Below, one piece after another: positions 1-64,000 of a DNA stretch of 64,000 nt (positions are counted from its first letter, which is position 1; the number at the start of each line of letters is the position of its first letter). A model generated the notes under the pieces. The model was given only the letters and a program-made list of their open reading frames with translations, ran no database searches and had not been told where the DNA came from. The DNA comes from Rhizobium etli 8C-3. Lineage in GTDB: Bacteria > Pseudomonadota > Alphaproteobacteria > Rhizobiales > Rhizobiaceae. The stretch is from positions 1,364,001 through 1,428,000 of the forward strand of contig NZ_CP017244.1 of the NCBI RefSeq assembly GCF_001908375.1, read 5' to 3'. The position numbers and the translations under genes were made by a program.

Positions 1-1
1 C

Positions 2-1027
2 ATTGATCGAAGCTACGCCGCGGAAGCAGTGCGCGACCTTCCAGCCGCCATTGCCGCAGCACGCGAATGGCTGCTGACACTCGACGGGTTCGAACTGCGG
101 GCGATCGGCCACCGTGTTGTCCACGGCGGCCCTGACTACGCGCAGCCTGTGTTGATCGATACGACAGTGCTCGACCGTCTCGCCAGCTACCAGGATCTTG
201 CGCCGCTGCACCAACCGAACAATCTGGCGCCAATCCGGCTCGCCATGGAGATCAATCCCGATGTGCCGCAGGTCGCCTGTTTCGATACGGCCTTCCACCG
301 CGGGCACCCCGAGCATGCCGATTGCTACGCGCTACCGCGGGCGTTTTATGACCAGGGCGTGCGGCGTTACGGCTTCCATGGCCTTTCTTACGAATACGTC
401 GCCGAGCGGCTGAGCGAGATTGCCCCCGAAGCGGCGCGCGGCAAGGTCATTGTCGCGCATCTCGGTAGTGGCGCGTCGATGTGCGCGCTGCGCGAAGGCC
501 ACAGCGTCGAGAGCACGATGGGCTTCACGGCGCTCAATGGTCTGCCGATGGGAACGCGGCCGGGCCAGCTCGATCCGGGCGTCGTGCTCTATCTGATCAT
601 CCACAAGGGCATGAGCGCGCAAGCCGTCTCGGATCTGCTTTACCACGATGCCGGGCTCAAAGGGCTTTCCGGCCTGTCAAACGACATGCGCGATCTTCTC
701 GCGAGCGACGATCCCCATGCTCAACTTGCTATGGCCCACTTCGTATATCGATGCGTTCTCAATTCAGGAATGCTCGCAGCGGCACTGGGGGGCGTCGATG
801 CGTTCGTATTCACGGCCGGCGTCGGCGAGAATTCCGCTCGTGTCCGCGCACGCATCGTGGAGGGCCTCGCGTGGCTCGGGGCGGAGCTCGACCCGCTGGC
901 GAATGAGGCTGGCGCCAGTTTGATCTCCACGGCCAGGAGCCGCGTTGCCTTGCATGTCATTCCGACCGACGAGGAATTGATGATCGCGCGCCACACGCTC
1001 ACGATCATCAGTGCCCCCAACGCCTGA
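2..1027 (+). CDS. ackA: Acetate kinase, 5' end cut by the window edge
   Basis: Converts acetyl phosphate and ADP to acetate and ATP (or the reverse) in the cytoplasm, normally paired with phosphotransacetylase. The reading frame is open from base 2, so the gene begins upstream of the window; an internal GTG at 29 is not the real start because the conserved N-terminal Asn-Gly-Ser-Ser phosphate loop is missing. Visible family signatures are the [11 protein letters not shown] segment, the FDTAFH segment, [14 protein letters not shown] glycyl loop (here [13 protein letters not shown]), AHLGSGAS, and [15 protein letters not shown]. It ends 17 bases before fabI with an intervening RBS, so the two are probably cotranscribed. 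In Sinorhizobium meliloti pta-ackA lies in a phosphate-starvation-inducible operon with a fabI-like gene; the order here agrees, but the promoter is outside the window. Confidence 0.93.
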
Positions 1028-1044
1028 ACCCCGGAGGCAAGCCG

Positions 1045-1830
1045 ATGTCCATTCCCACCGTCAAGACCAAGCTTCTCGAAGGTCGCAAGGGCCTGATCGT
1101 CGGCATTGCCAATGATCGATCGATCGCCTGGGGCTGCGCCAGGGCCTTTCGCGCCCTCGGAGCGGAACTTGCCGTGACCTACCTAAACGACAAGGCGAGA
1201 CCCTATGTCGAGCCGCTGGCGCGCGAGCTCGAGTCGCCGATCTTCCTACCTTTGGACGTTGCTGTGCCAGGCCAGATCGAAGCGGTCTTCGAGCGCATCG
1301 GTGAGGTCTGGGGAGAGCTCGATTTCCTCGTCCACTCGATCGCTTTCTCTCCGAAAGACACGCTCGGCGGGCGCGTCACCGACGCTCCGCGCGAGGGTTT
1401 CCTGACGACGATGGAGATATCCTGCTGGTCCTTCATCCGCATGGCCCAGCTCGCCGAGCCGTTGATGAAGAATGGCGGCACGCTCTTCACCATGACCTAC
1501 TACGGGTCACAGGTGGTGGTGGAAAACTACAACATCATGGGCGTCGCCAAGGCGGCGCTCGAAAGCGCCGTCCGCTACATGGCAGCCGAACTCGGCGCCA
1601 AGGGCATCCGCGTGCATGCCATATCCCCCGGAGCGCTTGCAACTCGGGCCGCCTCGGGCATCCCTGAATTCGACGCACTGCTTGAAAAGACAAAGCTGAA
1701 GGCGCCGACGCGCGAACTCGTCGACATCGATGACGTCGGTATGGCGACGGCCTTTCTCGCGCACGATGCAGCGCGACTGATTACCGGCCAGGTGCTCTAC
1801 GTCGATGGTGGCTACCACATCATCGACTGA
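1045..1830 (+). CDS. fabI: Enoyl-[acyl-carrier-protein] reductase (NADH), FabI family
   Basis: Catalyses the last reduction of the fatty acid elongation cycle (trans-2-enoyl-ACP to acyl-ACP). The 261-residue length is normal. The N-terminal GRKGLIVGIANDRSIAWG segment is the divergent glycine-rich nucleotide loop of FabI. The catalytic Tyr-x6-Lys is seen in ENYNIMGVAKAALE, preceded by a second Tyr in TMTYYGS, and the C-terminal DIDDVGMATAFLAHDAARLITGQ region is typical. The start has a CCGGAGGC ribosome site. It follows ackA closely. It is probably a secondary FabI, since an acetate-kinase-linked copy is usually not the housekeeping one; that is inference from context. Confidence 0.9.
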   Translation: MSIPTVKTKLLEGRKGLIVGIANDRSIAWGCARAFRALGAELAVTYLNDKARPYVEPLARELESPIFLPLDVAVPGQIEAVFERIGEVWGELDFLVHSIAFSPKDTLGGRVTDAPREGFLTTMEISCWSFIRMAQLAEPLMKNGGTLFTMTYYGSQVVVENYNIMGVAKAALESAVRYMAAELGAKGIRVHAISPGALATRAASGIPEFDALLEKTKLKAPTRELVDIDDVGMATAFLAHDAARLITGQVLYVDGGYHIID

Positions 1831-2149
1831 TGCCGGCGGCCGACACGCTCGCCATGCAACACCCGCTGATTGCCAATGATTTCAGTGGTGATTGGCTTCA
1901 TTCGATCCGGTCGATTCGCTAACTCCGCGCCGGCTTCCTTGTCATCCATCGAATATGTCGATCGACTCGGCTCGTCCCTTCAGACGAGGCAAGTCGACAC
2001 GGGATCAACGAACCTTCGCACCACTTCGCGCAAAACATTGAAGAAAGCTGCCTGATTGCGCGCCTCGACGCTCTTCAAGCGCGCTCGCTGATCCAGGAGT
2101 GTGAAATCCCCTATCCCGCAAAATCAAGATCCCCGATCCGACGCGCTTC

Positions 2150-2366
2150 GTCGGCTACCGCCGTAACGTTCTGTCAGAACCGGCAATCCGTTACCTGACC
2201 GCACATCTTCGCCAAGGTGTGTCGCGACTTCGAGCCCGAATTGATTGAACGCGACGGCGAGGACGACCATGTTACCTGATGGTGCATTACCCTGCGAAGT
2301 TCGCCCTGTCCAAGCTGGTCAACAGCCTAAAGGGCGTATCCAGCCGACTTCTGCGCACGAGCCGGC
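2150..2366 (+). pseudogene. IS200/IS605-family TnpA transposase relic, frameshifted
   Basis: Translating three successive frames gives one continuous match to the IS200-type Y1 transposase: YRRNVLSEPAIRYLT (from about 2155), then after a shift IFAKVCRDFEPELIERDGED (about 2205-2265), then after a second shift LMVHYPAKFALSKLVNSLKG followed by VSSRLLRT (about 2274-2360). These correspond to the family's KYRRKVL, DGEDDHVHLLV (the HUH-type His motif, here damaged by the frameshift) and SKLVNSLKGVSSR segments. The catalytic Tyr region and the hairpin ends are not recognisable. The element is dead. The rest of the gap between fabI and the GGDEF gene (1831-2450) shows nothing else. Confidence 0.75.
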
Positions 2367-2450
2367 CTCAGCCGCCAAGTTTCCGGCTGCCGTAATCGCT
2401 TTAACAGCCATTGCTGCTCGGCCTGACTGCTTGACCCGTTGAACAAACAT

Positions 2451-4640
2451 TCACATCCTCGTCGAACGCAGGTTGACAACGTTGCCACCAACGAGTTTGT
2501 CGAACTGCTCTTTCGAAAGAGGCATGGAGAGCAAGTATCCTTGAAGGTGATCGCAGCCGAGTTCCTTTAGCGCCATGCGCTGGTCGTCGGTCTCGACGCC
2601 CTCGGCCGTGGTCTTCAGGCCCTTGGCACGCGCCAATCCGATCATTGCCTCGATGATCGCCCGCCCATCCTTTTCCCTTCCGAACCGGTCGACAAAACTC
2701 TTGTCGATCTTGATACGGTCGACACTGACGTTCTGAAGGCGTGCGAACGACGAAAACCCCGTTCCGAAATCATCGAGCGCGAAGTGGACGCCAATTGACC
2801 GAAGTGCTTCGATGTTTTTCTGGCACTGTCCGCCGCCGTCAAGCAGAGTGCCCTCGGTAATCTCGATTTCGAGCTGTTCGGGGTTGATGCCATAGTGTTT
2901 CAGCATCGACATCACCTTCAGCGCATAGCTTTCGTTTTGCAGTTCCTTTGGGGAGGCATTGACTGCGATCTTGAGCGCGGGCCAGCGCTGCGCGGCAAGG
3001 CACGTCTCCCGCAGGACAAATTCTCCAATCGCATTTATGAGGCCGCACTCTTCCGCAATCGGGATGAATATGTCCGGACCGACCCTACCACGCGTGGGAT
3101 GGGACCAGCGCAGAAGCGCCTCCGCACCGCAGAGCGCACCGTTGTCCGCCGAATAGACCGGCTGGAAATGAAGCTCCAACCCTTTTCCTTCGGTTACCGC
3201 TCGCCGCAGGTCGTACTCGATCTCACGGCGCGCCTGGAGAAGATCATCCATGTGAGCACCGAAGATGGCATAGCAGTTTCGGCCGGCTCCCTTCGCGCTA
3301 TAGAGCGCGATGTCGGCCTTTCTCGTTAGCTCCTGAGCGGCCGTTCCAAACTCGCCGGCCGCCACGCCAATGCTCGCCCCGATGCTGATCGAACCTCCAC
3401 CCATCTCGAAGGGTCGCCTCATCGCTTCAAGCAGATGCTCACAGACGCCGACCACGTCCTCTTCGCAGACATTGTCCAGGATAACGGTGAACTCATCGCC
3501 GCCGAGGCGGGCTACAAGGCGTCCGGCGCAAACTTGAAGAAGGCGGCCAGCAACAGCCACCAGGAGTTCGTCGCCTGCGGCATGGCCGAGCGTGTCGTTC
3601 ACCTGCTTGAATCGGTCGAGATCGATGAACAGCACCGCGATGGATTTTCCGGGAAGGGAAGCGGCGAGCGCCTGTGACAGGTGCCTTTGGAATTGAGAGC
3701 GGTTTACCAGCCCGGTAAGGCCGTCATGTGCGGCAAGACGCTCGAGTTCGGACCGGCTGTGTTGCAGGTGACGGCTTCGCAACAGGACTGCTCCTCCCAT
3801 CGCGCTCATAGCGGCAAACACCGCAATGCCAGCCATTGCGACGGTCGGACCGACACGGCTTTCCACGGCAGCGCCCGGTGTGAACGGTCGCCAGGAAAAA
3901 TATCCGAAGTCGTTTCCTGTCACCTTCTTCAATTTTGCGTAGGAACGGCCGTCCTCGTCACTGCGTGCCCATGTGAAGCGGAGGTCGTCAAACAGGTATT
4001 CCTGCGCCATGCCGGATAGAAAGTTTCCATCGAGATAGCGCACGGCGACATGAAGATATACGTGCGCCGGATCCTGTTCGATATCTCCTGAATCCGATAC
4101 GATCGGCTTCACACTGACGACGGCAGGATGTCCGTTGACGAGGGCCAGATCGCTTTCACCGATGCTTAGGACCTGGTCGGAGACGCCGTTCTCGTCACCG
4201 GCGACCAACCTCCTTCGAAGCTTCTGGGCAAGCGGGATAACTATGTCATGGACCTGGCGAAAGGCTTCCTTGCGGTCGGCTTCGTCATTGGCGAAGGCAT
4301 ATACGGCCCGCCCCTCCGGAGTGACCACAAACGCCCGCTCGTGCTGGAAATACGTGAACATCCACTTGCCGAGGTTCATCTCCATCCAGTCTTGATCACC
4401 GGCGGAGACCTTGCGTACGGCGTCGTCCCAAACCGTCACGCTTTCCTGGTCATGGGCCACGCCCTCCTGCAGCTTCGCAACCACCATTTCCGCAAGATGC
4501 CGCTGGCGTCCGATGGCAGCTTCGTCGGTGGTTCCTGTTGCGACCGAGAGCACAATCGCAAGCGCCGCCCAGATGGATGCCGACGCGGCAGCGGGAAGTA
4601 TCAGGAGAAGGAAGACCGCACGAAGCTTGGGATGTTTCAT
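2451..4640 (-). CDS. Membrane GGDEF-EAL cyclic-di-GMP enzyme with periplasmic CHASE4-like domain
   Basis: A signalling protein of about 729 residues. An N-terminal membrane segment is followed by about 230 periplasmic residues resembling CHASE4 (TVWDDAVRKV, MFTYFQHERAFVV), a second membrane helix (AMAGIAVFAAMSAMGGAVLL), a diguanylate cyclase domain with an intact RLGGDEF site and no RxxD inhibitory site five residues before it, and a phosphodiesterase domain with intact EALLRWSHP and DDFGTGFSSF motifs. Both active sites look complete, but bifunctional proteins often have one dominant activity; I cannot tell which. The start at 4640 (MKHPKLRA) is preferred over 4664 because the leader of the longer form is not typical of a membrane anchor. 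It stands alone. Confidence 0.88.
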   Translation of the reverse strand: MKHPKLRAVFLLLILPAAASASIWAALAIVLSVATGTTDEAAIGRQRHLAEMVVAKLQEGVAHDQESVTVWDDAVRKVSAGDQDWMEMNLGKWMFTYFQHERAFVVTPEGRAVYAFANDEADRKEAFRQVHDIVIPLAQKLRRRLVAGDENGVSDQVLSIGESDLALVNGHPAVVSVKPIVSDSGDIEQDPAHVYLHVAVRYLDGNFLSGMAQEYLFDDLRFTWARSDEDGRSYAKLKKVTGNDFGYFSWRPFTPGAAVESRVGPTVAMAGIAVFAAMSAMGGAVLLRSRHLQHSRSELERLAAHDGLTGLVNRSQFQRHLSQALAASLPGKSIAVLFIDLDRFKQVNDTLGHAAGDELLVAVAGRLLQVCAGRLVARLGGDEFTVILDNVCEEDVVGVCEHLLEAMRRPFEMGGGSISIGASIGVAAGEFGTAAQELTRKADIALYSAKGAGRNCYAIFGAHMDDLLQARREIEYDLRRAVTEGKGLELHFQPVYSADNGALCGAEALLRWSHPTRGRVGPDIFIPIAEECGLINAIGEFVLRETCLAAQRWPALKIAVNASPKELQNESYALKVMSMLKHYGINPEQLEIEITEGTLLDGGGQCQKNIEALRSIGVHFALDDFGTGFSSFARLQNVSVDRIKIDKSFVDRFGREKDGRAIIEAMIGLARAKGLKTTAEGVETDDQRMALKELGCDHLQGYLLSMPLSKEQFDKLVGGNVVNLRSTRM

Positions 4641-4858
4641 ATGCCACTGCCCTATTATGAGCACATGCTTAATTCGTGAATGTTAAGTCCCACCTAAGAA
4701 AACAGACCCAAGTTTACGCGACACCTCCAAAGTGGCGGCTCGGCAACTTGCGTTAAGCAAATACATCAAAAAAGAACGATGCAGAGGTTGGATGACGTCT
4801 CGATCATCCCGTTTCTGCTCTGGCAGGATCCTCGTCGACGTTAAGACATTTCTGGCTG

Positions 4859-4880
4859 ATGCCGTCGGCAGCGACGGCAT
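4859..4880 (-). terminator. Perfect 8-bp stem-loop downstream of the DHA2 transporter
   Basis: ATGCCGTC and GACGGCAT pair across a six-base loop, 26 bases past the stop codon of the transporter gene on the minus strand. There is no following T run on that strand, so this is only a candidate terminator or mRNA-stabilising hairpin. The surrounding gap (4641-4905) has no other feature I can support. Confidence 0.3.
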
Positions 4881-4905
4881 TTCGAGCGCGGACGATTTTA
4901 ATGAC

Positions 4906-6453
4906 CTAGGCCGGCGCGTCGTTTTCATCAATAGCAGCGCCTGCATACACTTTGCGAGCCACAGCGGCCAAAATCAGCAGCGTTACCGAGGCAAGCGCGC
5001 AGCAGGCAGCAAATCCGAGCGCGAAGCCGCGTTTTGCCGTCTCGAGCCAAGGAAGCTCTGCCGATTCGCCCAATGTCCTTGCGATTTCCACTGCTCCAGC
5101 AAGCGTCGCGGAGATCGCCACGACCTGCTCCTCGTTGAAACCGCTTAAGTTCACTTGGTCCATCGTCATGCGATAGACAAGCGTTCCAAGACTGCCGAGT
5201 AAGGCGATTCCGAGCGCGCCGCCGAATTCCGCACTGGTTTCCGAAATTGCAGATGCAGACCCCGCACGTTCTGGCGGCGCGGTGCTGACGATCAGCCCCG
5301 TCGTCGTGAGGATAACCGGCACGAAACCCAGCCCGATAAGCATACTTGCCATCAGGATGCCAACGAGGCTTTCAGCGAATGCCGCAGCCGCCATGGCAGT
5401 TGTTCCGACGGCATTGACGATCAGACCCCCGATGACGGTACTGACCGGGCCAAACCGGTTGGTAAAGCGATAGGCCTGAAAAGACATACCGGCAAAGACC
5501 AGCGCCGAGGGCACCGACCACAACGCCGCTCCCAGCGGCGAAAGCCCGAGCACCAGTTGCAGAAACAGGTTCTGGAACAGGAAAATACCAAAGACGAAAA
5601 ACACACCGGCGAGATTGACCACCAGCGACGCCGTAAACGATGGAATGCCAAAGAGACCAAGATCGATCAAGGGGTGAACAAGGCGCTTCTGGCGGCGCAC
5701 GAACAGGATACCGACGAAAACGCCAAGAAGGATGGGAAGCAGATGGCCCGGTTTGAAACCATCGGCGGCCATATGTTTTAAGCCGTAGATGATTGGCAGA
5801 ACGGTTGCGAGCGACAACAAGACACTCAGAAGATCGATCTTGCCGCCATCGTCATTTCTATACTCTGGCAGAAGATAGGGAGCTGCGATCAGCAAGGCCA
5901 TCATGACCGGAATATTGATCAGGAAGACCGACCCCCAGTGGAAATATTCAAGTAACGCGCCTCCGAGAAGCGGTCCAACGAGGCCACCAAGGGCAAAGGC
6001 CGTGCCCCATATACCGATCGCCCGGTTGCGCTCGGCCTCGTCCTTAAAAAGATTGACCACCAGTGACAATGTGGAAGGAGCGATCGTGGCACCGGCGACA
6101 CCGAGCAGAGCACGTGCAATGATCAGTTGTTGAGGGGTGCTGGCTGCCGCCGCAAGCGAGGACGCGACGGCGAAGGCGAAAGCACCGATGAGCAGTACCC
6201 GCCTTCGTCCTATTCGATCTCCAAGTGTGCCCATGGTCAACAAAAATCCGGAAACCATGAAGCCGTAGATATCGTTTATCCAGAGCAGTTCCGATGCAGA
6301 CGGATCAAGATCTGCGACGATTGCCGGCATCGCGAGAAACAGGACTGACAAATCCATCGAGTAGATAAGGCAGGCGATCGACAGAACATAGAGGCCGATC
6401 CATTCGCGGCTACCGGCGGTGGGCTGAGGTTGTTCTGCAAGATGTTCCTGCAC
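4906..6453 (-). CDS. DHA2-family (14-TMS) major facilitator drug exporter
   Basis: A proton-driven efflux protein of about 515 residues in the QacA/SmvA/EmrB group. It shows IYSMDLSVLFLAMPAIVADL in helix 1, the MGTLGDRIGRRRVLLIG motif A, the antiporter motif C region (ALGGLVGPLLGGALLEYFHW) and many further hydrophobic helices, ending in a short charged tail. The reading frame is open up to 6579, but the GTG at 6453 is preceded by a GGGAGG site six bases away and opens a sensible N-terminus (VQEHLAEQPQ), so I use that start. The substrate cannot be read from the sequence; quaternary ammonium compounds or methyl viologen are typical for relatives. No regulator lies next to it; 6454-6808 is otherwise empty. 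Confidence 0.85.
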   Translation of the reverse strand: MQEHLAEQPQPTAGSREWIGLYVLSIACLIYSMDLSVLFLAMPAIVADLDPSASELLWINDIYGFMVSGFLLTMGTLGDRIGRRRVLLIGAFAFAVASSLAAAASTPQQLIIARALLGVAGATIAPSTLSLVVNLFKDEAERNRAIGIWGTAFALGGLVGPLLGGALLEYFHWGSVFLINIPVMMALLIAAPYLLPEYRNDDGGKIDLLSVLLSLATVLPIIYGLKHMAADGFKPGHLLPILLGVFVGILFVRRQKRLVHPLIDLGLFGIPSFTASLVVNLAGVFFVFGIFLFQNLFLQLVLGLSPLGAALWSVPSALVFAGMSFQAYRFTNRFGPVSTVIGGLIVNAVGTTAMAAAAFAESLVGILMASMLIGLGFVPVILTTTGLIVSTAPPERAGSASAISETSAEFGGALGIALLGSLGTLVYRMTMDQVNLSGFNEEQVVAISATLAGAVEIARTLGESAELPWLETAKRGFALGFAACCALASVTLLILAAVARKVYAGAAIDENDAPA

Positions 6454-6808
6454 GGCTGCCTCCCTAGCTGTGAGTTTGCAAATCTCGTCTCCGCTCGAGA
6501 CTTTGGCAACCAGCGACGATTGTCCACAGATCCAGGGAAGAGATATAAGAGGTCCGTGCGGATCGGAACGCGCGATCAAGCCAGACCCTCGCCGGCTATT
6601 GCCAGGCCCGACGGAGGACCCGGCATCACAAGGCGAGGGCAGTCGCGGCTATCCGATTTGCCTTGCTTAATCACTGAACGAGGCACCGGCAGATGGTTGT
6701 CAGGCTCTTGCAGCAGACGGGCCGGTCGTAATCGGGTGCAGAGGCCAGACTCACCGAGCGTGGGTAGCTGCGCGGCCGACCTGTCGGGTATTGCACTTGC
6801 GAAGTCCG

Positions 6809-7018
6809 TCAATGAGTCGAATGCATGTCTTCCTGGCGCAACTGGTCGATGGCATCCAGCGCCTCTTCGGCAGACCAGCCCGCACGAAGCGCAGCTGCGA
6901 TCAGACGCACTTCAGCTTCCTGCTCAAGCTTCAAATAGAGGCCCTCAAGAGCTTCTCTTGCAGTGACGACATGTTCGTCGTGGGGTACGACATGGGGAAT
7001 TCTTTCAAGCTGTGGCAT
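6809..7018 (-). CDS. Small helical protein of unknown function (69 aa)
   Basis: I do not recognise the family. The start at 7018 (MPQLERIPHVVP) is chosen because GCGGAG lies six bases upstream; a longer open frame to 7174 has a low-complexity basic leader that looks untranslated. The protein is acidic and mostly helical, with EALEGLYLKLEQEAEVRLIA followed by ALRAGWSAEEALDAIDQLR, which resembles a UBA-like or helix-pair fold in composition. The 407 bases between it and the end of the ABC exporter gene (7019-7425) show no gene. Confidence 0.5.
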   Translation of the reverse strand: MPQLERIPHVVPHDEHVVTAREALEGLYLKLEQEAEVRLIAAALRAGWSAEEALDAIDQLRQEDMHSTH

Positions 7019-7425
7019 GTTGATCTCCGCATAGCTGCTCTGTTGAAGCCTTGCCCGTCGCCGCGTAGACGATCGTTGCTTCTTGTCACCAAGGGCGGGA
7101 ATCATCCTTGTGGATGAACTTGACACCCAAGCGATTGTTCGCGCGTCAAAATGATCTTTGCGCTGTTGCCTCAACCGTCAGCTAGGGCGCGTGCTGAAGG
7201 GGTCAACAGAAAATGTTAGCGGGATAACAACCCTCCAAGAACGCAGCAGTGGTATCACAGCCGACCGGCAGCCCTTGGCTCGCTGCGTTCGACGCTCGAG
7301 CAGATCATCGTTCAGCGCGCCAAGCCGCCGGACTTACCCATTACGCCTTGTATTGGAAAGGTTCGTGCTTCCGGCGAAGGCGGAGCGACAATCATCCGCT
7401 ATCAAGGGCCGACACCCTAGAGCGC

Positions 7426-9210
7426 TCAGGAAGAGAGCCTTTCGTGTTCGTAAAGTTGGTCCATGCTTAACGTCGCTATTTCGGCAAACGGGGTCTGATT
7501 CCTGACGCGGCCGCCATCAAGGATCACGACTTCGTCGCAGAATGAGATCGTGCTGCGGTGATGGCTGATGACGATCGTCGCACGACGACCGGCTCTTGAT
7601 TTCAAGGTCTCGACGATCGCTGCTTCAGACAATCCGTCCATGGCGTTCGTAGCCTCGTCCAGGATGAGGATTTCCGGATCACGCACGAGGGCCCTTGCCA
7701 GAGCAATGCGCTGCCGTTGACCAGCCGAAAGGCTGGCCCCCCTGTAGCCGACGATCGTCTCATACCCGTCAGGAAGCTTCTCGATGAAATCGTGCGCTTC
7801 GGCAAGCCTGGCTGCGGCCTCCGCCTCGGCCAACGAGGCATTGTGACCATAGATAATATTCTGGAGGATAGTCCCGTCAATCAGCTCAAGGTCCTGGCTT
7901 GCGAGCGCAATTTGCCTTCGCCACAGGACCGGATCAATTTGATTAAGCGGGGTGCCATCGGCCAGAATCTCTCCTTCATCGGGCTCCACAAATCGGCACA
8001 GAAGATTGACAATCGTTGTTTTTCCAGCACCCGACCGTCCGATAATGGCCGTCGAACGCCCTTGGTGAATTTCGAAAGTGGCGGCGCGCAGCACGACGGG
8101 TCGCGAGCCAGACCCCGGATATTTGAAAGTGACGCGATCAAATTTGATTCGTTGAACTGGCGCGTGAAGCTGGCCGTCGCCGGCAGGCGGCGGCGGCTTG
8201 TCAGACGAATCCAGAAGCCACTTGACCTCTTCCAAAGAGCCGCTCCAGCTTTGCACTTGGCTCCATGCCATTTGCAGTGCACGGACGTGTGGCTGCAGCC
8301 GATAGAGCAGGACCACGAAAGCCACGATAATCGGAAAGCTCACTCCCCAAAGCCAGGCGCCGACGACGACTGCCAGAAACAGACCCGAATGAAGCGTCTC
8401 GGTCAGCGGCGGCAGTGCAGCCTGGCGGGATTGAAGAACGAAACCCGCTTTTCGTACGGCATCGGAAGCGAAACCGAAGATTGCTTTTTCGCGCTGCTCC
8501 TGTCCGAAAGCACGAATGAGCCGTCCGGCATGTACGAGGTGAAGCATCCTGGCGGCGAGGTCACCGTTGAACGAAGTTACGTTGCGGCTCGGGGCTTTCA
8601 GACTGGCTGACAAAATCGCATGAATGGCCTGGATGAGAACAAGCCCCAATGCAACACACAGCGTCATCTGCCATGAAAGAAGCAGGAGAAAGGCAAGCAA
8701 AATGACGACGGCGGAGGCGGACACGATCGAAGCGAGCATAGTTTGTATCGCATCTGAAGCCCGCCAGGATTCGTTGGAGATGATATTGAGCAGTCGCCCG
8801 GGGCTTTGCTGGAGAAAAAACGGGTATCCGATCGTCAGGAGTTGCCCCGCAAGAGAGCTGCGGATCGCATGGCCGGCTTTGCCGTAGATGAAATTGGCAA
8901 GCACGGCGTTGGCGAACGCCAGCACATTTTTCAGCGTGATCAGTCCAAGGATGGCGGCGGCGATCGCGGTCAGCCTTGCGCGATCATCCAGGCCGGCACC
9001 CACTTGCTGGAAGACGGCTGAGAATCCGCCCATGCCGGAGGGATCCTTCTCGCCGCCAATGATGCCGAGCATGGGAATGATAAGGCCAATGCCAGTGCCT
9101 TCAAGGACAGCGCTGCTGAGCCCAAGTACGACGACAACCGCAATGAGGCCGATCTGTTTGTCCAGCGCCTGGCGCAATAGCCGAAAGCTCGACATGATGA
9201 ATTCTAGCAT
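7426..9210 (-). CDS. ABC exporter with fused membrane and ATPase domains (polysaccharide/lipid flippase type)
   Basis: A half-transporter of about 594 residues. The N-terminal six-helix domain (from MLEFIMSSFRLLRQAL) resembles MsbA/PglK-type flippases. The ATPase domain has Walker A GRSGAGKTTIV, Q-loop ALASQD, signature SLSAGQRQRIALARAL, Walker B ILILDEATNAMD and the H-loop VISHH, so it should be active. The frame is open further upstream to 9456, but that part overlaps the glycosyltransferase gene and is compositionally unlike a protein; GAGG lies upstream of the ATG at 9210. It is the last of three minus-strand genes with a glycosyltransferase and an acyltransferase, which suggests export of a glycolipid or a surface polysaccharide unit. 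Confidence 0.87.
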   Translation of the reverse strand: MLEFIMSSFRLLRQALDKQIGLIAVVVVLGLSSAVLEGTGIGLIIPMLGIIGGEKDPSGMGGFSAVFQQVGAGLDDRARLTAIAAAILGLITLKNVLAFANAVLANFIYGKAGHAIRSSLAGQLLTIGYPFFLQQSPGRLLNIISNESWRASDAIQTMLASIVSASAVVILLAFLLLLSWQMTLCVALGLVLIQAIHAILSASLKAPSRNVTSFNGDLAARMLHLVHAGRLIRAFGQEQREKAIFGFASDAVRKAGFVLQSRQAALPPLTETLHSGLFLAVVVGAWLWGVSFPIIVAFVVLLYRLQPHVRALQMAWSQVQSWSGSLEEVKWLLDSSDKPPPPAGDGQLHAPVQRIKFDRVTFKYPGSGSRPVVLRAATFEIHQGRSTAIIGRSGAGKTTIVNLLCRFVEPDEGEILADGTPLNQIDPVLWRRQIALASQDLELIDGTILQNIIYGHNASLAEAEAAARLAEAHDFIEKLPDGYETIVGYRGASLSAGQRQRIALARALVRDPEILILDEATNAMDGLSEAAIVETLKSRAGRRATIVISHHRSTISFCDEVVILDGGRVRNQTPFAEIATLSMDQLYEHERLSS

Positions 9211-9319
9211 GGCGGTTGTGACCTCAGCAGACGAGTTATCTGGTCGATCGGGATTGCCTCTGACAGCTCCCGTCGTATGTCGGCGACGGGACGTGCAAGC
9301 CCGGCAGCACCCCCCGCCA

Positions 9320-10423
9320 CTATGCAAGTCCCTGAAGCGGCGGGACCATTTTGACCGGGACCGACTGGTAGTAACGCGCCAGCGCATCCGCTCGCCGGGT
9401 GGCCTCGTCTGAAAAGCGGCACAGCCACGGGGCAAGAATGGCGGAGCGAAGTCCATACCGCTCCCGCCGTCTTATGAACTGCCACTTTCCAGTTCGCGTG
9501 AGGAACTCATGGGTGAGTGCGGGACGCTGCTCATCGGCAATGAGCTGATAGAGGAAATAGAAGAAACACAAGGCTCCGTCCGCATAACTGGAAGACACCG
9601 GCGCAGCTTGCTTGGCAATTTTTCTTTCCAGCGTGAGAATGCAATCCGCCGCTCGGCGTACGGTATCCAGTGTGACATCGGCGCCGATGTCAAGAAGAGC
9701 GCCGGGGTCATCGTTAAGAGACTGCCGCTCGAGATTCTCGGCAACGATCTTCAGATGGGTTCGACGCATTTGGCGCTTGTGTCTGCTTGTGACACTGTCA
9801 GAGTGAATTCGATAGGCGACCAGGCTATCATCGATCATGGCCGCCGGGAACTCTCGTGCGATTCGCCTGAAAAGATCGAAATCCTCCGCATGCACATAAC
9901 CGGCGTCATAGACCAGCATGTCTTCAGGAACGACCCTTCTGTTAAACATCACAGTCGAGTGCAAGAAGATCGTAAAGAACAGCGACAGTATATGCCAATC
10001 CCCCGACTGATAGATCGGATTTGGCTGCCCGCGCACCACGCGATTACCGAGAAGCTGATCGATGCCCGTTCCACTCATGGCGAGCTGGGGCTGCTGGGTA
10101 AAGAGTGCCACCTGGCGTGAAAAGCGCGACGGATAGGAAATGTCGTCTGCATCCATCCTGGCGATCAGATCACCCCTGGCCAAGGCGATGCCCTCATTCA
10201 AGGTCGCAACAAGTCCGCGATTTTCCCGCGAAATGATGCGCACGCGATCGTCGATCTTTCGATACTGTTGGAGAATACTCAACGATCGATCAGTCGAGCC
10301 GTCGTCAAGTGCAATCACTTCAAAGCGGCCGTAGTCCTGGCGCAGAATGCTTTCCAGCGCTGCAGCAATATAAGGTTCGCCGTTATAGACAGGCAGCACA
10401 ACAGAGATCAATGGAACGGACAT
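9320..10423 (-). CDS. Family 2 glycosyltransferase
   Basis: A cytoplasmic inverting glycosyltransferase of 367 residues. The GT-A fold start SVPLISVVLPVYNGEPYI, the nucleotide-binding LDDGSTDRSL, and the metal-binding ARMDADDISYPSRF motif are clear. The C-terminal third (about 200-367) is helical and variable, as is usual. It begins three bases after the acyltransferase stop and is followed 109 bases on by the ABC exporter, so it belongs to a small surface-glycan operon. The sugar donor and acceptor are unknown. Confidence 0.88.
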   Translation of the reverse strand: MSVPLISVVLPVYNGEPYIAAALESILRQDYGRFEVIALDDGSTDRSLSILQQYRKIDDRVRIISRENRGLVATLNEGIALARGDLIARMDADDISYPSRFSRQVALFTQQPQLAMSGTGIDQLLGNRVVRGQPNPIYQSGDWHILSLFFTIFLHSTVMFNRRVVPEDMLVYDAGYVHAEDFDLFRRIAREFPAAMIDDSLVAYRIHSDSVTSRHKRQMRRTHLKIVAENLERQSLNDDPGALLDIGADVTLDTVRRAADCILTLERKIAKQAAPVSSSYADGALCFFYFLYQLIADEQRPALTHEFLTRTGKWQFIRRRERYGLRSAILAPWLCRFSDEATRRADALARYYQSVPVKMVPPLQGLA

Positions 10424-10426
10424 CGT

Positions 10427-11605
10427 TCAGCTCGCATGTTCGTCGGAAATGCCGCGATTGACATAGTGGCGGCGATAAGCCGAAGCATCATATTCCCGTC
10501 CCCCTGCCCCACTTTGCTTGATAGACGACGCAAGATTGGCGAAGCTTCCGGAGCGGACGTAGGGAAAGTAGCGTTTGAGCCGATTGATCGGCCTTTCGAA
10601 AGCCAGCCAAGAGATTGAAGCGACCATCAAGGTGGCTGTTGTTCCAATCACAAAACGTGAAGGACCCTGTTCTGAGACATTCACCGGAATCCAGGGCTGA
10701 GCCTTGACGATCAAAGACAGGACAATTGGATGGAAAAGATAGACGCCGTAGCTTACGCGCCCGATGGCGACAATCGGCGCGAGTTCCAAAAGCCGGCCGG
10801 AGGCGCCCCGCAGACCTGACGAACAACATCCAATCAGCAATACGAATGGTACGAGGGGACAAATCTCGCGACCGATCCACGCCAGCCATTCAAGCGCCGG
10901 CGGCATGGCGGCTGACTTCAGCCAGAGGAAAATGACGGCGACGACAGTCAAGGGGACCCAGCTTAGCCGGATCCATTGTGGCCAGACATCGGTTCTGCTT
11001 CGATGGGCTGCCAGGAGCGCGCCTGCGACGAGTGCATCCATCGAGGCTGGAGGAAGAAGGTCACGCGCGAGAGATGGTGTACCTGTCAGTGGCCAGTAGA
11101 ACCGATAACCCAGCGAAAATGTGATGACGGCGATGCAAATCGGTACGATCAACCGGCGCGGAGCAAATAGGATGACCAGCGGCCAAATGATGTAAAACTG
11201 CTCCTCGATGCTTAGGCTCCAGGTGTGACACAACACCCACGGCGTCCATTCATCACGAAGGGCATACCAGAAGTTTGAGAGATATAACGCGTGCCATTTG
11301 AGGCTGCCTCGAGCGCCTTCAAGGTTGACAAGCCAGACGAAGCCTAGGACTGCGAAGTAGGGAGGAAATATGCGAAGTGCACGGCGAAGATAGAACGATT
11401 TCAGCGCATTGCTTGGCTCATATTGGGCTGCCGAGCGCGCTTCCAAGAGAAGCCGTGTTATCAAGAAGCCGCTGAGTACGAAGAACAATCGGACGCCGAG
11501 ATGGCCCAATACTGATCCTTCGGCTGCCAAGAAATGGTCGTATAGCACCATTGAAACGGCAAAAGTCCGCAGACCATCCAATTGCCGGTCGCGTGCATGA
11601 AACAT
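10427..11605 (-). CDS. Membrane acyltransferase, family 3 (OafA/YrhL type)
   Basis: An integral membrane O-acyltransferase of 392 residues that typically acetylates or succinylates exported glycans. It opens with the family pattern RQLDGLRTFAVSMVLYDHF, followed by GHLGVRLFFVLSGFLITRLL and the SFYLRRALRIFPPYF segment, and carries about ten hydrophobic helices (for example SYGVYLFHPIVLSLIV). The catalytic His/Arg region is present near the N-terminus (DHF). GAGGGGGAT precedes the ATG. It is the first gene of the three-gene minus-strand unit, so its promoter lies in 11606-12206. Confidence 0.88.
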   Translation of the reverse strand: MFHARDRQLDGLRTFAVSMVLYDHFLAAEGSVLGHLGVRLFFVLSGFLITRLLLEARSAAQYEPSNALKSFYLRRALRIFPPYFAVLGFVWLVNLEGARGSLKWHALYLSNFWYALRDEWTPWVLCHTWSLSIEEQFYIIWPLVILFAPRRLIVPICIAVITFSLGYRFYWPLTGTPSLARDLLPPASMDALVAGALLAAHRSRTDVWPQWIRLSWVPLTVVAVIFLWLKSAAMPPALEWLAWIGREICPLVPFVLLIGCCSSGLRGASGRLLELAPIVAIGRVSYGVYLFHPIVLSLIVKAQPWIPVNVSEQGPSRFVIGTTATLMVASISWLAFERPINRLKRYFPYVRSGSFANLASSIKQSGAGGREYDASAYRRHYVNRGISDEHAS

Positions 11606-12206
11606 GGATCCCCCTCAGTCTCGTGGGCCCCTCGTCGCCGAAGCAACGCCCGGCTGCACTCCTGCAACCTGCTGCTGTTATTCCGTTGCCGATGAGGCGG
11701 ATCGAAGTATCAAAGCGCGTCCCTTAAAATTCGGGGGAATCGGGCCAAACTGTGACGCCAACGCCATTATCAGACTTTAGTCTGATATGGTCTCGTGGTT
11801 GTTGCCTCCATTTCGAGTGTGTCCTGTGCAGCCATGCCCTTTGGCAGATGTCGGACGGTGCTTGCGAGCGATTCCACACGGACGGCAGATTCATGAAGGT
11901 GACGAATCAGCGGCAGGTTGCCGCAGCACCTGGTCGTCACTGGCCAGCGCAAGCGATTCTGCTCACATCTGCGAGCGACTCTATCAGGCCTCACCACCAG
12001 CAGGCCGCAAGCGGCCTTTCTGCCGGATTTACGCGGTCGCGCAGACGCACAGATAGCACTCGGTGCGGTGAACGAAAGACGTCGTCATCCAAGTTTCACG
12101 GAAGTTAACGCTGACTGTCACATTGGACTGCTAGCAGAAGCAGCGAAAGATCCATGGCCACGTAAGGCGCCAGCGGTCATCTTTTTACGTGCAAGGAGCA
12201 TTTACG
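11606..12206. other. 600-base divergent intergenic region
   Basis: This gap separates the glycan unit (minus) from the ugp-like operon (plus). Short open frames here lack ribosome sites and protein-like composition. I see a 20-base palindrome (listed separately), and a compact GGCCGC/GCGGCC inverted repeat near 12002-12017 followed by three T. No convincing PHO box, although ugp genes are often phosphate-regulated. Confidence 0.6.
11768..11787. promoter_or_regulatory. 20-base near-perfect palindrome, possible operator
   Basis: Two 9-base arms (TATCAGACT and AGTCTGATA) around a TT centre, in the divergent gap between the acyltransferase gene and the ugp-like operon, about 160 bases upstream of the former and 420 upstream of the latter. 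The size fits a dimeric helix-turn-helix regulator, including LuxR-family boxes of 18-20 bases; a LuxR-type gene lies at the far end of the ugp-like operon. The link is inference only. Confidence 0.4.
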
Positions 12207-13550
12207 ATGAGACTCACTGTTCTTCAATCAGCTCTGGCATCCGTCCTGGCCGCCACCGTATTTGGTGCTGGTCCGGCCCATGCCGAAAAGACCAAATTCG
12301 AGTTCTGGTATGGCCTGTCGGGCGACCTCGGAGAGCGCGTGCAAGACGCCTGCAGAAAATTCAACGACATGCAGGCTGACTATGAAATCATCTGCACTTC
12401 GCAAAACAGCTATGACACGACGCTTCAGAACACGATTGCCGCCTATCGTGCCAGGAAGCAGCCGGCGATTACCCAGATCTACGACGCCGGCACGCTCGAC
12501 ATGATGCTCTCCGGAGCGTTCGTACCGGCCAAGAAACTGATGGCCGACAATGGCTACACGATAGACTGGACCAATTATTTCGGCGGTATCGCCAATTATT
12601 ACGCGACAGCTGCAGGGGAGTTGAATTCCTTCCCGTTCAACTCTTCAACCGCCATGTTCTACTATAATGCCGACGCCTTCCAAAAGGCCGGCATCGACTT
12701 CAAGCCGGAAACCTGGGAAGAGGTCGAGGAAGCCGCCCGCAAGCTCAAGACGGCGGGTTTCGATTGCCCGCTCGGCTTTAACTTCGATACATGGCAGATG
12801 ATGGAGCAATTTTCTGCCATCCACAATCAGCCAATCGCAACCAAGGGCAACGGCTACCAGGGTCTGGACGCCGAACTGGTCTTCAACAAGACCAAATTCG
12901 TCGACCATGTGAAATTCTTCAAGAAAATGGTCGACGAGAAGCTGTTCGTCGTCAAAACCAAACAGCTCGGCATGGACATTGTCCCCGCGTTCACCTCGCA
13001 GACATGCCAGATGATTCAGACCTCGATCGCTGACCATGGCACGATTGGCAAGACGCTGCCGGAAGGCGTCAAGTGGGAGGTTGCGATGCTGCCGGTCTGG
13101 AAAGGCACGCAGCGACAGAACTCACTGGTCGGTGGCGCCTCGCTATGGGTCATGGACGGCCGTCCCGAAGGTGAGTACAAGGGCGCGGCCGCTTTCTTGA
13201 ACTTCCTCGCCACGCCGGACATGGCGCAATGGTGGTCGACGGTCACTGGCTACATTCCGGTCACCAAGACCGGCTTTGAGGCCATGAAGGCCAATGGTTT
13301 TTACGACAAGGCTCCCTACAAGGGCCGCGAGCTCGCGATTGCCAGCCTTACCTACACGCCGACCTCGCAGAATACCCGCGGTATCCGCCTCGGTGGTTTC
13401 ACCCAGGTCCGCAAGGAGGTCTCCACGGCGCTGGAGGCGATTTTCATGCAGAATGCCGACGTGCAAGCTGAACTCGACCAGGCCGCCGATCGAAGCAACG
13501 CCGTGCTTCGCCGATTTGAAAAAACCTATGCCGGCCAGAAGCTGAACTGA
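12207..13550 (+). CDS. ugpB: UgpB-like periplasmic substrate-binding protein of an ABC importer
   Basis: A 447-residue periplasmic binding protein with a signal peptide (about 1-24, ending GAGPAHA). It aligns along its length with glycerol-3-phosphate binding protein UgpB: FEFWYGLSGDLGERV, ITQIYDAGTLDMM, SFPFNSSTAMFYYNADAF, SLVGGASLWVMDGRPE, TGYIPVTKTGFEAM, and the C-terminal VLRRFEKTY. AAGGAG is eight bases before the ATG. It opens a five-gene operon. The substrate could be glycerol-3-phosphate, a glycerophosphodiester, or another sugar phosphate: the fifth gene is a TIM-barrel isomerase rather than the usual UgpQ phosphodiesterase, so this may be a paralogous system. Confidence 0.85.
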   Translation: MRLTVLQSALASVLAATVFGAGPAHAEKTKFEFWYGLSGDLGERVQDACRKFNDMQADYEIICTSQNSYDTTLQNTIAAYRARKQPAITQIYDAGTLDMMLSGAFVPAKKLMADNGYTIDWTNYFGGIANYYATAAGELNSFPFNSSTAMFYYNADAFQKAGIDFKPETWEEVEEAARKLKTAGFDCPLGFNFDTWQMMEQFSAIHNQPIATKGNGYQGLDAELVFNKTKFVDHVKFFKKMVDEKLFVVKTKQLGMDIVPAFTSQTCQMIQTSIADHGTIGKTLPEGVKWEVAMLPVWKGTQRQNSLVGGASLWVMDGRPEGEYKGAAAFLNFLATPDMAQWWSTVTGYIPVTKTGFEAMKANGFYDKAPYKGRELAIASLTYTPTSQNTRGIRLGGFTQVRKEVSTALEAIFMQNADVQAELDQAADRSNAVLRRFEKTYAGQKLN

Positions 13551-13565
13551 GTTTCTCGTCAGCAG

Positions 13566-13593
13566 GAGCCTGCCAGTCGCATATGGCAGGCTC
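13566..13593 (+). promoter_or_regulatory. Perfect 10-bp hairpin between the ugpB- and ugpA-like genes
   Basis: GAGCCTGCCA pairs exactly with TGGCAGGCTC across an eight-base loop, 15 bases after the binding-protein stop. No T run follows. Hairpins at this place in ABC importer operons commonly stabilise the binding-protein message or partly attenuate the downstream permease genes, giving excess binding protein. Confidence 0.6.
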
Positions 13594-13626
13594 TTGTCCC
13601 TGAAGTACTTTTGGTTTGATTGATCC

Positions 13627-14517
13627 ATGGAAAAGCGGGCCGTTTTCAAAAACTGGTGGCTGCCAATTCTTTTCGCCCTGCCACAGATTCTTCTGATCCT
13701 TCTCTTCTTCTACTGGCCGGCGATCGCTGTGATGAAATGGGCTTTCACACTTGAGCCTCCCTTTGGCGGGATAGCGGAATTTGTCGGACTGACGAATTTT
13801 GAAGAGGTGTTCGCCGATCCATTCTATTGGAATTCCGTCGCCGTCAGCCTCATCTTCGCCCTTTGCGGGACGTGCTTCACGATCCTGGTCGGTCTCGTGC
13901 TGGCGATTGCGGTGGACCGTCGACTGCCCGGTTCTGGCCTATTCCGTTTCCTCTATATCCTTCCATATGCAATCGCCGGACCGGCAGCGGGCATGGCCTT
14001 CCGTTTCATCCTGTCGCCAGAACGCGGGCTGATGGCCTCGCTCAATGCCGCGTTCCCTGATTTCTGGAATCCGGCAAAATACGGTGCCCACGCGCTCATC
14101 CTGGTCATCATCATCTTTGCCTGGAAATGGACCGGTTACACGTTCATTTTCCTGCTGGCCGGTCTGCAATCGGTGCCGCGCTCTCTGACGGAGGCCGCCG
14201 CCATGGACGGCGCCGGACCGATCCGCCGCGCGATCGATATACAGGTTCCGCTGCTGGCGCCGACGCTGTTCTTTCTGCTCGTCATCATGATGACGGAGGG
14301 GTTCGTCGGTTCGGACACCTTCGGTATCGTACACAGCACGACTGGCGGGGGACCAAATCATGGCACGGAGGTGATGGTATTTCGCATCGTGGACGAAGCC
14401 TTCAAAGGACTGAACTACTCCGGCGCCTCTGCGCAGAGCATCGTCCTGATCGGCCTGATCATGATCTTCACGTTCATCCAATTTCGCTTCATCGAGAAGC
14501 GTGTGCACTATAAGTGA
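13627..14517 (+). CDS. ugpA: ABC importer permease, UgpA type
   Basis: A 296-residue inner-membrane permease with six helices, starting LPILFALPQILLILLFFYWP. The coupling-helix EAA motif that docks the ATPase is present as EAAAMDGAGPIRRAIDIQVPLL. It pairs with the downstream permease and the UgpC-like ATPase. It follows the hairpin after the binding-protein gene and is followed eight bases on by the second permease. Confidence 0.9.
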   Translation: MEKRAVFKNWWLPILFALPQILLILLFFYWPAIAVMKWAFTLEPPFGGIAEFVGLTNFEEVFADPFYWNSVAVSLIFALCGTCFTILVGLVLAIAVDRRLPGSGLFRFLYILPYAIAGPAAGMAFRFILSPERGLMASLNAAFPDFWNPAKYGAHALILVIIIFAWKWTGYTFIFLLAGLQSVPRSLTEAAAMDGAGPIRRAIDIQVPLLAPTLFFLLVIMMTEGFVGSDTFGIVHSTTGGGPNHGTEVMVFRIVDEAFKGLNYSGASAQSIVLIGLIMIFTFIQFRFIEKRVHYK

Positions 14518-14524
14518 GCCCGCC

Positions 14525-15412
14525 ATGATCCAGCGCACGCCGATCGCCGATGCACTGACTTATCTGTTGATGGTCTTGGGCTTTATCCTGCTGATTGGCC
14601 CGTTCCTCGTCATTCTGGCCGGTGCCAGTCAAACGCTGCAACAGATCAACAGCGTGCCCTTCCATTTCCTCCCCCAGGACCGCTTCCTCGAAAATGCATC
14701 GGCTGCCTGGTCGCGCGCCAATCTCGGCTCGGCCATGATCAACAGCTTCATCATGGCCTGTCTCGTCACCGTCGGCAAAGTGGCACTTTCTGCCTGCACG
14801 GCCTTCGCCATCGTGTTTTTTCGCACGCCACTCAAGCACTTCTTCTTCTGGATGGTGTTCATCACGCTGATGCTACCGCTCGAAGTTCGCGTGGTGCCGA
14901 CCTATGCGGTGGCCGCGGACCTTTTCCAGCCGTTTCGATTACTGATTTCGGCACTGACCGGCATCGAGGTATCGGTCGAATGGAACCTGCTGAATTCCTA
15001 TGCGGGCCTCACCCTGCCGCTGATTGCCACCGCAACAGGTACGTTCCTGTACCGACAATTCTTCATGACGCTGCCAAATGAGCTCGTCGAAGCCGCCCGT
15101 ATGGACGGTTCCGGACCAGTGCGCTTTTTCGTCGACATGCTGATACCTCTTTCGCGCACCAACATGTTGGCGCTCACCACCATCATGTTCGTCTATGGCT
15201 GGAACCAGTATCTCTGGCCGCTGCTGATGATCACAGACCCAGCCTACAAGACCACCATGATGTCGCTGAGCGCCCTGCTCCCTTCGGAAAACAGCCTGCC
15301 CGACTGGAATGTCACGCTGGCCGGCTCACTCATCATTATGGCACCGCCGCTCGTCGTCGTTGCGGTGCTGCAACGGTGGTTCGTTCGTGGCTTGGTCGCT
15401 GCCGAAAAATGA
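14525..15412 (+). CDS. ugpE: ABC importer permease, UgpE type
   Basis: A 295-residue six-helix permease of the MalG/UgpE group. The EAA motif reads EAARMDGSGPVRFFVDMLIP. The family features PFHFLPQDRFLENASAAW and YGWNQYLWPLLM are as in UgpE. The open frame extends upstream to 14501 within the end of the previous gene, but the ATG at 14525 gives the normal length. No strong RBS is visible, consistent with translational coupling. Confidence 0.9.
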   Translation: MIQRTPIADALTYLLMVLGFILLIGPFLVILAGASQTLQQINSVPFHFLPQDRFLENASAAWSRANLGSAMINSFIMACLVTVGKVALSACTAFAIVFFRTPLKHFFFWMVFITLMLPLEVRVVPTYAVAADLFQPFRLLISALTGIEVSVEWNLLNSYAGLTLPLIATATGTFLYRQFFMTLPNELVEAARMDGSGPVRFFVDMLIPLSRTNMLALTTIMFVYGWNQYLWPLLMITDPAYKTTMMSLSALLPSENSLPDWNVTLAGSLIIMAPPLVVVAVLQRWFVRGLVAAEK

Positions 15413-15442
15413 CCCGATGATTTTAAGAAACGAGGTTCAAAT

Positions 15443-16573
15443 ATGGCTGACATCGATATTCGCGCCGTGCACAAGTCCTATGGCAAGATCCAGACGCTGC
15501 ACGGCGTCGACCTGTCTTTTGCCTCGGGCGAATTTGTCGTCATTCTCGGTCCCTCTGGCTGCGGCAAGTCGACGCTTCTACGTATGATCGCTGGACTTGA
15601 AGAGATTACCGCCGGCGAAATCGCAATTAACGGTCGCATCGTCAACAGGCTGGAACCGCGCGAACGCGGCTGCGCCATGGTGTTCCAGAACTATGCGCTT
15701 TATCCGCATATGACCGTGGCCCAAAACATCGGTTACGCGCTGAAGGTAGCCGGCGTGTCAAAGGCCGAGCGCCAAACGCGTATCGAGGAGACGGCGAAGA
15801 TCGTCGGGCTTTGCGAATATCTTGCGCGCAAACCAGCAGCATTGTCCGGCGGCCAGCGTCAGCGCGTGGCGATGGCACGCGCCATTGTTCGTGAGCCGCA
15901 AGTGTTTCTCTTCGACGAGCCACTGTCGAATCTCGACGCCAAGCTGCGGGTGTCCATGCGCGCGGAAATCCGCAAACTGCACCAGCGCCTTTCAGCAACA
16001 TCCATCTTCGTCACCCATGACCAGATTGAGGCGATGACGCTTGCCGACAAGCTCGTGGTAATGAATAAGGGGCATGTCGAGCAGGTCGGTCGACCGCTTG
16101 ACATCTATCATCGGCCCGCAAGCATATTCGTCGCATCCTTCATCGGCTCTCCCGCGATGAATCTCGTCAATACCCGCGTCGAGGTCGAGACAGCATCGGT
16201 GCGCGTCGGCGGCGTGCAGGTTCCCATCGACCCTGCCCTTGCGGCCAGCTTGCGCGGAAGAGATGTCACGATCGGCATTCGACCAGAGCAATGTGCCGTT
16301 TCACTGGACGGCAGCGGCGTGCGCGCAACAATAGACTTCGTCGAGGAACTTGGCTCCGGTCGGGTCGCCCATGCCGAGATCGACGGCGAACCATTTGCAG
16401 CCGTCATCGGCGACCACATGAGCTTGCGTCCAGGCGATCGAGTAGGCCTGGAGTTACCCCCCTCCCACTTGCATGTCTTCGATCGCGATAGCGGTCGCCG
16501 GATTGATACGAAGATGAATCCCAGTTCCCCGCATCACGCGGCCGCGACCTCGACGCTGGCGATAGTGCACTGA
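15443..16573 (+). CDS. ugpC: ABC importer ATPase, UgpC/MalK type
   Basis: A 376-residue cytoplasmic ATPase. Walker [19 protein letters not shown]-loop [11 protein letters not shown], signature [14 protein letters not shown], Walker [17 protein letters not shown] and H-loop [10 protein letters not shown] are all intact. Residues from about 240 form the regulatory TOBE/MalK-type domain ([25 protein letters not shown]). The last 15 or so residues run past the usual end and look dispensable. It completes the transporter. Confidence 0.92.
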
Positions 16574-16604
16574 TTTTTCTAGAGCCTCCAGAAGGAACAC
16601 CCGC

Positions 16605-17537
16605 ATGAACGACATCATTTCCGCCGTCGGCTTTTGCAACCGGACCGGCAAGGGCGACCTCAGCGCGCTTGACACTTCGCTGCGGGAAATCGCCGAAACG
16701 GGGGCCGACGCCTGCGAAATCGGCATCTATGCCGAGGAAATCATCAGCGGCGGCCGCATCATCGAGGATCGGACGCGCCGCGTCGCCGACATTGTTCGCC
16801 AGCATCCTTTCAAGAAATTGTCGCTGCATGGCCAGATCCTATCCAACTTCATGGACCGCGAGCATTTGCAGCTGCAAAAGAAGGTCGTGCGGTCGATGCT
16901 CGAACTCTGCAACCGGCTTGGTGCAGGCATACTCGTCCATCATTCAGGCGCCGGACAGCTTGCCGACGGCGAAAATGCGGCAGATCTTGATCGAATGGAG
17001 CGCGAGGCTCTGGCCGAGATGGGCGATATCGCGAAGGGCTACGGCGTACGCATCGCACTGGAAAACATCTTCACCACAGAGAGCGGCCAGTACCGCCAGA
17101 CGCCGAGCGAAGTGGCCGCTACTGTCAAGGCTATCGGCTCGGACAACGTTGTTGCACTAATCGACTTCTCGCATGCCTATATCGAATCAACATACCGCAA
17201 CCTTGATTTCCTGGAAGAATTGCGCGCAATGGCGCCGGTAACCGGTCACCTGCATGTTCATGACAGCTTTGGCCTTCCCTATTCCATGACGCGCTTCTAC
17301 CATCCGGCCGAGGCAACGGCCCTCGGCATCGGCGATCTCCACTTGCCGATCGGCTGGGGTGACATTCCCTGGGAGGGTATTTTCGGCGAGCTCACGTTCC
17401 TTCCGGATACGACGCTGATCATGGAAATTAACGCGGAGCGGTTCGGTGACCAGCAGCCGGCCTGCTTGGAAAAAGCACGCGGTCTGGTGGCATTGATCAA
17501 CATGGCGGGGAAAGCGCAAATGCGGCAGCTGGCGTAG
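16605..17537 (+). CDS. Sugar-phosphate isomerase/epimerase-like TIM-barrel protein
   Basis: A 310-residue protein of the xylose-isomerase-like (AP endonuclease 2) TIM-barrel fold. Metal-site residues are recognisable in IALENIF (Glu), ALIDFSHAY (Asp, His), VTGHLHVHDSFG (His, Asp) and TLIMEINAERF (Glu). It follows the ATPase gene by 31 bases and should be in the same operon, where it may isomerise or epimerise the imported compound. Exact substrate unknown. It replaces the ugpQ phosphodiesterase found in classical ugp operons. Confidence 0.78.
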   Translation: MNDIISAVGFCNRTGKGDLSALDTSLREIAETGADACEIGIYAEEIISGGRIIEDRTRRVADIVRQHPFKKLSLHGQILSNFMDREHLQLQKKVVRSMLELCNRLGAGILVHHSGAGQLADGENAADLDRMEREALAEMGDIAKGYGVRIALENIFTTESGQYRQTPSEVAATVKAIGSDNVVALIDFSHAYIESTYRNLDFLEELRAMAPVTGHLHVHDSFGLPYSMTRFYHPAEATALGIGDLHLPIGWGDIPWEGIFGELTFLPDTTLIMEINAERFGDQQPACLEKARGLVALINMAGKAQMRQLA

Positions 17538-17583
17538 CTGCCGCCCTGATCAACGTGCCACCTCGACCCTCGCCACACGTGGC

Positions 17584-18306
17584 CTACACACGAATGATGT
17601 TTAGACGCAATGCGTTCACGACCGCCTGAGTCCTCGTCGTACATCCCAATTTCTTCATGGCATTGCCGATGTGACTGCTCACAGCATGCTCCGAAAAACC
17701 AAGAAGTTTTGCGATTTCGCTACCCTTCTTGCCGCCAGCGGTCAGCCTCAAGCAGTCCAGCTCGCTCTGGGTGAAGCCGATCGGACGATGTTTCTCGGTC
17801 AATGTAAGTTGTGAGAGCCTGTCGTATACATGCGTCGCTATAAAAAGGAGCTGGGCCAACTCGATCGTGCTGAAGGTCCGCTGCCCTGAAATAGACAGGG
17901 CGCCGCGGCCACCTGCAGCATCATGTACAGGAAAGTAAGCGCCCTTATCCATTCCATATCGTTTGAAAAGGTCGATGACGGCGGACTTCTTGCTTCCTCC
18001 CCGATCAGCATTGATGGCTTCCACATCGTAATTGAACGGACGTGTCGATCTTAGCATCCGGCGAACGACCGGACTGTCTATCAGCAGATTGTGGGAATCG
18101 TAATAATCAACCATTTCTGCCGGCCAATTGGTAATGATCTTCGTCGCACCAATTTCGACAATGTCAACCGTAGGCAATATCATGATCAAGAAAGCGCTCA
18201 TGCCCAGGTCTTGCGTCAAGCTCTTCATATATTTGAAGACTTCGTAATGAGTGCGAAAGTCGTCGGCGACCTCCTCGATCTGGTTGAACACCGCTTCCAG
18301 CGTCAT
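17584..18306 (-). CDS. LuxR-family regulator with autoinducer-binding-like domain (LuxR solo)
   Basis: 240 residues: a ligand domain (about 20-165) and a C-terminal GerE helix-turn-helix (FTQSELDCLRLTAGGKKGSE, then IAKLLGFSEHAVSSHIGNAM). Aligning NWPAEMVDYYDSHNLLIDSP with the AHL pocket of LuxR proteins, the tyrosine (Y69) and aspartate (D77) are kept, but the tryptophan matching TraR W57 is methionine (M65) and the one matching W85 is tyrosine (Y93). W-to-M at the first position is a mark of the plant-associated LuxR solos. No luxI-type synthase is in the window. It converges with the ugp-like operon. Confidence 0.8.
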   Translation of the reverse strand: MTLEAVFNQIEEVADDFRTHYEVFKYMKSLTQDLGMSAFLIMILPTVDIVEIGATKIITNWPAEMVDYYDSHNLLIDSPVVRRMLRSTRPFNYDVEAINADRGGSKKSAVIDLFKRYGMDKGAYFPVHDAAGGRGALSISGQRTFSTIELAQLLFIATHVYDRLSQLTLTEKHRPIGFTQSELDCLRLTAGGKKGSEIAKLLGFSEHAVSSHIGNAMKKLGCTTRTQAVVNALRLNIIRV

Positions 18307-18780
18307 TTCCTTCTCCGGCTTGCTTCAAAACGCCTCGCGATCAAGGTCTCTCGGGCCTGAGGACAATGGCGGGGATGACGCCCCTGCTATTGAGCGCAGA
18401 TCTGGTCGAAGTTGAAGGCACAGCAACTCCTTCTTCGCGCCGCATTACCCCACGGTCACCCTTAACAAATGGTAAACAATTCTTTCGATTTTCCATCTCG
18501 TAGAGTACAGGAAACATACCAATCGCAAGTGCCAAAACGTCGCGCCTGAACCTGTTCGCCTATCGACATCGCCAATCCACAGTCGATCATCGTTTTGTTT
18601 TTGCATATTATTTTAGAAGGCCACTCTCCAGACAGCGACGAAACGCTGTCGCGGCAATGCGGTTAACAGATCCTTTATCAATTTGGCGGATATTATCTTT
18701 AGATGGCCCATTCGGAGCTTGCGCGCATGGCCATGGCAAAAGCGGTCTCGGCTCTCCAGTCCTGAGTAGGAGGAAACAGC
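18307..18780. other. Gene-free region upstream of the chemoreceptor
   Basis: 474 bases, partly AT-rich near 18460-18500 and 18590-18620, that should carry the promoters of the LuxR-type gene (minus) and the chemoreceptor (plus). I see no clear conserved site or gene. Confidence 0.5.
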
Positions 18781-20574
18781 ATGACAGGAATAGCATCCGT
18801 CTTCCGGTCTGACGCCAAGGCCGTATTGGCGGCGATGAGCAGATCGCAGGCTATTATCGAATTTGATCTTACGGGCAAAATTCTCGCTGCTAACGCGAAC
18901 TTTTGTGCAGCACTCGGTTACGAGCTATCGGAGATCGTCGGTCAGCATCACCGCATGTTCGTCGATCCTGCTGAGGCCTCGTCTTCCGACTATCGGAACT
19001 TCTGGGAGAAACTCAATCGCGGCGAGTTTGACCAGCGCCAGTACAAACGCATCGGCAAGGGCGGCAAGGAAATCTGGATCGAAGCCTCCTACAACCCGAT
19101 CTTTCGCGGCCGCAAGCCCTATAAGGTCGTCAAGTTTGCAACGGACATTACGGCTGAAAAACTCAAGAGTGCTGAGGATGCGGGCAAGCTTGATGCGTGT
19201 TCCCGCGCTCAAGCGATCATCGAATTCACTCCAAGCGGAGAAATCCTGACGGCAAATCAGAATTTCCTTTCCGCCCTTGGCTATCAGATCTCGGAAATCG
19301 AGGGTCGGCACCATTCGATGTTTTGTGAAAGTGCTTACACGAGCAGTGACGACTATCGACGCTTCTGGCGGCGCCTGGCTGATGGCGAATTCATTGCCGA
19401 CGAATTCCTGCGCATCGGCAAAGGTGGAAAAAAGGTCTATATCCAAGCCTCCTACAATCCAATCTTCGACATGAATGGTAAAGTATTCAAGGTCGTTAAG
19501 TTCGCGACCGACGTCACCAGCCGCGTGAACAACGTCGATCAGCTCGCGGCGGCACTTCGGCAGCTCTCCGGCGGCGACCTGACACAAGACATCGCCTCCC
19601 CCTTCATTCCCACGCTGGAAAAGCTAAGAATTGACTTTAACAGCACAGTCGAAAAACTGCGTCTTGCGATGCAAACCGTAGCCGAAAACGCCAATGCAAT
19701 CGCAGCCGGCGCGCAGCAGATCCGTACCGCATCGGATGACCTTGCCAAGCGAACAGAACAGCAGGCCGCTTCGGTGGAACAAACGGCCGCGGCCCTGGAG
19801 GAGATCACAACCACCGTCGCTGACTCCAGCCGGCGAGCGGACGAGGCTGGTCAGCTCGTTCGCCAGACCCGTGAGAACGCCGAGCGTTCGGGGGTGGTCG
19901 TGCGCGGGGCCATTGACGCCATGGGGAAAATCGAATCCTCGTCTGCGGAGATCTCCAACATCATCAGCGTAATCGACGAGATCGCCTTTCAAACCAACCT
20001 GCTGGCATTGAACGCCGGTGTGGAAGCCGCGCGGGCCGGTGACGCCGGCAAGGGTTTTGCAGTCGTGGCGCAAGAAGTGCGCGAACTCGCCCAACGCTCG
20101 GCGAAGGCGGCCAAGGAGATCAAGGAACTGATCACCGCTTCAGCCGCTCATGTAAGAAGCGGCGTCTCACTGGTGGGTGAAACGGGAACGGCTCTTGATG
20201 CGATGGTATCGCAGGTCCAGCAGGTCAATCGCAATGTCTCGGCGATTGTCGAGGCTGCGAAGGAGCAGGCAACCGGACTGAAGGAGATAAACACTGCAGT
20301 CAACACGATGGACCAAGGCACGCAGCAAAACGCCGCAATGGTCGAAGAATCCACAGCCGCTGCTCACAGCCTTGCGAAAGAAGCCGACGCACTGTTCAGA
20401 TTGCTCGGTCAGTTCAACATCGGAACAGGAATGTCTTCGCCTCAGAAACACCCGGTGGCAATAACGTCCGCCTCGAAGCCTTTCACATCCCCAGCCCGAA
20501 GCATTGCCGCCAAATTGAGTGCAGCATTTCACGACAATGCGGCGGTTGCCAATGACGCCTGGAAAGAATTCTGA
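18781..20574 (+). CDS. Soluble methyl-accepting chemotaxis protein with two PAS domains
   Basis: A cytoplasmic chemoreceptor of 597 residues with no transmembrane helix. Two PAS domains of the same type lie at about 18-128 and 140-250 (each with a QAIIEF start and a [20 protein letters not shown] or [19 protein letters not shown] strand pair, likely binding haem, FAD or another cofactor). A HAMP-like linker (about 257-305) leads to the signalling tip [20 protein letters not shown]. The last residues, WKEF, match the C-terminal CheR/CheB docking pentapeptide. The layout matches McpY of S. meliloti. AGGAGG lies upstream of the ATG. It stands alone. Confidence 0.9.
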
Positions 20575-20769
20575 CGGGTGAGCATCGCCCCTGTCAGCGA
20601 GGCGACATCCAGCGGCTTGGCTGACGTGCGAAAAATTGACCGCCTCGGCGGACGAGCGATGCCAGGAAAGGATTTCTGGCATTGGCGGTGGCAGAACCGC
20701 CAAGTCGTCTTCCCCGGCAAAGCGATCTTCTTGCGTCTCGGCGCCGCGCCGGCAACGTCACTGCGCTGC

Positions 20770-20960
20770 TCAATGGTCGTCGAGTGAACCCTGAGCGTAG
20801 AAATGCTTGCGGGTCGATCCTGTATAAGCGGCAAACTCGGGCGACGCCATGACATCCAAGCCTCTCGGCCGAGGCAAGTCGACATCATAGATTTCGGCGA
20901 TCGAACCGGGACGTGAGCTCATGACGACCACGCGATCCGGAAAGAAAGACGCTGTATCGA
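20770..20960 (-). pseudogene. C-terminal relic of a NitT/TauT-type ABC ATPase
   Basis: Reading the minus strand gives VFLS, then a one-base insertion, then DRVVVMSSRPGSIAEIYDVD followed by LPRPRGLDVMASPEF and a stop at 20770. This is the end of a nitrate/taurine-type ATPase (DRVVVMSxRPGRI-xVDLPRPR). Everything before the H-loop region is gone. The neighbouring bases (20575-20769 and up to 21007) hold nothing else I can support. It is unrelated in position to the intact ATPase at 25764, but of the same family. Confidence 0.7.
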
Positions 20961-21007
20961 AACTGGGCTATCATCCAATCGACCGAATTCTTATAGCGTC
21001 GTGCGCC

Positions 21008-21208
21008 ATGTCCAGAGTCCTCATCATTGTCGGGCTTGCTGTCGTCGTGGTCGGTATTCTGTGGCCGTGGCTTGTTCGCATCGGCCTGGGGAGACTGCCG
21101 GGCGACATTCTTATCGAGCGCGAGAATTTCTCCATCTATATCCCTATTACCACCGGCCTGCTTTTCAGCATTTTGCTGTCCGTGATGCTCTGGCTCCTCG
21201 GTCGATAG
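21008..21208 (+). CDS. DUF2905 small membrane protein
   Basis: A 66-residue two-helix membrane protein: MSRVLIIVGLAVVVVGILWP, a conserved RIGLGRLPGDILIERENFSIY loop between the helices, and IPITTGLLFSILLSVMLWLL. The family is widespread and its function unknown. An upstream extension to 20921 is open but not part of the family, so I use the ATG at 21008; the ribosome site is weak. The 301 bases after it (21209-21509) hold nothing recognised. Confidence 0.8.
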   Translation: MSRVLIIVGLAVVVVGILWPWLVRIGLGRLPGDILIERENFSIYIPITTGLLFSILLSVMLWLLGR

Positions 21209-21509
21209 GAAGCAATGCCAGTTGGAGCGATCGCACACAACCTACCCAAGAGTGTCGGGTTCACTCTGCGGCTTGCTACGCGCCGACGTTGATCGCCGGA
21301 AGCCTTGCACGACGCTCACGATACAGACCCCCTGCTTGCGCGTCGGGTGCGCGCGGCGCGGCTTTGTCGGCGACGCCGACGAAATAGCGTCACACTTGTT
21401 ACTCCCCCTGCTCGCTTTCCGGTGCCAAATTATCTGACGAGCAACTACGACGAACCGGATGTCAGCCAGCAAGCGCGAAAATTCGCCCAAATCGAGGAGA
21501 TTGAAAGCC

Positions 21510-22304
21510 ATGACGAGGTTAACGGACGATGGTCAAAAAGGCACACAGCCGGATATGCACACGCCACCGGTCGTGTCGCCACAGGCCTGGGAGACGGCCT
21601 TGCAGCAGTTGCTTGTGAAAGAAAAGGATCTGACCCGCGCCCGTGACGCCCTGGCCGCCGAGCGCCGGCGGATGCCGTGGATGGCCGTGGAGACGGCCTA
21701 TGGATTCGAGGGACCTGCGGGCAGGGAAAGCCTGCTTGACCTGTTCGACGGTCGGCGACAGTTGATCGTCTACCGCGCCTTCTTCGAGCCGGGCGTATTC
21801 GGCTGGCCCGACCACGCGTGCCGGGGCTGCTCCATGGTGGCCGATCAAGTCGCCCATGTCGCGCACCTGAACGCGCGTGATACCACTCTCGTCTTCGCCT
21901 CGCGTGCGCCTCAGTCCGACATCGCGCGCCTGAAGGCGCGGATGGGCTGGGAGATGCCGTGGTATACTCTCACCGACAGCTTCGACGCCGACTTCGGCGT
22001 GGACGAGTGGCATGGCACGAACGTGTTCTACCGTGACGGCGACCGCGTATTCCGCACCTATTTCGTCAATAACCGCGGCGACGAGCAAATGGGGAGCACG
22101 TGGAACTACCTCGACATCACTCCTTTGGGCCGGCAGGAGGTCTGGGAAGACTCGCCCGAGGGCTATCCGAAAACCCCGACGTACAAGTGGTGGAACTGGC
22201 ATGACAGCTACGTTGCAAACGCAATGCCCGACGAGAAATGGGTCGAGGTTTCAAACGCTGGAGAGGCGGCGTTCCGGAATCAACCCGCGAGCGCAAAGCC
22301 CTGA
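21510..22304 (+). CDS. DUF899 thioredoxin-like protein
   Basis: 264 residues of the DUF899 family, predicted thioredoxin fold. It has the family order EKDLTRARDALAAERRRMPW, LLDLFDGRRQLIVYRAFFEP, a CRGCSMVADQ motif with CxxC, and the C-terminal WNYLDITPLGRQEVWEDSPE and YKWWNWHD segments. The start at 21510 is favoured by GAGGAGATT upstream. The reaction is unknown; the CxxC suggests thiol redox chemistry. It has no operon partner here. Confidence 0.85.
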   Translation: MTRLTDDGQKGTQPDMHTPPVVSPQAWETALQQLLVKEKDLTRARDALAAERRRMPWMAVETAYGFEGPAGRESLLDLFDGRRQLIVYRAFFEPGVFGWPDHACRGCSMVADQVAHVAHLNARDTTLVFASRAPQSDIARLKARMGWEMPWYTLTDSFDADFGVDEWHGTNVFYRDGDRVFRTYFVNNRGDEQMGSTWNYLDITPLGRQEVWEDSPEGYPKTPTYKWWNWHDSYVANAMPDEKWVEVSNAGEAAFRNQPASAKP

Positions 22305-22480
22305 GCCATGGTCCAGATAGTGGAGAAGTGAGGAATAGGTCGCGCAGAATATGGTGTCTGCGCATAGGCGCCAGCGGACCCGCGCAGGCATCCGATACGA
22401 TCTTGCGAGGGCTGGCATTGTGCCTGCCCTCGTCGAGGTCACCGCATTCCAAAGGGCCATCGAAACAGCAGTGCGACGAC

Positions 22481-22510
22481 AATGTGCCGGGCCCTTGCGG
22501 CCCGCACATT
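22481..22510 (-). terminator. Inverted repeat just after the MHS transporter gene
   Basis: AATGTGCCGGGCC and GGCCCGCACATT form a 12-pair stem with one bulge around a five-base loop, nine bases past the transporter stop codon (minus strand). There is no T run, so it is a terminator-like or RNA-stabilising hairpin. The rest of 22305-22518 is empty. Confidence 0.45.
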
Positions 22511-22518
22511 GTGCCATG

Positions 22519-23847
22519 TTACAATTCAGCTTTCGGCTCGATCGGCTCCCAGATGCTTATCTTGCGCGTCTCTGGCATCAAGAAAAGGGCAAGCAGGAAG
22601 CATACGGCAGGAACCGCGATCGGGTATATCAGCGCGTAGCCGATGCTGCCAGTGGCCGCGAACGCCGCTGAGGTAATGAACGGCACCAATCCGCCACCCC
22701 AACCATTGCCGATGTGATACGGCACCGATACAGACGTGTACCGGATCCTACCGGGGAAATATTCAGCAAGGAACGCACCAACCGGGCCATATACCATCCC
22801 GACGTAGCAAACCAGGATGAAGATGATGAAGATCGCGGCTGGATAATTGATGTTGCCAGGCTGCGTGACTGATCCCAGCCACAAGTACAGCGGATAATAC
22901 GTGGTCGCGGCGAGCAACATTCCTCCCAGGATCACTGGCTTGCGGCCGATAATGTCTGACAGCCATCCAAAGAAGATCAGGCTCGGCGTTGCAATGAGCA
23001 GCGCAGCTCCAACGATGTAGGACGAAGTCAATGAGTCTACCTTGGAAACTTGCTGCAGGAAGTACAATGCCCAGAACTGACCGCTATACCAGACCACTCC
23101 CTGCCCGATCAGCACGATGGTGGCGATCCCGACATATTGGATGTTGGAGCTAAGGAAGGCTTCCTTCCATGGATTTCTGGTCGTCTGCCCCTTAGCCTTG
23201 ATCTCCTCAAAGATCGGTGTCTCCTGGAGCTGAAGACGGATGTAGATTGCAATGGCAACCAGCAGGAAGGAGACCAAAAACGGAATGCGCCACGCCCATT
23301 CGTCGAAGACTTCGTTTCCGAAATAGGTGCGCGTCGCGATGATCACGGCCAGCGATACGACGATTCCGAGTGTCGGAGAGGTCTGAAGCCACCCGGTGTA
23401 ATAGCCACGGCGTTCGTCGGGGACATGCTCGGCGACATAGGTGATAGCGCCACCGTACTCGCCACCCAAGCACAAGCCTTGGATCATCCGTAAGCCGAAG
23501 AGAAGAAAGGCAGCGGTTAGTCCGATCGACGCGTAGGTCGGCATCAAGCCGATCGCACCTGTGCCCAACCCCATGCCGCTGAGCGTAATGAGAAATGTAT
23601 ATTTGCGGCCGACCCGATCACCCATCCAGCCGAAAAGGAACGCCCCCAGTGGACGGATCAGGAATCCTGCGGTGAAGAGCGCAATCGTACTCAGCAGCGC
23701 TGCGACTGGATGGGATTGCTCAAAGAACTTCACCGAAAGAACCGCGGCCAAGCTTCCGAAGATATAGAAGTCATACCATTCGATTATGTTTCCTACCGAC
23801 GCGGCAATGATCACGCGGCGGAAATCCCTTGGAACCTGTGTGGGCAT
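22519..23847 (-). CDS. MFS transporter, metabolite:H+ symporter (MHS) family
   Basis: 442 residues, 12 membrane helices, of the ShiA/KgtP/ProP group. Typical marks are NIIEWYDFYIFGSLAAVLSV at the start, GDRVGRKYTFLITL (motif A), LRMIQGLCLGGEYGGAITYV, and a repeat of motif A between helices 8 and 9 (GWLSDIIGRKPVILGG). Strong GGGAGGAA ribosome site. Likely imports an organic acid or similar compound; the substrate cannot be deduced. It sits upstream of gfa on the same strand but 312 bases separate them (23848-24159, nothing seen). Confidence 0.88.
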   Translation of the reverse strand: MPTQVPRDFRRVIIAASVGNIIEWYDFYIFGSLAAVLSVKFFEQSHPVAALLSTIALFTAGFLIRPLGAFLFGWMGDRVGRKYTFLITLSGMGLGTGAIGLMPTYASIGLTAAFLLFGLRMIQGLCLGGEYGGAITYVAEHVPDERRGYYTGWLQTSPTLGIVVSLAVIIATRTYFGNEVFDEWAWRIPFLVSFLLVAIAIYIRLQLQETPIFEEIKAKGQTTRNPWKEAFLSSNIQYVGIATIVLIGQGVVWYSGQFWALYFLQQVSKVDSLTSSYIVGAALLIATPSLIFFGWLSDIIGRKPVILGGMLLAATTYYPLYLWLGSVTQPGNINYPAAIFIIFILVCYVGMVYGPVGAFLAEYFPGRIRYTSVSVPYHIGNGWGGGLVPFITSAAFAATGSIGYALIYPIAVPAVCFLLALFLMPETRKISIWEPIEPKAEL

Positions 23848-24159
23848 GTTTCTTCCTCCCGTTTAACATCGCCCTCCAACTTCTTGTAATTTAGCACGAA
23901 AGCATCCCGATCCCAACGGGAGCCCACTCTCCATGGTTGGGGGACGCCGACAATCAGCCGGTCGACAGTGACGGCAAACAACACGCCACCACGACCGACA
24001 CGCACGCTCGCCTGGGATGCCGGTCGGACGTTTACATTTTGGCTGCTTGAACGCTGAGACGTGCCTTAGCGTTCGGTCGAGCCGACTACATTGTGCGCGA
24101 TCCAAAAGGTCTCAGCTATCCTTGTCCGCTGACAGATTTCATCAACTCCGCCTGCTCGA

Positions 24160-24735
24160 TCAACTCGCAAGCGCGCCGGATTTTCTCGCGACCCAGGTGG
24201 CGACATAGTCCATAAGGGCTGGCGATAGGCAGTCATAGGGCTCCAATCCAAGCTCCCGCAAGCGGGCCCGTATTCCGTCCATTTGACTGGGATCGATACC
24301 CGCTTCGATAATGGAGGAAACAAAGGCTGCAAATTCCGGTGGAGCCCAGCCCTGTTCCTGGAACCGCTCGGGGTGAACGAAGTCCAGCCCCTGGAACGCA
24401 TGCTCTCGTTCGACCGGTCCGTACATGTGCACGCCGCATTGCTGGCAAGCGTGACGTTGGATCAGTGCGGTCGGATCGACCACCTGCAGCTTGTCGCCGT
24501 TCTCGAGCACAGTCACCTTGTCGTGTGGGACGACCGCGACCATGGAGAAAGCAGTACCTTCCGGCTTCCAGCATTTGGTGCAGCCGCAAACGTGGTTGTG
24601 GGCGACCTGCCCCTCTATCCTGATCTTGACCGGCCGGTCCGTGCAGGCACAAACTAGCGTGCCACCGGCAAAGCCGGGGTCGGCCGGTTTTAATCCCTGG
24701 TCGACCGCCGGATGAATATGAACTGCACTTTCCAT
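24160..24735 (-). CDS. gfa: S-(hydroxymethyl)glutathione synthase (formaldehyde-glutathione conjugating, Gfa)
   Basis: Speeds the condensation of formaldehyde with glutathione, the entry step of the glutathione-linked formaldehyde pathway. 191 residues; zinc-binding cysteines sit in LVCACTD, CGCTKCW and [10 protein letters not shown], as in the Gfa family, and the WVARKSG tail fits. The start at 24735 is set by GGGGAGGAA nine bases upstream. The partner dehydrogenase is a wreck directly upstream (24807-25185), so any product must be handled by a dehydrogenase elsewhere; a glutathione-independent enzyme is present at 41291. Confidence 0.9.
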
Positions 24736-24806
24736 TGCATGTTTCCTCCCCTGTTGCACCGAAGCCCGTCCGGCGCCCCGGATATAGGCCTACTTCGATT
24801 TTCGTC

Positions 24807-25185
24807 TCACTGCTCTGCGGATAAGTCGGAATACAGGGTTTCGAAGCCCCTGTTGATGTCTACGAGCGGCATCGTATGGGTGATCCTCGGATCGATCTCT
24901 ATCCTGCCTTCCATGTACCATTTGCTTCCGTGTATAGGTCGGCGATCGTCGGTGCGGCCGCATGCGCCGCCAAAGGCGGTGCCCGTCCAGCTGCAGTCGG
25001 TCACCAGCTGGAACGGCCGGGTTGCCCCAGCCGCAATGGCTGGCTCCCTGCGCCCGGCCCGCGGGTGTTGCCGGTGCACTCGAAGGTCTAGTCGGCGCCA
25101 CCGATCTGGTCGGCGCCGCACTTCGTCATGTTGACGAAGTGCGGCACGCTGGCGCACTCGACCTCTTTAATGCCCTTCTAACACT
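24807..25185 (-). pseudogene. Broken S-(hydroxymethyl)glutathione dehydrogenase (class III ADH) relic
   Basis: The minus strand encodes the C-terminal part of a class III alcohol dehydrogenase in pieces: PHFVNMTKCGADQIGGAD, an in-frame stop, TFECTGN, a short deletion and frameshift, then RPFQLVTDCSWTGTAFGGAC, GRTDDRRPI, KWYMEGRIEIDPRITHTMPL and DINRGF, ending at 24807. Intact enzymes read STRPFQLVTGRxWKGTAFGGxRGRTDVPxIVDWYM. The N-terminal two thirds, with the catalytic zinc ligands, are absent. It sits directly upstream of gfa, its usual pathway partner. Confidence 0.8.
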
Positions 25186-25234
25186 CACTCCCTGATCGCA
25201 TTGCTGCCGCGCACCATGACCCATACAGGTGGGA

Positions 25235-25400
25235 CTAGGCCGAACGACCGCATGACGCGTCGCCGACGATCGCGGCGCGCAGTTATTCGTAGATGTCGTC
25301 TCGGTTGCGGGAGACGTTCTTGTTTTCACCGAACGCCTGGCATGACGTTTCCTTGCCGCCATTGACATCGAGAGCATGGATCGTATTGGGGAACACGGAT
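25235..25400 (-). pseudogene. Relic of a methanol-metabolism-type cytochrome c
   Basis: The minus strand reads GGKETSCQAFGENKNVSRNR and then DDIYE, a stop, and LRA...GDASCGR. This resembles the C-terminal part of the c-type cytochrome found in xoxF/methanol dehydrogenase clusters, which I recall carrying an AFGENKNV...DDIYxYLRARSDGAIGRGRP segment. The haem-binding CxxCH part is missing. The match rests on memory of one motif region, so the family is less certain than for the neighbouring dehydrogenase relic. Confidence 0.5.
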
Positions 25401-25644
25401 GGATACACATCACATCACCGATTGCCCGACCGCGGGAGACCCCAAGGCCAACGCAAGCGTCCAATTTGTTGTCTGTGATGGGACGTTCGCTTCCGTCAGG
25501 GTGTCATGGTTCGCCAGGTGGGCAGGAGGCACCATCGTTGCCTGTCCTCGTGCCTACGAGACTCTGCCGCTCCCATTCGGCAAGGCCTTGAAGCCGGAAA
25601 CCATAATATACGATAAGCCTTTCAAATGGCCTAAGCAATCATAA
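25399..25644 (+). CDS. Doubtful 81-residue open frame
   Basis: An open frame beginning MDTHHITDCPTAGDPKANAS and ending IYDKPFKWPKQS. I do not recognise it, there is no good ribosome site, and it lies among gene relics opposite the pseudogene strand, so it may be chance or a degraded fragment. Listed because the composition of its last 60 residues is protein-like. Confidence 0.2.
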   Translation: MDTHHITDCPTAGDPKANASVQFVVCDGTFASVRVSWFARWAGGTIVACPRAYETLPLPFGKALKPETIIYDKPFKWPKQS

Positions 25645-25763
25645 ATAAACTTCGCAACACAGAGCAACAGAGGGAAATGTTGCTCTGCAATATTTCCTCG
25701 AATGTTAACCCGTGTAAACGGCTTTTATTGCGATGCCGCAGGCCGGGCAAGCAAATTGCAAAG

Positions 25764-26513
25764 TCAGCCGGCGTCCGGAAACGTCCTCCCGAAATCCGAA
25801 ACCAGTTCGTCCAGCGCCTTTACGTCGCGGGCCTGGCGCGGGACATCGACATCGAAGATGCCTCGCACATGGGCCGGCCGCGGTGACAGCACGATGACAC
25901 GATCTGCCAACAGAAGCGCTTCTCGAAGATTATGCGTCACCATCAAGGCAGTAGTGGGCCTCACCGACCACACCGTCATCAAAAGACGCCGCAATTTGTC
26001 AGCCGTCCGTTCGTCGAGCGAGGCGAAAGGCTCGTCCAGCAAAAGGATCGCAGGTTCTGTCGCAAAGGCACGCGCCAGGGCAGCGCGACGCGCAAGGCCG
26101 AGCGAAAGTTCTGAAGGATAGAGCGACCGCATAGAGGATAAGCCCAGAATGTCGAACAGCCCATCCAAGTCCATGTCCCGCGTGCCTGGAGGCAGCGCGA
26201 GGCGGACATTCTGCTCGACGGTTCGCCAAGGCAAAAGCACGGGCTCCTGGAATACCGCAGCGATGCGATTGGAACCGCCCTTGGGCAACTGATAGCTGCC
26301 GTAAAACGCCTGATCGAGCCCCAGCAGAATGCGCAAGGTCGTGGTTTTGCCGCAGCCGGACGGCCCCAGCAAACAGGCAAACTCCCCCTGCCGCACCTCG
26401 AAGGAAAGTCCGCGCAGGGCATCAATGGTCACGCCTTCGGCCGACAGGAACGTCTTCTCGGCGATATCGACCTTAAGCGGGGCGGCGGCGCCAGCGTGTT
26501 GCATGTCGTTCAA
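25764..26513 (-). CDS. NitT/TauT-family ABC ATPase with an altered signature motif
   Basis: 249 residues, third gene of a minus-strand importer operon. Walker A GPSGCGKTTTLRILLGL, Q-loop VFQEPVLLPW, Walker B ILLLDEPFASLDE and H-loop MVTHN are normal. The signature motif, normally LSGGQ, reads LSLGLARRAALARAF: the two central glycine/glutamine positions are changed. The reading frame is otherwise undamaged. The gene overlaps the permease gene by 41 bases. The transporter resembles those beside xoxF-type methanol oxidation clusters; the substrate is unknown. Confidence 0.85.
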   Translation of the reverse strand: MNDMQHAGAAAPLKVDIAEKTFLSAEGVTIDALRGLSFEVRQGEFACLLGPSGCGKTTTLRILLGLDQAFYGSYQLPKGGSNRIAAVFQEPVLLPWRTVEQNVRLALPPGTRDMDLDGLFDILGLSSMRSLYPSELSLGLARRAALARAFATEPAILLLDEPFASLDERTADKLRRLLMTVWSVRPTTALMVTHNLREALLLADRVIVLSPRPAHVRGIFDVDVPRQARDVKALDELVSDFGRTFPDAG

Positions 26514-27291
26514 ATGGTTGCACCAGAAGGAGTTCGATCAATAGCATAATGGCAACGAAAGCCAGCGAATAGGCAAGGATGGCGGCGACATCGAAGATCT
26601 GGAAGTGCAAATAGATCTGGAAGCCCACCCCATTTGAACGGCCCAGCAACTCGACAACCAGCACGATCTTCCAGATCAGCGCGATACCGGATCGCGATGC
26701 GGCCGCAAAATAAGGCTGCAGCTGCGGCATCAGAATATGGCGGATCCTGTCGAGCCGGCTGAGGCGATAGACTTTTGCCATTTCGGCGTAACGCGGATCG
26801 AGCGCCCGCGCGCCCTCACGCATGGTAACAACGACGTTGGGTATCTTATTGATCGCCACAGCGCTGATCGCGGCCGCTTCCGTCAGGCCAAACCAGATGT
26901 AGGCAAGAACGATGACGACCAATGCCGGAAGATTGAGAAAAAGGATAAGCCACGGATTGAAGAAAGAATCCACTCGCCGGTGCACGCCGAGCAAGACACC
27001 GATGACGGATCCCACCAGCATAGCAACAACATAGGCGGCAGCGACCCGGGACAGCGTCATGGCGAGATGATAGGCGAGATCGCCGCTTGCCGCCTCCTTG
27101 ATCAGCACACGCCAGACGTCGATCGGCGGCGGAAACGCCCGGCTCGGCCAGATTCCCGCCACGAGGTTCCAGAGCAGGCATAATCCGAGAAGGGATACCA
27201 AAGCCGTTGCCGCCGGCAGAAGACCATGAGAAAAGGCACCCGCCAATCGGCCCTCAACTGGCGCGCTTTCCCGTTCGGGTCCTGCTGTCAT
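26473..27291 (-). CDS. NitT/TauT-family ABC permease
   Basis: 272 residues, six membrane helices, SsuC/TauC-like: SRAFPPPIDVWRVLIKEAAS, LGVHRRVDSFFNPWLILFLN, the coupling region EMAKVYRLSRLDRIRHILMP, and GLTEAAAISAVAINKIPNVV. The open frame extends to 27501, but the ATG at 27291 overlaps the stop codon of the binding-protein gene in an ATGA arrangement, which fixes the start and implies translational coupling. Confidence 0.9.
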   Translation of the reverse strand: MTAGPERESAPVEGRLAGAFSHGLLPAATALVSLLGLCLLWNLVAGIWPSRAFPPPIDVWRVLIKEAASGDLAYHLAMTLSRVAAAYVVAMLVGSVIGVLLGVHRRVDSFFNPWLILFLNLPALVVIVLAYIWFGLTEAAAISAVAINKIPNVVVTMREGARALDPRYAEMAKVYRLSRLDRIRHILMPQLQPYFAAASRSGIALIWKIVLVVELLGRSNGVGFQIYLHFQIFDVAAILAYSLAFVAIMLLIELLLVQPFERHATRWRRRPA

Positions 27292-28277
27292 GTCTTTAAG
27301 GCCCAGAACGTTCCCGGAGCCATCTGGGGCGCCCCACCGACAAGCTTCTCCCCACCCAATTCGGCCAGAATTGCGTATAGCTTGGCGGCATCTTTCTCCT
27401 CCTCTGCGATCGGCCTGTCCGGAATGCCCTGGCGGTAGCGATCGCGAAGTACCTCGAGTTCCCTGCCCTCGGCTCGCACGATCGGCGCCAGCCGCTGCCA
27501 TTCTGCGTCAGACTGTGCCAGGAGCTTCTTGGCCGCGCCACTTGCCTGCAGAAAGCCCATTGTGACGTTCGGGTTTTCGTTCGCCCATTTGTCATGAAAA
27601 ACATAACCGAGCGCCGAAACCGGGCCCGATGCGCCGAGCGCCTTAGCGGCATCGTCGGCACCCACAAGGCGGCGGAAACCGTTTGCCTCCAGGCGGGCAC
27701 AGAAATGCCAGAAGTTCAACACAGCATCGAGTTCACCAGAAACGGCCTTTTCCGACAGCAGCGGCGGTGCACCGAAAACGATCTCGCTTTCTCTGGTCAG
27801 GTCCATCTTGTGATCACGCCGGGCCAGGCCCTGGATCAGGAGCCAGCTCTTGTCGAGCGACCCGCCGGTCACCCCGATTTTCTTTCCTGCAAGGTCCGGA
27901 ATGGCGCGAATGGACGCATCGTCCTTGACCATGATGGCGCCAACCGCCGTCGAGTAAGGTGCGAGCGTCAGATCCGCACCCTGCGAACGCTGGCGCGAAA
28001 CCCACAGCCAATCGGAAACGATGATGTCGAGATCGCCTGCCAACATGGCGACGTTGCTGGCGTCTTCTCCCGCGAAATATACGATCTCCACATCGATCCC
28101 GTTGGCCAAGTCAAACTTGTGGTGCTTGATGGTGTCGAGTTCCCAATTCACTGTCCCGAACTTCAAGATTCCGACCCGGATCTTCGGCGCGGACGGTGTG
28201 GCCAAGACATGGAAGCTCAAAAGATCTGTCGCAGCCAGAACGGCTGCTCCGCAAAGCGCGCGCCTCGATATGTTCAT
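27288..28277 (-). CDS. NitT/TauT-family ABC substrate-binding protein
   Basis: 329 residues. The N-terminus (MNISRRALCGAAVLAATDLL) is a signal peptide with a twin-arginine flavour. The mature part has the family pattern IRVGILKFGTVNWELDTIKH, VEIVYFAGEDASNVAMLAGD, LDIIVSDWLWVSRQR and DLAGKKIGVTGGSLDKSW. Binding proteins of this kind accompany PQQ alcohol dehydrogenase/xoxF loci in several methylotrophic and rhizobial genomes; that association is from memory. First gene of the transporter operon. Confidence 0.85.
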   Translation of the reverse strand: MNISRRALCGAAVLAATDLLSFHVLATPSAPKIRVGILKFGTVNWELDTIKHHKFDLANGIDVEIVYFAGEDASNVAMLAGDLDIIVSDWLWVSRQRSQGADLTLAPYSTAVGAIMVKDDASIRAIPDLAGKKIGVTGGSLDKSWLLIQGLARRDHKMDLTRESEIVFGAPPLLSEKAVSGELDAVLNFWHFCARLEANGFRRLVGADDAAKALGASGPVSALGYVFHDKWANENPNVTMGFLQASGAAKKLLAQSDAEWQRLAPIVRAEGRELEVLRDRYRQGIPDRPIAEEEKDAAKLYAILAELGGEKLVGGAPQMAPGTFWALKT

Positions 28278-29061
28278 GATGACACCTCCCGGCGAAATGG
28301 TTGCAGCAGCGTCATATTTCCAGGCACATGCTGGAAAAGACGGATCTCAACTGATGAACTTCTGTGACGGACGGCTTTCCGACCACTTTGCGATCACTGC
28401 CGGCGCCAAGATCGATGCACTGGGCGAACAAGCCACGGCATTCAGAATGCAGGTTTTCGGTGCGGCAACTGATCGGATCGGCCGACGTGCACACCGTGAG
28501 GACGAGATCGACGAAGTTCAATTGAGCACCTCTCACTGCACGAATGCGCATGCAAAAACCCCCGTCCGGATGCTTTGCATACCGTCCGGTTGCCGGCTTT
28601 CCCAAGGTGCCCGATGGAGAGCCTGTCTATAGGATACGCGTGCCACAAAGAAGCGTCAATCATTCGGCGAAGACCGCACCGCCTTGTGCGTTGCATGGGC
28701 GGGCGATGGCAAGGTCATGTCACGCATCATGGCAAGCCCGCGTTCGGATTATCGATCGTCATGTTCGGCAGGCCGGCAAAGGAGGTGAACGGGACGAGCG
28801 CGGTCACGCGCAGCTTAAGCGACGGCGGCAAACCTATTCACATGCAATGGCGATGCGGCCGCAAAGAAAGCCGGCGCCGGGATTCTGGAGATACCAGCCG
28901 ATCGCAATTGGTGGTAGCCGCGAATTTCATTGCCGCGATCCACAAGGCAATATCGGCCTTTCGGAATCTGCTGGCCGAAAAAGCGATCGTCGAGAAACAA
29001 TTTCGCCGCAAACAGCCACGCACCCGCGCTGAAAGGATGATTTGATGCCGCGACGGCTTCG
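28278..29061. other. 784-base region of decayed sequence
   Basis: No intact gene. On the minus strand around 28330-28560 two frames together read LNFVDLVLTVCTSADPISC and, after a shift near 28410, APAVIAKWSESRP, which looks like one small secreted protein of about 85 residues broken by a frameshift; I cannot name it firmly. The part 28600-29060 gives only scraps (for example AKLFLDDRFFGQQIPKGRY near 28960-29020) that I cannot assign. It continues the decayed stretch that starts at 24807. Confidence 0.4.
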
Positions 29062-29715
29062 TTATTCGACAGGACAAGCCGCGCCGGTTTCCACCCAGGC
29101 CCTGATAAGCTCGCCGAACTCTGCCTGCGTGCCCGGCACGGGCTCGCGGCCCTCGCCTGGGCTCCAGCCCCATCCGACGAGGCCGTCATGCGCCATGTGC
29201 TCGGCGATCTCATTCAGGTCCTTGCCGCCGTTCCGCGCCGGGTCCTTTAACTGCTGACAGATTTCGCCGAGTGATTTGCCGACCCAGGCCATCTCGATCG
29301 GCGCCAGGTGCCAGGCCGCATTGCCGGGTATGCTCCGCAGCGTCGGCGACTGCCCGACGACGGTTGCGTTTTCGGCGCCGTGACAGGTGTTGCACATCAT
29401 GCCGGGAACACCCATGCCGGCCTCGCCGCGCGTGACCGGCGGCTCATGCGGCTGCATGCTCATGCGCTGCAGTGGCCGGTCCGTTGCCGGGTGACAGTTG
29501 AGACAGCGCGGATGCTCGATGACCTTGCCCGCTTCCTCAAACAAAGCCACCGATCGGGCCTTTTCATCGGCAATCGATGAGAAGGAAGCAGCCGGTTTCA
29601 AGGATGGCTTATCCGCGGCAGGCGCGCCTTGCGCGAGCGCCATGAAGGATGCCGGCAGGGCCGCTAGGAGCGAGATGCCGCCTGCGGTGCAGGCGAGAAC
29701 TAATCTGCTTTTCAT
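29062..29715 (-). CDS. Periplasmic dihaem cytochrome c
   Basis: 217 residues with a signal peptide (about 1-29, ALPASFMALAQG) and two haem-binding motifs, CLNCH (71-75) and CNTCH (108-112). It is the third gene after the IorA- and IorB-like subunits, 11 bases downstream, so it most likely carries electrons from the molybdenum enzyme to the respiratory chain. Similar cytochromes with HPRCLNCHPATDRP segments are seen beside IorAB-type enzymes. Confidence 0.85.
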   Translation of the reverse strand: MKSRLVLACTAGGISLLAALPASFMALAQGAPAADKPSLKPAASFSSIADEKARSVALFEEAGKVIEHPRCLNCHPATDRPLQRMSMQPHEPPVTRGEAGMGVPGMMCNTCHGAENATVVGQSPTLRSIPGNAAWHLAPIEMAWVGKSLGEICQQLKDPARNGGKDLNEIAEHMAHDGLVGWGWSPGEGREPVPGTQAEFGELIRAWVETGAACPVE

Positions 29716-29726
29716 CGTGATCTCCC

Positions 29727-31883
29727 TCAGCTCGTCGCGACGCTGACGATCGGCAGGCTGCGCACCGGACTCCCCGTCAACCGCCGCCAGGCGTTGGCAA
29801 CAGCGGGGCCGACAGGCGGAACTCCCGGCTCTCCGACACCCGTCGGGGCTTCAGCAGATTTGATCACCGCCACTTCTACATCCGGCATCTCGTTGATCCT
29901 GATCGAGCGATAGTCATGGAAGTTCGACTGTACGATGGCGCCGCCCTTTCCAAGCGTCACAGCGTCAAAGAGGACGGCCCCGAGACCATAGCCGATACCG
30001 CCTTCCATCTGCGCCTTAACGACATTGGGATTGATTGCGACACCGCAATCGACTGCACACCAAACCTTGTGCACACGCGGTGTACCATCGCTGCCGACGG
30101 AGATTTCGACGATCTGGCCAACATAGGTTCCAAAGCTCTTGACGACGGCAACGCCGCGCTGCCGCCCCTCGGCAGTCTTCGCGCCCCAATCGGCGATCTC
30201 GGCCGCCCTCTTCAAGACGTCGGCGTAACGCGGATCTTCCGTCAATAGCGCGAGACGGCCCTCGACGGGGTCCTTGCCGATCTTTTGGAAAAGCTCATCG
30301 AGGAAAGTCTCGACCGCAAAACCTGTATGGGTATGGCCGACCGACCGCCACCAGAGCGGCGGCACGGCGAGCTTCACGTTGTGCGACCTCACCCGCAGGT
30401 TCGCCACGTTGTAGGGGAGGTTGGACGCACCCTCGACGGAGGTCTCGTCGAGATCGGCCTTGCCCAGGATCGACTGGCCGACGATCGTCTGGTCCCAGGC
30501 CACGATCTGGCCGCTCTTGTCGATCGCACCGCGCATTCTGTGGAGATACATCGGCCGGTAATAGCCGCCGCGGATATCGTCCTCGCGCGTCCACATGTGC
30601 TTGACCGGGCGTGACTGGTCCGTTGCCGCAAAGACGGCGGCCGCCTCCTGCATATAGGGCGAGCCGAACTGTGCCCGGCGCCCGAAACTGCCGCCCGTTA
30701 TCTGGGTATTGATCCTGACCTTCGACGGGTCCAGACCGACGGTCTTTGCAGCCACGGTCTTGTCCATGCCTGGAAATTGCGCCCCGGTATAGACGTCGAG
30801 GCTGCCGTCTGGCGCCTTGATGAACACCGCGTCAAGCGGCTCCATCGGCGCGTGGGCAAGGAACGGAAAGACAAGCTCCGCTTCCAGCGTTTCAAGTCCT
30901 TCGCCGGCAAAGGCCCTGTCGACGTCGCCCTTGCTGGCGGCGCTCAAGCCATTCTCCCTGGCCATCTTGGCGTAATCGGCGGCGAGCTCTTCGCTGGAAC
31001 GCGTCTCGGCGGCGGAAAGGTCCCAGTCGACCTTCAGCAGCGAACGTCCCTTAAGGGCTGCGTAGGTGTTTTCGGCATAGACGGCCACGCCTTGAGGCAT
31101 CTGTTTCACGTCGATGACGCCCGTCACCTTGCGCGCTTCGCTGGCGTCAAAGGATTTGACGGTCGCGCCGAAGTGATCGGGATGGGCAACGACGGCGACC
31201 AGAAGATTGTCAGGAATGACGTCCAGCGTAAAGATCGCGGTGCCGTTGGTCTTGGAAACAGTGTCGAGCTTCGGCAGTTCCTGGCCGATCAGCACGAACT
31301 TCTCCGGGTCCTTGAGGCTCACCTCAGCCGGTGGCGTCATTGCAGCCGCCTTCGAGGCAAGAGCCCCGAAGCCGCTCTCCTTGCCCGTGGCCGAATGGCG
31401 GATGCGGCCCTTTTCGACGGTAATTTCACCTGCCGCAACCTTCCATTCATCCGCCGCCGCCGCAACCAGCATGGCGCGGGCCGTGGCGCCTGCCTTGCGC
31501 AACTGCTCGTAGGAATTGGCAATCGACGATGAGCCGCCGGTGCCCTGCACCCCGAAAGCGAGGTTCGCGAAGACCTTGTCGTCCGCCGGCGAGTGCACCG
31601 CGCGCATCTGCCCCCAATCTGCATCGAGTTCTTCCGCGACCAATGTCGCAAGGCCGGTAAACGGTCCCTGGCCGAACTCGATATGCTTGGAGAGGATCGT
31701 CACCGTGTCGTCGGTACCGATCCTGACGAAGGTGTTGAGCGTCGCAAGCGCATCTTCGCCGCCGGCCTGAACACCGCTCACGGCCGCAAGGGCAGGCATC
31801 CCCGGCGCCAGCGCAAAACCGATGACCAGACCGCTGCCGGCAAGAAACGCCCGGCGCGTCGTGGAAATATGCTGCACTGTCAT
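29727..31883 (-). CDS. iorB: Xanthine-dehydrogenase-family molybdopterin-binding subunit (IorB type)
   Basis: 718 residues: large subunit of a two-subunit molybdenum hydroxylase such as isoquinoline 1-oxidoreductase or an aldehyde oxidase. TTRRAFLAGSGLVIGFALAP is a twin-arginine signal, so the enzyme is exported folded. The cofactor domain has QGTGGSSSIANSYEQLRKAG, ITGGSFGRRAQFGSPYMQEA and the catalytic glutamate in GVGEPGVPPVGPAVANA. It pairs with the [2Fe-2S] subunit upstream (three-base gap) and the cytochrome downstream. The real substrate (N-heterocycle or aldehyde) is unknown. Confidence 0.88.
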   Translation of the reverse strand: MTVQHISTTRRAFLAGSGLVIGFALAPGMPALAAVSGVQAGGEDALATLNTFVRIGTDDTVTILSKHIEFGQGPFTGLATLVAEELDADWGQMRAVHSPADDKVFANLAFGVQGTGGSSSIANSYEQLRKAGATARAMLVAAAADEWKVAAGEITVEKGRIRHSATGKESGFGALASKAAAMTPPAEVSLKDPEKFVLIGQELPKLDTVSKTNGTAIFTLDVIPDNLLVAVVAHPDHFGATVKSFDASEARKVTGVIDVKQMPQGVAVYAENTYAALKGRSLLKVDWDLSAAETRSSEELAADYAKMARENGLSAASKGDVDRAFAGEGLETLEAELVFPFLAHAPMEPLDAVFIKAPDGSLDVYTGAQFPGMDKTVAAKTVGLDPSKVRINTQITGGSFGRRAQFGSPYMQEAAAVFAATDQSRPVKHMWTREDDIRGGYYRPMYLHRMRGAIDKSGQIVAWDQTIVGQSILGKADLDETSVEGASNLPYNVANLRVRSHNVKLAVPPLWWRSVGHTHTGFAVETFLDELFQKIGKDPVEGRLALLTEDPRYADVLKRAAEIADWGAKTAEGRQRGVAVVKSFGTYVGQIVEISVGSDGTPRVHKVWCAVDCGVAINPNVVKAQMEGGIGYGLGAVLFDAVTLGKGGAIVQSNFHDYRSIRINEMPDVEVAVIKSAEAPTGVGEPGVPPVGPAVANAWRRLTGSPVRSLPIVSVATS

Positions 31884-31886
31884 GGC

Positions 31887-32345
31887 TCAACCCTCCATCG
31901 CAGCGGCGGCATTGTGGATTGCCTGACGGATCCGGTGATAGGTGGCGCATCGACAGATATTGCCGGCCATCGCACCGTCGATATCTTCGTCGGTCGGCTT
32001 TGGAATGTTCTGCAGAAGGGAGACAGCCGACATGATCTGGCCGGATTGACAATATCCGCATTGCGGGACATCGATGGCAACCCAGGCCGCCCTTACGACC
32101 TCGGCCTCCTTGCCCTCCACGCCTTCGATGGTGAAGATTTCCGAGCCCTCGGCAGCCGAGATCGGCGTGATGCAGGAACGGCGCGTGAAGCCGTCCATAT
32201 GAACGGTACAGGCCCCACATTGCGCCACGCCGCAGCCGTATTTCGTTCCGGTGAGTTTCTCGAAATCGCGGATGAACCACAGCAGCGGCGTGTCCGGGTC
32301 ACCGTCGAATGTCTTCGTCTGCCCGTTGAGCGTAAAAGTAACCAT
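31887..32345 (-). CDS. iorA: [2Fe-2S] subunit of the molybdenum oxidoreductase (IorA type)
   Basis: 152 residues with two iron-sulfur clusters: the plant-ferredoxin-type site [16 protein letters not shown] with a further Cys, and the helical-domain site [10 protein letters not shown] plus [12 protein letters not shown]. It has no signal sequence and is presumably exported with the IorB-like subunit. AGGAGG lies before the ATG. It starts the operon; 32346-32685 upstream holds no gene and no site I can name. Confidence 0.92.
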
Positions 32346-32685
32346 GGCCGAACCTCCTGGTTTGCTTGAGCCAGAAGGGCTCCAGCAAGCATCGCAGCGT
32401 CTTTACGGTGCCCAAATTACGGCAGAGTCTGCCCGTTGGCCATGGTCGCACCGGTAACACCTCCGTTACCCGGAGGCGGCTCCGTTTAGGAAAACCGGGC
32501 ATCCGGCAGTCAACCCGTGCGCCAGCCAGTGAAATGCAACCTCGGTCCCCTGCTCTCGATCTTTGTCTCGAAACGGCGCCGATCAAAGGATGCCCGGCCT
32601 GGCTCCGAGGGTCCATTGGGCGCCTGACAGACGTTCATGGAGAAGCTCACGCGATTTGAACTAGAAAGCAAAACAGAGCTGCGGA

Positions 32686-33519
32686 TCATGCAGTCGCTGT
32701 CAGTTCTTCTACTCGCTTGAGGTCGAGAACCGCCTTGATCGGAAGGTGGTCGGAGGCGACGCGGGCAAGCGGCGTATCATGCGCCTCGACATTCGTCAGC
32801 ACACCTTTGCGGTTCGACATGATACGATCGAGCGCCAAGATCGGCAGGCGCGCCGGAAAGCTTGCGACGGCGGGGGGCTGGGCCTCAAAAGCGGATTGAA
32901 GCGTGTTGAGCGAGGAACGGTCGCCGAGCCGCCATTCGTTGAGGTCGCCAAGCAGAACGGTCGTCGCTTCGCTTCGATCGGCCATCAGCTCGACCAGCAT
33001 CTGCGCCTGGCGCGCCCGCGAATGGCGCAGAAGCCCGAAATGGGCAGCGATGATGCGGAGCTCACCGCCATTTTCCAGTTCGAGTTCCGCAACAAGCGCC
33101 CCGCGCGGTTCGAGCCCCGGCAATTTGATCTGGTGCACGTCGCGCACCAGCCCCTTCTTGAAGAGCACGACATTGCCGTGCCAGCCGTGTGCCTTCGACA
33201 TGCCCGAAACCGGAACCGGAATAAGCCCCGTCTCGCGCTCCAGGCGCGTCAGATCAAGGATCCCGGTTCGCTCCCCGAAGCGCGTATCGGCCTCCTGCAG
33301 GGCGATCACGTCGGCGCCGATTTCGTGGATAACCCGGCTCGTCCGCTCGGGATCGCAGCGCCTGTCGGCGCCGACGCATTTATGGACGTTATATGAAGCG
33401 ATCAACGTACCTTCGGCCCGCGGCTTTGCCGCAGCCAGCACGGCCTCCAGCCGTTTTTTCCGGTTGCGGATCGAGGCGAGAATGCTGGCGGGGAGGTTGT
33501 CCTTTTTGGCATGCATCGA
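32686..33519 (-). CDS. Endonuclease/exonuclease/phosphatase (EEP) family protein
   Basis: About 277 residues. The EEP fold is shown by LIASYNVHKCVGADRR (Asn), DVIALQEADTRFG (catalytic Glu), TTVLLGDLNEWRLG (Asp, Asn) and RVASDHLPIKAVLDL (Asp-His). The family includes nucleases, phosphodiesterases and sphingomyelinase-like enzymes; the context next to cardiolipin synthase is compatible with a lipid or a DNA substrate. The frame is open to 33648 inside the upstream gene; I favour the ATG at 33519 (MHAKKDNLP), but this start is uncertain. Confidence 0.8.
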   Translation of the reverse strand, partial: SMHAKKDNLPASILASIRNRKKRLEAVLAAAKPRAEGTLIASYNVHKCVGADRRCDPERTSRVIHEIGADVIALQEADTRFGERTGILDLTRLERETGLIPVPVSGMSKAHGWHGNVVLFKKGLVRDVHQIKLPGLEPRGALVAELELENGGELRIIAAHFGLLRHSRARQAQMLVELMADRSEATTVLLGDLNEWRLGDRSSLNTLQSAFEAQPPAVASFPARLPILALDRIMSNRKGVLTNVEAHDTPLARVASDHLPIKAVLDLKRVEELTATA

Positions 33520-33607
33520 AGTCAACACGGGCTCCGTTGGTCGAAAACGGCTCGGGTTCGGAGTATAGGCCCACGGGTAAAACTTGCCATGCTTCTGTCT
33601 CAGAAAA

Positions 33608-35071
33608 TCAAAGATAAGGCGAACCCAGCCACAGGATCTTTTCAACAAGCCGCACCAGGAAAGGCCGCGACCGCAGGCTCTCCAGCGTCACCGGGGCTGC
33701 AGATTTCAGCATCTGATCGATATGCTCGTCGATCTCCGCCGCAAATCCCTCGTTTAGCACTTCAAGATCCACCTCGAAATTCAGCCTGAGCGAACGCGGA
33801 TCAAGATTGGACGAACCGACATAGGTCCAGACGCCATCGACCGTCAGCAGTTTCGAGTGGCTGAAGCTCCCGGTCGAACGCCAGATGCGGCAGTAATTCT
33901 TGAGGATTTGGTCGAACTGCGCCGTCATCGCCCGGTCGACGAGGACAAGGTTGTTGACTGCCGGGACGATGATATCGACCTCGACGCCACGCCGTGCGGC
34001 TGTCGTCAGCGCGCTGATCAGCTCACGATCCGGCAGGAAATAGGGTGACATGATGCGGATCGATTGCCGCGCAACGGAAAAGGCGCCCATCAGCATCTTG
34101 TGATTGGTCTCGACGCTGCGGTCCGGTCCGGACGCGACGACGCGCATGATGACAGGATCGCCGGGCTGGCGTTCAGGCGCTTCGATACGCCACGCCTCTG
34201 CGTTCAGAACCTCGCCTGTCGTGAAGCGCCAGTCCTCGGCTGCGACATCAAAGAGATCGGCAACAACAGAACCGGTGACCGAGAAATGGGTATCGCGCGC
34301 AAAATCATCGCCCGTCATCGCCTGGCTGAAGCCCTGGCGTATGTTCATGCCGCCCGTCAGTGCCACACGCCCGTCGACGACGATGATTTTCCGGTGCGTG
34401 CGCAGATTTGCATAGGGGAGCCGCAGGCCCATGATGACATTGCCGTTGAAGACTGAAACCGTCAACCCGCCGTCGGCGAGATAGCCAAGGATACTGGGCA
34501 CCGAGTATCGGGCCCCGACGGCATCGATTAGCACGCGCACCTCGACGCCGCGCTTTGCCGCCGCAATCAGCGCGTCGGCGATGCGCAGGCCGATCGTGTC
34601 GCGATCGAAAATATATGTCTCAAGCAGGACGCTTCGCTCGGCCCCGTCGATCGCGGCCTTCATGGCTGTGTAGGCATCATCGCCGGTTTCCAGCATGTCG
34701 ATCGAATTGCCGGTCGTCAGCGGATAGCGGGCGACGCGATCTCCAAGCGTTTGCAAGGCTGCAAAGCGCCGCCCGTAATTGCTGATGATCGTCTCCGGCT
34801 CCGCATCGAAACTTTCAAGCTCATCGAGGTCGGCTGCCGGCAGCAAGGCATCGCGCCGCAGACTCAAGGATTTGCGACGGATGCGGTTGATCCCGGCGAT
34901 GGCGTAAAGCACCGCGCCGATGATTGGAGACAGGATGATGACGCCGACCCAGCCGATTGCGGCGCGTACCTCTTCCTTCGTCATAGCCGCATGGATTGCC
35001 GCGGCGGTCCCCATGCCAAGAGATATGACGAAAAGGAAATGCGGCCAATAGGTCGATATGAGATAAAACAT
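33608..35071 (-). CDS. cls: Cardiolipin synthase (phospholipase D superfamily)
   Basis: About 487 residues. Two N-terminal membrane helices (YWPHFLFVISLGMG, AIGWVGVIILSPIIGAVLYA) are followed by two HKD motifs: THRKIIVVDGRVALTGGMN and SHSKLLTVDGVWTYVGSSN. This fits bacterial Cls, which joins two phosphatidylglycerols. An upstream TTG at 35107 extends the frame, but the ATG at 35071 opens the first helix properly. It lies 77 bases after treZ and just before the EEP gene on the same strand, so treZ-cls-EEP may be one transcript. Confidence 0.88.
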   Translation of the reverse strand: MFYLISTYWPHFLFVISLGMGTAAAIHAAMTKEEVRAAIGWVGVIILSPIIGAVLYAIAGINRIRRKSLSLRRDALLPAADLDELESFDAEPETIISNYGRRFAALQTLGDRVARYPLTTGNSIDMLETGDDAYTAMKAAIDGAERSVLLETYIFDRDTIGLRIADALIAAAKRGVEVRVLIDAVGARYSVPSILGYLADGGLTVSVFNGNVIMGLRLPYANLRTHRKIIVVDGRVALTGGMNIRQGFSQAMTGDDFARDTHFSVTGSVVADLFDVAAEDWRFTTGEVLNAEAWRIEAPERQPGDPVIMRVVASGPDRSVETNHKMLMGAFSVARQSIRIMSPYFLPDRELISALTTAARRGVEVDIIVPAVNNLVLVDRAMTAQFDQILKNYCRIWRSTGSFSHSKLLTVDGVWTYVGSSNLDPRSLRLNFEVDLEVLNEGFAAEIDEHIDQMLKSAAPVTLESLRSRPFLVRLVEKILWLGSPYL

Positions 35072-35147
35072 TGCAGAAAGATATAGCTTGAAAGCGGCGG
35101 CCTTCAATTCGCCACCGCTCCCTCAGGACGCGAAAATTTCCAGGCTG

Positions 35148-36974
35148 CTATTTTATCAGCCGAGGATCGATCGCAAACACCACAGAACCAGCTGCAAGTT
35201 TACCATCCCCCGGCTGAACAAGGTGGCTCCCCAGGCGATCAAAGATTACCGCACCGTCGAAGGCCGGCACGGCGAGCGGGGTGTCGGCCAAGTTGGCCCG
35301 AAGCTCCAGCTTGCTGGTACCAAAGGTCCAGTCGATTGCCAGCGCGCCATCGACGCTTTCCAATGCCGCGCTTGCGACACGTTCCGGCTTCTTCAACAAC
35401 GGCACGACATAGTTATGCCGCAGATCGATGAGCTGGCTTAGATAGGTTTTCTGGCCTATGCCTTCATCACTGTCGCAACGCTGCCATTGAAGTTTTGAAC
35501 ATGCAAAAGTCGAGACCGCGTTCGGATTCGGCAAATCGTCTGGCGTCTTGCCTCGCTTCAGGCCGCCGAAACCTTCCGCTTCCGCCGCCCGCCCTTTGCG
35601 GACAATCTCACCAAGCTCGCCGGCGTAATCGCTGAAGAAGAAAAACGGCTGCGTCTCGCCATATTCATCCCCCATGAACAGGAACGGAACCTGCGGCGAG
35701 AGGATCAGTATCGCGGCCAGCATTTCGACCATATCGGGACGCGCAATGCTGACCAAGCGCTCGCCGAAGGCACGGTTGCCGACCTGATCGTGGTTCTGGA
35801 GGAAGTTGATGAAGGCCTGCGGCGGGAGATAAACCCGCTCACCCTTCGGCACTTCAGGCGGAGTGCCACGGTCTGGAAATACGAAGCCGTGCTGCATCGC
35901 GAGCTTTGTCTTTTCCCACAAATTAGATGCAAAGGGCCGATAGTGACCTTCCGTCTCGCCGGTCGCGATGATGTGAGCGACGTGATGGAAGTCATCGTTC
36001 CATTCCGCTGTAAAGGTCTTGACCCTTCCGTCGCCGTCGCGCTCGAGCAGGCTCACGAGGTTGCGCTGATCCTCGACGACGAGATGCACCGCTCGATCGG
36101 CAAAGGCGTTGCCGACTTCTGCCGACAACTGCTCGAGGATGTGCTGCTTCGACGTGTCGTAAATCTGCTCCACCGCATCGAGCCGTAGGCCATCGAGCCG
36201 GAATTCGCCGATCCAGTAAAGAGCATTTTCGACGAAGTAGCGGCGTACCGGCTCCTGTCCGAAATCGATCGCCGCACCCCACGGCGTGTTGCGATCGAAG
36301 CGGAAGAACTCGGGCGCATACCTGTGCAGGTAGTTTCCATCCGGGCCGAAATGGTTATAGACGACATCGAGCAGCACCATGAGGCCGTGGCCATGTGCTG
36401 CGTCGATGAATGCCTTGAAGTCGGCCGGCGTTCCATAAGCTGAATGCGGTGCATAGTGCAGGACACCGTCATAGCCCCATCCGCGCTTGCCTGAAAATTG
36501 GGCCACGGGCATGACTTCGATTGCCGTAAAGCCCAACTTGGCCAGATGGCCGAGCTTTTCGGCGGCTGCCTTGAAGGTGCCCTCCCCTGTGAAGGCGCCT
36601 ATGTGGACTTCGCTGATCACCGCCTCTTCCCACGGCCTTCCCTTCCAGTCGTCATTCAGCCACTGATAGGAAGGCTCCACGATCAGCGACGGACCGTGCA
36701 CATCGCCGGCCTGCTCCCGAGAAGCAGGGTCGGGCACGACACCGCCATCTCCAAGAACGAAGGCATATGCGTCGCCCACCTTCGCCTCTGGAACCGTCAG
36801 CTCAAACCAACCGCCGGCAGACCGGTTCATAAGCCTGTCTTTGCCGCCGCAACGGAGTGCCATCTCCCTTTGTCCGGGCGCCCAGATGCGGAAATCAACG
36901 CAGTTCGCCCTGATCGTGGGCCCCCAGCCTTTTTCGCCTTCCGCGACAGAGCCTGCTTTCGAAACCTGATGCAT
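35148..36974 (-). CDS. treZ: Malto-oligosyltrehalose trehalohydrolase
   Basis: Releases trehalose from malto-oligosyltrehalose, the last step of the TreY-TreZ route from glycogen. 608 residues: an N-terminal carbohydrate-binding sandwich (FRIWAPGQREMALR), then the GH13 barrel with FTAIEVMPVAQFSGKRGWGY, LMVLLDVVYNHFGPDGNYL, the nucleophile in RLDGLRLDAVEQIYD, the acid in LVVEDQRN and LQNHDQVGNRA. No treY is in the window; the GlgX at 50.8 kb could supply debranched glucans. A weak EcfG-like promoter (GGAAC at 37041-37037, AATT at 37019-37016, minus strand) precedes it, sharing the divergent gap with udgX. Confidence 0.92.
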   Translation of the reverse strand: MHQVSKAGSVAEGEKGWGPTIRANCVDFRIWAPGQREMALRCGGKDRLMNRSAGGWFELTVPEAKVGDAYAFVLGDGGVVPDPASREQAGDVHGPSLIVEPSYQWLNDDWKGRPWEEAVISEVHIGAFTGEGTFKAAAEKLGHLAKLGFTAIEVMPVAQFSGKRGWGYDGVLHYAPHSAYGTPADFKAFIDAAHGHGLMVLLDVVYNHFGPDGNYLHRYAPEFFRFDRNTPWGAAIDFGQEPVRRYFVENALYWIGEFRLDGLRLDAVEQIYDTSKQHILEQLSAEVGNAFADRAVHLVVEDQRNLVSLLERDGDGRVKTFTAEWNDDFHHVAHIIATGETEGHYRPFASNLWEKTKLAMQHGFVFPDRGTPPEVPKGERVYLPPQAFINFLQNHDQVGNRAFGERLVSIARPDMVEMLAAILILSPQVPFLFMGDEYGETQPFFFFSDYAGELGEIVRKGRAAEAEGFGGLKRGKTPDDLPNPNAVSTFACSKLQWQRCDSDEGIGQKTYLSQLIDLRHNYVVPLLKKPERVASAALESVDGALAIDWTFGTSKLELRANLADTPLAVPAFDGAVIFDRLGSHLVQPGDGKLAAGSVVFAIDPRLIK

Positions 36975-37015
36975 GGATTGCCCCTGATTGACGTGAATGC
37001 TTTAACTCCTCGTGA

Positions 37016-37041
37016 AATTCATCAAGGGCGCCGCTTGTTCC
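37016..37041 (-). promoter_or_regulatory. Weak EcfG/RpoE2-like promoter before treZ
   Basis: Minus strand: GGAAC, 17 bases, AATT, with the -10 end 42 bases before the treZ ATG. It fits the loose GGAAC-N19-TT rule for S. meliloti RpoE2 but lacks the G of NGTT. Its -35 box is six bases from the -35 box of the divergent udgX promoter. Confidence 0.35.
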
Positions 37042-37047
37042 CGTGCT

Positions 37048-37073
37048 GGAACAAACATCGGCGTGGATCGGTT
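37048..37073 (+). promoter_or_regulatory. EcfG/RpoE2-like promoter before udgX
   Basis: GGAAC (37048-37052), 17 bases, GGTT (37070-37073); the ATG follows 28 bases later and an AAGGAGG site fits between. Matches the alphaproteobacterial general stress sigma factor pattern GGAAC-N16/17-NGTT. Confidence 0.65.
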
Positions 37074-37101
37074 GCAGATGAAGACATAAGGAGGAACCTC
37101 C

Positions 37102-37743
37102 ATGACCATCGTGCCCAAATTCGGTCCGGCCTTCGCACTTGAGAATGCAGAGGCCATGGGCCTTGATCAATTGAAACGGCAGGCCGAAACCTGCACGCGT
37201 TGTGATCTCTATAAGAACGCCACCCAGCTCGTATTCGGCGAAGGCCCCCCCGCGGCCGAGATCGTGCTGGTGGGCGAGCAACCCGGAGACAAGGAAGACC
37301 TGGCCGGCAAGCCTTTTGTCGGCCCTGCTGGACGCCTGCTCGATCAGTGTCTGAAACAGGCGGGCATCGACCGCTCTCGCTGCTACGTCACCAATGCCGT
37401 CAAGCACTTCAAGTTCGAGCCGCGCGGCAAACGCCGCATGCATTCCAAACCAAATGCCGGAGAGATCCAGCGCTGCGCGTGGTGGCTCGGTGCCGAGCTA
37501 GACATTCTCCAGCCGAAACTCGTCGTTGCGCTGGGTGCTACTGCACTTTATTCGCTGCTTGGCCCCAAAGTGAAGGTTACCGTCGAGCGAGGCCAGGTAC
37601 TTCAGGCGGCAAACCATCCTCCGGTTCTTGTGACCATTCATCCTTCCTACCTCCTGCGCATTCGCGACGAGGAAGATGCCCGCGCCAATCGCGAGCATTT
37701 CGTGCGGGATCTGGCGAAGGCCGTTGCATTCCAAGGCGGTTGA
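37102..37743 (+). CDS. udgX: UdgX-type uracil-DNA glycosylase that cross-links to its product
   Basis: 213 residues of the family 4-related UdgX group. Four cysteines for the [4Fe-4S] cluster are suggested by CTRCDL (31, 34), RCYVTN (94) and QRCAWW. The active-site segment is GEQPGDKED (58-66) and the defining extra loop KRRMH ends in His114, matching the KRRIH histidine that attacks the abasic sugar to form a covalent DNA-protein bond in Mycobacterium smegmatis UdgX. The Ile-to-Met change in the loop is conservative. It is divergent from treZ and carries its own EcfG-like promoter. Expected role: trapping uracil lesions under stress. Confidence 0.88.
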   Translation: MTIVPKFGPAFALENAEAMGLDQLKRQAETCTRCDLYKNATQLVFGEGPPAAEIVLVGEQPGDKEDLAGKPFVGPAGRLLDQCLKQAGIDRSRCYVTNAVKHFKFEPRGKRRMHSKPNAGEIQRCAWWLGAELDILQPKLVVALGATALYSLLGPKVKVTVERGQVLQAANHPPVLVTIHPSYLLRIRDEEDARANREHFVRDLAKAVAFQGG

Positions 37744-37818
37744 CCGGCATTTCATGTTGCGGCGCAAATAATATTTTGCACTGTGTCAAAATTCTTCTTG
37801 AATATCCCCGATTCCTCT

Positions 37819-37844
37819 GGAACCATCCCGCCCGGTCTAGCGTT
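37819..37844 (+). promoter_or_regulatory. EcfG/RpoE2-like promoter before the DUF2934 gene
   Basis: GGAAC (37819-37823), 17 bases, CGTT (37841-37844): an exact match to the consensus. The ATG follows 32 bases later, with GGAG upstream of it. Confidence 0.75.
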
Positions 37845-37876
37845 TGACTGCGGGATGATGTGACTGGAGATCAGCG

Positions 37877-38131
37877 ATGACAGAAACTCGGGAAGAGTGG
37901 ATTAAAAAACGTGCATACGCCCTCTGGGAAGAAGAGGGACATCCTACCGGACGAGATTCAATACATTGGGAGCAGGCAAAGAAAGAGCGTGAAAAGCTCG
38001 AAAGTTCTGCTGCGTCCAAAGACGGCAAGGAAGTCAAGACCAGGGGCAAACGCACCGCACCGCCCGGGACAAAAAGCAACGGCGCTGCAAAGCCTACTCC
38101 AAAGCGTGCGGTCAGCCGCAAGTCTGCCTGA
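37877..38131 (+). CDS. DUF2934 small basic protein
   Basis: 84 residues. The N-terminal half is the DUF2934 motif (REEWIKKRAYALWEEEGHPT, then HWEQAKKE). The C-terminal half is Lys/Ala/Pro-rich and disordered (GKRTAPPGTKSNGAAKPTPK), reminiscent of histone-like tails. Members are frequent in rhizobial stress regulons; function unknown. The exact EcfG-type promoter just upstream supports stress induction. Confidence 0.85.
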   Translation: MTETREEWIKKRAYALWEEEGHPTGRDSIHWEQAKKEREKLESSAASKDGKEVKTRGKRTAPPGTKSNGAAKPTPKRAVSRKSA

Positions 38132-38299
38132 ACGCACTCGACATCTCAGCTTCAAGATGCGGACGCTGCGCCAGCTGCGTACGCATCTGTTGTCATACGA
38201 CTGAATTACTCGCGCTTTAGGGTGTTCGTAGGAATAGATCGCCCAATGACCCTAACACGGTGTTGGCTCCAAAAAAGCTGCAAAACGGCCAGCGATGGC

Positions 38300-38324
38300 G
38301 GAACCAATTTTCTCGTGCGCTGTT
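38300..38324 (+). promoter_or_regulatory. EcfG/RpoE2-like promoter before the 24-residue peptide
   Basis: GGAAC (38300-38304), 16 bases, TGTT (38321-38324). The start codon of the peptide is 24 bases on, leaving room for its GGGAGG ribosome site. Confidence 0.6.
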
Positions 38325-38348
38325 AGTGGCGAAAATGGGAGGCTTGCC

Positions 38349-38423
38349 ATGAACAGTTACTTCGACAGCGTTCTCGTTTCACTTGTCGTAGCAGGTCTCT
38401 TCGTTTTGATCGCGCCGTTGTGA
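38349..38423 (+). CDS. 24-residue membrane micropeptide
   Basis: A tiny gene encoding MNSYFDSVLVSLVVAG followed by LFVLIAPL: a single hydrophobic helix with a short polar N-terminus. Support comes from a GGGAGG ribosome site seven bases before the ATG, an EcfG-like promoter at the expected distance, and overlap with the signals of a second small membrane gene nine bases downstream. No homologue is known to me. It may act in the membrane under stress, alone or with the next peptide. Confidence 0.55.
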   Translation: MNSYFDSVLVSLVVAGLFVLIAPL

Positions 38424-38431
38424 GGGCGCAG

Positions 38432-38602
38432 ATGCTGATCTTGTCTGTAGCCGCCTTTCTCTACCTTGTCCTTGCGCTCGGTCTCGTCGTCGCAATCGAC
38501 AACATGGTCGGCCTTGTCTTCCGCGAAACCCGATCTCCGTCCGGCCGCCTGGTTAATTTCAGCAAAGCATTGTCCGGTTTCCAACGCCCATCTCGAAAAT
38601 AG
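38432..38602 (+). CDS. Small membrane protein of 56 residues
   Basis: MLILSVAAFLYLVLALGLVV forms one transmembrane helix, followed by AIDNMVGLVFRETRSPSGRL and a basic cytoplasmic tail ending QRPSRK. GAGGG lies eight bases upstream of the ATG; an alternative GTG at 38420 overlaps the stop of the preceding micropeptide. The two are probably translated from one stress-inducible message. Function unknown. Confidence 0.5.
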   Translation: MLILSVAAFLYLVLALGLVVAIDNMVGLVFRETRSPSGRLVNFSKALSGFQRPSRK

Positions 38603-38665
38603 TACCGACCGATCGCTTAGCTTTGCCAAGCACGTTACTCCTGCGTCAAAATCCGGGCTTACTCC

Positions 38666-38691
38666 GGAACCTTTTACAGGCCCTGGCGGTT
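38666..38691 (+). promoter_or_regulatory. EcfG/RpoE2-like promoter before the KGG protein gene
   Basis: GGAAC (38666-38670), 17 bases, GGTT (38688-38691); the ATG is 30 bases further on, with AGAGGAGG between. Confidence 0.65.
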
Positions 38692-38721
38692 CAATCTCTT
38701 TGCAGACAAGAGGAGGCATAT

Positions 38722-39036
38722 ATGCCAAGAGGCGACAAATCCACGTATACGAACAAGCAGAAGCGCAAGGCAGAGCACATCGAGGAAGGCTACGAGGAAC
38801 GTGGCGTCTCCGAAAAAGAGGCAGAGCGCCGGGCCTGGGCGACCGTCAACAAGGAAAGCGGCGGCGGCAATAAGTCCGGTTCGGGTCGCGGGAAGAAAGA
38901 CACGCACGAAGCCTCTAAAAAAGGCGGCCGCAAAGGCGGCGCGGCATCGGCATCCCGCTCCGCAGCCGAGCGTTCGGCATCCGCCAAGAAGGCCGCCGCG
39001 ACGCGCAAGCGCCACGAACATCAAGCCCATCACTGA
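38722..39036 (+). CDS. KGG-repeat basic stress protein (often annotated plasmid stabilisation protein)
   Basis: 104 residues, highly charged and disordered. The N-terminal half (DKSTYTNKQKRKAEHIEEGY, ERGVSEKEAERRAWATVNKE) is the conserved core; the rest is rich in Gly, Lys, Ser and Ala, with a KKGGRKGG stress-protein motif and an Ala/Lys tail (SAKKAAATRKRHEHQAHH) that looks DNA-binding. Rhizobial relatives are called plasmid stabilisation protein without proof. The ribosome site AGGAGG and an EcfG-like promoter precede it. Confidence 0.8.
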   Translation: MPRGDKSTYTNKQKRKAEHIEEGYEERGVSEKEAERRAWATVNKESGGGNKSGSGRGKKDTHEASKKGGRKGGAASASRSAAERSASAKKAAATRKRHEHQAHH

Positions 39037-39186
39037 TCTTTGGATTGGCGCGCCGCCAAAGCCGTTCCTGCTCGAGGAGTTTTTGAAATGGTCGCAACAG
39101 GTGGCCGATGACGCATCAGCCTCAAGGAACGCGTTTTCAACTCCGACGATCCAATCGCCTGATCGATCAACACGCCCCGGAGGCGA

Positions 39187-39279
39187 ATGGCCGTAAAAAG
39201 CGGGCACTTACGCGGCTATGTCGATGTTGAGCTTCTATATAAATTGCGCCGGCGACCGGTTGACGAAGAAGGAAAGTAG
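39187..39279 (+). CDS. Possible 30-residue peptide
   Basis: ATG with GGAGG four bases upstream, encoding MAVKSGHLRGYVDVELLYKL followed by RRRPVDEEGK. A GGAAC at 39126 followed 16 bases later by CGAT is only a poor match to an EcfG promoter. No known relative; could be chance. Confidence 0.25.
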   Translation: MAVKSGHLRGYVDVELLYKLRRRPVDEEGK

Positions 39280-39311
39280 CGCACTTACAAAACCAGGCAT
39301 TGAGGGTATGG

Positions 39312-40043
39312 ATGACATACGAGCTCTATTACTGGGACGGCATCCAGGGACGAGGGGAATTCGTCCGCCTGTCACTGGAGGAGGCGGGGGCCGAGTATGT
39401 CGACGTCGCTCGCGAATCCGGGAGCGGCCGGGGAACCAGCGCAATGATGAACCTCATGCGGAGCGGCTCAGATCCGCATATCCCGTTTGCGCCTCCCTTT
39501 TTGAAAGATGGCGACCTCGTCATCCCGCACGTCGCCAATATCCTGCTTTATCTCGGACCGAAGCTCGGTCTGGTGCCCAAGCAGGAGGGCCTACTCTACG
39601 TGTTGAACGGCTTGCAACTCACCGTCGCCGATTTCGTCGCCGAGGTACATGACACGCACCATCCGATCGCCACCTCGCTCTACTATGAAGATCAGAAGGA
39701 CGAGGCAAAGGCGCGCTCGGCCGCATTTATCAAGGAACGCATGCCCAAATTTCTCGGCTATTTCGAACGCGTGCTGCGGCAGAACCCGCAAGGCCCGCAA
39801 CATATCCTCGGCGATGCGCTCACCTATGTCGACCTCTCGCTCTTTCAGATCATCGAGGGCCTGAACTATGCCTTCCCCAACGCCATGACAGGCTATCAGG
39901 CGAAATACCCGGCGCTATCGACCCTGCATGATACAGTGGCCAGGCGCCCGAACATTGCCGCCTACCTGAAATCGGAGCGGCGCATCGCTTTCAACGAGGA
40001 CGGAATCTTCCGGCACTATCCAGAACTCGACAAGGGGGGTTAA
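39312..40043 (+). CDS. Glutathione S-transferase family protein
   Basis: 243 residues. The thioredoxin-like N-terminal domain (TYELYYWDGIQGRGEFVRLS, then DLVIPHVANILLYLG) and the helical C-terminal domain (LGDALTYVDLSLFQIIEGLN) are those of a sigma/pi-like GST with the N-terminal Tyr kept. The start at 39312 (MTYELYYW) gives the proper strand 1. Likely detoxifies electrophiles or lipid peroxides; sits in the stress island without an obvious promoter of its own. Confidence 0.88.
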   Translation: MTYELYYWDGIQGRGEFVRLSLEEAGAEYVDVARESGSGRGTSAMMNLMRSGSDPHIPFAPPFLKDGDLVIPHVANILLYLGPKLGLVPKQEGLLYVLNGLQLTVADFVAEVHDTHHPIATSLYYEDQKDEAKARSAAFIKERMPKFLGYFERVLRQNPQGPQHILGDALTYVDLSLFQIIEGLNYAFPNAMTGYQAKYPALSTLHDTVARRPNIAAYLKSERRIAFNEDGIFRHYPELDKGG

Positions 40044-40052
40044 GGAGGAGGC

Positions 40053-40280
40053 ATGAAAAAGGCCGTACCCTTTGAGAGGATCACTAAGATGCAGGTGATG
40101 ATCGAGGGACCGTCACGCTTGCGGCCTTTCTGCATGACTGCCCCTTATGATTACCATATCGGCGTTTGCGCCGGGTTCGGGCACCAGTGGAGGCTGGTTC
40201 AGGTCCGAAGGACAGCAGAGCGATCTGTCCAGCGGAAAGAGAGACTTTGTCGATCGGTGCGAATGCCGGTCAAAACCTAA
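40053..40280 (+). CDS. Doubtful 75-residue protein after the GST gene
   Basis: Starts MKKAVPFERITKMQVMIEGP ten bases after the GST stop with an excellent AAGGAGGAGG ribosome site, which is the main reason to list it. The C-terminal half is Arg-rich and not protein-like in composition, and I know no relatives. Otherwise the gap before ku (40044-40343) is empty. Confidence 0.3.
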   Translation: MKKAVPFERITKMQVMIEGPSRLRPFCMTAPYDYHIGVCAGFGHQWRLVQVRRTAERSVQRKERLCRSVRMPVKT

Positions 40281-40343
40281 CCGGAGCCAAGGAAAAGCCG
40301 CCCATGAAGGTGTTTTCCTTGAGTTCTTTCATTGGAGACGGCC

Positions 40344-41159
40344 ATGGCGCGGCAGACTTTCTGGAAAGGTTATCTCAAGCTGTCGCTCGTCACGGCGTCA
40401 GTCTCGCTGACGCCAGCCACGACGGAGAGCAACAAGGTCCGTTTTCATGTTCTCAATCGCAAGACCAGCAACCGGGTCGAAAGCCGCTATGTCGACAGCG
40501 TTACCCATAAGGCCGTGTCCGGAAAGGAACAGGTCAAGGGTTTTCCGAAGGGCGAGGACGATTACGTCATTCTCGAAGACGACGAGATCGACGAGGTGGG
40601 GCTTGAAAGCACACGAACCATCGACATCGACACCTTCGTGCCGCGTGGCTCGATCGACTGGATCTGGTACGACAAGCCGCATTTTCTGGCGCCGGAGGAC
40701 AAGGTCGGCACAGAGGCCTTCTGCGTCATTCGCGAGGCGATGAGGGCAAACAACGTCGTTGGCATCGCAAGGCTGGTGCTTTATCGCCGTGAACGGGCGG
40801 TGCTTCTCGAGCCTCAAGGCAAAGGCATCGTTCTGTGGACGTTGCACTTCGGCAACGAGGTCCGAGAACCGGTCGCACACCTCGATATCGACACCAAGGT
40901 CGACACCAAGGTGCTCGCCATGATGACGCGCCTTGTCAAGGAAGAGACGAAAGAGTGGAGTGTCTCCATGGTGCAGGATCCGATTCAGAAGCGGCTGAAG
41001 ACAATGATCCGCAACAAGACGAAGAGCCTGAAACAGGCTGCGCCCGCAGCGAAGCGGCCCGCTGTCAGATCGACCGGCAATGTCATCAACATCATGGACG
41101 CCCTGAAGAAGAGCTTGGCCGCCGACGGCGAAAAGCCGAGATCACCGAGATCTCGCTGA
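40344..41159 (+). CDS. ku: Ku-family DNA end-binding protein (first copy)
   Basis: 271 residues; forms a ring-shaped dimer on double-strand breaks and recruits LigD. Core: ARQTFWKGYLKLSLVTASVS, VRFHVLNRKTSNRVESRYVD, GFPKGEDDYVILEDDEIDEV, TIDIDTFVPRGSIDWIWYDK. The C-terminal NVINIMDALKKSL is the LigD-interacting helix, followed by a basic tail (SPRSR). The start is the ATG at 40344 after GGAGACGG. It differs strongly from the second Ku at 43743, so the two may form distinct homodimers or a heterodimer. Confidence 0.93.
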   Translation: MARQTFWKGYLKLSLVTASVSLTPATTESNKVRFHVLNRKTSNRVESRYVDSVTHKAVSGKEQVKGFPKGEDDYVILEDDEIDEVGLESTRTIDIDTFVPRGSIDWIWYDKPHFLAPEDKVGTEAFCVIREAMRANNVVGIARLVLYRRERAVLLEPQGKGIVLWTLHFGNEVREPVAHLDIDTKVDTKVLAMMTRLVKEETKEWSVSMVQDPIQKRLKTMIRNKTKSLKQAAPAAKRPAVRSTGNVINIMDALKKSLAADGEKPRSPRSR

Positions 41160-41290
41160 GGGCACGGCCATTTCCGGCCCCAAATCGTCGTAAACGGAAC
41201 GGCGCGCCCGCTATTCTGTACTAATCTGTTCGAAGCAGCCGGCATGGAGAGGAGCCATGCTCAGTTGATCTTTCAACGGAGGAGATGAAA

Positions 41291-42481
41291 ATGAGCAAGA
41301 ACCGAGGCGTCGTCTATATGCGGCCTGGCAAGGTCGAGGTCCGCGACATCGACGATCCGAAACTGGAAGCCCCAGATGGCCGCCGCATAGAACATGGCGT
41401 CATCCTGAAGGTAATCTCCACCAATATTTGCGGCTCCGACCAGCATATGGTCCGTGGCCGCACGACAGCCATGCCCGGTCTCGTTCTCGGCCACGAAATT
41501 ACCGGGGAAATCATCGAAAAGGGCGTCGATGTCGAAATGCTGAGCGTCGGCGATATCGTTTCCGTGCCCTTCAACGTCGCCTGCGGCCGCTGCCGTTGCT
41601 GCAAAGCCCAGGACACCGGCGTCTGCCTGACGGTTAATCCTGCGCGCGCTGGCGGAGCTTATGGCTATGTCGACATGGGCGGGTGGATCGGCGGCCAAGC
41701 CCGCTATGTCACCATTCCCTATGCCGATTTCAATTTGCTGAAGCTTCCCGACCGCGACAAGGCAATGGCGAAGATCCGCGATCTCACCATGCTTTCGGAT
41801 ATCCTTCCAACGGGCTTCCACGGCGCAGTGCGCGCCGGCGTCGGCGTCGGCTCGACGGTCTATGTCGCAGGCGCCGGTCCGGTCGGCATGGCCGCTGCCG
41901 CATCTGCCCGCATCCTCGGCTCAGCCGTCGTCATGGTCGGCGATTTCAACAAGGATCGTTTGGCCCATGCCGCCAAGGTTGGCTTTGAACCGATCGACCT
42001 TTCAAAGAGCGACCGCCTCGGCGACATGATCGCTCAGGTCGTCGGTTCCAATGAAGTAGACAGCGCCATCGACGCCGTCGGCTTCGAAGCTCGCGGTCAT
42101 TCGGGCGGCGAGCAGCCGGCAATCGTGCTCAACCAGATGATGGAGATCACCCGTGCAGCCGGTTCGATCGGCATTCCTGGCCTCTACGTCACCGAAGATC
42201 CAGGCGCCGTCGACAATGCCGCAAAGCACGGCAACCTCTCGCTTCGTTTCGGCCTCGGCTGGGCAAAGGCTCAATCCTTCCACACCGGCCAGACGCCTGT
42301 CCTGAAGTACAATCGTCAGCTGATGCAGGCGATCCTCCATGACCGCCTTCCGATCGCCGACATCGTCAATGCCAAGGTGATCTCACTGGAGGATGCTGCG
42401 CAAGGCTATGAGAGCTTCGACCAAGGCGCCGCCACCAAATTCGTGCTCGACCCGCACGGCGAGGTTGCGAAGGCAGCCTAG
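41291..42481 (+). CDS. fdhA: Glutathione-independent formaldehyde dehydrogenase
   Basis: Zinc- and NAD-dependent oxidation of formaldehyde to formate without free glutathione, as in Pseudomonas putida FdhA. 396 residues. Catalytic zinc region TNICGSDQHMVRGRTTA and GLVLGHEITGEI; structural zinc CGRCRCCKAQDTGVC; Rossmann segment VYVAGAGPVGMAAAAS; the long insertion GYVDMGGWIGGQARYV is typical of this subgroup. GGAGG is eight bases before the ATG at 41291. It sits between the first ku and the LigD polymerase, opposite in strand to the latter, and may compensate for the lost glutathione-linked dehydrogenase at 24.8 kb. Confidence 0.92.
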   Translation: MSKNRGVVYMRPGKVEVRDIDDPKLEAPDGRRIEHGVILKVISTNICGSDQHMVRGRTTAMPGLVLGHEITGEIIEKGVDVEMLSVGDIVSVPFNVACGRCRCCKAQDTGVCLTVNPARAGGAYGYVDMGGWIGGQARYVTIPYADFNLLKLPDRDKAMAKIRDLTMLSDILPTGFHGAVRAGVGVGSTVYVAGAGPVGMAAAASARILGSAVVMVGDFNKDRLAHAAKVGFEPIDLSKSDRLGDMIAQVVGSNEVDSAIDAVGFEARGHSGGEQPAIVLNQMMEITRAAGSIGIPGLYVTEDPGAVDNAAKHGNLSLRFGLGWAKAQSFHTGQTPVLKYNRQLMQAILHDRLPIADIVNAKVISLEDAAQGYESFDQGAATKFVLDPHGEVAKAA

Positions 42482-42554
42482 TTGCTGAAACCATCGCGTT
42501 GTCAGTCTTTCCTCCACGGGAGAGACTGACGGCTGGCAAATGCCAGGCGCTAGT

Positions 42555-43454
42555 CTAACGCTTCTTTTTTTTCTCAAGCGGCTTTGCTGCCGCAAAGAAC
42601 CCGTCCCACGGATCGTGCGGCAGCGCCTCGAGCCGCGGCGGCGTGTGGTCGATGGTGAAATGGGCCGGGCCGATGTCGGCGGTGAGTTCGCTCCATTCCA
42701 GCGGCATCGAGACGGCCGCGCCCGCCCGGGCACGCGTGGAGTAGGCGGCGACTGCAGTGTTGCCTCGGCCATTGCGCAGGTAGTCGATGAAGATCTTGCC
42801 GGTGCGCTCGGATTTTGTCGCCTTGACGATGTAGCGGTTCGGACTTTCTGCGGCCATGGTGTCCGCCAGCCGTTTCGCAAAGGCCTTCACCTCCCCCCAA
42901 CCTGCTTTTGGCTTCAGTGGCGTGACCACATGCAGCCCCTTGCCGCCCGAGGTCTTGACAAATGCGGCAAGTCCCTCTGCCTCCAGGCGCTCTTTGATCT
43001 CGCCGGCGGCAGCGATGATATTATCCCACGCAACCTCGCCGCCCGGATCGAGATCCATGGTTATCATGTCCGGCTTTTCCCAATCGTCCGTCGTTGCGCC
43101 CCAGGGATGAATTTCGAGCACAGCCGATTGCACGAGGGCCACCAAACCATCGAAATCGGCAATGCGCAGCAACTTTTCTCCGCCCCTGTCCTTCGGATCT
43201 GTGATCTGTTCGATGTTTTCGTTCATGCCCTTCCAGGCGTGTTTCTGGAAGAAACGCTGATGTCCCTCAATGCCGTCTGGCAGACGCAGCAGAGCCAGAG
43301 GACGATTGACCACGTAAGGCTCCATGAAGCGCCAGACCTGGGCGTAATAGTTGGCCAACCCTTCCTTGGTGACGCCTTCGTCCGGCCAGTAAATGCGATC
43401 CGGATGGGTCAGCGTCACATGGGATTTCGGCAGGTTTTTAGCGGGAGTCTTTTC
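42555..43454 (-). CDS. ligD: Stand-alone LigD-type primase-polymerase domain
   Basis: About 299 residues matching the C-terminal polymerase domain of LigD: VTLTHPDRIYWPDEGVTKEG, RFFQKHAWKGM, VLEIHPWGATTDDWEKPDMI, the metal-binding TMDLDPG, and FVKTSGGKGLHVVTPL. It can add nucleotides and fill gaps at breaks. No ligase or phosphoesterase domain is present in this gene or the window. The frame is open up to 43655, with a leader unlike known domains; the ATG at 43454 opens the domain. It follows the second ku by about 290 bases on the same strand. Confidence 0.9.
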   Translation of the reverse strand, partial: EKTPAKNLPKSHVTLTHPDRIYWPDEGVTKEGLANYYAQVWRFMEPYVVNRPLALLRLPDGIEGHQRFFQKHAWKGMNENIEQITDPKDRGGEKLLRIADFDGLVALVQSAVLEIHPWGATTDDWEKPDMITMDLDPGGEVAWDNIIAAAGEIKERLEAEGLAAFVKTSGGKGLHVVTPLKPKAGWGEVKAFAKRLADTMAAESPNRYIVKATKSERTGKIFIDYLRNGRGNTAVAAYSTRARAGAAVSMPLEWSELTADIGPAHFTIDHTPPRLEALPHDPWDGFFAAAKPLEKKKKR

Positions 43455-43742
43455 CATCTCGCGGACACGTCCTTCGCCAGTCTGTCCTCGCGCAAAGCGG
43501 TGCCGCAGGTTACCATTGGCGGACCACATGCGATATTCTCGCGACAAGCTCCGGCTGCAAAAAATGAACCCGCGCCCTTCCTCCGATGAGCTCTGTGCAT
43601 TGATCACAATATCGCCGTCATACTGCAGCCGCGTCACATCGTGCTTTTGAAGCACGAATCCGTTTCACCGAATGCGCCTTTGTCGCAGCGCGTTCACGGA
43701 TGATCGTCAGGAGTTTGAGCAGACAGGTCTCGAGCGCCATTG

Positions 43743-44588
43743 TCAGCCAGCTTTCTTGCGGCGGCTATCGGAGGCAGAGCGGTGCGCCGTCCCTTTCCCA
43801 GGCGTTTTCTTTTCACTCAACTTGGCACTCTGGCGCAGCGCCTCCATCAGATCGACAACCTTGCCCTCCGGCTTCGGCTTCGTCTTCGGCAGCGCCCTGC
43901 CCTCGATCTTGGCCTTCACCAGTTCGGTCAGCGCCGCCTCGTAGCGATCCTCATATTCGCTCGGCTCAAACACGCCCCGCTTCGTACCGATGATATGACC
44001 GGCAAGCTCGAGCATCTCCCTGTCGAATTTGATGTCCGGAATGTCCTTGAAAACCGGACCGGCAGAACGAACCTCGTAGTCGAAGTTCAACATCGTCGCG
44101 ATGACATAGTCCTCACGCTGACGGATCAGCAGGGTCCGGTTGCGCCGGAAGAGCACGGCCTGGGCAAGTGCTGCCACATTATTTTCACGCATGCTCCTCG
44201 CAATCAGGCGCAGCGCCTCTTCGTCACTCTCGTCGACAGGTGCAAGATAGTAAGGACGGTCGAAGTAGAGCTTGTCGATTTCATCGAGCGCTATGAAACT
44301 CTTTACATCCATGATCTTGTCGCTCTCCGGCATCACATTGGCAATCTCCTCGCCTTCGATGACGATGTATTCGCCATTGTCCAACTGGTAACCCTTGACC
44401 TGATCTTCGCGCTCCACGGGCTTGCCGGTCTCGCTGTCCACGAACTGACGCTCGACGCGATGGCCAGTTTTCCGATTGATGATATTGAAGGAGAGCCGGT
44501 CAGATCCGGAAATTGCAGTATAAAGCCCGACGGCGCAGACAAGGTCGCCGATTTTCAGATGACCCTTCCAGCTGGCCCGCGCTGCCAT
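43743..44588 (-). CDS. ku: Ku-family DNA end-binding protein (second copy)
   Basis: 281 residues: ARASWKGHLKIGDLVCAVGL, LSFNIINRKTGHRVERQFVD, KGYQLDNGEYIVIEGEEIAN, and the LigD-interacting GKVVDLMEALRQSAK near the C-terminus, with a basic tail (SASDSRRKKAG). The start at 44588 has GGAGG upstream; the open frame reaches 44891 but overlaps the DUF2188 gene. Third gene of a minus-strand unit (hypothetical, DUF2188, ku) with gaps of 15 and 19 bases, headed by an EcfG-like promoter at 45161-45185. Stress-sigma control of a Ku pair is known in S. meliloti. Confidence 0.93.
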   Translation of the reverse strand: MAARASWKGHLKIGDLVCAVGLYTAISGSDRLSFNIINRKTGHRVERQFVDSETGKPVEREDQVKGYQLDNGEYIVIEGEEIANVMPESDKIMDVKSFIALDEIDKLYFDRPYYLAPVDESDEEALRLIARSMRENNVAALAQAVLFRRNRTLLIRQREDYVIATMLNFDYEVRSAGPVFKDIPDIKFDREMLELAGHIIGTKRGVFEPSEYEDRYEAALTELVKAKIEGRALPKTKPKPEGKVVDLMEALRQSAKLSEKKTPGKGTAHRSASDSRRKKAG

Positions 44589-44607
44589 CGTCGTCCTCCG
44601 CGTTCGC

Positions 44608-44838
44608 TCAGAGCCGGCTTCCACTCTTGTCCGTTTCAAGCGGCACAAACCGCCAACCGCCGTCCGGAGCCGGAAACGCCAACGTAGCATCTCCGTCGCC
44701 GATTTTCTGGCGGGACGCTGCGCGTTTTGCGTGATTGATCGCCTCTTCGACGGTCGCGTAGGTTTCGGAAAGCGTGCCGCCGAGCTTGTATGCCCAGCCT
44801 TCGTCATGGGGCACGATCTGATAGGTAATGTCGACCAT
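44608..44838 (-). CDS. DUF2188-like small protein
   Basis: 76 residues: TYQIVPHDEGWAYKLGGTLS, then YATVEEAINHAKRAA, which is the DUF2188 pattern (a three-stranded sheet and one helix). A GGACAGG site precedes the start. It lies between a small hypothetical gene and ku in a tight cluster. Function unknown. Confidence 0.75.
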   Translation of the reverse strand: MVDITYQIVPHDEGWAYKLGGTLSETYATVEEAINHAKRAASRQKIGDGDATLAFPAPDGGWRFVPLETDKSGSRL

Positions 44839-44853
44839 AATCCTGTCCTCTCT

Positions 44854-45120
44854 TCAGTCGTCATCGCGTGGCGCTGCTTTGCGGCGCTCATCCAAGGCGA
44901 TTATCCTTTCGACAGACGCGAGATCGTCACTGGTAACGGGCCGCACGGGATCGGAGGCGATCGCTTCGAGCACTTCGTCTGAAAGCGCGCCTTTGCGGAT
45001 TGCCCATTCCAATGTTTCACGCGTTTCCCGCTCCGCCTTCAGCTGCGCATAGAGCGCTACGATCAGACGGTCGCGGTGATCGAACCCACTCTTTAGCGCC
45101 ATGTTCGGGATATTCGGCAT
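44854..45120 (-). CDS. Small hypothetical protein heading the ku operon
   Basis: 88 residues, charged and helical: HRDRLIVALYAQLKAERETR, ETLEWAIRKGALSDEVLEAI. I do not recognise a family. First gene after the EcfG-like promoter; leader of about 40 bases. A second start at 45102 (MALKSGFDHRD) is possible. Confidence 0.6.
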   Translation of the reverse strand: MPNIPNMALKSGFDHRDRLIVALYAQLKAERETRETLEWAIRKGALSDEVLEAIASDPVRPVTSDDLASVERIIALDERRKAAPRDDD

Positions 45121-45160
45121 GCAGGTGGCCCTTCAAGATTTCTCCCGATCAAAGCTTTTC

Positions 45161-45185
45161 AACTGATTGGAGCCCGAAAAGTTCC
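45161..45185 (-). promoter_or_regulatory. EcfG/RpoE2-like promoter before the ku operon
   Basis: Minus strand: GGAAC (45185-45181), 16 bases, AGTT (45164-45161), 41 bases before the first ATG at 45120. It would drive the hypothetical, DUF2188 and ku genes, and possibly the LigD polymerase. Confidence 0.65.
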
Positions 45186-45770
45186 GCTATTTCAGGTCCA
45201 AAGCCCGATTGGGTCCTGCTTGGCCGTGAATGACCTGGCTCTCGGGAGGGCAGGTGCCATGAGCAAAATCCATCACGAAGCCCGAGTTTTCCCGCGAAAG
45301 AGCCACATGACTGCAGCATGCTCGGAAACGAATGAAGACGGGATGCGGTCTGTCACCTCGCCCGACATCTGATTTAACGCCCTTCCATCGTTCGGTTTTT
45401 GCGGATCTGCAAGCGGGTATGCCGCATTGAGGCTAACGAGCTGTTCTTCGTGACGGCAAGCTGCTCAATCCCTCTAATCCGAGGCTGAACCATCAGGAGG
45501 GTGGTCAGAATTGTCCCGAGCACGGCAGATGAGGTCGATGGCCGCCGCACTTGCCTTGTCGGTTTTCTGCCTGTTCCGCGATGACGTCACCGCCAGTAGC
45601 CAAACGGTATTTGCGGCAAAGCTTGCCGTCCTCGAATGGCAAGCAAGCGAGCGAGACTAAACGTCCGCCTGTTAGGGATTTGTTGACCATAAAGTGGTTC
45701 AACTGAACATGATGGATGCGGACGTTCCCGCACGTCGTCGAGTGTTTTTGTGTAAGACGGGATTGTTCGT
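45186..45770. other. Largely gene-free region between the ku operon and the M15 peptidase gene
   Basis: Contains one possible 37-residue gene (listed separately) and two weak open frames near 45500-45700 on either strand (minus-strand SLACLPFEDGKLCRKYRLAT is the most protein-like) without ribosome sites. Nothing else recognised. Confidence 0.4.
45259..45372 (+). CDS. Possible 37-residue peptide
   Basis: ATG preceded by GGGAGGGCAGGTGCC, encoding MSKIHHEARVFPRKSHMTAA and ending SVTSPDI. The ribosome site is good; composition is polar and no family is known to me. Confidence 0.25.
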   Translation: MSKIHHEARVFPRKSHMTAACSETNEDGMRSVTSPDI

Positions 45771-47117
45771 GTGAGATGTCGAGTCAAAAGGTTCTGGGGT
45801 GGAGCATTTGACGGCGTGGTCGCCGCACTCCTTTCGCGCGTGGAACGGTTCGTGGCGCAGACAACTCTGCTCGCGCTTTCTGCGCTTATCAGTTCGCCAT
45901 CTTTTGCCTTCGCGGAGGATCGTACGCTGAAGCTGTACTTTACCCATACGGGCGAAAGAGCCACGATTACCTACAAGCGCGACGGAAGGTTCGATCCGAA
46001 GGGCCTGTCCCAGATAAATCGGTTTCTGCGCGACTGGCGACGCAACGAGCCGACCCGGATGGATCCCCGGCTGCTTGACCTGGTCTGGGACGTGTACAAG
46101 CGCAGCGGCGCGAAGGACTACATCCACATCGTCTCCGCCTACCGTTCTCCGGCCACCAACAACATGCTTCGCAACCGTTCGCGCAGCACGGGCGTCGCCA
46201 AAAAAAGCCAGCACATGCTTGGCAAGGCGATGGACTTCTACATTCCAGGTGTGAAGCTTTCGACGCTGCGTGCCCTTGCAATGCAGATGCAGGCCGGTGG
46301 TGTCGGATATTACCCGACATCGGGATCGCCCTTCGTGCATCTCGACGTCGGCAACGTCCGTGCTTGGCCCCGCATGTCGCGGCAAGAACTTGCTCGGATA
46401 TTCCCGAACGGGCAGACGATGCACCTTCCAGCCGACGGCCGGCCGCTGCCAGGATATAATCAGGCGATTGCGAACCACAGGAAGCGCGCCAGCACCGCCC
46501 TTATCCAGACCGCCAGCACCGCTCAAGAAGACGATGACGCAGGAACAGCAGCCGCGTCGGGCCGCGACACGAAAGACAATAGCCTCGTGACGGCCCTCCT
46601 GCCCATACCGCGAAGCCGCGGATTGGATGCTCTGGCTTTGCAGACAGACGCGGCCGAGCGGGACGACGAACGGTCGCCCGTTGATCTCTCATCTTTCCCG
46701 ATCCCCATACCGGCAATGCGGCCAACAGACTTGGGGGGCGATGGCAAGCTGGAGATCGCTTCGATCGGCCCAATCGGGGTTTTCCCGGACAAACTGACAT
46801 CTGCATTGCCGACCTATACCGGTTTCAAACCTTTCACTGCCGCACACCGCCCCTGGCAAGAAAACGCGCATGTGATCGCCTCTCTGCCAATGACTGCCGC
46901 CTGGGAAGGAGCAGATCTATTTGGCTCGATTTCGGACCTTGCGCTGATGAATTGGGCACTCCATCCCCCGGGCGCGGTGATTGGAATGAGAGCGCCTCGC
47001 CTTTCCCGCCGCACGGTTCAGCATAATCCGGATGCCGCATCCGGTACGAACATCATTCCGGTCGCCACCACTGACCGGTTCGACACTGACCGGTTTGCCT
47101 CCCTCCCCGAGGGCTAA
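45771..47117 (+). CDS. DUF882 / M15-type murein peptidase-like protein
   Basis: 448 residues. A long N-terminal signal region (about 1-48, LLALSALISSPSFAFAED) precedes a DUF882 domain with the zinc ligands of D-Ala-D-Ala peptidases: SQHMLGKAMDFYIPG (His...Asp) and FVHLDVGNVRAW (His). The C-terminal half (from about 215) is variable and low in conservation, probably disordered periplasmic tail. The start is a GTG at 45771, the only one giving a complete signal sequence. Likely trims peptidoglycan stems; it precedes an L,D-transpeptidase gene, so both may remodel the wall. Confidence 0.82.
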   Translation: MRCRVKRFWGGAFDGVVAALLSRVERFVAQTTLLALSALISSPSFAFAEDRTLKLYFTHTGERATITYKRDGRFDPKGLSQINRFLRDWRRNEPTRMDPRLLDLVWDVYKRSGAKDYIHIVSAYRSPATNNMLRNRSRSTGVAKKSQHMLGKAMDFYIPGVKLSTLRALAMQMQAGGVGYYPTSGSPFVHLDVGNVRAWPRMSRQELARIFPNGQTMHLPADGRPLPGYNQAIANHRKRASTALIQTASTAQEDDDAGTAAASGRDTKDNSLVTALLPIPRSRGLDALALQTDAAERDDERSPVDLSSFPIPIPAMRPTDLGGDGKLEIASIGPIGVFPDKLTSALPTYTGFKPFTAAHRPWQENAHVIASLPMTAAWEGADLFGSISDLALMNWALHPPGAVIGMRAPRLSRRTVQHNPDAASGTNIIPVATTDRFDTDRFASLPEG

Positions 47118-47355
47118 TCGCATTCGACATCGCGGCGGCTATGGTCCATCGGCGGGTCTTTTCCATCCACCCCTGGTGTGGAGGTCAGCCCCGCGCTGGG
47201 GGACTGCAGAGGTGCCGGCATCCATATCCCCCGTTCCACCTTTCCCGTCGAGTTGCGAAACGGACTCAGATAAGAAATAACTGCCGCTGTCTTTGTCTTC
47301 CCGGCAAAGAAACCACCTCGAGGCATCCGCGTGATGCCGCCCTGGAAGACAAGAC

Positions 47356-48399
47356 ATGAATGATACCTGTTCCAGTCCTATTGACCGCCTGTCACGCCTG
47401 CGAGGCGTCCTGCCGGCTGCCGTGATGATCCTGGTTTTGACGGCGACCAGCGGCTGCGTTCAGACCGCTCTGGACGATCTCGGCGACGCGGCTCCCCAGA
47501 TCTCGACCAAGACAATGGCCGAGATGCGTAAGAAGAAAATTTCGCCTCAAAGCCCGGTGCTCGTTCGAACCTTCAAGGAGGAGAGCGAGCTCGAGGTGTG
47601 GAAGCAGGACGTTTCCGGGCGTTATCGCCTGCTAAAAACATTTCCGATATGTCGGTGGTCGGGCAAGCTCGGGCCGAAGAAGACCGAGGGCGACCGCCAA
47701 GCTCCCGAAGGCTTTTACTCGGTCAGCAGGAGCATGCTGAACCCTAAGTCCCAGTACTACCTTTCCTTCAACCTGGGTTATCCCAACAGGCTTGAATCCG
47801 CTCTTGGATATAGCGGCACGGCGCTGATGGTGCATGGTGCGTGCTCCTCGGCCGGCTGCTATGCGATGACCGACCAGGGCGTGGCCGAGATCTATGCCAT
47901 CGTCAACGCCTCGCTGGCCGGCGGCCAAACATCGTTCCAGGTTCAGGCGCTCCCCTTCCGTATGACGGCGAAAAACATGGCCGAACACAGAAACGACCCC
48001 AATTTCGAATTCTGGAAGACATTGAAGCCGGGATATGACGCCTTCGAGGCGACGAGGAAAGAACCCAGGATTTCAGCCTGTGGGGCAAAATACGTCTTTA
48101 ACGCCGAGTTTCAGGGAGGCGATCCAGAAGATCCGTTGGCCGCATGCCCTGCGCGCATCGACACCCCCGATCCTGCAGTCGCCGCCAGGATGCAGACGGA
48201 GGATGCCGAGCTGGCCGCGCTGCTAGAGAAGAACGGCCCTTCTCATTTAACAGCCTATGTCGACGGAGGCATGCATCCAAGCTTTCGGGCGCTTCTCAAG
48301 CAGGACGGCCCTAGGAAGCTGGCAGAGAAGATCTCCAACATCGACTATCCTGTCAGCAGGCCAGATGCAGCGCTGGCTGACCCTTACGAAAAGGACTGA
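47356..48399 (+). CDS. L,D-transpeptidase (YkuD family) lipoprotein
   Basis: 347 residues. A lipobox TATSGC puts the mature N-terminus at Cys33. The YkuD catalytic site is MVHGACSSAGCYAM (His, Ser, Cys), and the preceding EGFYSVSRSMLNPKSQYYLS region fits the YafK-like group. Expected to form L,D cross-links or attach proteins to peptidoglycan in the periplasm. No close promoter match in the 238-base gap before it. Confidence 0.88.
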   Translation: MNDTCSSPIDRLSRLRGVLPAAVMILVLTATSGCVQTALDDLGDAAPQISTKTMAEMRKKKISPQSPVLVRTFKEESELEVWKQDVSGRYRLLKTFPICRWSGKLGPKKTEGDRQAPEGFYSVSRSMLNPKSQYYLSFNLGYPNRLESALGYSGTALMVHGACSSAGCYAMTDQGVAEIYAIVNASLAGGQTSFQVQALPFRMTAKNMAEHRNDPNFEFWKTLKPGYDAFEATRKEPRISACGAKYVFNAEFQGGDPEDPLAACPARIDTPDPAVAARMQTEDAELAALLEKNGPSHLTAYVDGGMHPSFRALLKQDGPRKLAEKISNIDYPVSRPDAALADPYEKD

Positions 48400-48521
48400 C
48401 CCGCTTGTCACGGCCGCGAAGTAATTGCACACGGCAAACCGCCTCGCAGATCCGACAAGGGGCCAGTTCCTTACACTCCCTCTTCCCGCTGCCTTCAATT
48501 CAATCAGAACGTTCGGCCACT

Positions 48522-49013
48522 TCAACACCACAATGCAACTAGCCCGCCGCTTCCGCCGGTAACGGGATCGGTGCTTGGCGCGGCGAGGGATTGTATCCGT
48601 TTCATTTGTTCCGGCGTTGGCTCGTCACGACAGGGGTCATAGTCGGCTCCCGCCGGATAGGCACCCACCACCAGGAAATCGCTGCTTGCCGAAAGTCGAC
48701 AATGGCCGGTTCCAGCAGGCAATACTGCCGCATCGCCGGCATGGATCTCGATCTTCGGTCCCGTTGGCCCGCCGAGCATTAACGTGGTGGTACCGATTGA
48801 AAAACCCAGCGCCTCATGGGTTTTCGAATGATAGTGATGGAACGGATAGACGCCATTTCGCCACATATTGCCCCAGCCGTTTCGTCTGAACAGTGCTTCA
48901 AAGCCGGCTGCCCGGTCATCAACCTTCAGCACGCCACGATAAAGCAGAAGCGGAAATGTTGGATTGTTCGGAATGACATCGCCCGGCTCAAGCCAGATTG
49001 CTTCGGGTTTCAT
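48522..49013 (-). CDS. Cupin-domain protein (YjlB-like)
   Basis: 163 residues, single cupin: FHHYHSKTHEALGFSIG (metal-binding His and Glu) and IHAGDAAVLPAGTGHCRLSA. The start at 49013 is set by GGAGG nine bases upstream; a longer frame to 49085 lacks this. Relatives resemble YjlB of Bacillus, of unknown function. Divergent from the PfpI-type gene. Confidence 0.82.
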   Translation of the reverse strand: MKPEAIWLEPGDVIPNNPTFPLLLYRGVLKVDDRAAGFEALFRRNGWGNMWRNGVYPFHHYHSKTHEALGFSIGTTTLMLGGPTGPKIEIHAGDAAVLPAGTGHCRLSASSDFLVVGAYPAGADYDPCRDEPTPEQMKRIQSLAAPSTDPVTGGSGGLVALWC

Positions 49014-49077
49014 TTGTGCGCCTCCTCGTCCACTGAACAATAATGGACATTGCCTTTGGTGCTTTCCGAAAATCTGG

Positions 49078-49102
49078 GGAACCAACCGCGCTTCGGGTAG
49101 TT
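49078..49102 (+). promoter_or_regulatory. EcfG/RpoE2-like promoter before the PfpI-type gene
   Basis: GGAAC (49078-49082), 16 bases, AGTT (49099-49102), 46 bases before the ATG at 49149. Confidence 0.6.
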
Positions 49103-49148
49103 GTCCATATGCATTTTCAAATCAACAGCAGAAGGAAAGGACGTGTCC

Positions 49149-49709
49149 ATGCCTTCCATCAGTTCTGCAAAAATACTTATTCTTGCAACTGACGGTTATG
49201 AGCGCTCCGAGCTACGGGTCCCGCATGAGGAGCTACGAAAGCGTGGCGCCAGCATTAAGATTGCCTCTATCAAGGAGGGCAGCATCAAGAGCTGGAGCAA
49301 TGGCGACTGGGGAGATAGCATCAGTGTCGACCTTCTGGCAAACGAGGTAAACGTTATCGATTTCGATGCCCTCGTCCTGCCTGGCGGCCAGATCAATCCT
49401 GACAAGCTGCGCACCGACGAGAATGCAATGCGCGTCGTCCGCGAATTCGTTAAATCCGGTAAGGTTGTCGCCGCCATATGCCATGCGCCCTGGCTGCTTG
49501 TCGAAGCCGACGCGCTGCGAGGCAGGCAGGCAACCTCTTACAGGTCGATCAGGACCGATGTGGAGAACGCCGGCGCCACCTGGAAAGATGAGGAAGTCGT
49601 GACCGACCAAGGCATCATCACCTCCCGTTCCCCGGACGATCTGGACGCATTTGTTGCAAAGATCGTCGAAGAGATCGAGGAAGGCCGCCACGAGAAGCGA
49701 GCCGCTTGA
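49149..49709 (+). CDS. DJ-1/PfpI-family protein (glutamine amidotransferase-like class 1)
   Basis: 186 residues. The nucleophile elbow is AAICHAPWLLVEA (Cys), with the partner Glu in GYERSELRVPHEELRKRG and ALVLPGGQINPD before it. Relatives are stress proteins, sometimes reported as deglycases or proteases such as YhbO/PfpI. GGAAAGGAC lies before the ATG. An EcfG-like promoter upstream and a strong terminator downstream make this a single-gene stress unit. Confidence 0.88.
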   Translation: MPSISSAKILILATDGYERSELRVPHEELRKRGASIKIASIKEGSIKSWSNGDWGDSISVDLLANEVNVIDFDALVLPGGQINPDKLRTDENAMRVVREFVKSGKVVAAICHAPWLLVEADALRGRQATSYRSIRTDVENAGATWKDEEVVTDQGIITSRSPDDLDAFVAKIVEEIEEGRHEKRAA

Positions 49710-49728
49710 TAGGACCTCCTGTTCACTG

Positions 49729-49759
49729 AGCCCGCGCACACCCAGCGCGGGCTCTTTTT
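49729..49759 (+). terminator. Rho-independent terminator after the PfpI-type gene
   Basis: AGCCCGCGC pairs with GCGCGGGCT around a seven-base loop, followed by CTTTTTAT. It also overlaps the last codons of the convergent topoisomerase gene, so it could end transcription from both sides. Confidence 0.85.
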
Positions 49760-50801
49760 ATGAGGCTTTACGGACGGGCGTCTCCGCCGATTGCCGATCG
49801 CGAGACAGGAAATCGAGCAGCCGGTTCTCCGCCGCCCGTAGTCCCCACAACGGCTTAGCAGCGGGCATGATGACTTCGCCTCCAGAACAGTCCTTGTCGG
49901 CAAGCGCAATGATGGCAGGGTGAATGTAACTTGAACGCGAGATGGCAGCCGTATTGTGCAAGACGGCGGCCGAAGCCTCAGCCATGTCCTTCACGGTCGG
50001 CCGTTTTCCCTTTTCAAGTGCGTTGCGCGCAACGGCGAAGGCGGCGAGCGAGCCGGCCCACGTCCGAAAGGTCTTCGCGGTGATCGCAATACCTGAAATT
50101 TCCGCCAGATAGCTGTTCAAGCGCCCGGATTCGATCGGTTTCAACGCGCCCGTCTCGTCCTTCCAGACGAATAGCTGGCGACCGGGAAGGTCGGCGATTT
50201 CTTCCAGAATCCTTTGCAATCTGGGGTGCTTGAGGCTACGCCGGACACGCTTTCCGCCCTTGGAACGAAATTTCAGTTCGATCCGGTCCTCCGCCAAGGT
50301 GATGTGCCGCTTCAACAGCGTCGTTGCGCCATAGGTGCCGTTTTCCTTAAGATAGGCTTGGCTGCCGACGCGAAGATGTGCCTCATCGAGCAATGTCGTC
50401 AACGCCGCAAGGACACCGCGGACATTTTCAGCGCCGACCTCAAGATCACGCTGCACCTGTCGTCGTATCCTGGGCAAAGCGTGGCCAAAGGCGATCAGCT
50501 GATCGAATTTTGCTATGCTGCGGAAGGACTGCCAATCCTTGTGATAGCGATATTGCTTTCGGCCCCGTGCATCAAAGCCGGTCGCCTGCAAATGACCGTT
50601 CTCCTTCAGGCATATCCAGACGTTTTCGTATGCGGGAGGCAGCCCGAGTGCGGCGATACGACGCCTTTGCTGCGGTTCGCATACCAATGACCCATCCGGC
50701 AGGCGGTAACAGAAGCCTCGGCCCGTTTTCTGCCTGCGAATACCGGGTTCGGTGTCGCTCACATAGACCAGGCCAATGTCGCTTAGGGCTTCAGCACTCA
50801 T
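49758..50801 (-). CDS. DNA topoisomerase IB (poxvirus-like)
   Basis: Relaxes supercoils by a 3'-phosphotyrosyl intermediate. 347 residues, normal for bacterial TopIB. Active-site tetrad: Arg-Lys in GKQYRYHKDWQSFR and KFRSKGGKRVRRSL, Arg/His in TAKTFRTWAGSLAAF and the nucleophile Tyr in SRSSYIHPAII. The start ATG at 50801 lies 15 bases after the glgX stop, so it is probably translated from the glgX message and shares its EcfG-like promoter. The open frame runs further up but overlaps glgX. Confidence 0.9.
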   Translation of the reverse strand: MSAEALSDIGLVYVSDTEPGIRRQKTGRGFCYRLPDGSLVCEPQQRRRIAALGLPPAYENVWICLKENGHLQATGFDARGRKQYRYHKDWQSFRSIAKFDQLIAFGHALPRIRRQVQRDLEVGAENVRGVLAALTTLLDEAHLRVGSQAYLKENGTYGATTLLKRHITLAEDRIELKFRSKGGKRVRRSLKHPRLQRILEEIADLPGRQLFVWKDETGALKPIESGRLNSYLAEISGIAITAKTFRTWAGSLAAFAVARNALEKGKRPTVKDMAEASAAVLHNTAAISRSSYIHPAIIALADKDCSGGEVIMPAAKPLWGLRAAENRLLDFLSRDRQSAETPVRKAS

Positions 50802-50815
50802 CGCTTTGTTCGATT

Positions 50816-52969
50816 TTAAGTGTTGCGGCGGCCGAAGTGGAACCAACGCTGACGTTGGGTCTTTGTAGCATTCTTCGGTGACTGCGAGGCACCTTTCGGC
50901 GCAAAGACGGCAACGCTTTCGCGGTAGACCATCACCGGGTTTTCCGGGTTGAATACCGTAAAGGGATCGTCGGCACCGGTATCGACCACCCGCTGCCACG
51001 TCTTGATGCCGTTCACGTCCGGAAGGGTGACTTCGCAATCACCGCCAGCATTGAATACCATGAAGAGGCCATCCATCTTTTCCGCATCCGATGCGAGGAC
51101 ACTCCGTGACACGTAAACGCTCAGCACTCGCAATTCGTTGTCGTTCCAGGCGCCATCGTCCATGAAGTCGCCATCCGGTTTGTACCAGGCGATTTCGATC
51201 CGTCCGTCCTCTGTGGTTTCACCGGTTAAAAAACGCTCCTGCCGAAGCTCCGGCTGCGCTTTGCGGAAAGCAATCATTCTCTGACAGAAGGTCAGAAACG
51301 GATCGTCAAGCCCGCTCCAGTCGATCCAGCCGATCTCGTTGTCCTGGCAATAGGCATTGTTGTTGCCGCCCTGGCTGTTGCCGACCTCATCACCTGCAAG
51401 GATCATCGGCACGCCCTGGCTGAGCAGCAACGTTGCCATCATGTTGCGGCGCCGCCTGCGGCGCGCGTCATTGATATCGGCGTCGTCGGTCGCGCCCTCC
51501 GCACCCATATTGTCCGAATGGTTGTCGGAATGGCCGTCGCGGTTGTCCTCGCCGTTGGCTTCATTATGCTTGCCGTTGAACGAGACCGTATCCATAAGCG
51601 TGAAGCCGTCATGGGCCGAAAGCAGATTGATGGACGATGTCGAGCCGCGATCCGAATGATTGAACTGCAGCGCCGAACCGGTAACACGCTCTGCCATCTC
51701 CGAGACCTGGCCGCCATCGCCTTTCCAGAAACGTCGGACGTCATCGCGGAACTTGTCGTTCCATTCGCGAAAAGGATGGGGAAAACCACCGACCTGATAG
51801 CCGCCTTCGCCGACATCCCAAGGCTCGGCAATCAGCTTCACGCCCGCAAGCATCGGATCTTGCCGAATCGCGCTGAAAAAGATGCCCTGCCGGTCGAATT
51901 CCATATCCTGCCGGCCGAGAGTGCTCGCCAGATCGAAGCGGAAACCGTCGATGTGCATGACGCCAACCCAATAGCGCAAGCTGTCGAGCACCATGCGCAT
52001 CACCATGGGATTGGCAACGTTTAGCGTGTTGCCGGTGCCGGTCGTATCGAAGGTGTGGCGGGGATCGTCAGGCGATAGGATGTAGTAGCTTGCATTGTCG
52101 AGACCGCGAAAGGAAAGCGTCGGACCTCTCTCGCTGCCTTCGGCCGTGTGGTTATAGACCACATCCATGATGACCTCGATGCCGGAGGCATGAAACTTTC
52201 TCACCATCGTCTTGAACTCGGTGATCTTGTCACTCGACATATAACGCGACTGCGGCGCGAAGAAACCGAGCGTCTGGTAGCCCCAGTAATTGGTGAGATG
52301 CTTCTCCTCCAGATAGCGATCGTTCGGAAAGAACTGGATCGGCAGCAATTCGACGGCCGAGACACCGAGTTTCGTCAGATGATCGATGATCGGGTCGCTG
52401 CACATGCCAAGAAAGGTACCGCGCAATCGGTCCGGCACCTTCGGATGGGTCATCGTCATACCGCGCACATGGGTCTCATAAATGACCGTTTCGGTCCATG
52501 GGCGTCGGATTGCCTCATCGCCGTCCCAGTCGAAATCGGGATCCTGCACCACGCCCTTGACCATGAAGGGAGCGCTGTCGCGTTCGTCGAAGGAGAGATC
52601 GTCCTTGCCGATCGTATAGCCGTAGAGCGCATCGTCCCACATTAGATCGCCAATCACCTGCTTGGCGTAGGGATCGAGTAAAAGCTTGTTTGGATTGAAA
52701 CGGTGGCCGTTTTTCGGATCATAGGGACCGCTCGCGCGATAGCCATAGACGGTGCCCGGTTTCAGACCGGCGACATAGCCCGACCAGATATCGCCCTCGC
52801 GCTTGGGCAATGGCATGCGTGCCATTTCCGTCTTGCCGTCATCGGAAAACAGACAAAGGTCGATCTGCTCGGCGTGAGCGGAATAGACAGCAAAATGAGT
52901 CCCCGTCCCGGTATATTCGGCGCCCAGTTCTGGCTTCATGAAATCGAGTTCGGAAAAAGAAAAACTCAT
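50816..52969 (-). CDS. glgX: Glycogen debranching enzyme GlgX (TreX)
   Basis: Hydrolyses alpha-1,6 branches of glycogen. 717 residues: N-terminal CBM48 (GAEYTGTGTHFAVYSAHAEQ), GH13 barrel with IEVIMDVVYNHTAEGSERGP, nucleophile DGFRFDLAS, acid LIAEPWDVGEGGYQVG and SAHDGFTLMD, then a C-terminal sheet domain. An insertion rich in Asp/His/Asn (from DNRDGHSDNHSDNMGAEGAT) before RRRRRRNMMATL is longer than usual. Start at 52969 (GGAG five bases before). With treZ at 35-37 kb it supplies glucans for the TreY/TreZ trehalose route. Confidence 0.93.
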   Translation of the reverse strand: MSFSFSELDFMKPELGAEYTGTGTHFAVYSAHAEQIDLCLFSDDGKTEMARMPLPKREGDIWSGYVAGLKPGTVYGYRASGPYDPKNGHRFNPNKLLLDPYAKQVIGDLMWDDALYGYTIGKDDLSFDERDSAPFMVKGVVQDPDFDWDGDEAIRRPWTETVIYETHVRGMTMTHPKVPDRLRGTFLGMCSDPIIDHLTKLGVSAVELLPIQFFPNDRYLEEKHLTNYWGYQTLGFFAPQSRYMSSDKITEFKTMVRKFHASGIEVIMDVVYNHTAEGSERGPTLSFRGLDNASYYILSPDDPRHTFDTTGTGNTLNVANPMVMRMVLDSLRYWVGVMHIDGFRFDLASTLGRQDMEFDRQGIFFSAIRQDPMLAGVKLIAEPWDVGEGGYQVGGFPHPFREWNDKFRDDVRRFWKGDGGQVSEMAERVTGSALQFNHSDRGSTSSINLLSAHDGFTLMDTVSFNGKHNEANGEDNRDGHSDNHSDNMGAEGATDDADINDARRRRRRNMMATLLLSQGVPMILAGDEVGNSQGGNNNAYCQDNEIGWIDWSGLDDPFLTFCQRMIAFRKAQPELRQERFLTGETTEDGRIEIAWYKPDGDFMDDGAWNDNELRVLSVYVSRSVLASDAEKMDGLFMVFNAGGDCEVTLPDVNGIKTWQRVVDTGADDPFTVFNPENPVMVYRESVAVFAPKGASQSPKNATKTQRQRWFHFGRRNT

Positions 52970-53001
52970 AATCACTCCGCTTGGTGGATCGCCAAGCTGG
53001 A

Positions 53002-53026
53002 AACGTTACCGCAGTGCGAAAGTTCC
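53002..53026 (-). promoter_or_regulatory. EcfG/RpoE2-like promoter before glgX-topIB
   Basis: Minus strand: GGAAC (53026-53022), 16 bases, CGTT (53005-53002), an exact consensus match 33 bases before the glgX ATG. It should drive glgX and the topoisomerase gene. Confidence 0.75.
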
Positions 53027-53046
53027 CTGCGCCGACGCCAAGGGCG

Positions 53047-53841
53047 CTACGGCATGAGCTGGCCGCCATTCACCTCAATGATCTGGCCGGTGATGTAACC
53101 TGACAGGGTCGGCGAAGCTAGAAACAGATAAGCGCCGACGCAGTCTTCCGATGTGCCGATGAAGCCCATCGGAATGGTTTTGCGCTGCATCTCCATCTGT
53201 TCGTCGTTGGTATAGCGCTCGTGGAACGGCGTAGCAATGACACCGGGTGCGACGGCGTTGACGCGGATGCGGTCGCCGACGAACTCCTTGGCATGGCCCC
53301 GGGTGATCGTCGAAACGAAGCCTTTGGAGGCCGCATAGAGAACCGCACCGTTGCCGCCGCCGTTTCGTGCAGCGATCGAAGTCGTATTGACGATGAAGCC
53401 GCCCTGCTTCTTCAGCCAGGGATGGGCGGCGCGCGTTGCGGCAAGAACAGAACGGGCATTCAGATCCATTACCTTGGCATAATGCTCGTCGGTATATTCC
53501 GCGGTCAGTTTGCGGCCAAGCATGCCGCCAGCATTGTTGATGAGGCCATCGAGATGTCCGAAGGTCTTAGCGGTCTCCTCTACAACGCGTTCCGTCTCGC
53601 CTTCCTTAGAAACGTCGCCCTGTACCAGATGCACAACGGTACCAGTCGCTCTGATCTCCTCGGCAAGCTTTTCGGCTGGCTCGCGGCTTGTGTTGTAGTG
53701 GATGCCGATCTTCATGCCCTGCGCCGCGAACGCCCGCGCAAGAGCCGCACCGATGCCAGTCGATGCACCGGTTATCAGCACCGCTTTGCCATTCAGATCA
53801 GGTATTTTTATGGACGCGAGTGATTGAGCAAGATTAGCCAT
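53047..53841 (-). CDS. Short-chain dehydrogenase/reductase
   Basis: 264 residues, classical SDR: cofactor loop LITGASTGIGAALA, INNAGG, catalytic Ser in NTTSIAARN and YAASKGFV (Tyr, Lys), and APGVIATPF. The start at 53841 (MANLAQSLASIK) has GGGAGG upstream. The frame is open to 54093 but reads through a dinucleotide repeat (His-Thr and Leu-Ser runs), clearly untranslated. It lies 200 bases after pcaF on the same strand with the microsatellite between. Substrate unknown. Confidence 0.88.
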   Translation of the reverse strand: MANLAQSLASIKIPDLNGKAVLITGASTGIGAALARAFAAQGMKIGIHYNTSREPAEKLAEEIRATGTVVHLVQGDVSKEGETERVVEETAKTFGHLDGLINNAGGMLGRKLTAEYTDEHYAKVMDLNARSVLAATRAAHPWLKKQGGFIVNTTSIAARNGGGNGAVLYAASKGFVSTITRGHAKEFVGDRIRVNAVAPGVIATPFHERYTNDEQMEMQRKTIPMGFIGTSEDCVGAYLFLASPTLSGYITGQIIEVNGGQLMP

Positions 53842-53962
53842 GGCAGCAACAGCCTCCCGAAAAAACATAAAAATAGATAGTGAAATCGATTTGACGAGCG
53901 ATTTAGCAGGTGAATTGCGGACGACACCCACTGCAGAACGAAAGAGGAGAGAGAAAGAGAAT

Positions 53963-54026
<64 letters not shown>

Positions 54027-54044
54027 TTGAGCCGCTATGCGCCG

Positions 54045-55250
54045 TCAAACTCTTTCGAGAGCTATCGCAATTCCTTGTCCCACGCCAATACACATCGTCG
54101 AGAGTGAATAACGCCCGCCCGATTCGATGAGCTCCAGTGCGGCCGTTCCGGTAATGCGCGCGCCCGACATGCCAAGCGGATGGCCGAGCGCAATGGCGCC
54201 GCCATTGCGGTTGACGCGACGATCGTCATCGACAATGCCAAGTTCGCGCAGCACGGCCAGCCCCTGCGAAGCAAAGGCCTCGTTCAGTTCGATGACGTCG
54301 AACTGATCCTCACTCATGCCGAGCCGCGCCATCAGCTTGCGCGATGCCGGAACCGGTCCGATTCCCATGATGCGGGGCGGCACGGCGGCGGCAGCACCGC
54401 CCAGGATTCGCGCAATCGGCTTTAGGTCATGCCTCCTCGCCGCGGCCTCGGAGGCCACGATCAATGCCGCGGCCCCATCGTTGACGCCAGACGCATTACC
54501 GGCCGTGACCGTGCCGCCTTGTTTTTTGAACGGCGTGCCAAGCTTTGCCAATGCTTCCATCGTCGTTGCGCGCGGATGCTCGTCCTTCTCGACTACCACG
54601 GCAGCGCCTTTGCGCTGTGGGATCACGACTGGCGTGATCTCCTTTGCCAGCCGGCCGTTTGCCTGAGCGGCGGCGGCTTTTGCCTGCGAACGCAGCGCGA
54701 AGGTATCCTGATCCTCGCGGCTGACCTTGTAATCCTCGGCGACGTTCTCGCCTGTTTCAGGCATGGAATCGACGCCATACTGAGTCTTCATCAGCGGGTT
54801 GATAAAGCGCCAGCCGATCGTCGTGTCGTAAATTTCGGCATTGCGCGAAAAGGCCGTTTCCGCCTTCGGCATCACGAATGGTGCGCGCGACATGCTCTCC
54901 ACGCCGCCTGCTATCATCAGTTCCGCCTCGCCGGCGCGAATGGCGCGCGCAGCGGTGATGACCGCATCCATGCCCGAGCCGCAGAGTCGGTTGATCGTCG
55001 TTCCCGGGACTGCAATCGGAAGACCCGCAAGCAGCAGCGACATCCGCGCCACGTTACGATTGTCCTCGCCGGCCTGGTTCGCGCAGCCAAAAACGACGTC
55101 GTCGACGGCCTGCCAATCGACCGATGGGTTACGCTGCATCAGTGCCTTGAGAGGCACCGCGCCGAGATCGTCCCCACGCACCGATGACAGCGAGCCGCCG
55201 AAGCGGCCGATCGGCGTGCGGATGTAGTCGCAGATATAGGCGTCGCTCAT
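54045..55250 (-). CDS. pcaF: Beta-ketoadipyl-CoA thiolase
   Basis: Cleaves 3-oxoadipyl-CoA to succinyl-CoA and acetyl-CoA, the last step of the protocatechuate branch. 401 residues. Catalytic Cys in NRLCGSGMDAV, His in GGAIALGHPLGMSGARI and Cys in STMCIGVGQGIA. The N-terminus AYICDYIRTPIGRFGGSLS is characteristic of PcaF. The ATG at 55250 has GAGGAAACGATC before it, 10 bases after pcaJ, so pcaI-pcaJ-pcaF form one unit. Confidence 0.94.
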   Translation of the reverse strand: MSDAYICDYIRTPIGRFGGSLSSVRGDDLGAVPLKALMQRNPSVDWQAVDDVVFGCANQAGEDNRNVARMSLLLAGLPIAVPGTTINRLCGSGMDAVITAARAIRAGEAELMIAGGVESMSRAPFVMPKAETAFSRNAEIYDTTIGWRFINPLMKTQYGVDSMPETGENVAEDYKVSREDQDTFALRSQAKAAAAQANGRLAKEITPVVIPQRKGAAVVVEKDEHPRATTMEALAKLGTPFKKQGGTVTAGNASGVNDGAAALIVASEAAARRHDLKPIARILGGAAAAVPPRIMGIGPVPASRKLMARLGMSEDQFDVIELNEAFASQGLAVLRELGIVDDDRRVNRNGGAIALGHPLGMSGARITGTAALELIESGGRYSLSTMCIGVGQGIAIALERV

Positions 55251-55260
55251 GATCGTTTCC

Positions 55261-55965
55261 TCAAAGTGCCGGCGCGAAAAGGTCGGAAACCGGCTCTTCG
55301 ACATAAAGCGGCGCGCCGGTCATGGCCTGCAGTTCCTCCATCGAGATCATCGCTAGCTTCTCACGCAGCACGAAATGCCCCCCCACAATGTCGACGACTG
55401 CGTGGCTCGTATAGACGCGCGTGATGCAGCCGACGCCGGTCAGAGGGAAAGTGCATCCGGCGACGAGCTTCGGCTCGCCGTTCTTGGTGACGTGTTCTGT
55501 AATGACGAAGACCTGTTTGGCGCCATGGACAAGATCCATCGCGCCGCCGACGGCCGGCACGCCCGTGCTGCCGACGCGCCAATTGGCGAGATCGCCGTTC
55601 TGGGCGACTTGATAGGCACCGAGGATGGCGACGTCGAGATGGCCGCCGCGCACCATGGCAAAACTGTCGGCGTGGTGGAAGATAGACGCACCAGCCTTCA
55701 ACGTCACAGGCCTCTTGCCGGCGTTGATCAGGTCCCAGTCCTCTTCGCCGGCAGGTGGTGCCTCACCGAAGCCCAAGATACCGTTCTCGGTATGGAAGAT
55801 CGCCTGCCGGCCGGGCGGCTGGTAGCGGGCCACCATTTCGGGAAAGCCGATGCCGAGGTTCACATAGGCGCCGTCGGCAATATCTTGAGCGGCACGCCAG
55901 GCAATCTGGGCATTGGAAAGCTTGATGTCCTCGCGAGTTGTCGCAGTTCGGGTATCGACGGTCAT
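55261..55965 (-). CDS. pcaJ: 3-oxoadipate CoA-transferase subunit B
   Basis: 234 residues: DGAYVNLGIGFPEMVARYQP, HTENGILGFGEAP with the CoA-accepting Glu, and GGAMDLVHGAKQVFVI. Together with PcaI it moves CoA from succinyl-CoA to 3-oxoadipate. Its ATG overlaps the pcaI stop codon in an ATGA arrangement, which fixes the start and couples translation; the open frame to 56130 is the wrong reading of pcaI DNA. Confidence 0.95.
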   Translation of the reverse strand: MTVDTRTATTREDIKLSNAQIAWRAAQDIADGAYVNLGIGFPEMVARYQPPGRQAIFHTENGILGFGEAPPAGEEDWDLINAGKRPVTLKAGASIFHHADSFAMVRGGHLDVAILGAYQVAQNGDLANWRVGSTGVPAVGGAMDLVHGAKQVFVITEHVTKNGEPKLVAGCTFPLTGVGCITRVYTSHAVVDIVGGHFVLREKLAMISMEELQAMTGAPLYVEEPVSDLFAPAL

Positions 55966-56669
55966 ACGTAAGCCACTCCGGCTCGAACGAGCTCTTCTTC
56001 CTGCTGCGGATTGGATATCTCGACGAGACGGTCGACGAAGATGCCGGGCGTGACGACCTGTTCGGGATCGATCCCGCCCGCAGGCACGATCTTCGAGACC
56101 TGTACGATCGTCGTTGCGGCCGCCATGCACATCAGCGGGTTAAAGTTGCGGCCGGCTTTGTTGTAGATGAGATTGCCGTGTACGTCGCCGATATGCGCCT
56201 TTACGATCGCAAAATCGGCCTTCAACCAGCGTTCCTGGACGTAGGGCCTGCCATCGAATTCAGCGACTATCTTGCCTTCGGCAAGCTCGGTGCCGTAGGC
56301 CGTCGGCGTGTAGAATGCCGGGATGCCGGCGCCGCCGGCACGGATGCGTTCGGCAAGAGTCCCCTGCGGCACGAGTTCGAGCTCGATCTCGCCGGCAAGA
56401 TATCTATCCGTGAAAGCACGCGGATCCGAAGAACGCGGGAAGGAACAGATCATCTTTCCCACCATGCCGGCGTCGATCATCGCGGCGATGCCGATGCGGC
56501 CGTTGCCGGCATTGTTGTTGATGACGGTCAGGTTCTTCGGCCCCTTGTCGATGAGGGCGTGGATAAGCTCGATCGGCGCACCTGAGCCCCCGAAACCGCC
56601 AATCATGATACTGGCACCGTCACCGATTTCGCAGATGGCTTCCGCCGCGCTCCCGGTCGTCTTGTCCAT
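55962..56669 (-). CDS. pcaI: 3-oxoadipate CoA-transferase subunit A
   Basis: 235 residues: DGASIMIGGFGGSGAPIELI, VINNNAGNGRIGIAAMIDAG and GIPAFYTPTAYGTELAEGK are the subunit A signatures of CoA-transferase family I. The ATG at 56669 follows AAGGAGAAA. First gene of pcaIJF, divergent from pcaR; controlled, by inference, through the palindrome at 56748-56786. Confidence 0.95.
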   Translation of the reverse strand: MDKTTGSAAEAICEIGDGASIMIGGFGGSGAPIELIHALIDKGPKNLTVINNNAGNGRIGIAAMIDAGMVGKMICSFPRSSDPRAFTDRYLAGEIELELVPQGTLAERIRAGGAGIPAFYTPTAYGTELAEGKIVAEFDGRPYVQERWLKADFAIVKAHIGDVHGNLIYNKAGRNFNPLMCMAAATTIVQVSKIVPAGGIDPEQVVTPGIFVDRLVEISNPQQEEELVRAGVAYV

Positions 56670-56747
56670 GCGGAATTTCTCCTTGCCGGCTATGGCGGGA
56701 CGCATTCCTAGTCACGAATAAGACGAGACGAAATCGGCGGCAAGTAT

Positions 56748-56786
56748 TTTGTGCGTTATTTGACTTTTGTTCGTATATCGCACAAA
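56748..56786. promoter_or_regulatory. Palindromic operator between pcaI and pcaR
   Basis: Arms TTTGTGCGTTAT and ATATCGCACAAA (11 of 12 positions complementary in the outer part, 10 of 12 overall) are separated by 15 bases. The site is about 80 bases before pcaI and 30 before pcaR. Position and symmetry fit binding of the IclR-type regulator PcaR, controlling the operon and itself. Confidence 0.65.
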
Positions 56787-56815
56787 CTCTGCCGACTTGA
56801 TGTGGAGTCAACAAA

Positions 56816-57571
56816 ATGCGCGAAACGGATTTCGTCAGCGGCTTTGCCCGCGGCTTAAAAGTAATCGAAGCCTTTGGTGAAACGCACCAACGTCTCTCGA
56901 TCACTGACGCTTCCAAACTCGCCGGCCTTGACCGCGCCACAGTGCGTCGTTCGCTCCTGACGCTCGCAGAGCTCGGCTATGCGGATTACGACGGCAAGTT
57001 TTTCACTTTGACGCCGAAGATCCTGCGCCTCGGCCATGCCTATCTGTCGGCAACACCCTTGCCCGTGCAGATCCAACCGCATCTCGACCAATTGTCGGAA
57101 AAGGCGCAGCAGAGCTCCTCGGCCTCAGTTCTTGAAGGGACCGACATCGTCTATATCGCACGCGCCTCTCAGCGCCGCGTCATGTCGATCAATCTGACGC
57201 CCGGCAGCCGCCTGCCCGCCTATTGCGCCTCGATGGGCCGCGTGCTGCTCGCAGCGCTACCGGAACACGAAGCGCGTGCTATCCTTGGTCGGACAGCGTT
57301 GAGGCAAAACACGCCGAACACAAAGACCGACCTGGAAGATCTGATTGCCGAATTCCGCCGCGTCCGCTCGCAAGGCTATGCCATTATCGATCAGGAGCTT
57401 GAAATCGGCCTTTGCTCCATCGCCGTTCCGGTCGAAAACGATCGAGGCCAGACGGTTGCAGCAATCAACATCGGAGCGCCCGCAGTCCACGCCCCTGCAT
57501 CGGAAATGGCGAGCCGCTATCTGCCGCTTTTGCAGGAGACACAAAAGGCCTTGCGGCTGGTCTTGCGATAG
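56816..57571 (+). CDS. pcaR: IclR-family regulator of the pca genes
   Basis: 251 residues. N-terminal winged helix (FVSGFARGLKVIEAFGETHQ, LSITDASKLAGLDRATVRRS) and C-terminal ligand domain (PLPVQIQPHLDQLSEKAQQS, GSRLPAYCASMGRVLLA). PcaR proteins respond to beta-ketoadipate and activate pcaIJF. Divergent from pcaI with the palindrome between. Confidence 0.92.
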   Translation: MRETDFVSGFARGLKVIEAFGETHQRLSITDASKLAGLDRATVRRSLLTLAELGYADYDGKFFTLTPKILRLGHAYLSATPLPVQIQPHLDQLSEKAQQSSSASVLEGTDIVYIARASQRRVMSINLTPGSRLPAYCASMGRVLLAALPEHEARAILGRTALRQNTPNTKTDLEDLIAEFRRVRSQGYAIIDQELEIGLCSIAVPVENDRGQTVAAINIGAPAVHAPASEMASRYLPLLQETQKALRLVLR

Positions 57572-57605
57572 CAGTGCGGAGATCCCTCCTCCGCAATTGG
57601 GGACA

Positions 57606-58487
57606 TCACACCGCGAGCCTCGTCCGCTCGGCGATGCGCCATGTGCGCGGCGTCTCGCCCACCCGATTCAGAAAAAAGCGCGAGAAGTAGGCTGAATCGG
57701 CAAAGCCCAACCGGTAGCTGATCTCCTGTACGCTGGCGAGGGTGAAAAGCAATTCGCGTTTTGCCTCCTCCGTCAGCTTGCGGGCGATGAGTTCGCGCAC
57801 GCTGTTTCCCGTTGCAGTCTTCACGATGCGGTTCAGATGCGCCGGTGAGATGCCGAGCTCGCGAGCGTAGAAGGCTACCGGCTTATGTGCCCTTAGATAC
57901 TGTTGAACCAGGCCGCTCAGAACCTCCATGCGCCGGCTATTCTCATCGGCCACCTCACTCTCGGCACCTTCGCAAATCCGTGCCGTTAGTTGCAGTGCCG
58001 AAGTCAGATACGCATCCAGCAGATCGCTCCGGCCGCTCCGCCGCCCGGAAAATTCTTCTCCCAACCGCGTCAGCGTCTGCGCTACGTAAGCGGCATCCTG
58101 GTCTTGCATATCGAGCCCGGTCAGCTGCGGTTTCGCCAGCCACTGCCCGAACCGACTGCGATCACCAGGCGTGGATTTCAGATGCGAGGCAAGAACCGTG
58201 ATAACAAAGCCGTCGATATCTTTCGAAAACCGAAAACCGTGCTTCAGGCCTGGCGGCACTGTGATCACGGAGCGCGGACGGATCGCATGCCGCTCCTGTG
58301 CGAAGATTGCATCGCCCGATCCGGCATTGATGTACAAGATCTGAAGGAAGTTTTCATGACGGTGCAGCCGGATTTCCCAGCCATGAAGGCTGCTGCGCGA
58401 CGGAATTGTCTCGCAATGCAGCCAGAAATCCGGCTTTTTGCCGGCGCTCTCGCCATAAAGATCATAGGTCGGAGCCGATTTCGTCAT
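57606..58487 (-). CDS. pobR: AraC-family regulator of pobA
   Basis: 293 residues. N-terminal cupin-like sensing domain (EIRLHRHENFLQILYINAGS) and two C-terminal helix-turn-helix units (VAFYARELGISPAHLNRIVK, VQEISYRLGFADSAYFSRFF). Divergent from pobA, which is the arrangement of rhizobial AraC-type PobR activators sensing 4-hydroxybenzoate. Start ATG at 58487; a GTG lies directly before it. Confidence 0.88.
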   Translation of the reverse strand: MTKSAPTYDLYGESAGKKPDFWLHCETIPSRSSLHGWEIRLHRHENFLQILYINAGSGDAIFAQERHAIRPRSVITVPPGLKHGFRFSKDIDGFVITVLASHLKSTPGDRSRFGQWLAKPQLTGLDMQDQDAAYVAQTLTRLGEEFSGRRSGRSDLLDAYLTSALQLTARICEGAESEVADENSRRMEVLSGLVQQYLRAHKPVAFYARELGISPAHLNRIVKTATGNSVRELIARKLTEEAKRELLFTLASVQEISYRLGFADSAYFSRFFLNRVGETPRTWRIAERTRLAV

Positions 58488-58574
58488 CACACGCAGATTC
58501 CTCGATGTTCGATTCGTGCAATTTCTCGCGTAAAATGTCCATTGCCGCGGCCGTCGACCAAGAGGAGAATTTGA

Positions 58575-60061
<1,487 letters not shown>

Positions 60062-60234
60062 AGCAATCTCCATTCTGGCTGCTGCGATCGGCGAAGTTTT
60101 TGGAGATGACGGGTGAGGCAAATGCGAGCCAGTCGCTCTGTTCCCGCAAGGTGAACTCCAGCGGATGTGCTCGCAAAAGAAGACAACATCTCCCGCCTTG
60201 GTGCGGCCTGTTGAAGGCGCTGACGATCGTCAGA

Positions 60235-61311
60235 TTAGAGTCGAGCTTCGAGGATCAGGTTGAAAGGCGTTGTCATGGCGCGGCGGAAACGGGTGAAGCC
60301 CGCCTTGCGGAACACGCCCGCCAGCCGGGCTTCGCCGGCCTGCGCGCCAAGCACCATACGGCCGCCATCTGCAATCGCATGAGCGCAGCAGATCGTCGTG
60401 GAGGCCGCATAATACATCCTCGCGACAGGCGAGATATTGTCTTCGACCCGATCATTGGCGAAGGGCTCCACGAGCATCACGGTGCCGTCTGGCGCAATGG
60501 CCTTGGCTGCATGCGCCGCAGCGGCGACCGGATCTCCCATGTCGTGTAGGCAATCGAAGAAGCAGATGAGGTCGTAGCCGGTTCCGGGATAGTTGTCGGC
60601 TCGAGTTTCCGCGAAGGTGACGTGCTTGGAAACGCCTGTCATGGTGGCGACTTTTTGCGCCTCGATTACGGAGTCCCGGTGCGCGTCGAAGCCACGGAAT
60701 GTCGAAGCCGGGAATGCCTGTGCCATGAGCGCGGTAGAATGCCCGTGTCCGCACCCGATATCGGCCACAAAAGCCCCGACCTTCAGTTTCTCGACAACAC
60801 CATCAAGAGCGGGCAGCCATTCGCAGACCAAGCTTGCCTTGTAAGCATTGCGGTAGAAGGCGGCAACTCCGCAGTAGAGACGTCCGTTATGGTCGCCCCA
60901 CGGCACGCCGTTGCCGGTGCGAAAGGCCTCTACCGCCTTGTCCTCGTCCGCCCACATAGAAGCAGGGACTGCCCAGGCGTTAGGGATGAAGACCGGGCTA
61001 TCGTCGTTGGCAAGGACAAGCGCTTGCTCCGGCGTGATCTCGTAGGTACCACTGATCGCGTGGTAAGCGAGGTAGCCGCCGGCGACTTGTGAATTGAGCC
61101 ATTCGCGAACGTAGCGTTCGGCGCAGCCGGCACGGTGGGCAAGCTCGTGCGATGTAAGCGGGCCGGCTTCGGACATTGCCTTATAGAGGCCGAGCCGGTT
61201 GCCAAGACTCACCATGACCCCGCCATAACCAGCAGAAAGGTCTTCGACCACGCGCGAAAGAAGCGCGTCAAGCTTTGCAGAATCGATCGTGTTGATCTGG
61301 ACATGTTCCAT
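60235..61311 (-). CDS. Class I SAM-dependent methyltransferase with N-terminal winged helix
   Basis: 358 residues. N-terminal dimerisation/winged-helix part (GLYKAMSEAGPLTSHELAHR, AERYVREWLNSQVAGGYL) precedes a Rossmann methyltransferase domain with the SAM loop VADIGCGHGHSTALMAQAFP, FRGFDAHRD and CFFDCLHDMGDP. This is the layout of Rv2258c-like enzymes; the substrate is unknown. GGAGAAATGAC precedes the ATG at 61311. Divergent from the GlxA-type regulator, which may control it. Confidence 0.87.
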   Translation of the reverse strand: MEHVQINTIDSAKLDALLSRVVEDLSAGYGGVMVSLGNRLGLYKAMSEAGPLTSHELAHRAGCAERYVREWLNSQVAGGYLAYHAISGTYEITPEQALVLANDDSPVFIPNAWAVPASMWADEDKAVEAFRTGNGVPWGDHNGRLYCGVAAFYRNAYKASLVCEWLPALDGVVEKLKVGAFVADIGCGHGHSTALMAQAFPASTFRGFDAHRDSVIEAQKVATMTGVSKHVTFAETRADNYPGTGYDLICFFDCLHDMGDPVAAAAHAAKAIAPDGTVMLVEPFANDRVEDNISPVARMYYAASTTICCAHAIADGGRMVLGAQAGEARLAGVFRKAGFTRFRRAMTTPFNLILEARL

Positions 61312-61483
61312 GTCATTTCTCCTGTTCAAGAACCTTCGGAAGCGGAGGTTGAGGAGAGCATCGCAGTTAAAAGGAGGGATCGGCAGAGCGGAACTTTCCA
61401 GAATCGGGCCGATCGTGCCACGGGGCGTGGCGTGGCTGCCCTTTCCGCGTTATCGTGCCGTGCTTGCGTCCAAGGAATTGACT

Positions 61484-62533
61484 ATGCCGCATAATACTGA
61501 GCAGGCTGGCCCGGAGCCGCTCCATGTCAGCCTCGTTGCTATTCCCGAGGCCGTGGTGTCGACCCTGAGTGGCATCTTCGACGTGATGAACGCCTTTTCT
61601 ATCATGCCGCCGCTGGGCGACGCAAAGCGCCACGCGCCACCGTTTCAGGTCGAGATCGTCGGGCTCGAATCAGGACCGCTGGCTCTTGCCAGTCGCATTC
61701 CTGTTATGGTCCAACGCAGCATTGCGGCGGTCGAGACGACCGACATCATCATCGTCCCTTCCATCCTACTTGGCCCGGAGGGTTGGCAAAAAGGACGACA
61801 CCCGGAACTTGTGGAATGGCTTCGAGCCATGCACCAACGCGGCGCGCTCCTATGCTCGGCTTGCTCCGGTATTTTCCTTCTCGCGGAAACAGGGCTCTTC
61901 GATGGTGCGGAAGCTACGGTGCATTTCGGTTACGCCAACGCCTTCAAGGCGGAATTTCCGCGTGTCCATAGCCACCCTGAGCGGGTCCTGGTCGTCTCGG
62001 GCCTGCGCGAAGAACTGGTCAGTTCAGGAGCTTCCATGACCTGGCATGATTTGGTCCTCTATCTCATCGCAAGACATGCTGGATCGACCGCGGCACAGGC
62101 GGTCGCGCGCTGCTTCGCCCTCCAATGGCATCAGGACGGCCTTACGCCCTACATAGTCTTCGAGGGGCGCAGCGATCATGGAGACATCGCCGTTCGGTCG
62201 GTTCAGGAATGGGTGTCCACGCATTTTCCGGTGGCCAACCCGCTAGAGGAGATGATCCGTCGCTCGGGGCTGGCCGAGCGCACCTTCAAGCGGCGTTTCA
62301 CAGCGGCGACCGGGTTGAGCCCGATCGCCTACGTGCAGCGTCTAAGGATCGAGGACGCGAAACGCCGTTTGGAGCGGACGGAGGCATCGGTCGACGAGAT
62401 CGGCTGGCAGGTCGGTTACGAGGAACCGGCTTTTTTCCGCCGTCTCTTCAAACGCGTGACCGGCTTGACGCCGGGAGGTTACCGACGGCGCTTTAGAATA
62501 CCTGAGTATGCACGCACCGGCTTAAAGGATTAA
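61484..62533 (+). CDS. GlxA-type AraC-family regulator (DJ-1/PfpI-like plus AraC domains)
   Basis: 349 residues. N-terminal amidotransferase-like domain (about 10-190) with a Cys at LLCSACSGIFLLAETGL; C-terminal AraC double helix-turn-helix (SGLAERTFKRRFTAATGLSP, VDEIGWQVGYEEPAFFRRLF). Start ATG at 61484 after AAGGAATT. The open frame upstream overlaps the divergent methyltransferase start. Probably regulates the neighbouring methyltransferase; the signal is unknown. Confidence 0.87.
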   Translation: MPHNTEQAGPEPLHVSLVAIPEAVVSTLSGIFDVMNAFSIMPPLGDAKRHAPPFQVEIVGLESGPLALASRIPVMVQRSIAAVETTDIIIVPSILLGPEGWQKGRHPELVEWLRAMHQRGALLCSACSGIFLLAETGLFDGAEATVHFGYANAFKAEFPRVHSHPERVLVVSGLREELVSSGASMTWHDLVLYLIARHAGSTAAQAVARCFALQWHQDGLTPYIVFEGRSDHGDIAVRSVQEWVSTHFPVANPLEEMIRRSGLAERTFKRRFTAATGLSPIAYVQRLRIEDAKRRLERTEASVDEIGWQVGYEEPAFFRRLFKRVTGLTPGGYRRRFRIPEYARTGLKD

Positions 62534-62537
62534 ACTC

Positions 62538-62792
62538 CTAGCAACGCGCCTCATAGGTTCGTCCGTAGCGATCTCGATACACGCAGTAGCCGCGACGTTC
62601 GGTCGAGCGGCCAATCAGCGCGCCGGCGACGCCGCCAGCGACGGCTCCGACCGCAGCGCCTTCCCAGCTATTGCTGACGGCCCCGCCGATAACTGCTCCG
62701 GTGCCGGCCCCAATGGCCGTCCCCCTCTCCGTCGCTGTGCAAGATGCCAGGGCACCAACGAAGGCACTGGCAAGGACAATTCTTCTCATCAT
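62538..62792 (-). CDS. Glycine-zipper outer-membrane lipoprotein (17-kDa-antigen-like)
   Basis: 84 residues. Lipobox ALASC (Cys18) and a glycine-zipper segment (GAGTGAVIGGAVSNSWEGAA, VGAVAGGVAGALIGR), with a C-terminal YCVYRDRYGRTYEARC carrying two cysteines. AAGGAG upstream of the ATG at 62792. Likely an envelope structural protein. It sits next to a small membrane protein on the same strand. Confidence 0.8.
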   Translation of the reverse strand: MMRRIVLASAFVGALASCTATERGTAIGAGTGAVIGGAVSNSWEGAAVGAVAGGVAGALIGRSTERRGYCVYRDRYGRTYEARC

Positions 62793-62808
62793 TTTGAACT
62801 CCTTAGTA

Positions 62809-63123
62809 TTACCGTTGAGCAGGAGCGGCCGGCGGCGTAGCCGGTGCCGGCGTCGCGTTGTTATCAGTTGGTGCCATCGGCTTTGCCGGATCAGGGGTTG
62901 GCTCGGAATTCGTCGTGGATGCCGTAGGCTGCGGATCCGTATCCGGAGCATCGTTCCACAAAGTGTAAGCAAACGCGACAACGGCGATCGCTGCAATGGC
63001 GGCCGCCCAGCCCACCCATGCGCTGGATCGGGTGTGCTCCACCGGCGTTGTGCGAAGGTCCAGATCCGGGTTGGGAGTGATTGTGCGATTAGGATCGTTC
63101 GGATTGTTAGGATCGTATGTCAT
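62809..63123 (-). CDS. Small single-pass membrane protein with Pro/Thr-rich periplasmic tail
   Basis: 104 residues. An Asn/Pro-rich start (MTYDPNNPNDPNRTITPN) is followed by one membrane helix (SAWVGWAAAIAAIAVVAFAY) and a low-complexity tail of Pro, Thr and Ala. GGAGA lies seven bases before the ATG at 63123. Unknown function; proteins with this DPNNP start are common in rhizobia. Confidence 0.65.
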   Translation of the reverse strand: MTYDPNNPNDPNRTITPNPDLDLRTTPVEHTRSSAWVGWAAAIAAIAVVAFAYTLWNDAPDTDPQPTASTTNSEPTPDPAKPMAPTDNNATPAPATPPAAPAQR

Positions 63124-63355
63124 CTTCATTCTCCGCTTTCGGTGAGAAAGGGAAGCTTTGGACGGCTTGTTTGTTCCGCTAGCGCGTCGACCCCATCTCC
63201 TGGGTTGGACTTCAGTCGCAGATCGATCGGACTTTAGCCCATGGAGAACCAAGTCCAAAGTCCTTCGCAACTTCAGACTGTGGCCCCAGATCGGAACGTC
63301 ATTCAACGCCCAGCATTGGGTTGGTGTGACGGAAGAGCGATCAAGGAGGTTTGCA

Positions 63356-63526
63356 ATGAAGGACGACGGATCCACCCGCGTTAAAAGCCGCTGGAGCGCG
63401 GCGGCCGTCGCCATTGTCATCGCCCTTGCCGGCCTGCTCTACGTCTACGGTCAGCTCCTGTCGGGCGACAGCGAGCAATTGACGCGGAGCCTTCGCGAAG
63501 CCACGACCACCGCCGATGGAAGTTAA
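63356..63526 (+). CDS. Small single-pass membrane protein (56 aa)
   Basis: MKDDGSTRVKSRWSAAAVAI leads into a hydrophobic helix and a short acidic tail ending in TTTADGS. AAGGAGG is six bases before the ATG. A weak EcfG-like site (GGAAC at 63293, CATT 16 bases after) lies about 40 bases upstream. Function unknown. Confidence 0.55.
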   Translation: MKDDGSTRVKSRWSAAAVAIVIALAGLLYVYGQLLSGDSEQLTRSLREATTTADGS

Positions 63527-63602
63527 AGGAACCGAAAAGCACACGAGGTGACCCGCAGTGTGGCCATCCATCCTACGCTCAGACCAGTCTCCCAGAAATG
63601 CC

Positions 63603-64000
63603 TCACGGAATGCAGTTCCTTTCAATGTCATTTGCCACAAATCTTGCAGCGCGTTTCCAGGCTTCGTCTGTGTCGCCACGATACGTTATAAACCGGTCGC
63701 AGGTGGGCTTGTTGGCGTTGATGTCCAGCAGGACATACTTCGCCCAGCCCACCAAGGTGCTCATCTTATGGATCTCGCCTATGAGCAGGTAATTCGCGCC
63801 AGCCCTTTTCGCCTCTTCGTAAAGCTCCGCAATCCCCGGATCACGCGCCGTGCATTGCCCATTCCGGCATACCAACGAAGTGATGCTGAACTTTTTACGT
63901 CTCGAAAGACTGTCACGTAGGGTTGCGCCGAACGCCGTCAGCCGCTCATCGTGGCCGTCGATCTGGCCATCAGCTTCGCCGGACGTGTCCCTGAAGTCGA
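63603..64000 (-). CDS. DUF2380-like secreted protein, 5' end cut by the window edge
   Basis: At least 132 residues; the frame is open to the last base of the window, so the N-terminus is missing. Characteristic segments are DFRDTSGEADGQ, CRNGQCTARDPGIAELYEEA, LIGEIHKMSTLVGWAKY and TYRGDTDEAWKRAARFV, which match DUF2380. Members are small secreted proteins found near sensor kinases in methylotrophy-type clusters; no such partner is visible here. Confidence 0.7.
   Translation of the reverse strand, partial: DFRDTSGEADGQIDGHDERLTAFGATLRDSLSRRKKFSITSLVCRNGQCTARDPGIAELYEEAKRAGANYLLIGEIHKMSTLVGWAKYVLLDINANKPTCDRFITYRGDTDEAWKRAARFVANDIERNCIP

Follow-up and report, generated by a model that had tools for sequence, protein, structure and literature searches.

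The 64,000-nucleotide stretch of Rhizobium etli 8C-3 DNA analyzed here, referred to as the window, carries an island of genes with predicted functions in DNA maintenance and in trehalose and glycogen turnover, together with several small proteins and seven candidate promoter sites of the EcfG type (Table 1).

Table 1. Features of the island, in window coordinates. Gaps run from the site end to the start codon and were counted on the sequence.
Feature	Position	Strand	Remarks
TreZ-like alpha-amylase-family protein	35148..36974	-	PF00128
EcfG-type promoter site before udgX	37048..37073	+	N17, GGTT; gap 28 nt
UdgX, cross-linking uracil-DNA glycosylase family, 213 aa	37102..37743	+	TIGR03914 294 bits, cut-off 190
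EcfG-type promoter site before DUF2934	37819..37844	+	N17, CGTT; gap 32 nt
DUF2934 small protein, 84 aa	37877..38131	+	PF11154 43.7 bits
EcfG-type promoter site before mp1-mp2	38300..38324	+	gap to mp1 start codon 24 nt
mp1, 24-codon ORF	38349..38423	+	hydrophobic (by eye) in R. gallicum clade only
mp2, 56 aa	38432..38602	+	conserved in Rhizobium; a single hydrophobic stretch (by eye)
EcfG-type promoter site before KGG protein	38666..38691	+	gap 30 nt
KGG-type small basic protein, 104 aa	38722..39036	+	translation
Glutathione S-transferase (GST)-like	39312..40043	+	PF14497; without own site
Ku, first copy (kuA)	40332..41159	+	TIGR02772 265.8 bits
Stand-alone LigD primase-polymerase domain protein (LigD-Pol)	42555..43655	-	PF21686 296.7 bits; true start uncertain
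Ku, second copy (kuB)	43743..44588	-	TIGR02772 257.5 bits
DUF2188 protein	44608..44838	-	PF09954 32.3 bits
Hypothetical protein, 88 aa, first gene after site	44854..45120	-	without Pfam match
EcfG-type promoter site before hyp-DUF2188-ku	45161..45185	-	gap 40 nt
EcfG-type promoter site before PfpI	49078..49102	+	gap 46 nt
DJ-1/PfpI family protein	49149..49709	+	PF01965 171 bits, TIGR01382
DNA topoisomerase IB (TopIB)	49758..50807	-	PF01028, PF21338; frame open from 51038
GlgX glycogen debranching enzyme, first gene of glgX-topIB	50816..52969	-	PF02922, PF00128
EcfG-type promoter site before glgX-topIB	53002..53026	-	N16, CGTT; gap 32 nt

The UdgX protein contains all motifs of its family (GEQPG, KRRMH, and HPSYLLR) and matches the Mycobacterium smegmatis UdgX structures with an E value of ~2e-52. 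Across 13 UdgX sequences, G58-G62 and H114 are invariant, with HPS at positions 180-182. In the portions consulted, PMC10359453 defines UdgX by motif A (GEQPG), an R-loop (KRR-x-H) with the nucleophilic His, and motif B (HPS), and a physiological role is only proposed there, namely AP-site protection under stress. The M. smegmatis enzyme shares GEQPG, the KRR-x-H loop with its cross-linking His, and HPSxLLR, but its loop reads KRRIH and the candidate tie to a stress sigma factor is particular to the protein described here. TopIB aligns with the type I topoisomerase 2f4q (E value of 4e-46), including the C-terminal Tyr of SYI, which we take to be the active-site residue. GlgX is 83-85% identical to its Rhizobium orthologues, and TreZ shows 53-56% identity (tblastn) to the product of the Sinorhizobium treZ that adjoins udgX.

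Three features escaped an earlier note on this DNA: the gene for the LigD polymerase domain, one more Ku gene within the island, and another nonhomologous end joining (NHEJ) locus. The island LigD consists of the Prim-Pol domain only and matches the PolDom structures 2fao and 5dmu. This gene may be cotranscribed with kuB, but across relatives the gap between ligD-Pol and kuB ranges from ~90 nt to 1.5 kb, and on pRL11 ligD overlaps topIB by 4 nt. The second locus, on the same replicon, holds two Ku genes (C4:1657-1659 kb) and a LigD frame that encodes both LIG and POL domains (C4:1660-1661 kb), in which the phosphoesterase match is partial and below the cut-off, the frame being cut by the locus end. 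A site lies 34 nt before the first of these Ku genes, although 47 of 200 shuffles were as good, so that it is not unusual for the length searched. Stress-inducible NHEJ in Sinorhizobium meliloti, with RpoE2 control of two ku genes, was reportedly described by Dupuy in 2019. The parts of the literature consulted state that NHEJ of S. meliloti matters in stationary phase and that three of the four ku genes of Mesorhizobium loti are heat induced. Both R. etli 8C-3 and S. meliloti have several ku and ligD copies; here, unlike in S. meliloti, one Ku operon shares an island with UdgX, TopIB, and GlgX, and the island LigD is reduced to the polymerase domain, whereas the complete LigD maps to another part of the replicon.

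The seven GGAAC-N16/17-NGTT sites that the earlier note had placed close upstream of start codons are all present, on the expected strands and with gaps of 24-46 nt, and the sites at 37819 and 53026 are indeed the two with a full CGTT. They fit the R. etli EcfG1 motif given in the consulted text of PMC3892343, GGAAC-N16-CGTT, with a mostly variable first -10 base: this base departs from the published motif in five of the seven sites, and the N17 spacer does so in three. An eighth match in the window (31281, minus strand) falls within the gene at 29727-31883 and is most likely due to chance. The weak site proposed before treZ did not hold up, as it has GGAAC without GTT and is missing in both R. 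gallicum-type relatives; an EcfG site of treZ was therefore rejected for this genome, whereas Sinorhizobium treZ has one. Before kuA, only a degenerate form (GGAGC) is found and none is intact. The genome also encodes the corresponding regulators, in an ecfG-nepR-phyR-HWE kinase locus with sites of the same kind.

In terms of raw frequency, the pattern occurs 8 times in the window compared to 2.93 ± 1.88 in dinucleotide shuffles, of which 1 in 100 reached 8. The earlier note had suggested scoring the whole genome, and with the raw pattern this revealed no enrichment over the reversed control, neither genome-wide (378 versus 462; CGTT form, 164 versus 191) nor in the window (8 versus 8). In contrast, a refined pattern, GGAACHWW-N14/15-GTT, is found 94 times in the genome versus 40 times when reversed, and 7 times versus once in the window. 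The 94 include each of the seven island sites and another five at the ecfG-nepR-phyR locus, and the island is the densest 16 kb, above that locus. When 94 sites were placed at random, 0 of 20,000 placements gave seven in any 16 kb (maximum of six, in six placements), although this density test is partly circular because the refined motif was chosen after these sites and the relatives had been seen. The 20-kb stretches of 15 relatives contain 96 sites versus 22 for the reversed pattern. The independent test of the sites is their conservation in other species; the strong evidence lies there, the raw counts alone being weak.

Conservation was assessed in 18 related loci, comprising 15 same-genus UdgX loci (bit score of >290, the window's own excluded; the search returned a UdgX match in 34 of 41 genomes) and loci L077 to L079, of which L078 and L079 are close relatives (~91% DNA identity). 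Orthologue matches with <35% identity or starting past query residue 60 were left out. Sites precede the orthologues of DUF2934 in 11 of 12 relatives, mp2 in 10/10, the KGG protein in 9/9, and glgX in 8/8 Rhizobium relatives. Before udgX, GGAAC...NGTT is present in 8 of the 18 and GGAAC-N16-GATT in 9 more, a clade that includes R. johnstonii pRL11, so that 17/18 match a relaxed pattern. For PfpI, all eight relatives picked among the 25 listed have an NGTT site within 140 nt, at 61-71 nt in seven of them. The first Ku orthologue has a site in four of five relatives, a count that omits L074, where the match is the second Ku. The second Ku has one in four of six; the two exceptions are R. gallicum-type loci, in which the 88-aa gene and DUF2188 come first and the site lies ahead of those. 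Both R. gallicum-type relatives retain this hyp-DUF2188-ku site; the reversed control yields one match there as well. Neighboring genes of the same loci have no site (EEP, 0/11; PLD, 0/11; GST, 0/10; ligD-Pol, 0/15). Likewise, topIB has none where it follows glgX (0/8) and has one where it stands apart (2/2, L073 and L075), the latter sites ending 8-9 nt before the first ATG, which would imply either a leader of very few nucleotides or translation from a codon farther downstream. In an alignment of the relatives' sites, the spacers diverge and GGAAC and GTT are kept; since only site-bearing loci were included, the core identity of 1.00 arises by selection.

A related island is located on pSymB of S. 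meliloti, and the Sinorhizobium islands have sites before DUF2934, glgX, treZ, and udgX. In the five Sinorhizobium loci compared, two of them from one species, an NGTT site precedes udgX (5/5), glgX (5/5), and treZ (5/5), and a further site is found ~100-150 nt ahead of GST or of DUF3175-GST. The DUF2934 protein of the island is 44% identical (tblastn) to its S. meliloti relative SMb21442, a published RpoE2 target according to the text consulted, and the published RpoE2 promoter of SMb21442 was recovered letter for letter before the DUF2934 gene in the S. meliloti 1021 island.

Taken together, the motif fit, the ecfG locus, the conserved sites, and the published target SMb21442 strongly support the link with the general stress sigma factor that the earlier note predicted, as far as sequence comparison can indicate. 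The island shares its -35 and -10 elements, their spacing, the EcfG-NepR-PhyR-HWE kinase locus, and a related target with the regulons of R. etli EcfG1 and S. meliloti RpoE2. We therefore consider it very probable that the island is a genuine EcfG/RpoE2 promoter cluster on a Rhizobium gallicum-like megaplasmid, representing a regulon for DNA maintenance and trehalose/glycogen turnover, and EcfG-dependent transcription from its sites is suggested only by analogy with SMb21442. Points against this reading are the CGTT in only two of seven sites, the GATT before udgX in nine relatives, and the first Ku and treZ without a site.

Parts of this gene set are known from other regulons. In the consulted text on Sphingomonas melonis Fr1, Ku, TopIB, GlgX, and TreZ are EcfG dependent, with GlgX handled as a putative indirect target, and ku-ligD belongs to the EcfG regulon in that on Sphingopyxis granuli TFA. 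As a difference from the island, the S. melonis genes have separate gene numbers (TopIB, #1831; Ku, #1102; GlgX/TreZ cluster, #1273-6), and the word UdgX is absent from that paper. The main text of the regulon papers, as consulted and supplementary tables aside, contains neither a clustering of DNA maintenance genes in one island nor UdgX, LigD-Pol, KGG, or mp2 as regulon members. The broader gene set of the earlier note has thus in part been published, with Ku, TopIB, GlgX, and TreZ in print for Sphingomonas and ku-ligD for Sphingopyxis; UdgX, stand-alone LigD-Pol, KGG, and mp2 are apparently new as EcfG targets.

In the general stress response, stress releases EcfG from NepR via PhyR. With these genes present in the genome, the same steps would free EcfG here, and EcfG-RNA polymerase would then transcribe udgX, DUF2934, mp1-mp2, KGG, hyp-DUF2188-ku, PfpI, and glgX-topIB. 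UdgX may covalently cap uracil-derived abasic sites, TopIB may relax the DNA, and Ku, LigD-Pol, and the full LigD could rejoin broken ends, while GlgX, with TreZ, might channel glycogen to trehalose, so that the DNA of nongrowing cells would stay intact. Control by an EcfG-type sigma factor is the well-supported step of this scheme; a joint physiological purpose, and with it one desiccation/dormancy system rather than independent regulon members placed together, is inference. A bolder and still tentative proposal is that the stand-alone UdgX of Rhizobiaceae acts as an EcfG dormancy effector and that UdgX, TopIB, GlgX, and DUF2934 are inherited as one module in Rhizobium and Sinorhizobium. During dormancy, covalent UdgX caps would keep base excision from fragmenting the genome, TopIB would relax supercoils without ATP, and Ku and LigD-Pol would hold and mend ends until growth restarts. 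If true, UdgX would gain its missing physiological setting. The conserved stress promoter sites before UdgX, beside TopIB and NHEJ genes, make its role directly testable in common laboratory rhizobia.

There is about an even chance, on the other hand, that the island is a regulon neighborhood only, in which stress genes accreted on secondary replicons share a stress promoter and act independently, with no single genome-guard system. Accordingly, content differs strongly among relatives (Ku present or absent, the hybrid kinase in or out, treZ in some only), the site-dense UdgX locus L073 has unrelated genes behind its sites (TPP enzyme, Nramp, flavin reductase), and in Phaeobacter TopIB lies ~3 kb from a long UdgX, amid other repair genes. 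Against this, UdgX, TopIB, GlgX, DUF2934, and GST occur together in both Rhizobium and Sinorhizobium. Moreover, among the best 80 of 564 candidate loci encoding a UdgX relative, Ku, LigD-Pol, or TopIB lies beside 5 of 22 stand-alone alphaproteobacterial UdgX genes versus 1 of 43 long-frame ones (Fisher P = 0.015), where stand-alone is defined by a 110-residue open-frame cut that put L104, with TopIB nearby, in the long-frame group. Long-frame UdgX are probably fused proteins.

The same 80 loci delimit the reach of the promoter link. NGTT sites within 150 nt of udgX were found at 6 of the 22 stand-alone alphaproteobacterial loci (reversed, 1/22), namely, five from Rhizobiaceae or Phyllobacterium and one Beijerinckiaceae MAG, compared to 0/10 stand-alone loci outside this class, 2/43 long-frame alphaproteobacterial loci, and one site in the remaining five (four of unclear class, one long-frame and nonalphaproteobacterial). 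A UdgX-EcfG link across bacteria in general was therefore rejected, sites being scarce beyond stand-alone alphaproteobacterial loci; the counts mark it as mainly a feature of Rhizobiaceae and Phyllobacterium that does not extend to UdgX as a whole. The motif GGAACC(T/A)TC...CATT, which recurs in Mesorhizobium and other genomes, was disregarded because it probably belongs to coding sequence.

It is unlikely that the promoters, though real, are mainly read by another ECF sigma factor, such as a second EcfG paralogue or an ECF26 type, instead of core EcfG. In the published data consulted, SMb21442 increases upon overexpression of RpoE6 as well as RpoE2, so that the sites could be shared by another ECF sigma factor; the authors remark on some likeness of the RpoE6 and ECF15 consensus motifs, and the two R. 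etli EcfG paralogues have partly distinct regulons. However, the RpoE2 effect on SMb21442 exceeds that of RpoE6 (4.4 versus 2.0), the cross-species ECF26 consensus has GGAATA at -35 and GT at -10 rather than GGAAC, and the R. etli EcfG1 motif fits, none having been found for EcfG2 in the text consulted (PMC3892343). It is scarcely credible that random matches in a GC-rich genome account for the sites. In favor of this reading, the raw pattern is rarer than its reverse genome-wide and just as frequent as the reverse in the window, where one match clearly falls within a gene. However, seven of the eight window sites lie at promoter distance, recur at the same place ahead of orthologues from diverged species, and are missing before neighbor genes, and these conservation counts already contradict it.

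The comparisons also single out the unstudied small proteins DUF2934, KGG, mp2, and DUF3175, which probably belong to the stress regulon of rhizobia; this list bears on how rhizobia survive when soil dries and on the survival of inoculants. Of the two unannotated membrane peptides named in the earlier note, mp2 is retained, with database matches to five proteins, the window's own sequence among them. The other, mp1, was ruled out as a conserved membrane peptide, since relatives keep the position of its start codon but not the peptide sequence, and it is possibly a leader. The KGG protein has no match in Pfam or NCBIfam, and a relative in locus L090 is annotated as a plasmid stabilization protein.

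The gene content of the island was reexamined alongside its predicted promoter sites. On the minus strand, the first block encodes, in order, an endonuclease/exonuclease/phosphatase (EEP) protein, a PLD-family protein, and a TreZ-like protein. It is followed by a plus-strand block of UdgX, DUF2934, two small open reading frames (mp1-mp2), the small basic protein KGG, GST, Ku, and alcohol dehydrogenase. The third block (minus strand) holds a LigD primase-polymerase domain (LigD-Pol), a second Ku, DUF2188, and an 88-aa protein; the fourth (plus strand), a peptidase M15 protein, a YkuD-domain protein, and PfpI, with a cupin-like gene opposite PfpI; and the last (minus strand), TopIB and GlgX. The gene list of the earlier note was incomplete, lacking the LigD-Pol gene and the first Ku. 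UdgX carries the GEQPG, KRRMH, and HPSYLLR motifs, the KRRMH histidine being invariant across 13 aligned sequences, and its closest solved structures are those of Mycobacterium smegmatis UdgX. The island LigD consists of the polymerase domain only, with structure matches to 2fao and 5dmu. The 7.31-Mb genome comprises four contigs, and the replicon of the window is most likely a Rhizobium megaplasmid, because, among the named entries of the plasmid collection, it is closest to megaplasmids from Rhizobium gallicum and Rhizobium sp. 007, with approximately 91% DNA identity across about three-quarters of the island.

All seven EcfG-type sites (GGAAC-N16/17-NGTT, the raw pattern) that had been placed before start codons were recovered by a scan of the 64-kb window, with gaps of 24 to 46 nt. 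The scan gave eight matches versus 2.93 ± 1.88 expected, a number reached in 1 of 100 shuffles; the reversed control pattern also occurred eight times, and the eighth raw match lies within a molybdopterin-domain gene. Genome-wide motif scoring, as proposed in the earlier note, showed no enrichment of the raw pattern (378 versus 462 reversed), and its CGTT-restricted form was rarer than the control (164 versus 191). Adding an A/T-rich step after GGAAC (GGAACHWW-N14/15-GTT, the refined pattern) yielded 94 sites versus 40 reversed, including all seven island sites. With this pattern, the 16 kb of the island are the densest of the genome, followed by the genome's own ecfG-nepR-phyR locus with five sites, and random placement put seven sites in 16 kb in 0 of 20,000 trials. 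Since the refinement was chosen after the island sites had been seen, the case is made to rest on conservation.

Coordinates of sites and features in the window, the genome (G000), and other fetched loci (L numbers)
Feature	Sequence	Position	Strand
Window	G000:C4	1364001-1428000	
udgX site	window	37048	+
DUF2934 site	window	37819	+
mp1-mp2 site	window	38300	+
KGG site	window	38666	+
Site before 88-aa gene-DUF2188-Ku	window	45185	-
PfpI site	window	49078	+
glgX-topIB site	window	53026	-
Eighth raw match	window	31281	-
SDR reading frame	window	53047-54093	-
Second NHEJ locus	G000:C4	1657499-1661383	
Hybrid histidine kinase (pRL11)	L077	7219-9936	
122-aa protein (pRL11)	L077	9982-10350	
Site of 122-aa protein	L077	10416	-
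Similar site	L062	11948	-
Similar site	L064	11994	-
Similar site	L067	9038	-
Small protein	L072	6175-6462	
Small protein	L074	6244-6528	
DUF3175 protein (pRL11)	L077	10872-11162	
DUF3175 protein	L073	15634-15921	
DUF3175 protein	L098	5407-5679	
DUF3175 protein	L176	7412-7678	
UdgX-TopIB region (Phaeobacter inhibens pP66_a)	L177	1239-10650	

Conservation was assessed in 20-kb stretches around 15 same-genus UdgX orthologues (>290 bits) and in the corresponding regions of pRL11, R. gallicum, and Rhizobium sp. 007, counting a site at most 200 nt upstream of the orthologue. Sites preceded DUF2934 in 11/12 loci, mp2 in 10/10, KGG in 9/9, glgX in 8/8, the second Ku in 4/6, and the 88-aa gene in 2/2, and the reversed pattern appeared once across the conserved-site gene sets, at the 88-aa gene. 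For PfpI, a site was present within 140 nt in all eight relatives picked from 25 listed, at 61 to 71 nt in seven. An NGTT site preceded udgX in 8 of 18 loci, and GGAAC-N16-GATT stood at the equivalent position in nine of the remaining ten, so that a relaxed pattern admitting GATT covers 17/18; in the site-less gene sets, its sole match was at the cupin gene (1/1). Four of five first Ku orthologues (one cross-hit excluded) carry a site; in the window GGAGC replaces GGAAC, and the full site is kept in R. gallicum IE4872 as well as in three relatives that are more distant. No site was found before the neighboring EEP (0/11), PLD (0/11), GST (0/10), and LigD-Pol (0/15) genes of the same loci, TopIB behind glgX (0/8), or treZ (0/2). 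Among loci selected for having the site, spacers have diverged (mean pairwise identity of 0.33 to 0.78 by gene) with GGAAC and GTT retained. Together, the 15 stretches (299 kb) contain 96 sites versus 22 reversed. Of the two membrane peptides proposed earlier, mp2 is the conserved one, a small protein of putative membrane type; for mp1, conservation is limited to the position of the start codon behind the promoter site.

Where TopIB is not behind glgX, a site precedes it in both loci (L073 and L075), ending only 8 to 9 nt from the first ATG. A related island with treZ, glgX, udgX, and GST occurs in Sinorhizobium meliloti 1021 and BL225C, S. medicae, S. fredii, and S. terangae. Here, glgX, treZ, and udgX are each preceded by a site in 5/5 loci, and DUF2934 in all four loci reaching it. 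Sites of treZ are clear in Sinorhizobium; the weak one suspected in the window is degenerate in its clade. In S. meliloti and S. medicae, topIB lies behind glgX; no match to it was obtained within the stretch from S. fredii, and the one from S. terangae stops short of it. SMb21442 is a listed RpoE2 target (value of 4.4; RpoE6, 2.0) (PMC6180224). Its printed promoter is present with no letter changed in the stretch from S. meliloti 1021, where a DUF2934 frame begins 72 nt past its first base, and the gene order agrees with the published names treZ SMb21447, SMb21444/SMb21445, and the CBS-domain neighbor SMb21441. Judged by position, topIB corresponds to SMb21445 and glgX to SMb21446. RpoE2 dependence of this S. 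meliloti relative of the window's DUF2934 gene is supported by the literature.

Breadth was evaluated in the 80 best named UdgX loci of a longer list, five of which (four of unclear class and one long-frame nonalphaproteobacterial) were left out of the density comparison. Site density was 3.20 per 10 kb (0.61 reversed) in 22 stand-alone alphaproteobacterial loci, 0.80 (0.31 reversed) in 43 long-frame alphaproteobacterial loci, and 0.29 (0.29 reversed) in 10 stand-alone nonalphaproteobacterial loci. Ku, LigD-Pol, or TopIB neighbors occurred in 5/22 stand-alone versus 1/43 long-frame alphaproteobacterial loci (P = 0.015). Because a site stood directly ahead of udgX in 6 of the 22, the tie between UdgX and predicted EcfG sites is lineage-limited. 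Separately, in P. inhibens, TopIB lies approximately 3 kb from a long UdgX (481 aa) and a radical SAM protein and adjoins a pair of ligase-associated exonuclease and DNA ligase; the UdgX-TopIB neighborhood is thus also found in Roseobacteraceae.

Approximately 250 kb from the island, the same contig carries a second NHEJ locus (fetched as L081, L082, and L085) with two further Ku genes and a LigD. This LigD has ligase and polymerase domains with a partial phosphoesterase match and is on the strand opposite to the Ku pair. A GGAAC-N16-AGTT site stands 34 nt ahead of the first gene of that pair; a single site in a stretch of this length is not unusual by itself (47 of 200 shuffles).

At the sequence level, predicted EcfG-type promoter sites, an EcfG system in the genome, and conserved linkage are evident. 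NHEJ under stress control is already known, as is the regulation of TopIB and GlgX by EcfG. In relatives, Ku, TopIB, GlgX (treated as a putative indirect target), and TreZ are EcfG dependent in Sphingomonas melonis Fr1 (PMC6599016), as is ku-ligD in Sphingopyxis granuli (PMC7083833); heat induction is described for three of the four Mesorhizobium loti ku genes (PMC3989490), and glgXe of R. etli is salt induced (PMC4167512). Literature searches and the passages cited here gave no statement of UdgX or a stand-alone LigD-Pol under EcfG, or a description of the island; supplementary tables may well list such genes. The discoverers of UdgX proposed that it shields abasic sites under stress (PMC10359453), and the island products may cooperate to keep the genome intact in nongrowing cells.

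Further features were observed around these genes. In its N-terminal part, the SDR frame of the window opens with an HTHTHT and SLSLSL codon run, so that a simple DNA repeat immediately precedes MANLAQ..., the likely true start. In pRL11, a 905-aa hybrid histidine kinase (PAS-GAF-HisKA-HATPase-receiver) lies between mp2 and KGG, a candidate sensor encoded inside the regulon island; L096 and L090 have counterparts, the window has none, and related kinases (39 to 40% identity) lie near UdgX in L100 and L103. Opposite KGG, pRL11 encodes an uncharacterized 122-aa protein behind a GGAAC-N17-GGTT site that is arranged back to back with that of KGG, and similar minus-strand sites occupy the equivalent position in three more Rhizobium loci. 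DUF3175 proteins recur in the islands and directly follow an EcfG-type site in L073 and L098; the KGG-GST interval of the window showed none. Small proteins directly follow GGAAC...CGTT sites in the UdgX islands of L072 and L074. The L072 protein, the one scored, weakly matches ribosome modulation factor (20.8 bits, below the cutoff of 27.9), and these small proteins could connect the regulon with ribosome hibernation.
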